Virus record (IMG/VR): IMGVR_UViG_3300006332_000010
Location: 1-36,523 of that record
Length of the DNA: 36,523 nucleotides
Source: a virus
Reading direction: 5' to 3' (one strand)
The position numbers and the translations under genes are program-made. Positions 1 to 36,523 of the stretch are shown here, in pieces (the stretch's first letter is position 1; every line of letters begins with the position of its first letter). Below the pieces are notes generated by a model. It had not been told where the DNA came from. It saw only the letters and a program-made list of their open reading frames with translations, and ran no database searches.

Positions 1-60
1 TGCTGGTTTTGTGGTTTTGCTGCTGGTGACTTCGTCAGCCAGTCGCCAGCTTCACGCGAG

Positions 61-92
61 TAGAACATGCGTTCTATAGAACATACGTTCTA
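61..92. promoter_or_regulatory. Tandem pair of LexA-like operator boxes (left end)
   Basis: Two adjacent 16-bp units, TAGAACATGCGTTCTA (61-76) and TAGAACATACGTTCTA (77-92), differ at one base. Each contains GAAC-N4-GTTC, the layout of the LexA box in Gram-positive bacteria, Actinobacteria and green non-sulfur bacteria. The same pair occurs in reverse orientation at 35457-35489. It lies 100-135 bp upstream of the predicted late promoter. It could bind host LexA or a phage regulator; no lexA-like gene is visible in the window. Confidence 0.6.
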
Positions 93-138
93 AATTGGAG
101 GGTACAGGTGAACGGCGTCAGGCCACACCGCATGATAA

Positions 139-199
139 GGAGGGACGATCAGCGACGAGTACTCGTAAGCCAGTCTATCTTGCCAGCCAAGGACTTGAC
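139..199. repeat. Left copy of imperfect 61-bp terminal direct repeat
   Basis: This segment matches 36463-36523 at 53 of 61 positions with no gaps, and all eight differences are transitions. The right copy runs to the last base of the window. The repeat ends in the -35 element of the late promoter (TTGAC). It is consistent with terminal redundancy, a circular map or attachment-like sites. Identical assembly overlap is excluded because the copies have diverged. Confidence 0.75.
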
Positions 200-223
200 A
201 TGGTTGCTATTGCACCTGATACT
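195..223 (+). promoter_or_regulatory. Putative late promoter ahead of terminase genes
   Basis: TTGACA (195-200) is followed after 17 bp by GATACT (218-223), a sigma70-type arrangement with a weak -10. The expected transcription start is about 230, at or next to the ATG at 231. The first late message may therefore be leaderless. No Shine-Dalgarno sequence precedes that ATG. Confidence 0.45.
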
Positions 224-230
224 GTTTCCT

Positions 231-704
231 ATGGACACAGAAATACAGACGCTAGTAGACCAGTTAGACCCAGAACGTGACTATGGGGAGTTTAGCTACC
301 ATGAGATAGTAGACGGTTGCCTAGATGGGCGATTTGTTATTAAGGCAGGGGACCCTGTACCTATTCTAAGAAACAAAGGTAAGTCAATGAAGGGGACAGG
401 GCGGACGTTGGAATTAGCGAAACCCAGGGAGCGTAAACATTTTGTAACACGATTTGAAGAATACGCGACAAATGATTTTGAAGTAGCGTATAATTCACTT
501 ATGGATTTGGTAAAGAAGCGTGACGTTAAGGCTGTCATGTACTTTATGGATCGAGTAATGGGTAAGCCTAGAGAAACGAGAGATGTAGCGAGTTCAGAGA
601 TGATGGCTACATTCATTGCATCTTTAGCAGGTACTCGAATGGCCCAAGTAGAGCAGCCAGAGCCGAAAGTGATTATTGATGCAACGGACTACCGAGAGGC
701 CTGA
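231..704 (+). CDS. Putative terminase small subunit
   Basis: This 157-aa protein probably recognises packaging-site DNA and loads the large terminase subunit. The assignment rests on position directly upstream of the large terminase gene and on a C-terminal region with a run of residues DVKAVMYFMDRVMGKPRE, a pattern seen near the end of many phage small-terminase-like proteins. An earlier in-frame GTG at 108 follows a GGAGGG, but it would make the gene overlap the repeat and the promoter, so the ATG at 231 is preferred. Its 3' end overlaps the next gene by 26 bp. No catalytic motif is expected. The fold cannot be confirmed from sequence reading alone. Confidence 0.55.
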   Translation: MDTEIQTLVDQLDPERDYGEFSYHEIVDGCLDGRFVIKAGDPVPILRNKGKSMKGTGRTLELAKPRERKHFVTRFEEYATNDFEVAYNSLMDLVKKRDVKAVMYFMDRVMGKPRETRDVASSEMMATFIASLAGTRMAQVEQPEPKVIIDATDYREA

Positions 705-915
705 TGGTATAGAAGGTATCGAACTAACGATACGGAAGTTACGTGCTGCGTTAGTCAAGACCCAATCGTGGGCAGAGGAACTGGAAATGGATGAATTTTT
801 GGACTCACCGTTTGCTAGTTTGAGTAACGAAGCGAAGATTGCGTTTTGGGTAGGGCACGTACAGGGTATAGAAAATGCCCTTGTTATATTAGAAGAAGCT
901 GCTGATGGTTCTTGA
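679..915 (+). CDS. Small hypothetical protein between terminase subunits
   Basis: This 78-aa acidic protein is predicted to be mostly helical, with a segment around TIRKLRAALVKTQSWAEELE and a second helix near FWVGHVQGIENALVILEEA. ATG 679 is chosen over an adjacent TTG at 676. It overlaps both the small-terminase gene and the large-terminase gene (11 bp), so it is translationally coupled to packaging genes. I do not recognise the family. A helper of terminase or head assembly is plausible from location only. Confidence 0.6.
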   Translation: MQRTTERPDGIEGIELTIRKLRAALVKTQSWAEELEMDEFLDSPFASLSNEAKIAFWVGHVQGIENALVILEEAADGS

Positions 916-2272
916 ATATCCTAGACCGTTAGTTTGGGATTGGTTAAAGGACTTTGGAACTGAGGGGTATCAACCTTTTCCCTGGCAAGCTGAACACATA
1001 CATTCACGTTCTGAGAATAGGATCATAGCTGCATGTGGTCGTCGTTCAGGCAAATCTACAGCTATTGTAGCTGAAGCATGGCGTGAATTGACACAACCGC
1101 CTGACGTTGTAGCAGGTGTAGAGCATCAACCATTGGTCTATATTATTGCTCCTAACTACGAATTGACTATGCGTGTATGGGAACCATTTGTAAAATCCTG
1201 TATATCAGACCCTACAAGCAGTAATGCGCCTATCTTGTCTGAATTAGTGTCTTACTATAATAAAGAACGACGTTTAATTGAATTGAAAACAGGTGCACGC
1301 ATACAGGCTAAGTCTGCTGATAACGAAGTATCATTACAGGGAGACAGAGTAACAGCAGCAATTATAGACGAAGCGCACGATGTCGCTGATAGTGCACGGA
1401 ACGAGTTCATGCCAGCGTTGACAGACGCTAAGGGTCGTCTCATTGCGATTGGCGTACCACAAAGCAATAACTGGTTTAGGTCTTATTGGGAACGTGGACA
1501 ATCTGACCTCCAAGAAGATAACGACTATTATTCATTTTCTGTGCCTACTACTGCTAATCCAACTATTGATGCAAGCGTTGTCGAAGAAGCACGACTGGAA
1601 TATCCAGAGATTGAGTTTCGCCAACGATTTTTAGCTGAATGGGCCGAATCAGAAGGTAAAGTTTTCAAAAATGTCGATGACTGTTTCAATGGAAAACTCC
1701 AATCATGGCAAAAAGGTAAACACTATTTAATGGGTTTGGATGTAGCGAAGCAACACGACTATACAGTGGCGTATGTTATCGATATTAAAGACATGTCAAT
1801 AGTGGCATCTGACAGATTCAATGGGCTGTCATATACAGCTTTGGGGCCTCGTATTGCTAGTCTGTACCAAGAGTACAAGTGCCAGACAATACACTTAGAT
1901 GCGACTGGGGTGGGTGAAGCTGTCAAGGATATTTTGGTGGACGAAGGGTGTCATATAACAAATTTCAAATTCACTACTCAATCCAAAGCACAATTAGTTT
2001 CAACACTAGTTGCAGAAGTTGAGCATGGACGTGTACACTTCCCTTATGACGACGAACAGTTGAAACGAGAGTTAAAATTGTTTGAAGGTAAAGTAATGGC
2101 AGGGGGTAATATTCAGTACTCCGCCCCTCCAGGATACTTCGATGACTGCGTTATGGCAGCAGGTCTTTCTGTGCTGCTTGCAAAACAACGCCAACCACGT
2201 AAAATAACTAGTAATAAGTATTTAACATTTAATAATAAAAACAAACGTAGATTTTTAACAGGTGTTGCATGA
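905..2272 (+). CDS. terL: Terminase large subunit (ATPase-nuclease)
   Basis: This 455-aa packaging motor pumps DNA into the prohead and cuts concatemers. The ATPase domain shows a Walker A loop, GRRSGKST (about 45-52), and a Walker B segment ending IIDEAHD with D155/E156. The C-terminal RNase H-like nuclease domain has acidic residues at D279 (GLDVAKQHD), D332 (IHLDATGVG) and D413/D414 (YFDDCVMAA). Length and domain order fit the family. The start overlaps the previous gene by 11 bp and the stop overlaps the portal start as ATGA. Confidence 0.95.
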   Translation: MVLEYPRPLVWDWLKDFGTEGYQPFPWQAEHIHSRSENRIIAACGRRSGKSTAIVAEAWRELTQPPDVVAGVEHQPLVYIIAPNYELTMRVWEPFVKSCISDPTSSNAPILSELVSYYNKERRLIELKTGARIQAKSADNEVSLQGDRVTAAIIDEAHDVADSARNEFMPALTDAKGRLIAIGVPQSNNWFRSYWERGQSDLQEDNDYYSFSVPTTANPTIDASVVEEARLEYPEIEFRQRFLAEWAESEGKVFKNVDDCFNGKLQSWQKGKHYLMGLDVAKQHDYTVAYVIDIKDMSIVASDRFNGLSYTALGPRIASLYQEYKCQTIHLDATGVGEAVKDILVDEGCHITNFKFTTQSKAQLVSTLVAEVEHGRVHFPYDDEQLKRELKLFEGKVMAGGNIQYSAPPGYFDDCVMAAGLSVLLAKQRQPRKITSNKYLTFNNKNKRRFLTGVA

Positions 2273-4095
2273 ACCCAGATCAGGCATACAGACGATTTGA
2301 ATATCTAAGGTCCAATGTTTATGGAAACCTTCTCAACGAATTTCAACTAGACGAAGAACTTATCAATGGAAACTTTGCTCGTTCTATCATTCCTGACGAA
2401 TGGGTAGACGAAGGATTAGACCCTACAGTACCTCCAACAGCATATAACGCAGTAACTAATGCAGCAGACCATATACTTGCTGCACCACGTAACTATGTAC
2501 CTATACGTCCAGTCAAAGATTCTACTGAAGCTGCACGTGAACATGCAGAAAACCAAAGAAGATTCCATGATATGTGGTGGTCACGTGTGCATGAGGATCA
2601 AGGTGCGCCATTAGAACGTGCGAAGAAAAAACTTGTACGTGGGAAAATGGTACTGAAGAAAACTGTAAAGTTTGATTTACTTCCTGACATGCCAGAAAAT
2701 CCTACATCTGAGGATAAAAGAAAGTTCAGCAGGGCATTACGGCGAATTGCACGTTCAAAATTTCTATGGAATTTAGATGTATGTCCTCCAGAAAATGTCT
2801 TTGAAGATCCAGTAAATCCCTGGGACCCAGAATATGTGTACGAAGAATACGAAATATTTGCCAGCGAGGTAGTCAAGCGATACCCAAATCTTATGGATCA
2901 ATATGGGCATGGTGATCCTATGAGTAAATTACCTTATGTGGAAATGTGGAGTAAGCCATATAAAGACGATCCTGGCAGCTATATGGTATGGATTGATGGC
3001 TCAATAGTTCACGAAGCAGATAATCCCTATTCATGGGAAACACGATTTTCAGAAGAAGATAACCCAGACTATGATGGATATGTGCCTTTTGTCATAGTAG
3101 ATCCTGGTTTTGGTGAAGTAGACGGTGACAATAAGCCTGAAGATAGGTATGCCTCTATACTAAAGCCTATACGTTCTGTACTGACATCTGAGGCACGTTT
3201 CCTTACAGAAATGGAAGCATGGCTGCGTATGTATGTATTCCCAGCCTTAGTTACAGTCAATATGGATGAACTAGAAGATGGTGAAAAAGAAATACGTTTA
3301 GGTCCTGGTTCACATATTAACATACGCCCTGACCAAAGTTTAGACTTATTGCGTTGGGGTGAAGCTCCAGTGACGCTAATGCAAGGTTTGCAGCGTGTAA
3401 ACAGCTACGCAGATGAAGCGTCTAAGTTTGGTGCACTTGGTGGTACGCCTCAAGTAGGTGTAGACAGTGCAACAGAGGCAGATTCACTGATAAGAAATGC
3501 AGCAACGAAACTTGCTGGTCCTATTTCTGCCATGCAACGTGCTTGTCAAAAAATAAACTCATGGGTCTTGATGGATATAGAACATATCTTTTCAACGGAG
3601 GTAACTCTTTATGGATCTTTTACGCATACTCCAAGCGAAACAACTTTACGTCCGTCAGATATTGATGGTTACTATTACACGAATGTAACGTTTGAAACTA
3701 CAGACGAAAATATGGTCAATGCACGTAAGGCTAGACTATGGGCTGATCTATACAGAATTATGCCAGGTCTATCTGAACGAACTGCAATGGATAAGATGGG
3801 TATTGATGAACCGACTACTGAACAAGATGAACGTTCTGTTGAAGATATGATGCGTTCTCCACCAATGCAACAGGCACAAATGCTTATGGCATTAGCTGGT
3901 TTAGGTGAAGTTGGTGATCTTGTACGCACAGCATTTGAACAGCAATTAGTTGGGCAAGAAATGCAGCAGCCACGTAGGATGGGTGATGAACAGGCATTGA
4001 CTACAGTCGATCAACTTGGCGATCCTACTGAGCCAGTAGTAACTGAAGCTAGACTGAACGCACAAGTAGATCAAGCACAAAGGCAGTTTCAATAA
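2269..4095 (+). CDS. Portal protein
   Basis: This 608-aa protein is the probable dodecameric portal at the capsid vertex, through which DNA enters and leaves. Support is its place directly after the large terminase with ATGA coupling, its size (typical for podovirus portals), and a body rich in aromatic and acidic residues. The start region reads NAVTNAADHILAAPRNYVPI, typical of the wing/stem entry region of portals. The tail is glutamine- and methionine-rich (about 540-608), as in many portal C-termini. The stop overlaps the next start as TAATG. Confidence 0.85.
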   Translation: MNPDQAYRRFEYLRSNVYGNLLNEFQLDEELINGNFARSIIPDEWVDEGLDPTVPPTAYNAVTNAADHILAAPRNYVPIRPVKDSTEAAREHAENQRRFHDMWWSRVHEDQGAPLERAKKKLVRGKMVLKKTVKFDLLPDMPENPTSEDKRKFSRALRRIARSKFLWNLDVCPPENVFEDPVNPWDPEYVYEEYEIFASEVVKRYPNLMDQYGHGDPMSKLPYVEMWSKPYKDDPGSYMVWIDGSIVHEADNPYSWETRFSEEDNPDYDGYVPFVIVDPGFGEVDGDNKPEDRYASILKPIRSVLTSEARFLTEMEAWLRMYVFPALVTVNMDELEDGEKEIRLGPGSHINIRPDQSLDLLRWGEAPVTLMQGLQRVNSYADEASKFGALGGTPQVGVDSATEADSLIRNAATKLAGPISAMQRACQKINSWVLMDIEHIFSTEVTLYGSFTHTPSETTLRPSDIDGYYYTNVTFETTDENMVNARKARLWADLYRIMPGLSERTAMDKMGIDEPTTEQDERSVEDMMRSPPMQQAQMLMALAGLGEVGDLVRTAFEQQLVGQEMQQPRRMGDEQALTTVDQLGDPTEPVVTEARLNAQVDQAQRQFQ

Positions 4096-4352
4096 TGGCA
4101 GGTGAACTTAGCGAAAGACTTATACGAAGATCTGCAAGAGTTGCAGCACGTCAAACTATGCTTATTCGTTCTGTGAATCAACGTTTTGGCAGCGATACAC
4201 ATTCACCTCAACGAGACAAAACATTGACACAAATAGCACTGGATTACGATTCTTTGCCATTCGCACTGGATAGATCTAGATGGTCGCCGTTTACTAATTC
4301 AACCTCTCAAGTTGTCAGTGGCATTGTGCAGAATATGAAAGGGAATAACTGA
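4095..4352 (+). CDS. Small hypothetical protein downstream of portal
   Basis: This 85-aa basic protein has an arginine-rich N-terminus (LSERLIRRSARVAARQ) likely to form a helix. It is linked by TAATG to the portal gene and by TGATG to the next gene, so the three are probably translated together. No domain is recognised. A small head or ejection-protein partner is possible from its position. Confidence 0.65.
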   Translation: MAGELSERLIRRSARVAARQTMLIRSVNQRFGSDTHSPQRDKTLTQIALDYDSLPFALDRSRWSPFTNSTSQVVSGIVQNMKGNN

Positions 4353-7057
4353 TGACCAGCCCAATAAGCCAACAAGATATGAACAAAATTATTGAGGCAC
4401 TCGAAGCCACTATTTTACGAGCATGGAACAAAAGTGCGATAAATGATCTGCCTTTTGATGAAGCAGAAGATGATCTAAACTTTTGGTTAGCAATAAAATT
4501 AAAAGATGAGCTTGACGATGATAAGGAATTTTTGTTACAGAATTATAATTCTTACAAAAACAATACTGAGCTTATAAAGAGCTTAGTACCAAATCACGTA
4601 AATAGTTATGTGAATGATTTGATTGGATATACAGAAGCGGAAAAAGAGGATAAGGATGACCGTGACGAAAAACTAGTAAAAAATGCTCCATCAAATGATG
4701 AAGACTATATTTTCACAGTAAAAAATAATAGAAAAAGAGCTAGTGATGCTTTAGCGAAGTTAGGAGTTGATGTCAAATCGATAGACGAAATGGCAGATGT
4801 CATTGCTGCTGAAAATCTACAATCAGGGCCTGATCAACTTAATTCTGTAACTGGCTTCAGAACTAAGGGAGAAATAAAATCCAGTCTAAATTTGAATGAT
4901 TTTGACATTGTTACAACTTCTGCAATTCCTAGATATAGTACACTTGGTAAATTTTTAGGATATGAAATCCGCGCAACAGCTACTATTTTTAGTGATAAAA
5001 ACCGTGTTGATTCTGATCCTCCTGAGCAAGAGATATATAAGTTTCTAGAATATACTGAAGGTGACATTGAAAATGGTGAGGAACAACCAGGCTCTTATCA
5101 AATAAAAGGATCAACTGATACACAATATGAAAATGCTGGCCTTGAGTCAGCGCAATTCGCTGATGTTTGGTATTACTCAGATGGTCAAACATCACCATTA
5201 TCTGTGAAAATAGGAGCTGGTGGAGAAGCAGGTGCTACTTACACAATTTTAGAAGGTGATTCAAAAGGACAAGTAATTACCAAAGACGTTTTGGAACGAA
5301 ATAGAGCGAATTTCGGACCTCCAGTAGCTGCTGCTTCAGTAGCTGCTGATCCTAACACAGTTGAAATAAAACAAGATGCAAATGGTAATTGGTATAGTTA
5401 TGTCTATAATCCACAAGGTAAACTCGTCGGAGACCCACAAGTTTTGCTTGATGAAGAGGGAGACCCTATTGTCTCATTTGCACAAGCTCAACAAAAAGCA
5501 CTAGAACAATACCGAAAAGACACAATAAATCAAGCTGAAGAGCAATTTGAAAAGACACATGAATTAGATCTTGAGAAGTTTGAGTTAGATAAAGTTTTAG
5601 GTTTTCAAGCACAGGCTTTAGATGAAGCTCAATTCAATGTTGATCAACTTCAATTCAATGCAAACATAGCAGAAAACGCTAGGCAGTTTGATGAAGCAAA
5701 TAGATTAAGAGCTTTTGCACAACAAGAGCAGGCTAGAGCTACAAATATTCAAGCAGGTTTCCAAATCAATCAGGCACGTTCTGAGGCATTGGATCAAGTT
5801 CGAGATGTGTTACGTAACCCTGCAGATTACCTTGCTAGAGGATTTGCATTAGCTGGACAAGAATCTCCATTCACCCCTGTTACACAAGCTGACTTGATCA
5901 ATCAGGTAACAAGCGAATATGACGCATATAAAGATTTCTTAGGTAGTTTGGGTGCAGGGTTCAATGCTGAAGAATTTTTAGCTGGTGGACAAAAAACAGG
6001 TGGCCCTCTAAACGTAGTAAATCCAGATGATTTTTACGATGATGGCGGTAATGGCGGTGGAGGCGGTAACAACCAGCAAGCAAACAAGAATTCTCTTTTG
6101 ATGCAACGTGCTGAACAGATTTCAAAAGGCTTAGAACCTGCTGGTGGTATTACGGCAGCGGATATCGAGTTTTTCTCGAAGTCTGGTTTTGTCGCACCAG
6201 GTATGCCAGGTGAAAGTCAAAATGTAAATACAGGATTTGTAGCTGATTTTCTAGGTAACAATCCGTTGTATATGACGAATAAAGATCTATACACTACTGG
6301 AGGTGCAGAATCTTTTATTCCAGGTGGTGTTTATGACAGCTCTGATATCCGTACTTCAGGAACGGCAGGAAAAATAACTAAAGATAATCCTTTAAGTCAA
6401 AGTGAACTGGATGCCTTAGCAAATTTGTCTGAAGCTAATATACAAACAGGGTTTGGCGGTGGTTTGACTGCTGAACAAATTGCAGCGTTTAGAAAAACAG
6501 GTCAGGTTCCTGCTGCTGAACACGGTGGTATGTTTGGTAATCCTGTCATTGTTGGGGATTCTTCAAGGAATAAAGAAAACCAAGAATTAGTAATGAGTGC
6601 TAATGGTGCTCCAATGGTTGTACTACCTCTAACAGACCAACAAGTAAAAATATTAGAAGGCAAGCGCAATAATAATATGCCTAAAGCTCAAACTGGGGGT
6701 ATGTTTGGCTTTGATGACTTTGTAGGTTTTGGTAATAGGGTAGGTAATATAGGCTTCGGTGGAACTATGTATAACCAATTACCTAGTAGAACTATAACGC
6801 AAAGGGACATTATTGAAAGGGCAGAACGCTTTGGTACTCCTAGAGTTTCTAATGTAGCTCAAGGCAGGATGCCAATGCCAATGCAATTTGGATTCCCATT
6901 GATGACCCCAGGGCAACTAAACACCCTAACTGGCGATGAAAGAGAAGAATTACGTACACGATTGGCTTCTAGAAATGTATCATTAGGAGATGTCGAAACT
7001 GCGGTCATGCAGCGATTTGGACCTACAGGAGTTCGACGAGGACGTAGGCGGTTCTAA
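4352..7057 (+). CDS. Large virion protein with tape-measure-like C-terminal motifs
   Basis: This 901-aa protein is a probable internal or ejected virion protein. An acidic N-terminal part is followed by a long glutamine/alanine-rich helical region (about 370-500) likely to form coiled coils. A glycine-rich linker with GGNGGGGGNN follows near 570. The C-terminal third has two GGMFG motifs (about 725 and 782). The first is followed by NPVIVGDSS and a glutamate-containing ENQELVMS stretch, resembling the GG...P..VGD...E.EL pattern near the C-termini of some tail tape-measure proteins. There is no transmembrane block typical of a siphovirus tape measure. It lies between portal and scaffold, coupled by TGATG and TAATG. 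Role is inferred from position and composition. Confidence 0.55.
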   Translation: MTSPISQQDMNKIIEALEATILRAWNKSAINDLPFDEAEDDLNFWLAIKLKDELDDDKEFLLQNYNSYKNNTELIKSLVPNHVNSYVNDLIGYTEAEKEDKDDRDEKLVKNAPSNDEDYIFTVKNNRKRASDALAKLGVDVKSIDEMADVIAAENLQSGPDQLNSVTGFRTKGEIKSSLNLNDFDIVTTSAIPRYSTLGKFLGYEIRATATIFSDKNRVDSDPPEQEIYKFLEYTEGDIENGEEQPGSYQIKGSTDTQYENAGLESAQFADVWYYSDGQTSPLSVKIGAGGEAGATYTILEGDSKGQVITKDVLERNRANFGPPVAAASVAADPNTVEIKQDANGNWYSYVYNPQGKLVGDPQVLLDEEGDPIVSFAQAQQKALEQYRKDTINQAEEQFEKTHELDLEKFELDKVLGFQAQALDEAQFNVDQLQFNANIAENARQFDEANRLRAFAQQEQARATNIQAGFQINQARSEALDQVRDVLRNPADYLARGFALAGQESPFTPVTQADLINQVTSEYDAYKDFLGSLGAGFNAEEFLAGGQKTGGPLNVVNPDDFYDDGGNGGGGGNNQQANKNSLLMQRAEQISKGLEPAGGITAADIEFFSKSGFVAPGMPGESQNVNTGFVADFLGNNPLYMTNKDLYTTGGAESFIPGGVYDSSDIRTSGTAGKITKDNPLSQSELDALANLSEANIQTGFGGGLTAEQIAAFRKTGQVPAAEHGGMFGNPVIVGDSSRNKENQELVMSANGAPMVVLPLTDQQVKILEGKRNNNMPKAQTGGMFGFDDFVGFGNRVGNIGFGGTMYNQLPSRTITQRDIIERAERFGTPRVSNVAQGRMPMPMQFGFPLMTPGQLNTLTGDEREELRTRLASRNVSLGDVETAVMQRFGPTGVRRGRRRF

Positions 7058-10000
7058 TGCCCCATGCACCAGGACATAATCAACAAACAATCGACGCATA
7101 TTTAGCATCACGTGGTATTGCACCAGGCTTTGCAAATGTTTTGCCTGATCAATCATTAGCACCAACAAGTTTACCTAGTCCACAAACTCCACCCACACGT
7201 CCAACGATAGCAGAACTTTTGGCTAGATACGTTCCTGATGAAGAAACTGCACCGCAACAAATACAAGTGGATCAGCCAGAGCCAGGTGTAATTGGTGGGG
7301 CCTTAGATGCATTGAAAGGGTTTGGTTCTGCTTTTATAAGTGGTGAATCGGCTTTGAACAAGCTCTTGACATCTAAACCAGTCAGTCTTGCTTCCTCATC
7401 AATACAAGATGTTAAATCAAATATTGGCGCAGTCATTGATCCTAGACAGGCAAACATACTTGATCTTCCTGGACAAGCAAGAGATCCTGAAGCGTTAGAA
7501 AGAATAACTGCGGAACGACGAGAGGCTACACTGCCATTTGGTGAAGCACCAGGTACTGCTATAAGAAGTGGCATTGAGGGTGCAGTTGAAGATTTAACAG
7601 GAAGTGAAAGAGCTGGTAAATACGCTGGGTTTGGGTTCGATGTAGCAGCAGCACCATCTTCATTTGTTTTTGCTGCTGGTCCATCAGCAATGGGTTTCAA
7701 GCTATTACCTAAAGCTGGAAGCGCAGTAATGAAAAACCCTATAATGAAAAATTTTGTAAACAAAACTGGCTCATTGCCTACGCAAAAAATAACAAGTTCA
7801 AAACCTGTAGGAGCAGGTGGCACTGTAATTAAAAAAGCTGGTCAATTAGTAAGAACAGTGACTGATCCTGTACTGGGAGGCGGTAATGTTGCTCAAAGGT
7901 ACGCTGCTGAAACTATTGTAGGAACTGCTGCTGAAGCAGGGTTCGAGGAAGGTGGTATTGGTGGTGGTTTATTAGGTGCTTTGGGAAGTGTAGCTCTTTT
8001 ATCTAGGGGACGTACTGGCAATATACCTGGTGCACCACAAGCCGTTAAACAAGCTGTTAGAAAAGGTACGCAGAAAATTGTAGGAAAACCTGCTTCTACT
8101 GGAACAGCTCCTGCTGCTGCACGTAGAGCAGATGAAATCATTGCTGACCCAGAAGCAGCAGCGAAACAAGCAGAAATTGAAGCTGCTGATGTTTGGTCGC
8201 CTGCACGTGAGGGTGAAATCCCACCAATTCGTGCTAGTGGTTCGACAGTTGCTCCTATCCGTCGCCCTGCACAAGCTGCAAGTGAACATAAGAATTTCAA
8301 ACGTGTTCTTAAAAAAGAAATTCAATCTTCTTTTAGGGTAGTGCGTACACAGGTAGATCAAATAAATGAGGTTTTGAAAAAATTTACTTCAACAGATGCA
8401 GACGGATATGAAAAGGTTATTGTCAAGAATCCTGACGGTACAAGCGAAGAAGAATACTTAGGAAATGTCGTTGAATTTTTTGATGATCCTAAATATACGG
8501 TTGAATCATTAGGTGAGCCTATTTATAACGCTGTTAAAAAAATGCACGATTTACTTGATGATGCTAAGAAAATACTTGATGAACACGGTATTGATTTTAC
8601 TGGCGGTAATCCTGCTCCATTGACAGGGTTTCAAAGATTTTTCCCTAGAAGAATTAAAGACTTTAATCGAAAGGCTATTGAAACTGAATACGTAGAAGAT
8701 TCGGAGTCTGCTCAAGAGATCATTAAGAAAATAGAAGCTGAAGATGAAGGGGCAGATATAAGGGCTGTTTTTGCTAATATCCCAGGTGGTGGTCCAAAAT
8801 TTGATGGTGATATAGCTAAAAGTGAAGTGCATGAAAGGGTTTTTGATACCTTCCAAGAAGGTCTTGAAAGTTCAAAAGAACTCATAGAAGGAGGAAAACG
8901 TAGTGCTTGGATATATGATAGTCCTACTGGCTCGCTATTACGTTTTATAAAAGAAGCATTTGACGATCTTGAAGTTGCAGAAACGACAAGAAACTTTATG
9001 GAGTACGGTCGTATACCTACTGAAAAGTTACCACAATTAATAAAAGAAACAAAAATTCCAAAACAGGTGTTGGATAATTTAGATGACGATGTAAAGGCTA
9101 AGTATGAAAATCTCGTATTTCATACTGACGCTGCTAAAATAATAAAAGAAATGTTTCCAGATGGACCAGGAAATATACAGAAAACAGTGGATCGATTCGC
9201 AGGGAAATGGATCAAAAAGTTCAGAGACTTTAACAAAAATGTTAGGCCAATATTGTCTACGCTGGACTTCAGTGGTCCGTTAGTGACACTTGGAACCGCT
9301 GCTTTGAATCCACAATACAGCATGAGAATGTTTGCAAAAGATTTTACTAAAAAAATAGGTGATACGTTTATAGGTAAAAGGTTTGTTGATGCTTTTTTCA
9401 ATGATCCTGAGACACGTAGGGTTGGTCGATATGCGTCAATGATTGACCCATATGATGCTGATCAATTAAAAGAGTTTCTTGTTTCAGCTAAAGGAAACAA
9501 AGTACGACGTACGTTAGGTAAAGCTACTATGCCTTTCAATCGTAACTTTGCAATGATGGGGAACAGGCTGCGAAGAGACATGTTCAATATTATTGAAAGA
9601 AGTTATAAACAAGATGTCATCAACGATATGGTAGACAAAGGTATTCCGCTTAAGGATATAGATGTAGATTCTATAATGACTGAAGAGGCTTTGATCAGTA
9701 TTGGAAAATCAGTAGACAGGTTCACTGGTATAGGTACTGGTAAAGTTGCTACCGTTGAAGATTTGTCACTTTTTGCCCCTAACTTCTACAGATCAATAAT
9801 TGAAACTATAGGCAAGAATTTTGAAGCAGGAACGTTAGAAGGCGACTTGGCAAGAGCGCACATGCAAACTGTAGTTTCGTCTGGTTTATATTTAGTAACA
9901 GCCGTTGCTTTATCGCAAGGCCGTGACGTCTCAGAAGTTCTTTCTCCTATTGACGGCGATCAACTTTACTACAATGATCGTTTAGTTGCGAACCCTAATT

Positions 10001-11553
10001 TTGGAACTGTAAGGGTTCCTATCAAAAAAGCTCTAGAGAATATTGCTGAACTTGATCTTCCTGGCATTGACCCAGGGTTGCAGTATCTAGCTGATAACAT
10101 GCCTGACGAGTCAGGTACAAGAGATGTTCATGTTTTTGGAGCCTACGATTCTATGGCAAGGTTAGCTTCTTCATTTGCTGATCTTGGGTTGACTGCTTTA
10201 TTTGCAGAAGGCGGTATGACGGACAAACCACAAAAAGCGTGGAACAATTTTGTTTTTTCTATGCAGACTAAGGGAGCACCAGGGGCGAAACTGTTGATGA
10301 ACGCAGGTAGGGGCAGAACATTTTTTGGAGATCCTTTTTTATCCTTAGATTCTGATCCTAAAACTTCTACTGATCGATTTACTTTAGGTGAACATGATTC
10401 ACTTTTAGGCATAGCTTTGATGAATGCAAAATCTGGAGCATCTCTTGTTGCGCCATTTACGATACAAGCTGGATTAGAAGAATTTACAAAAGTATTAGAA
10501 CGGCAACAATATTCAGATGCTCAAGAAGTTTATGATGGCATTATCAATGCAGGGACAATTATAGGATCAGGTACTGCTGCTATTTTAAGTGGTTCAGGTT
10601 TGAAAGAAAATCCCCTTTCATTCTCAGAGCAATTAGATCAAGCTGCTAGGAACGATCCTAGATTTAATAAGCCGTATAATTCATTGACACCTGAAGAGAA
10701 GGATGAGGTACGAAAGAGTAACCCTGACATTACAAAAAACTTCCTTGATAGGCCTGTAGAGCCTAGCGGAAAATTCAATATTTGGTCAGTAGAAAATAAC
10801 AGACCACGATTGAAAAAAGAGCTAGGAGATTTTTATAGAGAGTATCAAAATGAAGGTCTTATGTCTCTAAAAGATCTTAGAATTGGATTGCAAAACATAG
10901 CTATAAATAGTTACGAGCGTAGCCAAAATAAAAGAAAAGAACTTGGTGTAAAAGATAAGCCTTTTGATGAAGGAGCGTCTGGATCAGTTATCACTGCTTT
11001 CTATAAAATCATGGAGGACGCTACTAATAAAAACACTAATGATTTGAACTTCACGGATTTTGATGAATTGTTAGCTTTATTAATGATCGATATAGAAAAT
11101 GGATACTATGGCAATCCAGATAGAGCTATGGAATTTATTGAAGAAAGAACCGTAGAGGTAATTCCTCCAGAATTAGACTGGTACTTTATTAATAAGGAGT
11201 ATATTGCTAATGCGACTGAAAATGGAGGTTATGATAAAGATAGAAAAAAACGATACACATACTGGGAGCAAAGAGATAGGGCGTTCAAAGAAAGAAAAGG
11301 GGCTGTAGATAGACTTGTAGGTGATAACACTACTCGTAGCTTTGGGGATATGGTTGAAGCCTACAATAGAATGATTAAGGCTGAAGATAGTCCAAGACTA
11401 AGGGCTAATACACCTAACTATAGAAACGCTCCAGCTTTGCTGGGTCTTATCAATAAAATACAAAACACATCTGCCAAGTACAAAGAAAGAATGAGAGCAT
11501 CGGACCCTGAACTGAAAAAAGCTCTTGAAGCAAACGGATACATAGAAAAATAA
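7057..11553 (+). CDS. Giant internal virion / DNA-ejection protein (putative)
   Basis: At 1498 aa this is the largest gene in the window. It begins with a proline-rich, low-complexity stretch, then alternates helical regions with glycine/alanine-rich hydrophobic segments: about 298-315 (GGIGGGLLGALGSVALLS), around 950 (SSGLYLVTAVALS) and around 1175 (INAGTIIGSGTAAILSG). Such segments could insert into membranes during DNA delivery, as podovirus inner-core proteins do. The region FSGPLVTLGTAALNPQYSM resembles phage large polyvalent-protein-associated segments. No lysozyme or protease motif was seen. It is coupled to the previous gene by TAATG. Function is inferred from size, location and composition. 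Confidence 0.55.
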   Translation: MPHAPGHNQQTIDAYLASRGIAPGFANVLPDQSLAPTSLPSPQTPPTRPTIAELLARYVPDEETAPQQIQVDQPEPGVIGGALDALKGFGSAFISGESALNKLLTSKPVSLASSSIQDVKSNIGAVIDPRQANILDLPGQARDPEALERITAERREATLPFGEAPGTAIRSGIEGAVEDLTGSERAGKYAGFGFDVAAAPSSFVFAAGPSAMGFKLLPKAGSAVMKNPIMKNFVNKTGSLPTQKITSSKPVGAGGTVIKKAGQLVRTVTDPVLGGGNVAQRYAAETIVGTAAEAGFEEGGIGGGLLGALGSVALLSRGRTGNIPGAPQAVKQAVRKGTQKIVGKPASTGTAPAAARRADEIIADPEAAAKQAEIEAADVWSPAREGEIPPIRASGSTVAPIRRPAQAASEHKNFKRVLKKEIQSSFRVVRTQVDQINEVLKKFTSTDADGYEKVIVKNPDGTSEEEYLGNVVEFFDDPKYTVESLGEPIYNAVKKMHDLLDDAKKILDEHGIDFTGGNPAPLTGFQRFFPRRIKDFNRKAIETEYVEDSESAQEIIKKIEAEDEGADIRAVFANIPGGGPKFDGDIAKSEVHERVFDTFQEGLESSKELIEGGKRSAWIYDSPTGSLLRFIKEAFDDLEVAETTRNFMEYGRIPTEKLPQLIKETKIPKQVLDNLDDDVKAKYENLVFHTDAAKIIKEMFPDGPGNIQKTVDRFAGKWIKKFRDFNKNVRPILSTLDFSGPLVTLGTAALNPQYSMRMFAKDFTKKIGDTFIGKRFVDAFFNDPETRRVGRYASMIDPYDADQLKEFLVSAKGNKVRRTLGKATMPFNRNFAMMGNRLRRDMFNIIERSYKQDVINDMVDKGIPLKDIDVDSIMTEEALISIGKSVDRFTGIGTGKVATVEDLSLFAPNFYRSIIETIGKNFEAGTLEGDLARAHMQTVVSSGLYLVTAVALSQGRDVSEVLSPIDGDQLYYNDRLVANPNFGTVRVPIKKALENIAELDLPGIDPGLQYLADNMPDESGTRDVHVFGAYDSMARLASSFADLGLTALFAEGGMTDKPQKAWNNFVFSMQTKGAPGAKLLMNAGRGRTFFGDPFLSLDSDPKTSTDRFTLGEHDSLLGIALMNAKSGASLVAPFTIQAGLEEFTKVLERQQYSDAQEVYDGIINAGTIIGSGTAAILSGSGLKENPLSFSEQLDQAARNDPRFNKPYNSLTPEEKDEVRKSNPDITKNFLDRPVEPSGKFNIWSVENNRPRLKKELGDFYREYQNEGLMSLKDLRIGLQNIAINSYERSQNKRKELGVKDKPFDEGASGSVITAFYKIMEDATNKNTNDLNFTDFDELLALLMIDIENGYYGNPDRAMEFIEERTVEVIPPELDWYFINKEYIANATENGGYDKDRKKRYTYWEQRDRAFKERKGAVDRLVGDNTTRSFGDMVEAYNRMIKAEDSPRLRANTPNYRNAPALLGLINKIQNTSAKYKERMRASDPELKKALEANGYIEK

Positions 11554-11557
11554 TATT

Positions 11558-11668
11558 ATGAACTTGCTAAAAACTTTATTGACTATAAAATATAGTAAAG
11601 CCCTCCCACCAGAACATATGTTCTACAGGCAGGGTGTAGTAACTCGCAGTAATGCCAGTTGGAGATAA
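11558..11668 (+). CDS. Possible 36-aa protein before scaffold gene
   Basis: An ATG 5 nt after the preceding stop opens a 36-codon frame with a hydrophobic start (MNLLKTLLTIKYSKAL) and a C-terminus ending VVTRSNASWR. It stops 4 nt before the scaffold ATG, so it would fill the gap between two genes. There is no clear Shine-Dalgarno, so translation would depend on coupling to the upstream stop. The frame runs through the palindrome at 11611-11624. Low confidence. Confidence 0.35.
   Translation: MNLLKTLLTIKYSKALPPEHMFYRQGVVTRSNASWR
11611..11624. promoter_or_regulatory. Isolated perfect LexA-like palindrome
   Basis: AGAACATATGTTCT is a perfect 14-bp palindrome of the same GAAC-N4-GTTC type as the paired boxes at both ends. 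A weak promoter-like pair lies upstream (TTGCTA 11564-11569, 16 bp, TAAAAT 11586-11591), overlapping a small inverted repeat (ACTATA/TATAGT, 11582-11596). It could control the scaffold/capsid genes. The caveat is that a possible short coding frame crosses it, so it may be coincidental codon content. Confidence 0.35.
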
Positions 11669-11672
11669 AATT

Positions 11673-12476
11673 ATGGTAAATGAAACTCTTGAACAAGAAA
11701 CATTAGAAGCAGCGGAAGATGTGGAAGTGCCGACAGACGGTTTCGATCCAGCAGAAGCTCCTGAAGATGTAGTTGAGGGTGAGGCTCAACCTGATATAGC
11801 TGAACTTGTCGAACGGCTTTCTCAGATTGAGGGCGCAGCTAAAGAATTGGATACACTGAAGCACGATGTTTCAAGTCAGCTTGGACGTATTCAGCATTTC
11901 CAATCTACGGTTGACAAACTTTCTCAGAACGATGCCAGCACTGTTTTACAGTCTCGCATTGAACAACTTGAGGAAAGTAATAATGCTTTGCAGGAATTAA
12001 TTATAAGTTCTGATTTGATTGACGATGAAACAAAACTCGCTATACGAGAAAATGCGTTGGAGCGTCGATTGAAAGCACTTGAAAGTCCTGCATCAATTAC
12101 TGACCAGCAAGGATCTCCTGAAGCAGATGACGCAACTGTTACTTTGTGGAATGAAGCCACAACAGAAGTAATGCGTCAGGCAAAAGACTTGGGCTATGAC
12201 CCTGAAAATATACCAGCTTCCGTTTGGTCGGAAGGCGTTTCAACAGGCTCACCAATTCGTGCCGTTCAGCATGTTCTCGACTGGACTCGACAGCAGTTAA
12301 ATGAAACGGAGGCAGCCAGCAAAACAGCCGAAAGGAAACGTGCTGCTGGTAGCGGATCTGCAAGTCGAGCAGGTTCAACGCCGACGTTAGATGATCTTGT
12401 CCGTGCATACGGAGAAGGTCGCAACATTTCCGCTGATGACAAACAGCGTGTAATGCAACATTTAGGAATAAGATAG
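11673..12476 (+). CDS. Capsid scaffolding protein
   Basis: This 267-aa acidic protein probably guides assembly of the procapsid and then leaves or is degraded. It sits directly upstream of the major capsid gene, the usual place for scaffold. It has an acidic N-terminus (EQETLEAAEDVEVP), a central heptad-rich region (about 50-150) that should form a coiled coil, and a C-terminus with basic and helical character (DDLVRAYGEGRNISADDKQR), typical of capsid-binding ends. ATG 11673 is chosen because GGAG lies 8 nt upstream. An ATG at 11652 has no such site. Confidence 0.8.
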   Translation: MVNETLEQETLEAAEDVEVPTDGFDPAEAPEDVVEGEAQPDIAELVERLSQIEGAAKELDTLKHDVSSQLGRIQHFQSTVDKLSQNDASTVLQSRIEQLEESNNALQELIISSDLIDDETKLAIRENALERRLKALESPASITDQQGSPEADDATVTLWNEATTEVMRQAKDLGYDPENIPASVWSEGVSTGSPIRAVQHVLDWTRQQLNETEAASKTAERKRAAGSGSASRAGSTPTLDDLVRAYGEGRNISADDKQRVMQHLGIR

Positions 12477-12485
12477 GAGCTTATA

Positions 12486-13385
12486 GTGGCTACCACAGGT
12501 AACACTACTACTACTAATCTGGCTGACAGCCTTCCTACAGTTATAGCTGCTGCTAGGATTGTCCGTGAATATGAAGGGACAATGACTAGCGATGCTGTCG
12601 TAGACAAGGTTACTTTAGCCGAGAACAGTGGTACTGGATGGAACGAGGTTCGTTTGGACAAGCTCACCGCAACAGGTGTAGCTGAAACTGCAACCCTTGA
12701 CAATCCACAACAAATGTCAGACTCGCTATTGACCCTTACACCAACAGTTACAGGTATTCAAACCATCGTAACTGACCGTGTATACCGTCGATTAGCTAGT
12801 AATGTATTGTCGCAAATTGGCCAATTAGGTCAAAATGCAATCCAACGTAAGAAGGACAAAGATGGTCTAACTCAATTAGACTCATTCTCTACCGCTTTAG
12901 GTGGAGCAGGTTCTACCCTTACTGTTGGTCACATTTCAGCTGGGCAAAGCCGAATATTCGGTAACACAACTGAGCCTGCACCTCCAGGTAACGTCTCAGT
13001 CGTATTGCACCCATTCCAGCTCAAGGACATTCAGGATCAATTAACAGTAGGTATTACAACTACTGCTTCTAATGGTGCTGGTTCTGTAGACGGAATGACA
13101 GCAGAGATGGTGCGAAATGGATTCAGTGGAACATTGTTTAACGCAAATGTTTTTACTGATGGAAACATCTCAATCGATAGTTCGGATGACGCTAAAGGAG
13201 CAATCTTTCACCAGATGGCAATCATCTTGGTAGAAGGTCACGCACCTAAAGCTGAAACTCGACGTAGACCAGATATTGGTGGTGGTGCAGACGAAGTATT
13301 CTTGTATGACGAATTTGTCTACGGTGAACGCCGTGACGAATGGGGATACGAGCTATACTCTGACGCAGCAGCACCAACGTCTTAG
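12486..13385 (+). CDS. Major capsid protein (HK97 fold, putative)
   Basis: This 299-aa protein is the expected main shell subunit. It starts with GTG after AGGAG with normal spacing. It follows the scaffold and precedes small head genes, which is the strongest evidence. The sequence has an N-terminal arm rich in threonine, a mid-region with VYRRLASNVLSQIGQLGQNA (a long helix like the HK97 spine helix), and a C-terminal beta region ending near FVYGERRDEWGYELYSD, typical of P-domain/A-domain ends of phage capsid proteins. No protease domain is fused, in keeping with the separate scaffold. Confidence 0.85.
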   Translation: MATTGNTTTTNLADSLPTVIAAARIVREYEGTMTSDAVVDKVTLAENSGTGWNEVRLDKLTATGVAETATLDNPQQMSDSLLTLTPTVTGIQTIVTDRVYRRLASNVLSQIGQLGQNAIQRKKDKDGLTQLDSFSTALGGAGSTLTVGHISAGQSRIFGNTTEPAPPGNVSVVLHPFQLKDIQDQLTVGITTTASNGAGSVDGMTAEMVRNGFSGTLFNANVFTDGNISIDSSDDAKGAIFHQMAIILVEGHAPKAETRRRPDIGGGADEVFLYDEFVYGERRDEWGYELYSDAAAPTS

Positions 13386-13403
13386 GTAGGAGGGATATAA
13401 ATT

Positions 13404-13841
13404 ATGGTAGCTGTAGCTAACGCAAAAGCTGAATCGTTTACATTCAACTCCATTGGAAACGGAGCAACTAAATCAGAGTTTTTCACTAACTCAAATGCGG
13501 TTCGTATTTTGAACATGACTGTTGTCAGTGAAGCTGCTATTGCAGCCCACGCTTCAAACGTGTACAAAGTCGAATTACTTACTGGGGCAACGGTAATTGG
13601 TAAAATTACTAATGACTCAGATGAGAGTACAACCACAGCCACAACTGGGGTAGTGGGCATTGACTCAGCTTTGTACGCTGCTAAGACCACAAGGTCAATA
13701 GCATTTACACAAGCTGGTGCTAATTCTGATGGTGCTTACGAAAATGCTGCTGATGCAGTATTGGAAATCAAGGCAAGCAATGACACTGGTGGTACTATCA
13801 CCGACGTTACTGTTCACCTTGAGTACACAGTAAGCGACTAA
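13404..13841 (+). CDS. Small head protein, possibly capsid decoration
   Basis: This 145-aa protein is rich in Ala, Thr, Ser and Val and predicted to be nearly all beta strand. Alternating patterns such as NVYKVELLTGATVIGKIT and TDVTVHLEYTVSD suggest a small beta sandwich. It directly follows the major capsid gene and starts at an ATG preceded by GGAGGG about 12 nt away. A decoration or head-stabilising protein is likely by location. No family was recognised with certainty. Confidence 0.6.
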   Translation: MVAVANAKAESFTFNSIGNGATKSEFFTNSNAVRILNMTVVSEAAIAAHASNVYKVELLTGATVIGKITNDSDESTTTATTGVVGIDSALYAAKTTRSIAFTQAGANSDGAYENAADAVLEIKASNDTGGTITDVTVHLEYTVSD

Positions 13842-13843
13842 GT

Positions 13844-14248
13844 ATGAGTGAACTTGTCGTTGCTGCATCAATCGTCAAAAATGACGAACCAGCTTTGAGA
13901 CTTGAAGAACTTAATGTTCAAGGGATCAAAGGGCAGGGGATGCAGCGACGGCAATTCATACATGTTATTAGAGATGATAAGCGAGCTATATGGTCGGAAG
14001 ATCTAGGTGATGCTGATTCATTTCATGCCCCACCATTTGCTATACCATCTTTGATGGAGCATACGGTAGGAGAGTTACGCGAGATTGCTGACCAATTACG
14101 TGAAAGTAAACAGGGAGCAGATCGTATAGATGAATTGGGCGAGGCATCGACTATGATAAAAGATGCTATAGATGAAGCTGAACAAAGAACGCTGGAGATG
14201 CGCCGTACATCAGTAAGTGGCCCATCTATCACCGTTGAAAGGCATTAA
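13844..14248 (+). CDS. Hypothetical head-region protein
   Basis: This 134-aa protein begins 3 nt after the previous stop. It has a beta-like N-terminal half (LELNVQG / HVIRDDKRAIWSEDLGDA) and a helical C-terminal half rich in Glu, Arg and Leu (about 65-120) that could be a coiled coil. It lies between capsid and adaptor genes. The family is not recognised; a minor head or completion protein is possible. Confidence 0.6.
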   Translation: MSELVVAASIVKNDEPALRLEELNVQGIKGQGMQRRQFIHVIRDDKRAIWSEDLGDADSFHAPPFAIPSLMEHTVGELREIADQLRESKQGADRIDELGEASTMIKDAIDEAEQRTLEMRRTSVSGPSITVERH

Positions 14249-14249
14249 A

Positions 14250-14825
14250 ATGACTACTGATAATGTAATAGCAGAAGCAGCAGCAAACGCAATAGCGGAG
14301 TCTGCAACTTCAGGCAGTTTAGATAAAGTAATTGTTAATAACGATGAATATTCTATGCAATATTCTGGTTCTACAAATGATGGGCAAGACGCTGATGAAT
14401 TAGTGAGTGTTTGGTCTTTATTAGATGGTACAGAAAGCAGAGTATTGAAGCATAAGCTAGGTGAAGTGTTGCGAAAGCGTACTCTTACTGGGGAACAAGT
14501 ATTTTGGATTCCTGGTATGCCTGGCAAGCCCCCAAAAGTTGATAAGGGATCGGAGTTGCTTTGCTTGCTACATCCTGATAACGACGAAAGGGATTGGCTA
14601 AATAACATTGGATTAGTAGCTCAGACTTGCCGTAAATCTAATTTACGATCTGACTTTGATCTTCAAAATCACATGCTACATAGGCATCAACAAGAATTTA
14701 GCCTTATTCAAACAGCTCGTGAACAAGAAGCAAGACAACAGCAAGACGAACTTGTTAGACTGCAAATTGAAGCAATGACTGGTGCGGCAAAGTCTGAAAC
14801 TAGCCCACCTCGTAAAAAAAGATAG
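14250..14825 (+). CDS. Zinc-finger-like hypothetical protein
   Basis: This 191-aa protein has a likely metal site in its second half: a Cys-His pair (CLLHPDN), then a Cys (QTCRKSNL), then three histidines in NHMLHRHQQ, a layout like a Cys/His zinc finger. The C-terminus is glutamine-rich, then basic (PPRKKR). ATG 14250 is chosen because GAAAGG lies 7 nt upstream; an in-frame ATG at 14217 would overlap the previous gene. Similar proteins are seen in aquatic phages near head genes. The role is unknown, possibly DNA or protein binding in the virion. Confidence 0.6.
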   Translation: MTTDNVIAEAAANAIAESATSGSLDKVIVNNDEYSMQYSGSTNDGQDADELVSVWSLLDGTESRVLKHKLGEVLRKRTLTGEQVFWIPGMPGKPPKVDKGSELLCLLHPDNDERDWLNNIGLVAQTCRKSNLRSDFDLQNHMLHRHQQEFSLIQTAREQEARQQQDELVRLQIEAMTGAAKSETSPPRKKR

Positions 14826-14834
14826 GAGTGGGTT

Positions 14835-15137
14835 ATGGCTGGATCACCAGGGATAATCAACACACAAGCACATACCGCTGTGACGGTAGGTAGTAGTAGT
14901 ACATCTGTACTTGCTGCTAGTGAAACTGCTTCCTACCGATTAATGGTAAATGATTCTGACGAAGTTATTTATATCAATCTTGGTGGAACAGCAGCAGCAA
15001 ACACAGGTATCAGATTGAACGCTTCAGGCGGTTCATACGAAATGTCAGTCGCAGGTGGCAACTGGTTCAATGGAGCTATAACTGCTATTTGTGCATCTGG
15101 TTCAAAGAAACTATTAGTCACACAAGGTAACGCATAA
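14835..15137 (+). CDS. Small beta-rich structural protein
   Basis: This 100-aa protein is of a type often seen near phage head genes. Recognisable pieces are YRLMVNDSDEVIYINLGG, a GIRLNASGGSYEMS turn, and a C-terminal KKLLVTQG, suggesting a small beta barrel. It follows GGAGTGGGTT and is coupled by TAATG to the adaptor-like gene. Head completion, stabilisation or decoration is likely from its size and position. It shares its style with the 125-aa protein at 20065-20442 without clear sequence identity. Confidence 0.6.
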   Translation: MAGSPGIINTQAHTAVTVGSSSTSVLAASETASYRLMVNDSDEVIYINLGGTAAANTGIRLNASGGSYEMSVAGGNWFNGAITAICASGSKKLLVTQGNA

Positions 15138-16456
15138 TGGCAATAACTGGGCAAAATTTATTAACAGGTTTATCCCAGTTTATAGGGGATGACTACGATA
15201 ATGTAACTTCCGCAACAAGTACAGATGGTACGACTGTGGTCAAAACTCATCTTAGTGCATTTGGGGAAGATTATTTTCGTGATTACTATGTACGTATAAC
15301 TCAATCTGGTACTAATCAGTATCATATACGCAGAGTAAAATCATTTGCTTCAGCGTCAGGAACACTTACTGTTGACCCTGCATTCCCTGCTGTACCTCAA
15401 GATGGCGATTCTTTTGAATTGCATAAGTATGAACCATCAAGGAAGTTTACTGCATTAGATGAAGGTCGTTTACGTGCGTACCCTCAAATAGCAAAACTTA
15501 CGTTTGACGAAACACTTACAGGCGACGGATACAGTAAAGAATTTGATATACCGTCTACTATTAGAAAGGGGCCTGTCTTTGCCTTTATCGAATACCCCCT
15601 CGGAACCCACGACGGATGGAATTTCCTCTCAGATCCAGACTTCGATAGCACGTCTAATTGGACTGCTTCGTCGGTTACTGCGAGTATAGTAACTGAAGAA
15701 ACTTCCAATAAACTTATACCTAAATACGACAATAGCTGCACAAAGCTAGTAGTAGCTGCATCAACAGCAGGTACATACTCCCAAGTTGTAGCAAATATGA
15801 ATAATAGTATTACTGCAGCAGGCGCAGCAGGTCAGAAGATGACGTTTGCTGCATGGATATACAGTCGTGTTGCAAGTAAAATCAGAATACAACTTATAGA
15901 TGACAGTGGGACTACCAGTAGTGATTATCATGGTGGTGCTGGCTGGGAATTACTAACATTAGAAAAGAATATAGTAGGTAATAGTTCATCACTTTTAACA
16001 GCACGAATAGAAGTTGCAAATAACAGTACAACCTTTACAGGATTTGTTGATCGCGGATGGCTTTACTTTGGTGATGCAGGTCGTGTACGATCCATCTATC
16101 CAATCGAAGCTAACGCTAGAGTACGTCGTGACGATACTACTCAACGAATAATGTTTGACAATGTTCCGCAAGCTCGTCGTCAGATTCGGTTGGTAGGTAG
16201 AAGTCCTTTATCTGCATTAGGCACTACTAGAGCTTCGCAAGCTACCAATACTATGGAAGTAGACGAAGCATCTTCTATGATTCTATATTCACACGCTGCA
16301 CAAGTATTATTTGAACGAGAAGGTATGTACTCAGATATACCTGAAGAAGTTAGTGCTAAACTTTCAATTATTCAAAGTAGGGCCAACGACTACGAAGTGA
16401 AATGGCCATTTAGAATGTTGGCAGGAAGCAAGATACAAGGGCCATTTAAAGTATGA
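15137..16456 (+). CDS. Adaptor / tail-tube-A-like protein with inserted CBM-like domain
   Basis: This 439-aa protein is a probable head-tail connector component. The N-terminal part (1-150) and the C-terminal part (about 330-439, with EASSMILYSHAAQVLFEREG and KWPFRMLAG) frame a central jelly-roll-like segment (about 158-320). That segment starts WNFLSDPDFDSTSNWTAS and has aromatic/threonine-rich strands, as in carbohydrate-binding modules of the CBM4/9/22 type. Such an insertion would project from the neck or tail and could bind surface glycans. The gene is coupled upstream (TAATG) and downstream (ATGA). Confidence 0.6.
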   Translation: MAITGQNLLTGLSQFIGDDYDNVTSATSTDGTTVVKTHLSAFGEDYFRDYYVRITQSGTNQYHIRRVKSFASASGTLTVDPAFPAVPQDGDSFELHKYEPSRKFTALDEGRLRAYPQIAKLTFDETLTGDGYSKEFDIPSTIRKGPVFAFIEYPLGTHDGWNFLSDPDFDSTSNWTASSVTASIVTEETSNKLIPKYDNSCTKLVVAASTAGTYSQVVANMNNSITAAGAAGQKMTFAAWIYSRVASKIRIQLIDDSGTTSSDYHGGAGWELLTLEKNIVGNSSSLLTARIEVANNSTTFTGFVDRGWLYFGDAGRVRSIYPIEANARVRRDDTTQRIMFDNVPQARRQIRLVGRSPLSALGTTRASQATNTMEVDEASSMILYSHAAQVLFEREGMYSDIPEEVSAKLSIIQSRANDYEVKWPFRMLAGSKIQGPFKV

Positions 16457-18396
16457 CTATAACACGTTCACGTGATAGCAGCGGTTATGATGTGTACCTT
16501 GAATACGATGATGTTAAGGTAGGCTTTCGGCTTGCTCAGTCAGAAATGGGTTTAGCCTGGTCACGTGGCTTACAGCCAATGCTTGCAGAAGAACAACGTA
16601 CATCAGGTACATTTGATTACCAGCAAGTACCAGCAGAAGTAGATGTACCATTAGGTTTTGATAATTGGGGTGGTGGTTGTGGAGTAGATGAATTATCTAC
16701 TCTTACTTCTACAACCGTAGGATATAACTATTCACAATATATAGATGCTTCTTACGGTGACAGATTATACCTTAGTCCAGCTTTCAATCAGCTTTATAAG
16801 ACAAAGGCAAGCTCTACTACTATTGATGCTGCTCCTACTTTCATGGCAGAAAATTCACTAGGTACATATGTATGTGCAGGTAGGTATCTGTATAAGTACG
16901 ACACAAGTAATGACCAATTCGATGAAGTAGATGATTTAGGTTCAGGTAACGCTTTTACTGGCCCTGTACGTGAGTTCAACGGCAAGTTATATGCTCCAGC
17001 AGGAGATGATGTTGACTACGAAGTATCTTCAGATGGCACTACATGGGCTGCATCAGCAGCTACAGATGACAATGCAGTGTTCTTTACAGCAAGAGGACGT
17101 ACATCTACTACTCCCCAATTCTGGAAAATAGATAGCTCAGGTAATATAAAGTCTGCTACTGCTCCAGATGGTAGCGGTAGTACATGGTCTGCTGCTGTAC
17201 CAGTTGGGCATACTTCTGAAACAGTAAATGGTTTACTTACAGCAGATGACAAAGTATGGATATTCAAAAAAGAAGGTGTTTGGTTTTTTGACGGTACAAA
17301 TGTCAATGATTTTTGGACTGGTGGCCGTCAAATGCTACGCGACAGTAATGGGAAGAATCCGTTGCTATGGGTGGATGGTTTTATCTATGTACCATATGGC
17401 GACAGGTTGATGCAGATAGACCCATATGAAGAAACATTTACTATGCTTTATCCTACAAATGGTATGCTTGGCAATGTAGAATTGAATGGTGCTATTACAG
17501 CCCTTGCAGGAGATGCAGACTGGATATATTTAGCGCAAAAGAACGCAGCAGGTAACACATACCTTATAAAAATAAACCCATACCGAACAGTACATACATG
17601 GAATTACCAGGGATCTAATGATTGCAATGCGTTACTTGTTACTGGTGCAGGAGCTATAGCAGATAGCAACCCCTCTGTTTTAGCTGGATACGCAAGCACG
17701 ATTGGAAATTATATCAATCCACGTGCAGGTATGCGCCCTGATGATGACGAAAACTACTTATATACAACCAATACTGGAGTTATTGTAGGGCCTAGGCTGA
17801 ATGTAGGGGCTAAGTTATTCAAGAAGTTCTTAAGTGCAGGTCGTGTACTAGGAACAAGTATGACTGCTGCTGCTACTGCGGTGCTACGATACGAAATAGA
17901 CGAGGCTTCTCCTGAGACAATAGTTACTGCGGATAACGATGGCGAATCATTTGCTGTATTTACTAACGAAGTAGAGTTCAACCAGATTAGATATAATATG
18001 CAAATGACTACTGGATCAGAGACTGCGAGTCCTGTAGTAAATTCAGTAGTTCTTAATACTATTCTCAACCCTCCGCGAAGAAAAAGTTGGACATTCTCAG
18101 TCACAGTGAATAGTGGGGTTATTTTGTCAGGTGGCGGTAGGGCTAGTATGTCTGGCAATTACTTGGAATCATTCTTGTTTGGCGGTGTCCAGAAAAGAGT
18201 GACCCTTTACGACAGGCGTGGCGATAGAACGTATGTGGGGCGAATTATTAATGTGAATGGGCGTATAATGCAGCCTATGTCTGATGGCGATTTAGAGGTA
18301 TTTGACGTGATGTTTTATGAGATTGCAGACACTACATCAGGTGATGTAGCTATTTACAATAGAGATGCTTATAATGTAGGCAAGGTATACGCATAG
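16453..18396 (+). CDS. Tail protein (beta-propeller-like, tail tube B position)
   Basis: This 647-aa protein is overlapped by the adaptor gene (ATGA). It is mostly beta, with repeated units of the form aromatic-Asp-Gly (GRYLYKYDTSNDQF, EGVWFFDGTNVNDFW, DGFIYVPYGDRLMQI, DWIYLAQKNAAGNTY), which suggests a propeller. The C-terminal quarter holds a likely beta-sandwich ending in YDRRGDRTYVGRI. Its size and place match the tubular-tail nozzle protein of podoviruses. The call is from position and fold style. Confidence 0.6.
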   Translation: MTITRSRDSSGYDVYLEYDDVKVGFRLAQSEMGLAWSRGLQPMLAEEQRTSGTFDYQQVPAEVDVPLGFDNWGGGCGVDELSTLTSTTVGYNYSQYIDASYGDRLYLSPAFNQLYKTKASSTTIDAAPTFMAENSLGTYVCAGRYLYKYDTSNDQFDEVDDLGSGNAFTGPVREFNGKLYAPAGDDVDYEVSSDGTTWAASAATDDNAVFFTARGRTSTTPQFWKIDSSGNIKSATAPDGSGSTWSAAVPVGHTSETVNGLLTADDKVWIFKKEGVWFFDGTNVNDFWTGGRQMLRDSNGKNPLLWVDGFIYVPYGDRLMQIDPYEETFTMLYPTNGMLGNVELNGAITALAGDADWIYLAQKNAAGNTYLIKINPYRTVHTWNYQGSNDCNALLVTGAGAIADSNPSVLAGYASTIGNYINPRAGMRPDDDENYLYTTNTGVIVGPRLNVGAKLFKKFLSAGRVLGTSMTAAATAVLRYEIDEASPETIVTADNDGESFAVFTNEVEFNQIRYNMQMTTGSETASPVVNSVVLNTILNPPRRKSWTFSVTVNSGVILSGGGRASMSGNYLESFLFGGVQKRVTLYDRRGDRTYVGRIINVNGRIMQPMSDGDLEVFDVMFYEIADTTSGDVAIYNRDAYNVGKVYA

Positions 18397-18405
18397 GCGG
18401 TAATT

Positions 18406-18831
18406 ATGGCTTTATCAAGTGTATCAGCAGGTAACGAAGTACAAGCTGCTAACATAAATCAGTTCAAAGAACACTTAGAAGGTGGGGCTGGTAAGACTGT
18501 TACCTATCTTCTACGAACAACAAGCGGTGCTGACTTCACAGTTATACTTGGCGGTAATGGTACAAGTAGAAAGCTCACAGTTAAAGATTCAGACAACAGT
18601 GAGGTATTCAAGATTGATGCTGACGGTAATGTAACAGTAGGTGGAAGCCTAACTGTAGGTACATTGACTGCACCTGGAGCATCTAGCCCTTCACAAACAG
18701 GAGCAGGGCAGATGGTATATAACACCAGCAGCAACAAGCTAACAGTTGGTAACGGTAGTGGTAGAGATGTTGTATCTACTGGAACACAACTTAGTGTAAT
18801 TGGTATGGCAGTAATGCAGAGATTTAGATAG
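18406..18831 (+). CDS. Short tail fibre protein
   Basis: This 141-aa protein has features of fibre shafts: SGADFTVILGGNG, a FKIDADGNVTVGGSLTVG repeat-like strand pattern, and QMVYNTSSNKLTVGNGSG, common in trimeric phage fibre regions. The N-terminus (about 1-40, VQAANINQFKEHLEG) may attach to the tail. It precedes the larger fibre gene. Confidence 0.6.
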   Translation: MALSSVSAGNEVQAANINQFKEHLEGGAGKTVTYLLRTTSGADFTVILGGNGTSRKLTVKDSDNSEVFKIDADGNVTVGGSLTVGTLTAPGASSPSQTGAGQMVYNTSSNKLTVGNGSGRDVVSTGTQLSVIGMAVMQRFR

Positions 18832-18840
18832 GAATAACAC

Positions 18841-19692
18841 ATGAGTAACATATTCAATCCATCAGCTGGCGGTACTACTACTGTAACTGACTTAAGTGGA
18901 AATAACTGGAAGGCACTCTATACAAATGGGTCAGGAACCGTCACTGAGTTAGCCTTGGGGGCCGATGGCACTACATTAGTAGGTAACGGCACTAGCTCAG
19001 CTCCTACATTTGGTAACCTGACTGACCTTAAAGGCGGTAACGACAAGGTACTTTTCACTAATAGCTCAGGGGTATTAACTGAGCTTGCAATTGGGGCCAG
19101 CGGTACATACTTAAAGAGTGCAGGTACTACGTCTAATCCTACTTGGGCTGCTGCTGGTGGTAACTGGGCACAAATTGCTACAGGTACGCAGTCATCAGGA
19201 ACCACTACTGTAATGAACCTTACCTCGCTATCTAATTATAGATCAGTACGTGGCTTCTTTACCTATCCAGAACCCGCAAGCGGAAACTCAGCAATGAACT
19301 GGAGAGTCAATGGACTTACAGGAAACTACTATAGAAACATGCACCAGAAATGGACAGGTACTACTACAGGACATTCTGGCATCTGGACTGGTACATCTGG
19401 AAGTACGTCTTGGAACGGTGAAAATGCCTTTGTGCAATTTCAAATTGACTTTCTTGCTCAAGGATATCAAACGACGAATAGAGCTGTGATCGTTGGGAAC
19501 TTTTTTGTTTTCTCATATTGGGATCAATCAGGTGCAGCAAACGGTTCTTGGGATCAAACACATTGGATGTATAACGAACCCCTTACATCGGATACTGGCA
19601 TCACAGCACTGAATATCTATATGGGTGCATCAACGGCTCAAGTTGCTTCAGGGTATCCCAGTTATTACGTAGAAGGCTATACCGCCAGTTAG
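18841..19692 (+). CDS. Tail fibre protein with repeated shaft and C-terminal head domain
   Basis: This 283-aa protein has two clear tandem repeats of about 34 residues (about 25-58 and 68-101), each running from a Leu-Tyr/Phe-Thr-Asn start through TELALGADGT or TELAIGASGT to SAPTF or NPTW. The same motif occurs in many phage fibres. The C-terminal half (about 110-283) is Trp/Tyr/Gly-rich and beta-rich, likely the trimeric receptor-binding head. It is followed by the tail assembly chaperone-like gene, as is usual for fibres. Confidence 0.75.
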   Translation: MSNIFNPSAGGTTTVTDLSGNNWKALYTNGSGTVTELALGADGTTLVGNGTSSAPTFGNLTDLKGGNDKVLFTNSSGVLTELAIGASGTYLKSAGTTSNPTWAAAGGNWAQIATGTQSSGTTTVMNLTSLSNYRSVRGFFTYPEPASGNSAMNWRVNGLTGNYYRNMHQKWTGTTTGHSGIWTGTSGSTSWNGENAFVQFQIDFLAQGYQTTNRAVIVGNFFVFSYWDQSGAANGSWDQTHWMYNEPLTSDTGITALNIYMGASTAQVASGYPSYYVEGYTAS

Positions 19693-19701
19693 GAAGAATA
19701 T

Positions 19702-20049
19702 ATGGCTATTAAATACCGAGAACATATAGACGCAGATGGTGTACATCGTGAATGGACTGATGAAAATGGAGTAGTCCATCGAGAATTGATGACTCAAAGT
19801 GCAGAATTTATTGAATCACATCAATTTACATGGGAGCAATTAGGGTTAAGAGAACAACGTAATGCGTATCTTACTGCTACAGACTGGACTCTTTTACCTG
19901 ACAGTCCGTTGACAAGTGATCAGCAAAGCGAAGCAACTCAATACAGACAGATGCTACGTGACTTTCCTGAAAACTATACAGATGTTTTTGAAGCAAAAGA
20001 TGCAATTAATAATCTAAGACCTGAAAACACACTAAGTTTTCTAAAGTAA
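19702..20049 (+). CDS. Tail fibre assembly chaperone-like protein
   Basis: This 115-aa protein shows the signature of the phage tail assembly chaperone family (Phage_tail_APC type): REQRNAYLTATDWTLLPDSP followed by a Q...YRQMLRDFP stretch (about 50-90). It helps fold or attach fibres and lies right after the fibre gene. The N-terminal HREWTDENGVVHRELM looks like a short beta hairpin. Start ATG follows AGGAAG with good spacing. Confidence 0.75.
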   Translation: MAIKYREHIDADGVHREWTDENGVVHRELMTQSAEFIESHQFTWEQLGLREQRNAYLTATDWTLLPDSPLTSDQQSEATQYRQMLRDFPENYTDVFEAKDAINNLRPENTLSFLK

Positions 20050-20064
20050 AGATAGGAGTCAGAG

Positions 20065-20442
20065 ATGGCTGCACAAGATACATTTGAAATTATGAAACTC
20101 TCTGGCTCTACAGATGGCAGAGGGATTAGCGTTACTGCTACTTCCAGTGCGGGTACAACAATTCACACTGGTAGCTCAACAGCAGCACACTATGACACGA
20201 TAAACTTATATGCTACTAACATTGATACATCAGCTATCAAGTTGACTATCGAATGGGGTGGCACAACAGCAGCAGGTGATCATATCGAAGTAACAATACC
20301 ACCTGAATCTGGACTAGTGAAGGTAGTTGAAGGTGGACTTATCAAAGGTAATTCATCTACAGCTCTAATAGTAAAAGCCTTTGCTGGAACAACAGCTAAG
20401 ATAAACATCTTTGGCGATGTGATTCGAGCGAGTACTGCCTAA
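20065..20442 (+). CDS. Small beta-rich structural protein
   Basis: This 125-aa protein is Thr/Ser/Ala-rich with alternating strands, for example YDTINLYATNIDTSAIKLTI and HIEVTIPPESGLVKVVEGG. It resembles small virion beta-sandwich proteins found beside fibre genes. AGGAGTCAGAG precedes its ATG. It is coupled by TAATG to the first of three paralogous spike-like genes, so it may be their attachment or scaffold partner. Confidence 0.6.
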   Translation: MAAQDTFEIMKLSGSTDGRGISVTATSSAGTTIHTGSSTAAHYDTINLYATNIDTSAIKLTIEWGGTTAAGDHIEVTIPPESGLVKVVEGGLIKGNSSTALIVKAFAGTTAKINIFGDVIRASTA

Positions 20443-21086
20443 TGGCTAGACTTAAAGCAGATATGCGTAACCCTATGGTTACTCAATCTCTTTCCAATGC
20501 TTCTAATGTGGGTAATGGATGGGAGGGCTGGGAGCTTATTGCCAAAACAACTTTAACTTCTGATACTGCTGTAATTACATTCTCTGCCATAGGAAGTTTC
20601 GAGGCTACACCGAATGAAAATATATATACTCACATGAGAATCTTTGGGTATTTTAAAAACGACAGCACTGAGTCTGATATTTTATTTGAGTGGGATAGTG
20701 AAGCTACTACATCTGATTATCTTTCATGGGCAATAGATACTGTTACACATAACTCTGGTACTGGAGCTGGTTTTTGGAGTGGTACGTATACTACTTCATT
20801 AGCAGGGCATAGAGTAGGACATTTGTATAGTAGCGATAGTTGTTTAATAGATGTCATTCACTCTGGTGTACATGGGTCTACTTCTGATTTTCACGGAAAT
20901 ATGTTTGCTGGGTATGCAAGTGTTAATAATGATAATACTTTATATGCTCAATGGGGTGCTGGTAAGTTTCACAATGGCGGAGCAGCAACGAAGTATGATG
21001 ATCTAAAAATCAAAGCTACTGGTGGAAGTTTCGCAGTAGGCACTACAGTTGCCATTCTTGGTAATAGGTATGGGTATGGTGACTAA
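20442..21086 (+). CDS. Spike-like protein, paralogue 1 of 3
   Basis: This 214-aa beta-rich protein has an N-terminal WELIAKTTLTSDTAVITFS start, a THMRIFGYFKNDS strand pair and a C-terminus ending VAILGNRYGYGD. The same order (EL-I/L-hydrophobic strand, aromatic strand pair, C-terminal LWG or LGN end) recurs in the next two genes, so the three probably arose by duplication. It is TAATG-coupled on both sides. A receptor-binding or capsid/tail spike jelly roll is inferred. Confidence 0.6.
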   Translation: MARLKADMRNPMVTQSLSNASNVGNGWEGWELIAKTTLTSDTAVITFSAIGSFEATPNENIYTHMRIFGYFKNDSTESDILFEWDSEATTSDYLSWAIDTVTHNSGTGAGFWSGTYTTSLAGHRVGHLYSSDSCLIDVIHSGVHGSTSDFHGNMFAGYASVNNDNTLYAQWGAGKFHNGGAATKYDDLKIKATGGSFAVGTTVAILGNRYGYGD

Positions 21087-21637
21087 TGGGTTACTCACAG
21101 CTAGGTGCAATCTCTGGGCCTTTATCCCATAAAGTATCTGGCTTTGAACTTATTAGTGCAGTACGTGTAGATTCTGGAACACCAAATAAACCTTCTGAAA
21201 TTGTAGTAAATGTAGCAGACTATACTTTTGTTTACTGTCAGTGGTATATACAAAATGGTGATGGTTCTACGGTTCAAATGGAAGTATCACTGAACACTAC
21301 TGGAACTGATAGTAATCATTCTTATACTCACATGTATGGTATTGGAGATAGTGCTAAAGCAACTGGCTCTGGTAACACACTTCAATTAATACAAGGAACA
21401 TTACCTACAGATGGATGGGGTGCTACAGGTTATTTCTTATATGCAAAACCTTTAGGTACAAGTGAAGGTCATCTGATTGGATTTTCTGGTGGTGACTATG
21501 GGGATGCTGACGACTATATGAAACCTACTTTAGTAGCTGGAATGTTTGATCATCTTACACAGCCAATGACAGTAGTACGGTTTGCAAATGCAGATGACTT
21601 CGATAACTTCAGTGCACAGTTATGGGGGGTACGCTAA
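21086..21637 (+). CDS. Spike-like protein, paralogue 2 of 3
   Basis: This 183-aa beta-rich protein carries FELISAVRVDS at its N-terminus (aligns with WELIAKTTL of the previous gene), YTFVYCQWYIQNGDG in the middle and FSAQLWGVR at the end. It is TAATG-coupled to both neighbours. Divergence from its paralogues is high, as expected for host-contact proteins. Confidence 0.6.
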   Translation: MGYSQLGAISGPLSHKVSGFELISAVRVDSGTPNKPSEIVVNVADYTFVYCQWYIQNGDGSTVQMEVSLNTTGTDSNHSYTHMYGIGDSAKATGSGNTLQLIQGTLPTDGWGATGYFLYAKPLGTSEGHLIGFSGGDYGDADDYMKPTLVAGMFDHLTQPMTVVRFANADDFDNFSAQLWGVR

Positions 21638-22182
21638 TGATTAGTGGAAACATGCGTGTACTTGCAAGGGCTTCTACTACTGCATCATCTGTAAACTTTA
21701 ATTCATCTAACATGAATGGCTGTACTATTTTCTGTATTCAATATACTTATTACGCAGGTGGATCTATAACTGGTGATCAGAATATGCAAGTCACACTAAA
21801 TGCTGATGCTTCTAATTACAAACAGGGTATACATATTTTTGATTACGACGCTCAAAGTGGTGTAGTAGGGGCATCTTCTACTAACTTATGGTGGAATGTC
21901 GATGAATCCTCTTCATCTTATTTATTTGGAGGTACTGGTAAGCCTATCGCATCTGATGGTGCAAGTGGTGAGCTATGGGTAAAAAGTAATATGCGAGATT
22001 CTTCATACGCTATGATGTATGACCGTAATGTTTGCTGGACTGACAACAATGATCTAGCGGCAAACTCTTCAACAATAGCATGGTCAGGTAGTAGCGGTGG
22101 TAATCAAATTACATCTATACTGTTTACACCATCTTCAGGGGTTATAGTTATGAACGCAGTGTTATGGGGAGGAGCAGACTAA
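21637..22182 (+). CDS. Spike-like protein, paralogue 3 of 3
   Basis: This 181-aa protein begins ISGNMRVLARASTTASS, aligning with the N-termini of the two preceding genes, then has TIFCIQYTYYAGG and ends MNAVLWGGAD. The start is the ATG in TAATG at 21637 rather than an in-frame ATG 15 nt earlier. It is the last of the tandem paralogues. The next gene is again TAATG-coupled. Confidence 0.6.
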   Translation: MISGNMRVLARASTTASSVNFNSSNMNGCTIFCIQYTYYAGGSITGDQNMQVTLNADASNYKQGIHIFDYDAQSGVVGASSTNLWWNVDESSSSYLFGGTGKPIASDGASGELWVKSNMRDSSYAMMYDRNVCWTDNNDLAANSSTIAWSGSSGGNQITSILFTPSSGVIVMNAVLWGGAD

Positions 22183-22616
22183 TGGGCGATATCGTACGTT
22201 GGGATCAAAGCGGTGGCTGGGAGCAGATGGATGGTGCACAAGGACTCACTCGCCCTTCTAAATGGTTCGATGCTCAACGAGCATTTCAATATAACAACTA
22301 CCAAGTAGAACAATACGGCAGTCAAATTATTAACACTACTCAATTTATTTCACAGAAACGTGCAGAGATTGGTGGCTTACGTGCAGGTATAGAAGCTAAA
22401 GACTTCACTGAAGCAGATGTAGCTGATGATATTGTTAGGTTGAATGATAGTATAAAAGTTTTACAGGATAATCTTGAACAACAAAAGAAAGATTTGAAAC
22501 AGTGTGAAGATGATGTTCCATTATTGGAAGCAGCATTACAAGAAGCAACAGACGAATATGAAAAAGTTAAAGGAGATGAAGATGCACTTAAAACTTGGAT
22601 TGAGGATAACCAATAG
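22182..22616 (+). CDS. Coiled-coil hypothetical protein
   Basis: This 144-aa protein has an N-terminal globular stretch (VRWDQSGGWEQMDGAQG, about 1-40) then a long charged helix (about 60-135) rich in Lys, Glu, Asp and Leu with heptad spacing. Start is the ATG in TAATG at 22182. It lies between spike genes and lysis genes and could be a trimeric stalk or adaptor. No family recognised. Confidence 0.6.
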   Translation: MGDIVRWDQSGGWEQMDGAQGLTRPSKWFDAQRAFQYNNYQVEQYGSQIINTTQFISQKRAEIGGLRAGIEAKDFTEADVADDIVRLNDSIKVLQDNLEQQKKDLKQCEDDVPLLEAALQEATDEYEKVKGDEDALKTWIEDNQ

Positions 22617-22636
22617 ACGCTTCAACTGTCCTTGCG

Positions 22637-22789
22637 ATGGCTGTTGTGATACTTGTACTTGTTGAATGGAAGGTAGACCATGTCCGATCCCATTCTCACA
22701 GACATAGATCGACGTTTAGAAAGAATAGAGAACGGCATCTTCGGCAATGGTCGCGAAGGATTAATTCAAGCCGTAGCACGTTTAGATGA
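22637..22789 (+). CDS. Possible overlapping small membrane protein
   Basis: A 50-codon frame starts MAVVILVLVEW, a short hydrophobic segment, then a strongly basic His/Arg-rich tail. It overlaps the XhlA-like gene in another frame. The frame is open back to 22610. An ATA at 22613, 7 nt after GAGG, would give a longer N-terminus (IDASTVLA) and a better ribosome-binding site, but ATA starts are very rare. Location among lysis genes makes a holin-pathway role possible. Weak evidence. Confidence 0.3.
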   Translation: MAVVILVLVEWKVDHVRSHSHRHRSTFRKNRERHLRQWSRRINSSRSTFR

Positions 22790-22916
22790 AAGAGTCGCAG
22801 ACTCTGAAGAACACATTGAACAGATTGAAAAATCTCACAGCACATGGGCAGGTAGATTGTACTCAATGGCACTTACAGCAGGGATGTTAGTATATGGTTT
22901 TTGGGATCAAAGATAA
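22680..22916 (+). CDS. XhlA-like membrane-associated lysis protein
   Basis: This 78-aa protein has an N-terminal coiled-coil segment (DIDRRLERIENGIFG ... RLDERVADSEEHIEQIEKS) and one C-terminal hydrophobic helix (LYSMALTAGMLVYGFW). This matches the layout of XhlA-type proteins that work with a holin and endolysin. GAAGG lies just before ATG 22680. It directly precedes the amidase gene. It could alternatively be a holin itself. Confidence 0.6.
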   Translation: MSDPILTDIDRRLERIENGIFGNGREGLIQAVARLDERVADSEEHIEQIEKSHSTWAGRLYSMALTAGMLVYGFWDQR

Positions 22917-22925
22917 GGATTCGAC

Positions 22926-23591
22926 ATGGCAGCAACTAATTGGATGCCTGATTGTAGACGTGTTCCTACTGGGGCTTATGGTGGCTACGGTAGCATTGAA
23001 GCTGACACGGTGGTGTGTCATAGCATTGAAGGCTGGCGTACAACTATGGATGAGTGGGCGAGCGAAAAAGAAGTAGTCCACCAAGCTAGTTATCACTTCG
23101 TAATAGACAAAGATGGAACTATTACCCAGTACGTACCAGTAAACCAAGCAGCGTGGCACGCAGGGCGTGTAGACGCTACGACAAACCCTTCTGTTGGTGT
23201 ACCTTGGACTGGCTATCGTGGAGTCAATCCTAATTCACATACTATAGGCATTGGTGCTGAAGGATTTAGTGGTAAGAATTGGACACTGGCACAACACAAT
23301 AGCTGTATAGCAATACTCAAGTGGCTTACTGAACAGCACAATATAATTATCCATGAAGAAAATCTAATAGGGCACTGTGATATTAGCCCTATGACACGAC
23401 CTGATGATCCTGGTGATAATTGGGATAAAGAACTTTTACTTGGTGCAGCAAAAGAAAAAGTTGTACCTGAACCTATAAAGAAAGGAGATCTTGCAGCTTG
23501 GACTAATGCCTGGTTGAGCAGTCCATCAACCCCAATCCGCTATGAAGGCGGATATGAAATACATCAAATACAAATTCCGAGGAGAAAGTAA
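22926..23591 (+). CDS. Endolysin: N-acetylmuramoyl-L-alanine amidase (Amidase_2 type)
   Basis: This 221-aa enzyme should cut the amide bond between muramic acid and the stem peptide of peptidoglycan at lysis. The Amidase_2 fold is visible: H32 (VVCHSIEG), SYHFVID near 55-61, AWHAG at 76-80, a GIGAEGF strand at 108-114, H150 (LIGHCDI) and D161 in RPDDPGDNWD. H32, H150 and D161 fit the zinc ligands. No signal peptide or separate wall-binding domain is seen, so release needs a holin. AAGGA precedes its ATG, and TAATG links it to the next gene. Confidence 0.9.
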   Translation: MAATNWMPDCRRVPTGAYGGYGSIEADTVVCHSIEGWRTTMDEWASEKEVVHQASYHFVIDKDGTITQYVPVNQAAWHAGRVDATTNPSVGVPWTGYRGVNPNSHTIGIGAEGFSGKNWTLAQHNSCIAILKWLTEQHNIIIHEENLIGHCDISPMTRPDDPGDNWDKELLLGAAKEKVVPEPIKKGDLAAWTNAWLSSPSTPIRYEGGYEIHQIQIPRRK

Positions 23592-23776
23592 TGCCACGAA
23601 CGTTGCATAAAGGTTTGCGTGATTTAATAATAATTGCAGTATCTGCTGCTCTAATATCTTTAGCTGAAAATGCAGGTGACTTTGGTATACCTGCAGCATC
23701 TGCACCTATTGTTAGTGCTGGTGCATTAGCTATCTACAGGATGATTAGAGACAAGGCAAACAACAGTGGATCTTGA
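23591..23776 (+). CDS. Putative holin
   Basis: This 61-aa protein has two hydrophobic segments (about 11-24, DLIIIAVSAALISLA; about 33-50, IPAASAPIVSAGALAIY) with a charged N-terminus and a basic C-terminus (RMIRDKANNSG). This matches small phage holins. It starts at the ATG overlapping the amidase stop, with GAGGAGAAAG just upstream. It would form the membrane hole that lets the amidase reach the cell wall. Confidence 0.65.
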   Translation: MPRTLHKGLRDLIIIAVSAALISLAENAGDFGIPAASAPIVSAGALAIYRMIRDKANNSGS

Positions 23777-24098
23777 GGCATTAGACGATAAATTAGCAAC
23801 AGCACAACGACTACTCTACGCAGCAGAAACACGTGGAGCAAACGATCAATTCCCAGAGTTTAAAGTAGTACGAGAATTACTGATGCCTGTACGTTTACAG
23901 ATGCACCAGGATACAGTAGCTGCTATGAGTGCAGTATCAGAAAAACCTGTGGTATCATCTAAATTAGACATAATCAACCAAGCTGTACAGCAGGGGTACA
24001 CTGGGGAATTTTGTGATCAATGTTTTGGTGTGAGAATGATAAAGACAGGTACTTGCAGCACATGTCAGGAATGTGGGGTAACGACAGGCTGTAGTTAA
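23766..24098 (+). CDS. Free-standing zinc-ribbon protein resembling the class II RNR C-terminal tail
   Basis: This 110-aa protein starts at GTG 23766 inside the holin 3' end. The N-terminal 75 residues are helical. The C-terminus (81-110) has C83-x2-C86-x10-C97-x2-C100-x2-C103-x5-C109-S, ending in TCSTCQECGVTTGCS. This spacing and the GTC..C..CG..GCS wording match the C-terminal tail of adenosylcobalamin-dependent ribonucleotide reductase (NrdJ), but no catalytic NrdJ domain is present. It may bind zinc, work as a redox tail for a host enzyme, or reuse the ribbon for protein contacts. Function is unproven. Confidence 0.6.
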   Translation: MDLEALDDKLATAQRLLYAAETRGANDQFPEFKVVRELLMPVRLQMHQDTVAAMSAVSEKPVVSSKLDIINQAVQQGYTGEFCDQCFGVRMIKTGTCSTCQECGVTTGCS

Positions 24099-24119
24099 TA
24101 TAGAGATGAGGCCCCCCAA

Positions 24120-25004
24120 ATGGAATTGTCGTCAGTTGAGCATCTAACCAACAAGCCTTTGCCATGGAAAGAGACTCTTGTTATCCCTATTGGCGATATA
24201 CAGCTCCAGCAACAGCGAGATGTAGTTGATCTTGATAGACTCAAAGAAGTTATAGCATACGGAGTAAAGAATAATGCGTGGTATATTGGGATGGGTGACT
24301 TCATCGATATGGAATCACCGTCGAATCGTAAGAAACTTAGGGAGTCTGGTTTTTACGATAGTGTTGTTGATGCGATTGATGCGAAAGCCGAAGAACTCGA
24401 AGAAGAAATCCAGAAAATCCTAAAGCCTACTGTGGGTAGATGGCTTGGTTTACTAGAAGGACACCACTACCACGTACATCAAGACGGTACTACAAGTGAC
24501 CAAAGGTTTGCATCGTTTCTCAAGGCTCCGTTCTTGGGTACTTGTGCCTATATCAACCTTACATTCAAACCAAACAATAAATCTCACGGAAGGCCTAAAG
24601 TTCTCATATGGGCACATCATGGTCGAAGTGGGGGTAAACTACTATCCAGTCCATTGAACCAGCTAGAGCACGTTGTGAGAGGCTTTGACGCTGATATCTA
24701 CTTACTAGGTCATCATCATAAAGCAGTAGCAGGTAAACTTGCACGTATGTATGCACAGTTCAACACTACAGTTGGCTATCTCAAGAACAAAGAAATGATT
24801 ATTGCATGTACTGGTTCGTTCCTGAAGGGATTCATGGAGGGTGTAAAGAGAGATGGCAGGCCAGGTGGATTATACCCTGAAGCTGCAATGATGAACCCAT
24901 TAGCTCTTGGTGTTATCAAACTATGGATACGCCCAACGTATAAGAAATTGCTAGGTCAAGAGCGAGGCGGTGTGCCTACTATTGAGATGAATGTTGAGGT
25001 ATAA
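24120..25004 (+). CDS. Calcineurin-like metallophosphoesterase
   Basis: This 294-aa enzyme has the metal-binding blocks of the calcineurin-like superfamily in order: IGDIQ (D26), GMGDFID (D60, D63), LEGHHYH (about 112-118, where GHH replaces the usual GNH), WAHHG (H166, H167) and LLGHHHK (GHxH type, 197-200). Such phage enzymes act on phosphodiesters or phosphomonoesters; the substrate is not evident. It is the last large gene of the plus-strand block. The GHH variant in place of Asn is unusual. Confidence 0.85.
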   Translation: MELSSVEHLTNKPLPWKETLVIPIGDIQLQQQRDVVDLDRLKEVIAYGVKNNAWYIGMGDFIDMESPSNRKKLRESGFYDSVVDAIDAKAEELEEEIQKILKPTVGRWLGLLEGHHYHVHQDGTTSDQRFASFLKAPFLGTCAYINLTFKPNNKSHGRPKVLIWAHHGRSGGKLLSSPLNQLEHVVRGFDADIYLLGHHHKAVAGKLARMYAQFNTTVGYLKNKEMIIACTGSFLKGFMEGVKRDGRPGGLYPEAAMMNPLALGVIKLWIRPTYKKLLGQERGGVPTIEMNVEV

Positions 25005-25022
25005 TGGAATTTAGGAGTTATT

Positions 25023-25070
25023 ATGCAAGGTAAGAAATCAAGGAAGCCGAGTAAGAAACGTGGCTACTAA
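25023..25070 (+). CDS. 15-aa basic peptide
   Basis: AGGAG 7 nt before ATG 25023 opens a 15-codon frame, MQGKKSRKPSKKRGY, which is mostly Lys and Arg. Its 3' end overlaps the next small gene by 11 bp. The good ribosome-binding site suggests it is translated, either for its own function or as a leader that couples to the next gene. Confidence 0.45.
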   Translation: MQGKKSRKPSKKRGY

Positions 25071-25239
25071 AAAGTCAATGAAAGTTGGAGGGGGTGGTCG
25101 TTTCTCCAAACTAGCAGGACAACTCAAGCGTAAAGGCGTGCGAGATCCTAAAGCTCTAGCTGCTAGTATTGGTCGCAAGAAGTATGGTAAGGCTAAGTTT
25201 CAAAAGATGGCTGCTGCTGGGAAACGCAGAAAGAAATAG
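25060..25239 (+). CDS. Small basic protein of a common phage family
   Basis: This 59-aa protein starts at GTG 25060 (ATG 25078 is the alternative). It is very basic, with GGRFSKLAGQLKRKGVRDP in the first half and ALAASIGRKKYGKAKFQKMA in the second. Similar short proteins with the IGRKKYGK..FQKMAA ending recur in aquatic phages and have no assigned role; nucleic acid binding is likely. It is the last gene of the rightward block. Its stop ends at 25239, directly abutting the stop of the convergent resolvase gene. Confidence 0.65.
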   Translation: MATKKSMKVGGGGRFSKLAGQLKRKGVRDPKALAASIGRKKYGKAKFQKMAAAGKRRKK

Positions 25240-25677
25240 TTATCCGTCAATGACATAGCCATATTCGGCTATAAGAACAGCTTCTGCTATACCGTCATCT
25301 GATATTTTAGTAATCTCGCTATCCAAAGATGGATAATGTTCAAGGGCTAGATCAATAGATTCTTGCTTGTTCTTAGACAAGCCGTAGTATTTCTTCCATT
25401 CTTGTGGTCGAACAGTGTGCGTTTCTAATTCCAAAGCTGCACCTATACCCTCAAACAAACCCATACACCTCACTAGAGATGCAGGTCTGGTTACTTTTTC
25501 TATAACTAATACATCAGGTAACAGGTCAAAAATGATGTCCATTATTGACGGCAAGTCATAGCCGTGTCTACCTGTACCATCCATAGGCATACGGAATACT
25601 ATAGGGGATGTGTCTTTGTCGTGGTGTACAAATGCCATTCCACCGTACACACCAGGATCAACCCCTAATATCATCAT
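25240..25677 (-). CDS. RuvC-like Holliday-junction resolvase
   Basis: This 145-aa RNase H-fold nuclease should resolve branched DNA before packaging. Catalytic acids are visible in family order: D7 in GVDPG, E60 in VLVIEKV, and D127/D128 with E132 in DDGIAEAVLIAEYG. The stretch RPQEWKKYYGLSKNKQES is typical for the phage branch of the family. It is ATGA-coupled to the upstream transglycosylase gene. It is the last gene of the leftward block. Confidence 0.85.
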   Translation of the reverse strand: MMILGVDPGVYGGMAFVHHDKDTSPIVFRMPMDGTGRHGYDLPSIMDIIFDLLPDVLVIEKVTRPASLVRCMGLFEGIGAALELETHTVRPQEWKKYYGLSKNKQESIDLALEHYPSLDSEITKISDDGIAEAVLIAEYGYVIDG

Positions 25678-26207
25678 GGCTTACAACTCCACGGTCTCCA
25701 GCTTCTTCCAGCTTCTAAGTAAATAATATAAGCTGCAGTTAAATTCTCCGCGCCATTATATAAACTGAATGTATTATCTAATCTTGGGTGGTAATCTTTG
25801 CGGATTTGCATGTAACCTAATGCCCTACCTTGATCCCCAGTAGCATACCAGCGCAAACTTGACTCGCAAAATGCCACAGATTCTACTTTGTGATACATGT
25901 AGCTTGGCCAGGGGCTATTTAAGTACGCTTCTTGGAACAAAATGTACCGTTCCTGCATGTATTCAGGCATGTTTGAACGTGCCTCAGCATTACTTTGCGG
26001 AAAAAACGCCCATACGAGGCTTACAATGGCTATGAGCAAAAAAGGAGGGATACTGCGTCTCACAGGAGGACGAAACGCAGTACCCCAATTAGGTGACGCT
26101 GTTAAGGAGAAAGGAATAATCCTTACAGGTCTTTTTGAGAGGTCGAATAGAGGGAAAGAGAAATAACCACCTATTCTTTTTTTAGAGTATGTAATAATAT
26201 TTTTCAT
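25674..26207 (-). CDS. Lytic transglycosylase (SLT-like) with N-terminal membrane segment
   Basis: This 177-aa protein has a basic N-terminus, a hydrophobic helix at about 55-70 (PPFLLIAIVSLVWAFF) and a likely signal-peptidase-like AEA site, then a lysozyme-like domain. Motifs are VAFCESS (catalytic Glu), GRALGYMQI (about 129-137) and ENLTAAYIIY. It would cut glycan strands of peptidoglycan outside the membrane. Start ATG has GGGAG 8 nt upstream, inside the end of the nuclease gene. Its place in the early block, apart from the amidase, suggests a role other than final lysis, such as a signal-anchor release lysin or wall remodelling. Confidence 0.7.
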   Translation of the reverse strand: MKNIITYSKKRIGGYFSFPLFDLSKRPVRIIPFSLTASPNWGTAFRPPVRRSIPPFLLIAIVSLVWAFFPQSNAEARSNMPEYMQERYILFQEAYLNSPWPSYMYHKVESVAFCESSLRWYATGDQGRALGYMQIRKDYHPRLDNTFSLYNGAENLTAAYIIYLEAGRSWRPWSCKP

Positions 26208-26212
26208 GTCAA

Positions 26213-27073
26213 CTACTCCCTTATCTTAGACGCTTTATATTGAGAGCAGAATGGTTGTACCGAGCAGTAAGATTCACATCGTATATCTTCTCCTGGCCGT
26301 TCAACAACTGTATTACCCTTTTTGTTAGACTTCATCCAAGATTGCGCATCTTGCATAGAATCAAGTAATCGAAATGCCGACTTCCTTCCATTGCCCATAA
26401 CTGCAAATTTTGTAGGTCGTGTCCATTTATCTTCTGATGTACAGAATGGAAGCTGTTCTTTTGCCTGTTCGTGCATCTGAATACGACTACGCAAAAATTC
26501 TTCTACTCGTTCATCAGTCCACATGCGTATCTTATATTCAACGACTTGTGATGCTGGATAGTTTTGTTCATTGAGTGCTTTTGTTTTACTCCAGTCTCGT
26601 AGGATAAAAACGGCTGCAACATGCTCAACTTCCCATCCTTCCTGGCGTCCTAACCAACCATAGATATTGAGCTGTTGTTCTCTTTCTATGCGTACACCAT
26701 TTATAATCTCCCACACTGACGCGGTTTTGAGATCATATATGGTCTTTGTTTCCCTGTCGTATACGTCTGCTTGCCCTGAAAGAGTAACTCCATCTAGCTC
26801 TGCAAACATTCTATGTTCACTTACTAGCGTTTCTCCACCATCTTCTTCGATGGCAGATTCAACTACTTTATGGGTGGCACTACCTAGTAATGACCATATC
26901 CTGTCTGAAGCATCTTCTTCTATTTGTTCTCGAAACTTACGACGTAGTGCGACTATTCTAGGTGGGTCTAGTAACTCTGTTGCTGAGTAGTCTGCTTGTG
27001 AATCATGTGACTTGCCCCAGTATTCAATACTTTGCACTAAAAACTTAGGCAGATTCTCTTTGTTTGTAATCAA
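26213..27073 (-). CDS. RecB/Cas4-like PD-(D/E)XK nuclease
   Basis: This 286-aa protein shows the motifs of RecB-like nucleases in order: LGSATHKVVE (H68), LSGQADVYD (D103), TIYDLKTAS (D114, K116) and QQLNIYGWL (Q134, Y138). The C-terminus holds C266, C270 and C276, with a further Cys near 210, which could form a metal or Fe-S site as in Cas4/AddB relatives. It starts at a TTG with GGAG 6-7 nt upstream. It probably processes DNA ends during recombination or replication. It overlaps the HNH gene by 29 bp. Confidence 0.8.
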   Translation of the reverse strand: MITNKENLPKFLVQSIEYWGKSHDSQADYSATELLDPPRIVALRRKFREQIEEDASDRIWSLLGSATHKVVESAIEEDGGETLVSEHRMFAELDGVTLSGQADVYDRETKTIYDLKTASVWEIINGVRIEREQQLNIYGWLGRQEGWEVEHVAAVFILRDWSKTKALNEQNYPASQVVEYKIRMWTDERVEEFLRSRIQMHEQAKEQLPFCTSEDKWTRPTKFAVMGNGRKSAFRLLDSMQDAQSWMKSNKKGNTVVERPGEDIRCESYCSVQPFCSQYKASKIRE

Positions 27074-27410
27074 TTCCCTCTCCTTTTATCAACCAACCTT
27101 GTTCCTCTGCCCAGGTGCTATGCTCACTTACGTAGCGATTGCAACTGTGACAGCATGGAACTAGATTGTCCTCCTTGTGAACTGTTATTATTCCACCGCC
27201 CCTACCTCTTGTCAATCGTTCATGTACACCTTGTACGAAATGTGTACAATCAGGTGATCGTATAATACAGTGCTTCCTTCCATTCCCTACTGCCTGTTTG
27301 ACATACGGAACACGTACTTCTTTATAAAACTTAGCCATTTTTTTACTACGAGCATTTAACCTGGATCGCTTTAAAGGTTTACTGCTACGCTTCATAGGGC
27401 TGCGCTTCAT
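27045..27410 (-). CDS. HNH endonuclease
   Basis: This 121-aa protein has a strongly basic N-terminus (MKRSPMKRSSKPLKRSR) and a zinc-bound HNH module: CIIRSPDC, then GVHERLTRG, an N at DNLVPCCHSC and YVSEH. ATG 27410 is preferred because GGAAAGG lies 8 nt upstream; a GTG at 27449 would overlap the next gene. It may nick or cut phage or host DNA. The arrangement also recalls NinG-type recombination nucleases. Confidence 0.75.
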   Translation of the reverse strand: MKRSPMKRSSKPLKRSRLNARSKKMAKFYKEVRVPYVKQAVGNGRKHCIIRSPDCTHFVQGVHERLTRGRGGGIITVHKEDNLVPCCHSCNRYVSEHSTWAEEQGWLIKGEGIDYKQRESA

Positions 27411-27433
27411 AAAATTTGCCTTTCCATTTAATC

Positions 27434-27700
27434 TTACTTTAAACTCCACTCCCTACTAGCACCGTTTTTGTACCGACCAGATAAAGGCATCTTAGCTTCC
27501 ATTTTGTAGGTATCTTCAAACTGTCTGCCTATGGGATGCGACTTTGTGTAGCCACAATGCTTACATTTTCCTAGAATCTTTCGATATCTTTTTCTCGATG
27601 GAACGTGGTAGTTATTTTTAGTCCACCGTTCATGAGCTTCTTCATGTGTTTCTAAAACCAGGTGATGTGGGGGGCATTTCTTAACTTCTTTCTTTGCCAT
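27434..27700 (-). CDS. Small zinc-ribbon hypothetical protein
   Basis: This 88-aa basic protein has a C-x2-C pair in GKCKHCGYTKSHP and other candidate ligands in KCPPHHL near the N-terminus, so a single zinc site is possible. ATG 27700 is preferred; an in-frame TTG at 27757 could extend it by 19 residues. Nucleic acid binding is likely. Neighbours are the HNH nuclease and RepA-like ATPase. Confidence 0.6.
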   Translation of the reverse strand: MAKKEVKKCPPHHLVLETHEEAHERWTKNNYHVPSRKRYRKILGKCKHCGYTKSHPIGRQFEDTYKMEAKMPLSGRYKNGASREWSLK

Positions 27701-27757
27701 AGTTACTTTCTCTATCTGCCCTAATGTTTGAATCAACTGTTGCACAAGTGTACGCAA

Positions 27758-27896
27758 ACGTTGACTTAGTTTTCAGTATACCTCAAAAACCTAATGCTGA
27801 CGTAGGGGGTTGACAAGTGTGTTACGCTTAAAAAGCGAAGCGACAAGCCTTAAGCATTTGAAGCAAGCGTCAGGGGACGCTGTATTCTAAATATCA
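27758..27896. other. Intergenic stretch with small hairpins, no gene seen
   Basis: No coding frame of note is found here. It holds a perfect 6-bp hairpin AGCGTC-AGGG-GACGCT (27866-27881), an inner CGCTT/AAGCG hairpin (27825-27837), and a GCTTAA/TTAAGC pair that could enclose it. A TATACT reads leftward (27775-27780) without a good -35. It probably carries a control element or processing site between the RepA-like gene and its downstream genes. Confidence 0.4.
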
Positions 27897-29177
27897 TTAT
27901 TCTTTTCTAACACTATACCTCTTGTTTCTGCCTTCCTGTTCACTTGAAAGGTGATTAGAAGAAGATAGTATCCTGCTAGCCCATGACACACTCTTTTCAA
28001 AGTACTCTGCAAATTGTGAAGGAGTAACAGAGCCTTCATTCCATATATAATCTAATTGTTCATTACTTAACTCAGCAGTAGTGGCTGACTTTTCTTCAAC
28101 TTCTTCTGCTTCAGGGAAATCTTCAGGTGACATGTGGTATATACCCTGTATATCAGTGAACCATCCTTCATCTGTTTGTGTCTTAGGCATGACCCACCTA
28201 TAGGCAATAGGTTCTTTTAAATTGAAGTCATTTGCTTTTGTTAGTGTCAGCCTTTGGAACATAACATCACTATCATGCGCACCTTCAAGCCTAAAAATAG
28301 CGTCAGCTGCTGCGTCTTGCATAACGGACCCAAAGACATTCGATCCACCGCCATTCCTTGCAGTATGCCCAATGGCAAACCATGCACATTGAAAACTATT
28401 TAGTGTATCCATAGTACGATTTACCTGGACATCATCGATAAGTGATGCACCGCTGCGTGATAAAGAATCAAGGATAACAAGATCTATACCTTCTTTGTCG
28501 ATGATAGATCTGATACTTGTTGATAGTGCAGTTAGTGTCTTGCCCCTAGCATGTACCATCCTCAATGGACGTGTCCGTTCTAAGCCTAACGCATCGTTCA
28601 ACATGCCCAACCTAATACCTAACCCTTTCTCAGAGCGTTCTAAGTTTACGTACAGTACGTTTATATTTTCATAGGTAGGTGTAATAATACTTTGCTTACC
28701 ACTGTCTAAGCACACAGCTAACAGAAGTGAGAACCAACTTTTACCAGTGCCAGGAGCAGCAAAAAGAATTGTGCCTGCATCTTCTAGTATAAAAGGTTCA
28801 GCTAACCAGGGTGTAGGGGTGGGTGGTATGCCGTGTGTCAACGTTACTTCAACAGAGCTTGACCATTTTTCATAGGCATCGCGACAAAACGTTAGCATGT
28901 CACTTGACGCTGTTGCTTCATGATACTCTGGAATATCTAATGGTAGCTTCATGTATGCACGATGTGCTGAATTGATTAACCTTGTTCTTGATTCTCTTTT
29001 GTCTAACGCTAAGTCGTCCTCATCTAGTATTTGTGTGTCGAATAGAACACTGACCTTTGCATACGGATGCGATCTGTCTACTCTAATATTTGTTGCTATG
29101 AATCTAATGAAATGATCTTTCCCTAATTTCTTTTTGGCGATTACCTTTTGTGAATCAGCCCACCAATCTAGTGCCAT
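27897..29177 (-). CDS. RepA-like RecA-fold ATPase (probable replicative helicase/loader)
   Basis: This 426-aa protein has a Walker A loop APGTGKS (141-147), a glutamate after VLYVNLE (E180), a Walker B IDLVILDS (231-238) and a GHTARNGGGSNVFGS segment (270-284), matching the AAA_25/RepA-like helicase group. The C-terminus (about 370-426) looks like a winged helix. It is the only helicase-like gene in the window, so it probably starts or drives phage DNA replication using host polymerase. SD AAAGGACGG precedes its ATG, and it overlaps the zinc-finger gene by 23 bp. Confidence 0.8.
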   Translation of the reverse strand: MALDWWADSQKVIAKKKLGKDHFIRFIATNIRVDRSHPYAKVSVLFDTQILDEDDLALDKRESRTRLINSAHRAYMKLPLDIPEYHEATASSDMLTFCRDAYEKWSSSVEVTLTHGIPPTPTPWLAEPFILEDAGTILFAAPGTGKSWFSLLLAVCLDSGKQSIITPTYENINVLYVNLERSEKGLGIRLGMLNDALGLERTRPLRMVHARGKTLTALSTSIRSIIDKEGIDLVILDSLSRSGASLIDDVQVNRTMDTLNSFQCAWFAIGHTARNGGGSNVFGSVMQDAAADAIFRLEGAHDSDVMFQRLTLTKANDFNLKEPIAYRWVMPKTQTDEGWFTDIQGIYHMSPEDFPEAEEVEEKSATTAELSNEQLDYIWNEGSVTPSQFAEYFEKSVSWASRILSSSNHLSSEQEGRNKRYSVRKE

Positions 29178-29397
29178 TCTTTACCGTCCTTTTACTTGGT
29201 TGTGCGTTATACTTCTGGTCGAAATATTCTCTGTCATTCATAGGGGGTAACAATTCTAATTGACAGTCGTGAAATTCTCCAGTGTCTGCATAAAATTTCT
29301 TTAAGCCTGACCTGAACATCTCTATTGTCACCTCCTCTTTACATATTGAACATATCTGGATGGGTATGTTCATTGTTCTTGCATAATGTCTTAGCAT
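29155..29397 (-). CDS. Small zinc-finger-like protein
   Basis: This 80-aa protein has ICSICKEEVT followed by an FHDCQ motif, giving a likely C-x2-C...H-x-C site. AAAGGA precedes ATG 29397, so that start is favoured over an internal Met at 29373. The first 59 bp overlap the end of the preceding gene in another frame. Role unknown, possibly a DNA- or protein-binding helper of the adjacent ATPase. Confidence 0.6.
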   Translation of the reverse strand: MLRHYARTMNIPIQICSICKEEVTIEMFRSGLKKFYADTGEFHDCQLELLPPMNDREYFDQKYNAQPSKRTVKNGTRLVG

Positions 29398-30004
29398 TTT
29401 TTATCCTTTCTTTATCTTTACATCCTTCATTCTTCTTACAAACACATTGATTTGTCCATTCCCCACTTTCTCTTATCACTATCCCTAACTTTCTAAGCAA
29501 GCAAATATTTATTCCTACGAATCCTGTTACGTAGTCCTTGTTTGTTTTTTCTTCAAAATCAAAACCACTACAATTCAAAAGGGAATAAGATTTTTTTGCA
29601 TCAACAACGGCTAGTCTAATAAGTCTTTCTTTTTCATAGTCAACAACACAATAGATATCTAAGTCGGCGTTATATAGTTTATTAATTTCTGTAAGGTAGC
29701 CTGAGCTTTTAGATCGAAATGTGACATCGTTATAATCTTTAGCAGATTTGATATTACGTATTCTAAGTCCTGCCTGAGCAAGACGCCTCCTATAGATTGG
29801 ACTGTTTAGATATATAGCTGTGCCCATATTCAGAATTAAATCTGTAGCTTCTTCAACATCTTGTTGCTGTGATGCGACAGTAATGATTGCGTTCAATTCA
29901 TTTTCTATAATAGGGTTCAGCCATTTTTGTGCTTCTTCTTCATCTTGTTTTTGCCTAGTATAGTTTTCTGCCCTGTTATGGTATGCATCAGGTTGTTTTA
30001 TCAT
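29339..30004 (-). CDS. Hypothetical protein with Cys/His-rich C-terminus
   Basis: This 221-aa protein (ATG 30004; a TTG at 30010 gives 223 aa) has a helical N-terminal half and a middle part (DLDIYCVVDYEKERLIRLAVVDAKKS) of alternating strands and charged residues, faintly like a PD-(D/E)XK-type core. The last 40 residues hold CVCKKNEGC, then LC and HTH, a probable metal site. Its tail is encoded in DNA that also encodes the start of the next gene. A nuclease is possible but not shown. Confidence 0.55.
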   Translation of the reverse strand: MIKQPDAYHNRAENYTRQKQDEEEAQKWLNPIIENELNAIITVASQQQDVEEATDLILNMGTAIYLNSPIYRRRLAQAGLRIRNIKSAKDYNDVTFRSKSSGYLTEINKLYNADLDIYCVVDYEKERLIRLAVVDAKKSYSLLNCSGFDFEEKTNKDYVTGFVGINICLLRKLGIVIRESGEWTNQCVCKKNEGCKDKERIKNAKTLCKNNEHTHPDMFNM

Positions 30005-31109
30005 CTCCAAATTTCCCTTCTTCTAACCCCCAGGTATCATACCCCTCCCTATTTTCCCTGGAAAAAATATCTATTCGTGGCTCTGGGCTTACCCTTCGGA
30101 CCACATCGTAAAACTCTTCTGGCTTTCTGCTATGTTCCCTTCTTTCTGCTTCAAAACAAGTGAAGAAATTTTTTGTTTCAAGGAATGGTTGTGCTCCTTT
30201 TCTTGCCAGTAAAACAAATTCACAATTAAATTGCGGTAATCCTACTGGCTGGAATCCTCCTTTCTTATGCCACACAAATGTTGAAAGATATGTAAAGTCC
30301 CACGCATCTAATATTTCAAAACTAGATCGAAGATATTTCTGTGTAGTCCATAGCCATAGATGACATTCATCATGTGCTGGTAGTTTGAAGTCTTTGATTT
30401 CATCTACCGTCATCGTTGCGTAATCAAAGTTTTGTTTGTCAAACGTTCTGTTTTCTAGTTGTATCCTGTCTATATCCCAGGGTGGATCAATGACAATGGT
30501 TCGGTACTGCCCTTCAGGTGGCTTTATGGCTAACGCTTCTCTACGTAACTTTTCTTTTTGAGCTTTTAGAACCTCCTTTTTTTCCAAACGAATCTTTGTT
30601 GCCATCCTCAGAATTTCATCTTCACCTATAATCTCTCGGTTAACTTGCTGTAAGGTCTTTTGTCCGCTTTTCATTTCTTCAAACAGTTCTGGTGTATTTT
30701 CCTTTATTCTTTTAGCTAACTTAATGTATGCTGGTGATACTTGTAACATTGCACCAGCTTCACTCTGAGATAGATAGCTAATATTAGCTATCTTCGACCT
30801 TGCATGTACTCCTTGACTCAAAGTAGCAATCTCTGCACCAAGAGCTGCACGCTGCGATGCAGTGAGGTGTCGTCGGTGCAAGTTAGAAGAAAGAACAAAG
30901 GCTAATGGATTTTCACCCTGGTATTGGGTCCATTCTGGTTGCACGTCTACTTCCATACACGCTAAGTATCTGTTACGCCCATCTAATATCTCGTCGCCTA
31001 GTAATACTATTGGATTTTGCAATCCGTTTTCTTTTATGTCGTCACACAAAAAAGTAAAGTCTGTACCTTCAATGAGTGGAAATAGATCTGCATATGGATG
31101 AAACTTCAA
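29988..31109 (-). CDS. ParB-like/MT-A70 N6-adenine DNA methyltransferase fusion
   Basis: This 373-aa protein combines a ParB/Srx-like N-terminal domain (ILDGRNRYLA at 41-50; helical LTASQRAALGAEIA and SQSEAGAMLQVSPAYIK region to about 160) with a C-terminal MT-A70 methyltransferase carrying DPPW (208-211) and HLWLWTTQKYL. It should methylate adenine at N6 using S-adenosylmethionine, with the N-terminus helping target DNA. Start is TTG 31109 with AAGGAG 6-7 nt upstream. No cognate restriction nuclease is seen. It lies 20 nt downstream of a folded RNA element. Confidence 0.85.
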   Translation of the reverse strand: MKFHPYADLFPLIEGTDFTFLCDDIKENGLQNPIVLLGDEILDGRNRYLACMEVDVQPEWTQYQGENPLAFVLSSNLHRRHLTASQRAALGAEIATLSQGVHARSKIANISYLSQSEAGAMLQVSPAYIKLAKRIKENTPELFEEMKSGQKTLQQVNREIIGEDEILRMATKIRLEKKEVLKAQKEKLRREALAIKPPEGQYRTIVIDPPWDIDRIQLENRTFDKQNFDYATMTVDEIKDFKLPAHDECHLWLWTTQKYLRSSFEILDAWDFTYLSTFVWHKKGGFQPVGLPQFNCEFVLLARKGAQPFLETKNFFTCFEAERREHSRKPEEFYDVVRRVSPEPRIDIFSRENREGYDTWGLEEGKFGDDKTT

Positions 31110-31128
31110 TGAACGCTCCTTCGGTATG

Positions 31129-31195
31129 GCCCCTTGACCCTGTCACTCCCCAGTTATAGAACCGCTGTCGGTTGCAGTTCTCAGAGTCAAGGGGC
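31129..31195 (-). ncRNA. Structured 67-nt RNA element before the methyltransferase start
   Basis: On the minus strand, 31195-31182 and 31142-31129 form a 14-bp stem, all paired with one G-U pair; on the plus strand the same place is a C-A mismatch, so the minus strand is the functional one. Inside it, 31181-31158 forms an 8-bp hairpin with an 8-nt loop (AACCGACA), followed by a 15-nt single-stranded run (31157-31143, AUAACUGGGGAGUGA). It begins 11 nt after the upstream stop and ends about 7 nt before the AAGGAG of the TTG-started methyltransferase gene. No U-tract follows, so it is not a standard terminator. It may be a riboswitch-like or processing element. Confidence 0.65.
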
Positions 31196-31205
31196 TTCTG
31201 AATAA

Positions 31206-31628
31206 TTACCCTACAATAGCTTGTGATCGCCAGACGTTATGGTTACTGCCTGTTCCATTGTCGTCTTTAGAGCAGTAGTATTTTGCTGGTACTTGTTGAC
31301 CATCTATGTTGTCATATTCTTGCCACTTGGGTAGTGTTTCCTTTAGCTGAATCCCCTCATGTTCTGGGCAGTAAAGTGTAACGCCTTGTTGGTCGGCAAA
31401 ACTTTGCTTTTCTTCTGGTGATGCTGTTGGTCTCGACTCCTGTGCTGGTCTAGCGGACCCTGTACTACCACCCATTGGTGGTGCTGTACCAAACAGCCCT
31501 TCCATTTGATCTATGTGCGATACGATTAGTTCTAAATCTGTTACAAGGGGTCGCCACTCGATTAAATGGTTACGGTACATCCTTTGTACTTTGACCTCCC
31601 ATAATTTTTCTTGTGATTCATCAGTCAT
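31206..31628 (-). CDS. Hypothetical protein with C-terminal Cys/His motif
   Basis: This 140-aa protein has a helical N-terminal part, a Pro/Ser-rich linker (about 55-75) and a C-terminal segment with YCPEHEGI and KYYCSKDDNG, a possible zinc site. AGGAGG precedes its ATG. It is upstream of the structured RNA and methyltransferase. Function unknown. Confidence 0.6.
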   Translation of the reverse strand: MTDESQEKLWEVKVQRMYRNHLIEWRPLVTDLELIVSHIDQMEGLFGTAPPMGGSTGSARPAQESRPTASPEEKQSFADQQGVTLYCPEHEGIQLKETLPKWQEYDNIDGQQVPAKYYCSKDDNGTGSNHNVWRSQAIVG

Positions 31629-31678
31629 TTTAAATCCTCCTATTATTGCTTCATTTATTAATGCTGATTTGCCAGGTA

Positions 31679-32035
31679 TTAATTTACCGTTGCTAGGTTT
31701 GCTAGTATCTGTAATTCTGATAGCCCTATCTTTATTCCGTCATTCAATGCTTCTATGTTGCGTGATGCATCATTCACTGAACGCCTGTGTTCAAGTGCCT
31801 CCTTAAAAAGTTCCTGATATTCTATGTTGTCATCTAACTCCAGTAGTAATTGATTGTCACGATCACTTTGATTTCTACCAGGTGTCTTTATCTTGGCTCG
31901 GATAAGCTGACACTGATACTCACAGTGCTTAGCCATAGCCAGTTCTTCAGACAAAAATTCTTTAGACTCGTCGCGCCTAAAGATCATATCCTGAACCTGT
32001 TTGGAAACTTCATCGTGCCTACTTAGTAAGTCCAT
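31679..32035 (-). CDS. Coiled-coil hypothetical protein
   Basis: This 118-aa protein is predicted almost wholly helical, with charged heptad-like runs throughout (SKEFLSEELAMAKHCEYQCQ, LFKEALEHRRSVNDASRNIE). GAGGAC in the end of the upstream gene precedes its ATG. No domain recognised. It may bridge replication proteins or be a nucleotide-binding partner, but there is no evidence for this. Confidence 0.55.
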   Translation of the reverse strand: MDLLSRHDEVSKQVQDMIFRRDESKEFLSEELAMAKHCEYQCQLIRAKIKTPGRNQSDRDNQLLLELDDNIEYQELFKEALEHRRSVNDASRNIEALNDGIKIGLSELQILANLATVN

Positions 32036-32037
32036 GA

Positions 32038-32307
32038 TTAGTCCTCAATAAGTATCAGGTTGTGTGGTTCCCTGTTCACTGAAATAAAACCTTCAGTTAC
32101 TTCAAACCTAATCCTCCCAAAGGATCTATTAACACCAGTAATCTTTACACGTGTGCGTAATTCAAGTTGCTTTTGTTTACCGTCTTGACCTTTGGGTAAG
32201 GTTCCATGTTTGATTAGATGACTATGATTAGCCCCAATGCTGTATGCATCTTTGTTGATATATTGTGACGCTTCTTCTAACGAAGATACAGAAATCGTTT
32301 GGTCCAT
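32038..32307 (-). CDS. Hypothetical small protein, mixed alpha/beta
   Basis: This 89-aa protein has an N-terminal helix and a strand-rich second half (LELRTRVKITGVNRSFGRIR, FEVTEGFISVN). AAGGAGG precedes its ATG. It begins the transcription unit read from the promoter at 32328-32356. The family is not recognised. The basic/strand part could bind nucleic acid. Confidence 0.55.
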   Translation of the reverse strand: MDQTISVSSLEEASQYINKDAYSIGANHSHLIKHGTLPKGQDGKQKQLELRTRVKITGVNRSFGRIRFEVTEGFISVNREPHNLILIED

Positions 32308-32327
32308 ATGTTCCTCCTTGTAGGTTT

Positions 32328-32356
32328 ATTATATATGGTGTATAAGTTGTAAGCAA
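32328..32356 (-). promoter_or_regulatory. Minus-strand promoter
   Basis: Reading leftward, TTGCTT (rc of 32351-32356), 17 bp, then a perfect TATAAT (rc of 32328-32333). The first gene starts at 32307 with AAGGAGG. This should drive 32307-31206 and on into the methyltransferase. Unlike the other three it lacks the TTGACATA start. Confidence 0.65.
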
Positions 32357-32357
32357 G

Positions 32358-32621
32358 CTACTGTTTAAGTAGCTCGCTTTGTAATGTGTGGTTCAGGTCT
32401 ATGAGTTTGTATCTAAGGTCATGCAATTCTGTACTAAGTTCTTTGTTTCCCTTATACATATACTGCATTGTGTCTAGTACGAAAGTTACAGAAAGAAAAG
32501 TATTTGTTATTTCTTTTACTGTCTGTTCACTAAGTGCTACTCCCTTATGGGGTGTGTGTCCCTGTTCCTCGCACCATTCCATTGCCTGGTATAAAAATTC
32601 CTCCTGATTAGGTGCGCTCAT
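32358..32621 (-). CDS. Hypothetical small helical protein
   Basis: This 87-aa protein is acidic at the N-terminus (EEFLYQAMEWCEEQG), with a long helical C-terminal half (about 30-87). ATGA coupling to the upstream 32-aa membrane protein gene places them in one translation unit. No motif recognised. Confidence 0.55.
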   Translation of the reverse strand: MSAPNQEEFLYQAMEWCEEQGHTPHKGVALSEQTVKEITNTFLSVTFVLDTMQYMYKGNKELSTELHDLRYKLIDLNHTLQSELLKQ

Positions 32622-32716
32622 AGTATCTCCCTTTTCATTACCACTATTCCTAATATAATTCCGCAGCTAAACCCTGTAAAAAAACCTATTCCATATGCTA
32701 TCCATACTGCTTCCAT
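32618..32716 (-). CDS. 32-aa single-pass membrane protein
   Basis: GAGGAGG 7 nt before ATG 32716 opens MEAVWIAYGIGFFTGFSCGI and a further 12 residues ending VVMKREIL. It is a single hydrophobic helix with Gly-x3-Gly-type spacing and a basic end. It overlaps the next gene by ATGA. The strong ribosome-binding site and coupling make it a likely real gene. Role unknown; an inner-membrane partner, holin-like or host-takeover peptide is possible. Confidence 0.65.
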   Translation of the reverse strand: MEAVWIAYGIGFFTGFSCGIILGIVVMKREIL

Positions 32717-32729
32717 TGTCTAACCTCCT

Positions 32730-33038
32730 CTAATATTGTAACGACCAGTCTACAAGATCTATAATTACTGTCGGTTCACCCCCTCTTGAATATTGGTCTT
32801 CCATGTTTGGCGCTAAAGATATCCCTGAGCCTGTTGGAGAATTGTGGCTGCCAGTATTCTCTATCAAATAATCTAGGATTATTCTTACGGCGTACTCCTC
32901 ATCGTCTTGCCGTTTCATTACAGTTACAGTTCGCATTGCCTCACGGCTAATGTCTGGCAAAGTAAAACCGTGACTATGCGTATAGAAATATAAAGAACCA
33001 TTACTCGTCTTTACCTCAGCCATTCTTCGATCACCCAT
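32730..33038 (-). CDS. Hypothetical protein of a phage family with a YTH(W)-type N-terminus
   Basis: This 102-aa protein starts with MGDRRMAEVKTSNGSLYFYT then SHGFTLPD. The order of LYFYTH, DISREA, a DDEEYAVRIILDYLI helix and a C-terminal VIIDLVDWSLQY matches a family of short phage and plasmid proteins of unknown function. AAGGAAG precedes its ATG. It may act together with the similar 135-aa protein at 33685-34092. Confidence 0.6.
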   Translation of the reverse strand: MGDRRMAEVKTSNGSLYFYTHSHGFTLPDISREAMRTVTVMKRQDDEEYAVRIILDYLIENTGSHNSPTGSGISLAPNMEDQYSRGGEPTVIIDLVDWSLQY

Positions 33039-33053
33039 TATCTAACTTCCTTT

Positions 33054-33356
33054 CTAGCAATACTCTTGCAAATATTTTTGATATTCTTTCTCAAGTCTGA
33101 TAACTCTGTCTGAAACTTTTTCTTGATTGTTTTTTATGAATGGACTGTCTGTTACTGATATGCCGTCCCACGCTTCAGCAAACATAGAGCTGCTATCCCA
33201 TTTATAACAATCAATATCTTCATCAGAATCGCCCAAGAATTGAGAATCGCGAACAAAAATCCAATCATCATACACTCTTATTTCTTTTGGTGAATAAGAG
33301 AGTCCTCGATTCCCTAACCACACTCTCGCCATTTCTGTTGTTAATTCATTACTCAT
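33054..33356 (-). CDS. Hypothetical early-cassette protein
   Basis: This 100-aa acidic protein has a mixed fold with WLGNRGLSYSPKEIRVYDDW near the N-terminus and a C-terminal helix (about 75-95). AAAGGG precedes its ATG. It is the first full gene downstream of the strong promoter at 33408-33436. Function unknown. Confidence 0.6.
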   Translation of the reverse strand: MSNELTTEMARVWLGNRGLSYSPKEIRVYDDWIFVRDSQFLGDSDEDIDCYKWDSSSMFAEAWDGISVTDSPFIKNNQEKVSDRVIRLEKEYQKYLQEYC

Positions 33357-33407
33357 TGTCTTTTCCCTTTCAATGTAGATAGCTTTTTTACTACCTCTCT
33401 ACTGACT

Positions 33408-33436
33408 ATTATACTGTATAGTATATACTATGTCAA
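33408..33436 (-). promoter_or_regulatory. Consensus minus-strand early promoter with dyad spacer
   Basis: Leftward reading: TTGACA (rc of 33431-33436), 17 bp, TATAAT (rc of 33408-33413), a perfect sigma70 match. The spacer holds a perfect 12-bp palindrome TAGTATATACTA (33419-33430), a candidate operator. It overlaps the 3' end of the upstream gene, so it is an internal promoter serving 33356 and below. Confidence 0.8.
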
Positions 33437-33634
33437 CTGTTTATATAACTTCGATACACATTCATTGTCTATATAGAATATTAGTTTAGTGTCTGTTGTT
33501 TTGATTTCCTTTCTACTACCTGGGTTTTCACCCTGACATACTATGCACCTATTAGGTGTTTCAATTATTAACTTCTTTCTAGAGTCAATGTAGATACGGT
33601 CCTGTTTATTTATAGCAATCTGTAATGATCTCAT
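33428..33634 (-). CDS. Small hypothetical protein with C-x2-C motif
   Basis: This 68-aa basic protein has RCIVCQGENPGSRKE at about 28-42, giving one Cys pair. Its 3' end includes the -35 of the next promoter. A 14-bp CCTGTTATGGTATG repeat (33641-33654) lies at its ribosome-binding site. Role unknown. Confidence 0.5.
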   Translation of the reverse strand: MRSLQIAINKQDRIYIDSRKKLIIETPNRCIVCQGENPGSRKEIKTTDTKLIFYIDNECVSKLYKQLT

Positions 33635-33684
33635 GGTTATCCTGTTATGGTATGTCCTTTCTTATTATCAATAAGTTTTTTTAT

Positions 33685-34092
33685 TCATCCTCCTATATAT
33701 ATATCTGGTTCGTTATCCATAAAGTGCTTGTCGTTCTCTTTCCTAGTCCAGTCGTAGATCTCTTTGAATGGATATACTTGTTGTTCTTTTCTATTTTCAA
33801 ATTCTAGTCGATCAATGATGTTAAAATTTTTGTCAATTATATAAACGCCATTATCTCCACTGGCAGTACCGTTATATTCTGGTATTGTTCCGACATATGC
33901 AGTTTCTGTCATATCACTTGATAGCATGTTATGGAACATCTTATATAGATCATTCATGCCAGCATTGTCACCAGTTAAACCGTACTCTTTCGCTACTTCC
34001 AGTACTGGCTCGACTGTATCTCGTCCACCATTCCAATGTAGATAGATCGCAACGTCACTATCTACCATATTAATTACCGCTCGATTACCCAT
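33685..34092 (-). CDS. GNRAV/HWNGG-type conserved phage hypothetical
   Basis: This 135-aa protein begins MGNRAVINMVDSDVAIYLHW and continues NGGRDTVEPVLEVA, the mark of a family of phage and plasmid proteins of unknown function. Later it has GTIPEYNGTASGDNGVYII and a basic/aromatic C-terminus. AAGGAA precedes its ATG. Its neighbours are other small early genes. The function is not established. Confidence 0.7.
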   Translation of the reverse strand: MGNRAVINMVDSDVAIYLHWNGGRDTVEPVLEVAKEYGLTGDNAGMNDLYKMFHNMLSSDMTETAYVGTIPEYNGTASGDNGVYIIDKNFNIIDRLEFENRKEQQVYPFKEIYDWTRKENDKHFMDNEPDIYIGG

Positions 34093-34095
34093 TTT

Positions 34096-34467
34096 CTATT
34101 CCTTACTTTCCATTATTGCAAGTAGTTCTTTTTTCTGTTCGGTTGTCCAGTCAGTGTTAGTCCATGCAGTCATTTGGATAAGTTCCCTAAACCTTTTGGC
34201 ATTTGGAAAGTCTCTATCTACTTCTGGGAGGTATTCGTTTTTGTGCCACTCCTCCCATTCCCTGTCATCCCAGTCATCGTCCCAGTCATCGTCGTCCTCT
34301 GGGTTATGTTCTGACCTGTATTCGTCGCGTGCTTCACTCCATGAAGCACAGCTTCCGCATGTATAGCCAGCAATTTTATTGTGTATATTAGGGTAACGAT
34401 TTACGTACCCTTGCACTGAAGTATCAATGCCACATTCTAAACACCTGTTAGTTTCGTATTCTTCCAT
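34096..34467 (-). CDS. Acidic zinc-ribbon-like hypothetical protein
   Basis: This 123-aa protein has CLECG near the N-terminus and a second CGSC pair about 27 residues later, so one zinc site is likely. A very acidic stretch with DDDDWDDDWDDREWEE follows (about 58-73). The acid-rich part could mimic DNA or bind basic host proteins, as in some phage inhibitors; this is an inference. AGGAGGG precedes its ATG. Confidence 0.6.
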   Translation of the reverse strand: MEEYETNRCLECGIDTSVQGYVNRYPNIHNKIAGYTCGSCASWSEARDEYRSEHNPEDDDDWDDDWDDREWEEWHKNEYLPEVDRDFPNAKRFRELIQMTAWTNTDWTTEQKKELLAIMESKE

Positions 34468-34488
34468 TAAAGCCCTCCTAACCTCTCT

Positions 34489-34767
34489 TTAATCCCAAAC
34501 TGATCGCACTGCGATAGTTTCACAGATTCCTTTATGTTCGAAACTAAGCGATCCGCCGTCGTTTCCTTCGTCGTCTTGCATCGAATACAGTAACGCACCG
34601 TTATCTAACTGCAAAACTAATGGTCTCTTTTCCCATCCTAAACCGTGTGCTTCTTCCTTACTTAGAAACCTTACAGATTTGATTTTTCTTCCTGCTAATT
34701 TTATCGTCAATTCGTTTTCGCGTGAGGCTAGATATTTATTAAGTTTTTCTACTTCGCTTTTACTCAT
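34489..34767 (-). CDS. Hypothetical early-cassette protein
   Basis: This 92-aa protein has a helical N-terminus and a strand-rich second half (RPLVLQLDNGALLYSMQDDE, SLSFEHKGICETIAVRSVWD). AAAGGAG precedes its ATG. No family recognised. Confidence 0.6.
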   Translation of the reverse strand: MSKSEVEKLNKYLASRENELTIKLAGRKIKSVRFLSKEEAHGLGWEKRPLVLQLDNGALLYSMQDDEGNDGGSLSFEHKGICETIAVRSVWD

Positions 34768-34782
34768 TTTCTATTCTCCTTT

Positions 34783-35031
34783 CTACTTGATGTGTATAAT
34801 TTCAATGTGATCATTCAAAAAGTTTTGTTCCCTATCGAATGGTTCAAGGTTTGTAAATTCCCAGTCTGTTTCGATAGGTTGTGCACCATATGGAAATGCT
34901 GTATCACATGCCTCAGAAATATCTATACCAGTTAAAAGATTACCCTGTTCATCAAACACTTCTGGGTAATCATTGGTGTCAATGATCTCTTCATAAACCT
35001 GTAGTGACGTGGCCCTTATTTTATATTTCAT
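34783..35031 (-). CDS. Hypothetical early-cassette protein
   Basis: This 82-aa acidic protein starts MKYKIRATSLQVYEEIID. It has a strand, a loop with EVFDEQGNLLTGID, and a helical/acidic C-terminus. ATGA links it to the upstream gene. Function unknown. Confidence 0.55.
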   Translation of the reverse strand: MKYKIRATSLQVYEEIIDTNDYPEVFDEQGNLLTGIDISEACDTAFPYGAQPIETDWEFTNLEPFDREQNFLNDHIEIIHIK

Positions 35032-35267
35032 ATACGAAACCCTACCCCCTCAATAATGTCCCTGACTCTCTCGCGATCTACACTATCGATACAATGTACA
35101 CTACTGGCCCAAGTATCATAAGTGTTTTTATATTCGGCTACTGCTTTTATTATTCGGTCCCTTGTGAGTCCATCTATTACGTACAACCCGTTATTTCTTT
35201 TAGGGTCATAGCACTGAAACATATAGTCTATAAAAGCTTCGAGCTCTATACGTTCTTCTAAATCCAT
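35028..35267 (-). CDS. Hypothetical early-cassette protein
   Basis: This 79-aa acidic helical protein starts MDLEERIELEAFIDYMFQCY. AAAGGAAAG precedes its ATG. It is the first gene read from the promoter at 35309-35337. Function unknown. Confidence 0.55.
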   Translation of the reverse strand: MDLEERIELEAFIDYMFQCYDPKRNNGLYVIDGLTRDRIIKAVAEYKNTYDTWASSVHCIDSVDRERVRDIIEGVGFRI

Positions 35268-35308
35268 TGTCTTTCCTTTCTAGGTAACTGCTTGCTACCT
35301 ATATCTAT

Positions 35309-35337
35309 ACGATACCTTATACGGTATAGTATGTCAA
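35309..35337 (-). promoter_or_regulatory. Minus-strand early promoter
   Basis: Leftward: TTGACA (rc of 35332-35337), 17 bp, TATCGT (rc of 35309-35314). The spacer has dyad-like ATACCGTAT character. It should drive the small-gene cassette from 35267 downwards. It shares TTGACATACTA with the promoter at 36212-36240. Confidence 0.65.
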
Positions 35338-35360
35338 TAGTATTAAAGTATTTTGTTTGT

Positions 35361-35395
35361 CCTGTTGTGGTATGTTGTCACCCTGTTGCGGTATG
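35361..35395. repeat. Pair of 14-bp iteron-like repeats
   Basis: CCTGTTGTGGTATG (35361-35374) and CCTGTTGCGGTATG (35382-35395) are 13/14 identical and spaced exactly 21 bp apart, two helical turns. This fits a protein-binding array such as an origin or operator. Related single copies CCTGTTATGGTATG occur at 29972-29985 and 33641-33654. Confidence 0.5.
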
Positions 35396-35416
35396 TTTTT
35401 GTTTCCTGATCATGGC

Positions 35417-35431
35417 TTCCGCCTGGCGGAA
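35417..35431. promoter_or_regulatory. 15-bp palindrome upstream of a plus-strand promoter
   Basis: TTCCGCCTGGCGGAA is a perfect palindrome with a central T, GC-rich in an AT-rich region. It lies 9 bp before the TTGACA at 35441. It may be an operator or a DNA cruciform-type site. It is unlike the GAAC-type boxes nearby. Confidence 0.5.
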
Positions 35432-35440
35432 CTGTCTTAC

Positions 35441-35469
35441 TTGACATAACATTATTAGAACCGTATGTT
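35441..35469 (+). promoter_or_regulatory. Plus-strand promoter embedded in LexA-like boxes
   Basis: TTGACA (35441-35446), 17 bp, TATGTT (35464-35469). The -10 lies inside the first GAAC box, so a bound regulator would block it. No coding frame follows, so any transcript would be non-coding and antisense to the terminator and the 35679-36182 gene. A second TTGACATAAC copy at 35492-35501 has no good -10. Confidence 0.5.
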
Positions 35470-35489
35470 CTGATTAGAACGCATGTTCT
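35457..35489. promoter_or_regulatory. Tandem pair of LexA-like operator boxes (right end)
   Basis: AGAACCGTATGTTCT (35457-35471, 5-bp spacer) and AGAACGCATGTTCT (35476-35489, 4-bp spacer). Read on the minus strand, this is the left-end pair at 61-92 with small indels: the first box is identical to TAGAACATGCGTTCTA and the second differs by one inserted base. It is therefore an inverted copy. It lies between the terminator and the cassette promoter. Confidence 0.65.
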
Positions 35490-35543
35490 AGTTGACATAA
35501 CAAAGCAAGATTTCAACCTGGGAAAGTTTTTAAAATTTTGCAC

Positions 35544-35574
35544 AAAAAAAGACACCCTAAAAAGATAGGGTGTC
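35544..35574 (-). terminator. Rho-independent terminator
   Basis: Read leftward, a 9-bp stem (GACACCCTA/TAGGGTGTC, 6-nt loop, 35551-35574) is followed by seven T (35544-35550 as A on plus strand). It ends the transcript of the 35679-36182 gene and shields the regulatory stretch to its left. The opposite strand has no T-tract. Confidence 0.85.
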
Positions 35575-35611
35575 TCAATGGTCTTTAATATTTTACTCCT
35601 TTCTGAAACGG

Positions 35612-35689
35612 TTATGACTGTCCACCAATCCGACGACGGCGATCACTAATAAGATCGATAGCGTTACCCAGAACAGCATTAATATTCAT
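35612..35689 (-). CDS. Possible 25-aa peptide
   Basis: A 25-codon frame starts MNINAVLGNAIDLISDRRRR and ends IGGQS. It overlaps the end of the 35679-36182 gene by 11 bp and sits just before the terminator. GGAG lies 11 nt upstream, which is longer than ideal. Its helix plus Arg cluster gives it an amphipathic look. Uncertain. Confidence 0.35.
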   Translation of the reverse strand: MNINAVLGNAIDLISDRRRRIGGQS

Positions 35690-36182
35690 CCTTATGTTTA
35701 ATCTCCTCTGAGAACCAATTGATCAGAAAACCGACAGCATGATCGTGTGTCACATCGATGCTTGCACCGTCGAACCAGTCTAAAAACCAATACTCAATAC
35801 GATCATGGAAGATCCTCAATTCATCAGAAGGACCACCGCCACCCATCTCGATACGGAAGTAGGGACGATGGATCGCACCTTTAACAAATTCGCTTTCATA
35901 TTCTACCCATTCAACCGACGATACAAAAGAATCTATAATAATAGACGGATCGGTTAAGGCTTCCTCTCCGTATTCCTCAGTGATGTATTGATCGTATCTT
36001 CCGCTTTGGTAATATTCGTTATCGTTTGCTTGGCCTCCGTCATTGCAACAAACGCCTCCCTCATCATATTCACAATCCCAATGAGCGCCACCCATAAAAA
36101 AAGCAAAGTCGCCGATCTGATCTCGTCGGCTTTCCCATTGCTCATTTATTCGCTCGGCACATGTTCTATTCTCTACAGTCAT
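35679..36182 (-). CDS. Conserved phage hypothetical with GGGGPSDE motif
   Basis: This 167-aa acidic protein has four Cys in CEYDEGGVCCNDGG and TCAER, then FRIEMGGGGPSDELRIF (about 108-124) followed by EYWFLDWFDGA. That C-terminal pattern recurs in phage and plasmid proteins of unknown function. It is the first gene of the minus block, with AAAGGG ahead of its ATG and its own promoter at 36212-36240. Its place suggests an early, host-directed role. Confidence 0.65.
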   Translation of the reverse strand: MTVENRTCAERINEQWESRRDQIGDFAFFMGGAHWDCEYDEGGVCCNDGGQANDNEYYQSGRYDQYITEEYGEEALTDPSIIIDSFVSSVEWVEYESEFVKGAIHRPYFRIEMGGGGPSDELRIFHDRIEYWFLDWFDGASIDVTHDHAVGFLINWFSEEIKHKDEY

Positions 36183-36211
36183 AATATTCCCTTTCTTTTG
36201 TCTATGTGTAT

Positions 36212-36240
36212 AGTATAAGGTATAATGGTTAGTATGTCAA
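36212..36240 (-). promoter_or_regulatory. Right-most minus-strand early promoter
   Basis: Leftward: TTGACA (rc of 36235-36240), 17 bp, TATACT (rc of 36212-36217). It drives the 35679-36182 gene, whose transcript ends at the terminator 35544-35574. It shares the TTGACATACTA start with 35309-35337 and TTGACATA with 33408-33436. Confidence 0.75.
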
Positions 36241-36319
36241 CAAGTAAATATTTTTGGACCGCCGAACAAATACAAGGCTTTCCCTATAGGGGGGTAGAAA
36301 ATAAAACGGTTTTGTTTGT

Positions 36320-36396
36320 CTGGTTTTTGGGGTCGGCCTGTTGGTTTTGGGGTCGGTCTGTTTTCCGGTTGTGGGGTCTGTTTTGCTTGGGTTGCG
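36320..36396. repeat. Degenerate ~20-bp G/T-rich tandem repeats
   Basis: Four units, each starting CTG (36320, 36338, 36358, 36378), contain a G-tract of three or four G. The first two share TTTTGGGGTCGG. No gene is seen in 36183-36523. The composition is quite unlike the AT-rich rest. Confidence 0.5.
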
Positions 36397-36423
36397 AGCC
36401 GCCAGCTACGCACGGGAAAACAA

Positions 36424-36446
36424 GGGGTAGGGGTTGCGGGTTCGGG
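36424..36446 (+). other. Canonical G-quadruplex motif beside the terminal repeat
   Basis: Four G-tracts (36424-36427, 36430-36433, 36438-36440, 36444-36446) are separated by loops of 2, 4 and 3 nt. This is a standard intramolecular G4 pattern on the plus strand. It lies 17 bp before the 61-bp terminal repeat. It could act in genome-end, packaging or replication control. Confidence 0.55.
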
Positions 36447-36462
36447 TTGCTGTGTGTATGTG

Positions 36463-36523
36463 GGAGGGGCGATCAGCGACAAGTACTCGTAAGCCGACCC
36501 ATCTTGCCAGCCAAGAGCTTGAC
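36463..36523. repeat. Right copy of imperfect 61-bp terminal direct repeat
   Basis: This is the partner of 139-199 (53/61 identical, eight transitions, no gaps). It runs to the last base of the window, ending in TTGAC, the beginning of the late promoter -35 in the left copy. The sequence probably continues beyond the window into a copy of the left end or another phage unit. Confidence 0.75.

Follow-up and report, generated by a model that had tools for sequence, protein, structure and literature searches.

LexA-type boxes in an orphan tailed-phage genome match SOS promoters of its probable Dehalococcoidia host

Here we report that the record of an uncultured marine phage, 36,523 nucleotides long (IMGVR_UViG_3300006332_000010:1-36523; the whole stretch analysed, hereafter the window), carries LexA-type palindromes near both ends and in one internal gap, and that these palindromes very probably belong to a protein-binding code common to the phage and the SOS genes of its probable host. 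We consider it likely, judging from the sequences compared, that LexA of the host uses these boxes as operators and so controls phage transcription, which suggests that the phage may time its genes by the damage sensor of the host instead of by a repressor of its own.

The tandem pair of GAAC-N4-GTTC boxes predicted at the left end was confirmed by direct reading and by pattern search, and consists of two abutting 16-bp perfect AGAAC-N4-GTTCT palindromes at 61-92, with box A at 61-76 (TAGAACATGCGTTCTA) directly adjoined by box B at 77-92 (TAGAACATACGTTCTA). Self-BLAST recovered the inverted pair at the right end at 35457-35490 (61-93 against 35490-35455, 91.7% over 36 bp, E 6e-4), with the correction that its outer box at 35458-35470 (GAACCGTATGTTC) is imperfect, reading GAAC-CGTAT-GTTC and so following GAAC-N5-GTTC with a 5-bp spacer. 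The other member of this pair, at 35475-35490, is in reverse complement identical letter for letter to 61-76, so that one box is indeed shared by both pairs as had been claimed, and the single box at 11611-11624 (AGAACATATGTTCT) also proved to be a perfect palindrome; none of the boxes was assigned a strand. The centres of the two boxes are 16 bp apart in the left pair and 18.5 bp apart in the right. The pattern GAACN4GTTC occurs four times in the window against 0.56 expected, a count reached in none of 100 shuffles, and AGAACN4GTTCT likewise four times against 0.04 expected, with none of 200 dinucleotide shuffles reaching that number. All four exact boxes are intergenic, in a window with an intergenic share of only ~6%, and their four central bases differ from box to box with the half-sites held constant, as for a protein site.

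Named relatives of the phage are so remote that the host is unreadable from them: TerL identity is ~31% or less, best to a haloarchaeal phage and Thermus phages, BLASTN of window positions 1-2000 against named phages gave no match, and the Pelagibacter phages HTVC111P, HTVC112P, HTVC202P and HTVC026P are distant kin whose likeness lies in the major capsid protein (~30% identical). Searches with TerL returned seven close viral contigs (82-97%) and, from 84,980 bacterial and archaeal genomes, a single match of 96% on contig L022 of the MAG ‘Dehalococcoidia bacterium ALOHA_A2.0_7’ (G009) from Station ALOHA. The same MAG holds a second contig of this phage, C40, whose identity is 88-97% for the most part and 78% in one stretch; no further close TerL turned up in a search of 400 genomes from the phylum. 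The most likely host on this evidence would be a marine member of the Dehalococcoidia, a class within the Chloroflexota that includes the SAR202 cluster, to which we infer that G009 belongs; since binning can err and only one MAG is involved, the assignment is a lead and not a proof. Short matches of window positions 34264-34299 in two more genomes were rejected as CRISPR spacers, the stretch being acidic low-complexity coding sequence.

In the Dehalococcoidia order, 39 of 44 genomes have a lexA that scores above the family cut-off; G009 itself is without a full lexA. A box of the GAAC-N4-GTNC type is present in most lexA promoters of the order, where it typically stands as one conserved copy, usually CAGAACATATGTGCCG or a near form; the box in the G010 lexA promoter is TAGAACATATGTTTTA. 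The lexA promoter of G034 has twin boxes, AGAACTATTGTTCT and AGAACATACGTTCT, behind TTGACG, and the second of these equals the 14-mer of window box B. Across the order, AGAACATNNGTTCT occurs in 27 of the 44 genomes against one match for the reversed control pattern; genes adjoining boxes of this type encode RecA, an IMS-family polymerase, DnaB, L9, ribonucleotide reductase and LexA, and some matches lie inside genes. A dyad search with no preset motif identified GAAC-N4-GTTC as the one dyad common to all eight recA upstream regions examined, five of which have TAGA...TCTA flanks, including that of G009 (ttgacttaGAACGTCTGTTCtattaatg). The original prediction had named host LexA as a possible shared regulator, and the finding of the same box type before lexA, recA, imuB and dnaB in the probable host lineage supports it as the likely binder. 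At L071, L072, L092-L094 and L082, LexA-type boxes stand before dnaB or rplI and before a ribonucleotide reductase, which makes the SOS regulon of this order an unusual one. A twin palindrome in G039 (L128) was rejected as a LexA box because it looks like a terminator hairpin, and perfect palindromes can therefore be something other than LexA sites.

The phage boxes were compared with the host boxes by means of a matrix built from 24 host boxes, 17 of them from lexA and 7 further SOS boxes, a test that is partly non-blind because these 7 had been found with a phage-like pattern. With this matrix the window's four boxes rank 1-4 in 36.5 kb (24.5, 21.7, 19.0 and 19.0, the next site scoring 14.0), and the boxes of related contigs rank 1-3 in L022, 1-2 in G002 and 1-3 in G004. 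At a score of at least 18 there are 11 sites in the window, L022, G002 and G004 together, every one of them intergenic, against 0.02-0.07 per contig in shuffles. Under a stricter matrix made from lexA boxes only, with G034 left out, the window's two best sites are those at 11610 and 77, in that order, the N5 box comes fourth, the GC-centred boxes at 61 and 35475 fall outside the top seven, and the relatives' boxes take ranks 1-3 in L022, 1-2 in G002 and 1, 2 and 4 in G004. The L022 boxes read GAAC-N4-GTGC in reverse complement, which is the commonest form in host lexA promoters, so that variation in the phage falls at the same position as in the host. A matrix scan of HTVC111P found no LexA-type cluster.

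Rightward genes of the window comprise a terminase small subunit candidate recognised by position (231-704, plus strand), TerL (905-2272, plus strand; phrog_2, E 3e-37), portal-like and very long virion proteins, capsid and amidase; leftward genes encode a RuvC-like resolvase, a RecB/Cas4-like exonuclease, an HNH protein, an AAA_25 ATPase and a ParB-like/MT-A70 fusion. The expectation that no phage repressor gene would be visible was borne out: Pfam and PHROGs scans recognised no repressor, integrase or HTH family in the ORFs scanned, many of them small and with no assigned function, and the LexA DNA-binding domain PF01726 was absent from all six frames of six phage records at E values up to 1.

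Promoter candidates, which are sigma70-like and scored over 12 consensus positions, place the boxes differently from the original prediction. The right pair, claimed to lie ahead of the early leftward genes, spans the -10 and start region of a rightward candidate at 35441-35469 (plus strand; TTGACA-N17-TATGTT, 10/12; -10 within the box pair), the only sigma70-like promoter that overlaps it, and the leftward early candidate at 35309-35337 (minus strand; TTGACA-N17-TATCGT) begins ~120 bp away, so that the promoter scan lends no support to direct LexA control of the leftward operon. The left pair, claimed to lie ahead of the late rightward genes, overlaps no promoter and ends 102 bp short of the late candidate at 195-223 (plus strand; TTGACA-N17-GATACT, 10/12), at a site that is variable among relatives; the 11611 box also overlaps no promoter. 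Of the two-way switch once proposed, a shared regulator is supported, with host LexA as its likely identity, and the early/late division as proposed is not. A transcript from 35441-35469 is predicted to run antisense to the leftward gene 35679-36182, which has an intrinsic terminator candidate at 35549-35576 (minus strand), and on towards terS. The terS start codon lies only 6-9 bases past the presumed -10, as if the late mRNA were leaderless (window 217-231; L006 2610-2627; L008 8825-8842; L022 near 4720).

If host LexA is the binder, it would occupy the phage boxes in an undamaged cell and hold phage transcription down, and DNA damage would lead to LexA self-cleavage and release of the boxes. 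In the simplest model LexA would stop the rightward transcript at its start, over the right pair, and LexA at the left pair may obstruct the same transcript again before terS or may instead act on the late promoter. Such SOS-timed expression would amount either to lysogeny without a repressor of the phage's own or to postponed lysis.

The last 61 bp of the record (36463-36523, plus strand) are an 87% copy of 139-199, which indicates that the contig probably runs once round the genome and ends in a strain variant, its two ends not being simply adjacent. The ends of the close relative G002 overlap likewise on a larger scale (1-713 against 38543-39247, 81%), and both contigs appear to represent one round of a circular or permuted genome with a strain-variant end. 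Head-to-tail joining of the ends, on which an estimate of ~1.1 kb between the box pairs had been based, is accordingly replaced by end overlap, which brings the distance to ~0.93 kb. The right-end copy of the region upstream of terS is without the left box pair, and the left pair is for that reason probably polymorphic in the population. The identity of only 81% in the G002 overlap points to a hypervariable region upstream of terS. The repeated element itself (139-199, plus strand; GGGACGATCAGCGAC...CTCGTAAGCC) lies upstream of the late promoter and may be a DNA packaging (cos/pac) site. A similar element, rich in G and with TCAGCGA as its core, in most cases together with CTCGTAAGCC, stands before terS in relatives down to 82% TerL identity (L006 2530-2600; L007 9140-9190; L008 8780-8830; L009 1140-1185; L011 9335-9375; L022 4633-4693).

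Among close relatives, in which the box pairs were expected to recur if functional, the picture is mixed: positions shift, but L022, G002 and G004 each keep two or three such boxes in intergenic gaps. L022 has three boxes at the place of the left pair, beside the terminase-proximal element; in G004 a rightward gene for a 227-aa protein of unknown function comes after the boxes; in G003 no box in an intergenic gap exceeded the threshold, and a search for relatives through the early genes added one more contig, without boxes. Relatives share a short hairpin between two late genes (CCCTCCCATTCGGCAGGG in G002); between the corresponding genes of the window, this hairpin has the 11611 box inserted in its loop. 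The flank of that box, CCACCAG-ACATATGTTCTA, reappears at the third box of L022. Taken with the varying boxes ahead of terS, the insertion shows rapid gain and loss of boxes, a pattern that is usual for regulatory sites and would also fit mobile palindromes or a sponge for LexA.

The last of these readings holds that the boxes titrate host LexA, many phage copies derepressing recA, dnaB and ribonucleotide reductase to the benefit of replication. That the boxes at 61-92 and 11611 overlap no promoter, that the palindromes are closer to perfect in the phage than in most host lexA boxes, that two to four boxes persist as positions drift and that host dnaB and ribonucleotide reductase carry boxes would all suit it; we nevertheless regard it as unlikely, as the right pair does overlap a promoter and is laid out like a LexA-repressed one, the sites per genome are few and a literature search found no paper on such a LexA sponge. 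A broader scenario, in which a tailed-phage lineage of uncultured marine Dehalococcoidia, lacking a repressor, continually gains and loses host-LexA palindromes in its gaps, with either host SOS alone timing lysis or phage DNA soaking up LexA and so inducing recA, dnaB and ribonucleotide reductase, is offered tentatively as a minority possibility.

Equally improbable as titration, in our judgement, is that the boxes serve an unrecognised phage repressor or activator whose palindrome resembles that of LexA by coincidence; most early genes are of unknown function and palindromes of this kind suit many HTH proteins, but the domain scans found no HTH family in the ORFs scanned and no LexA domain in six phage records, and the same sequence is found again in host SOS promoters. 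Small mobile palindromes or RNA hairpins with no regulatory role are less probable still: they would account for the 11611 insertion in a conserved hairpin and for the flank shared with L022, but would not predict the match to host SOS promoters or central bases that vary between fixed half-sites. Least credible are packaging (cosB-like) repeats bound by the small terminase. The tandem 16-bp repeats do lie 46 bp from the candidate packaging element, where L022 has three boxes, but boxes also occur at 11611 and 35457-35490, and TerS-binding repeats were rejected on the evidence of G002, in which TerS is 98% identical and the element is present but the left-pair place has no boxes.

Direct control of a phage promoter by host LexA occurs in CTX phi and, at tum, in coliphage 186; both also use a phage repressor, with a gammaproteobacterial LexA motif, and as phage types they differ from that of the window. 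A closer parallel to the preferred reading of the boxes as host LexA operators is the Bacillus thuringiensis phage GIL01, in which host LexA acts on promoters P1 and P3 (PMC4551915, PMC6182141). The two share the lack of a recognised dedicated phage repressor, boxes of GAAC/GTTC type and a host LexA, predicted in our case, in the repressor's place; in addition, the right pair within its rightward promoter candidate resembles in layout both the G034 lexA promoter and the late promoter P3 of GIL01, whose LexA boxes stand in tandem beyond the -35 (PMC6182141). GIL01, however, is of tectivirus type, infects a Firmicute, has been proven to bind LexA and possesses an accessory protein, gp7, and a LexA-like activator, gp6 (PMC4551915, PMC6182141), whereas the window's phage encodes a terminase, is of tailed type, has a probable Chloroflexota host and LexA binding predicted from sequence, yielded no LexA homologue in six phage records, and has its left pair 102 bp before the late promoter instead of on it. 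Since no LexA-like activator was found and promoter placement matched only in part, we do not class it as GIL01-type. Phages controlled by CtrA, for which ‘lytic deferment’ has been described, also concentrate sites for a host regulator in non-coding regions and do not need lysogeny genes (PMC9437464); the resemblance lies in the placement of such sites in non-coding gaps, while the regulator and hosts differ, and binding was shown there and is predicted here. A literature search of incomplete coverage returned nothing on a LexA motif or on phage gene control in Dehalococcoidia/SAR202.

Beyond binning, the boxes link an orphan phage lineage to a host by a shared regulatory code. If the preferred reading is true, lysis in an ocean clade of high abundance would be timed by DNA damage, and the small group of phages that rely on host LexA for their switch would gain a tailed member. 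The motif is also a direct, testable handle for other viral contigs. It cannot name a host by itself, since twin GAAC-N4-GTTC boxes occur in unrelated viral contigs: 16 stretches with twin boxes turned up when all viral contigs were scanned, and a related terminase accompanied none of them. In L113 (10933-10975), which is unrelated, twin LexA-type boxes are followed by an exact TTCTAGTTGACATAACA, as at 35475-35502 of the window, and another unrelated viral contig, L012 (9950-9981; G008), has TAGAACATACGTTCTATAGAACATACGTACTA, almost the window's left pair. The viral contigs L101 (~7030-7120) and L106 (~8630-8720) contain arrays of about five evenly spaced LexA-type boxes, and in L106 there is, besides, a gene for a 37% relative of the AAA_25 ATPase encoded in the window.

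Follow-up and report, generated by a model that had tools for sequence, protein, structure and literature searches.

A candidate portable mRNA hairpin with a fixed loop motif between genes of phage operons

The element and its neighbouring genes

Examination of the window, which is the whole 36,523-bp IMG/VR virus record analysed here, revealed a structured element between two genes of the minus strand, just ahead of the ribosome-binding site of a methyltransferase gene. The features of the locus are listed below; L227, G002 and G006 are related contigs described in the next section.

29988..31109, minus strand: downstream gene, MT-A70 methyltransferase with a TTG start (Pfam PF05063, 3e-19)
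31107-31109, minus strand: TTG start of the downstream gene (from sequence)
31116..31121, minus strand: Shine-Dalgarno (SD) sequence AAGGAG, 7 nt past the stem (from sequence)
31122-31128, minus strand: spacer CAUACCG (from sequence)
31129..31195, minus strand: whole structured element, 67 nt (from the fold; near-copy in L227:2704-2771)
31129..31142, minus strand: 3' arm of the outer stem, CAGGGUCAAGGGGC, pairing with 31182-31195
31143-31157, minus strand: 15-nt stretch AUAACUGGGGAGUGA (from the fold)
31145..31153, minus strand: conserved motif CUGGGGAGU, identical to the loops of G002 and G006
31158..31181, minus strand: optional 5' inner hairpin AGAACUGC-AACCGACA-GCGGUUCU (from the fold)
31182..31195, minus strand: 5' arm of the outer stem, GCCCCUUGACUCUG, pairing with 31129-31142
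31206..31628, minus strand: upstream gene, 140 aa, whose homologs in L227 and G006 end just before the element

Folding bore out the original prediction of a 14-bp outer stem and an 8-bp inner hairpin lying between two genes before an SD. The 67-nt minus-strand RNA, read from 31195 to 31129, has a folding energy of -37.2 kcal/mol (z -6.0; shuffles as good, 0/200) and is the lowest-energy site of the window (14,584 windows of 67 nt, both strands, 5-nt steps). The outer stem comprises 13 Watson-Crick pairs and one U.G pair, and the inner hairpin has one U.G among its 8 bp and a loop of 8 nt. The plus strand of 31129-31195 folds less stably, at -28.1 kcal/mol. The 15-nt run described as unpaired is present, but it can form a mini-stem, ACU-GGGG-AGU, in which the motif makes a CU-GGGG-AG mini-hairpin. 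It is in this run, and not in the big stem, that the conserved sequence of the element resides.

The view that the element is not an intrinsic terminator, a GC-rich hairpin with a U-tract, also held, as the stem is followed by CAUACCGAAGGAG, which has no U-tract, and no terminator-like site was predicted there. No promoter was seen beside the element on the coding strand. A search of Rfam 15 at the gathering threshold returned no family in the window, L086, L091, L104 or L227, which agrees with the earlier failure to place the element in a riboswitch class; at a relaxed threshold the elements of the window, G002 and G006 gave chance-level matches only, those of the window being to microRNAs. 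At the DNA level, BLAST with the locus matched nothing in phages.

Inspection of the sequence suggests that the N-terminal part of the MT-A70 gene product is ParB-like. The upstream protein, of 140 aa, matches nothing in Pfam or PHROG; it carries CPEH...YC residues, and this C-terminal CxxH...C suggests a zinc ribbon. The protein may represent a small zinc-ribbon family adjoining a site of gene exchange.

Near relatives of the window phage

Portal searches yielded seven related contigs, and profile scans with AAA and portal alignments found no additional relatives. Among the phage records searched, the group has no close relative; one near-relative is found in a marine Dehalococcoidia MAG. This near-relative, L227 (phage contig JAKUNM010000045.1), is binned in Dehalococcoidia ALOHA_A2.0_7, and the binning, possibly an error, hints at a Dehalococcoidia-type host for the window phage. 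A covariance model searched against 393 Dehalococcoidia genomes gave chance-level matches only, and no inspected match stood before an SD and ATG.

The element of L227 (2704-2771) differs from that of the window by one change in about 76 nt, which turns C-G into U.G. The last 180 nt or so of the upstream gene are about 70% identical between the two phages, whereas the stop codon and the element are near-identical; identity then breaks off at the 3' base of the stem, and HTH genes (PF12728) follow, with no methyltransferase. The element is therefore better conserved than the coding sequence beside it and is not tied to the methyltransferase.

Two other relatives carry comparable hairpins. The portal of G002 is 90% identical to that of the window, and the contig has a homolog of the upstream gene and no MT-A70 match. 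After its ParB-like gene comes CACCUUGUCAUGGGU-AG-CUGGGGAGU-GCUCAUGGCAAGGUG, then UUUAUAC, then AAGGAGG, giving a hairpin with a 15-bp stem before an HTH-like gene; it was noticed by reading the intergenic sequence, without use of the motif. In G006 (portal 66%), a 19-bp hairpin with the loop AG-CUGGGGAGU precedes the AAGGAGG of a ParB-like gene. A search of nine related records for the shared loop, allowing one mismatch, brought it up, and an independent fold scan of the early region of G006 also ranks it first. Both contigs share the layout of stop codon, hairpin and SD, with the hairpin 6-8 nt before the SD; their stems are unrelated in sequence and their 9-nt loop is identical to window positions 31145-31153. 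Among the early genes of G002, a further strong hairpin region with a different loop precedes an SD (L013 10261-10320, minus strand).

Conservation and covariation in relatives, named as the check on the original prediction, were found as a kept element in L227 and as compensatory stems in G002 and G006; at the corresponding place in G003 and G007 there is no comparable intergenic hairpin. Of the proposal that the element acts at the ribosome-binding site of the methyltransferase, the cis-acting mRNA structure stands and the tie to that gene is not supported, the downstream genes of L227, G002 and G006 being different.

Members in other phages

Pattern scans combined with folding and open-frame filters revealed at least six further convincing members. 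In L091 the hairpin follows a DNA polymerase gene and forms a three-way junction (z -4.9), and in L104 it follows an SSB gene (z -6.3). The outer stem of L086 resembles that of the window. In L294, a contig whose terminase is 56% identical to that of the window, the hairpin precedes a tail-like gene; in L388 it precedes an HNH gene, and in L298, which has one mismatch and a 16-nt gap to the SD, a PHROG-2428 gene. Across these members the downstream genes are HNH, tail-like, PHROG-2428 and unknown ones. Except in L298, the gap between hairpin and SD is 6-9 nt in all members. The 5' inner hairpin is positioned in L091 as in the window and is present in the MFE structure; that of L086 is less supported, being seen by eye and not in the MFE, and G002, G006, L104, L294, L388 and L298 lack it. 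At their simplest, members consist of a plain hairpin of about 30-50 nt, and several have only 10-15 bp. The GGGG of the motif is predicted to be about 100% unpaired in most members.

Some hairpins were set aside. Those of L088, L113, L125 and L303, with CTGGGGAG in the stem, were judged to be of a different, terminator-like type. An intergenic hairpin between hutH and a permease gene in two Clostridium species (L149:5187 and L190:4107) has a CUGGGGAGU loop and one covarying pair; it was not counted as a member, its gap to the SD being longer and its status uncertain. Short hairpins with CUGGGGAG/CUCCCCAG stems also occur 5-10 nt before SDs in L088, L113, L096, L125, L303 and L400 and form a separate repeated type.

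The range of downstream genes bears on the idea that the element regulates the methyltransferase as a riboswitch or small RNA. The structured leader does adjoin a SAM-dependent enzyme. However, each distinct carrier has a different downstream gene, there is no Rfam match and the stem sequences are unconstrained. Riboswitches have a conserved ligand-binding core before functionally related genes; here the genes are unrelated and 9 nt are conserved. The ligand response considered in the original prediction is unlikely, since beyond the 9-nt loop little sequence is constant and the simplest members have no more than a plain hairpin. A free small RNA is made less likely by the position of every member, after a stop codon and before an SD, and by the lack of a promoter visible beside the element on the coding strand. 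We regard this whole alternative as highly improbable.

Frequency of the hairpins and covariation

A generic translational insulator, or chance, would explain the element if phage SDs are often preceded by strong hairpins and the shared loop is a coincidence. Hairpins with a stem score of at least 20 do occur at about 2.4% of viral SD+ATG sites, and most pattern matches have no hairpin: the first motif pattern in viral contigs listed 38 matches, with real hairpins only in G002 and G006, and those listed in the scan of genome contigs were mostly chance ones in coding sequence, L227 excepted. Against this, strong hairpins (stem score at least 24) were observed at 6 viral motif sites and expected at about 0.15 (151 sites, among the matches listed). 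Without the discovery pair G002/G006, four remain against the same expectation (Poisson P ~2e-5). The expectation is based on a rate of 0.00099 per position for this score at random positions before SD+ATG in the same viral contigs, and swapping flanks between motif matches likewise gave 0.15. Further, the same 9-mer loop stands at comparable places in two relatives, and the element is near-identical in L227. This explanation, already disfavoured on these counts, appears quite improbable.

Of the 145 stem pairs in ten members, 144 are preserved (123 Watson-Crick and 21 G.U, with 1 mismatch). The G.U pairs would become A.C on the other strand and therefore indicate an RNA of mRNA sense; a DNA-level function such as a cruciform or origin is disfavoured on the same ground. 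In seven simple hairpins, 97% of cells are paired, covarying pairs are 9/9 and the closing pair is always a wobble (5 U.G and 2 G.U). This covariation is support and not proof, because five of the seven were chosen as hairpins and loop pad nucleotides were trimmed or N-filled to align the columns. Conservation of the motif and covariation outside L227, G002 and G006 are partly by construction, since the other members were retrieved by the exact motif and picked for a hairpin. The borders of the motif rest on few lineages, namely the window with L227, G002 and G006.

Possible function and alternatives

Structure, motif, compensatory stems, mRNA-sense polarity, position and the swap of downstream genes can all be read from the sequences. 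We tentatively propose that the element is a portable, intercistronic, cis-acting mRNA hairpin whose fixed apical motif would be read by a putative trans-acting factor setting the expression of the next cistron. The hairpin would be transcribed within a polycistronic phage mRNA, fold between the stop codon and the next SD, and display CUGGGGAGU, whose GGGG loop is closed by CU/AG, at a distance from the SD that is 6-9 nt in most members. A putative trans-acting RNA-binding factor would read the motif, and the bound or unbound hairpin would set translation efficiency of the next cistron or mRNA processing there. Recognition of the loop is favoured because loop, polarity and distance to the SD are constant while stem sequence and gene vary, and given this fixed geometry the state of the hairpin would set translation or processing of the next cistron; factor binding and changed downstream expression are what we infer from these regularities. 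A simple SD-sequestering switch is not indicated, because the SD is not systematically buried across members (unpaired 0.23 to 0.83). A shared trans-acting gene was sought among the carriers and none was found; the 140-aa protein has no homolog found in unrelated carriers, so that no phage protein is known to be common to all.

The main rival is a site between cistrons for RNase III processing or mRNA stability, comparable to T7 R1.1: the stem would be cleaved or would shield an end, setting the downstream cistron apart, and the loop would be incidental. The 67-nt element of the window, with two stems and an asymmetric internal loop between genes just before a ribosome-binding site, has this anatomy, a long duplex with an internal loop between phage genes; L227 and L086 share it and the simpler members do so in part. 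Bacterial RNase III is not known to require a loop sequence, yet here nothing but the loop is fixed in sequence, and several members are simple 10-15-bp hairpins. T7 R1.1 itself lies between genes 1.0 and 1.1 and is 60 nt long, with an asymmetric internal loop (PMC6121014), and cleavage by RNase III can make an mRNA either more or less stable (PMC6993053). The element is alike in being an intergenic, irregular hairpin of about 60 nt with an asymmetric internal loop before the next gene of a phage operon; it differs in that what is conserved is a 9-mer in the loop while the stems vary freely, that many of the members are plain hairpins and that cleavage is a candidate only. On balance, we find RNase III processing somewhat unlikely.

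The loop could also contact the 30S subunit itself, being SD-like or mimicking rRNA, and act as a standby site. The motif CUGGGGAGU is an exact match to the conserved 16S rRNA stretch CCTGGGGAGTACGG (E. coli NZ_AP018488.1:229182-229227, H111). UGGGGAG can pair with the anti-SD (-7.9 kcal/mol vs -10.7 kcal/mol for AAGGAGG), the distance to the SD is near-constant and a ribosomal target would fit unrelated hosts. However, a 9-mer matches 4.5 kb of rRNA by chance in about 2%, the similarity ends at 9 nt and in the folded motif AG is paired, leaving GGGG alone exposed. The identity is possibly a coincidence, and a direct ribosomal contact seems rather improbable.

Known phage systems resemble the element in part. 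The mom mRNA of phage Mu has a hairpin bound by the zinc-finger activator Com, with the loop motif CC(N)2-3GAG (PMC6483171). Here too a phage mRNA hairpin with a loop motif stands at a translation start, and mom is, like the methyltransferase, a DNA-modification gene. In contrast, CUGGGGAGU is without CC, all members having NCUGGGGAGU and no Com-type site in the loop; the SD is not enclosed in an inhibitory stem, and the element is not bound to one gene. The manA and wcaG motifs are structured RNAs of environmental phages before varied genes (PMC2864571). They are described motifs with conserved structures of their own, unlike the present hairpin without Rfam match, and resemble it as structured phage RNAs ahead of varied genes.

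If the motif is a recognition site, the loop-bearing hairpin would be a general control part of phage operons, changing place independently of the genes under its control. A bolder version, which we consider unlikely, is an undescribed phage-wide hairpin class whose CU-GGGG-AG motif would be read by a conserved host component, the ribosome or an rRNA-binding protein, plugging cargo genes into ready-made translational control. The defined 9-nt loop is directly usable to fish for a binding factor.
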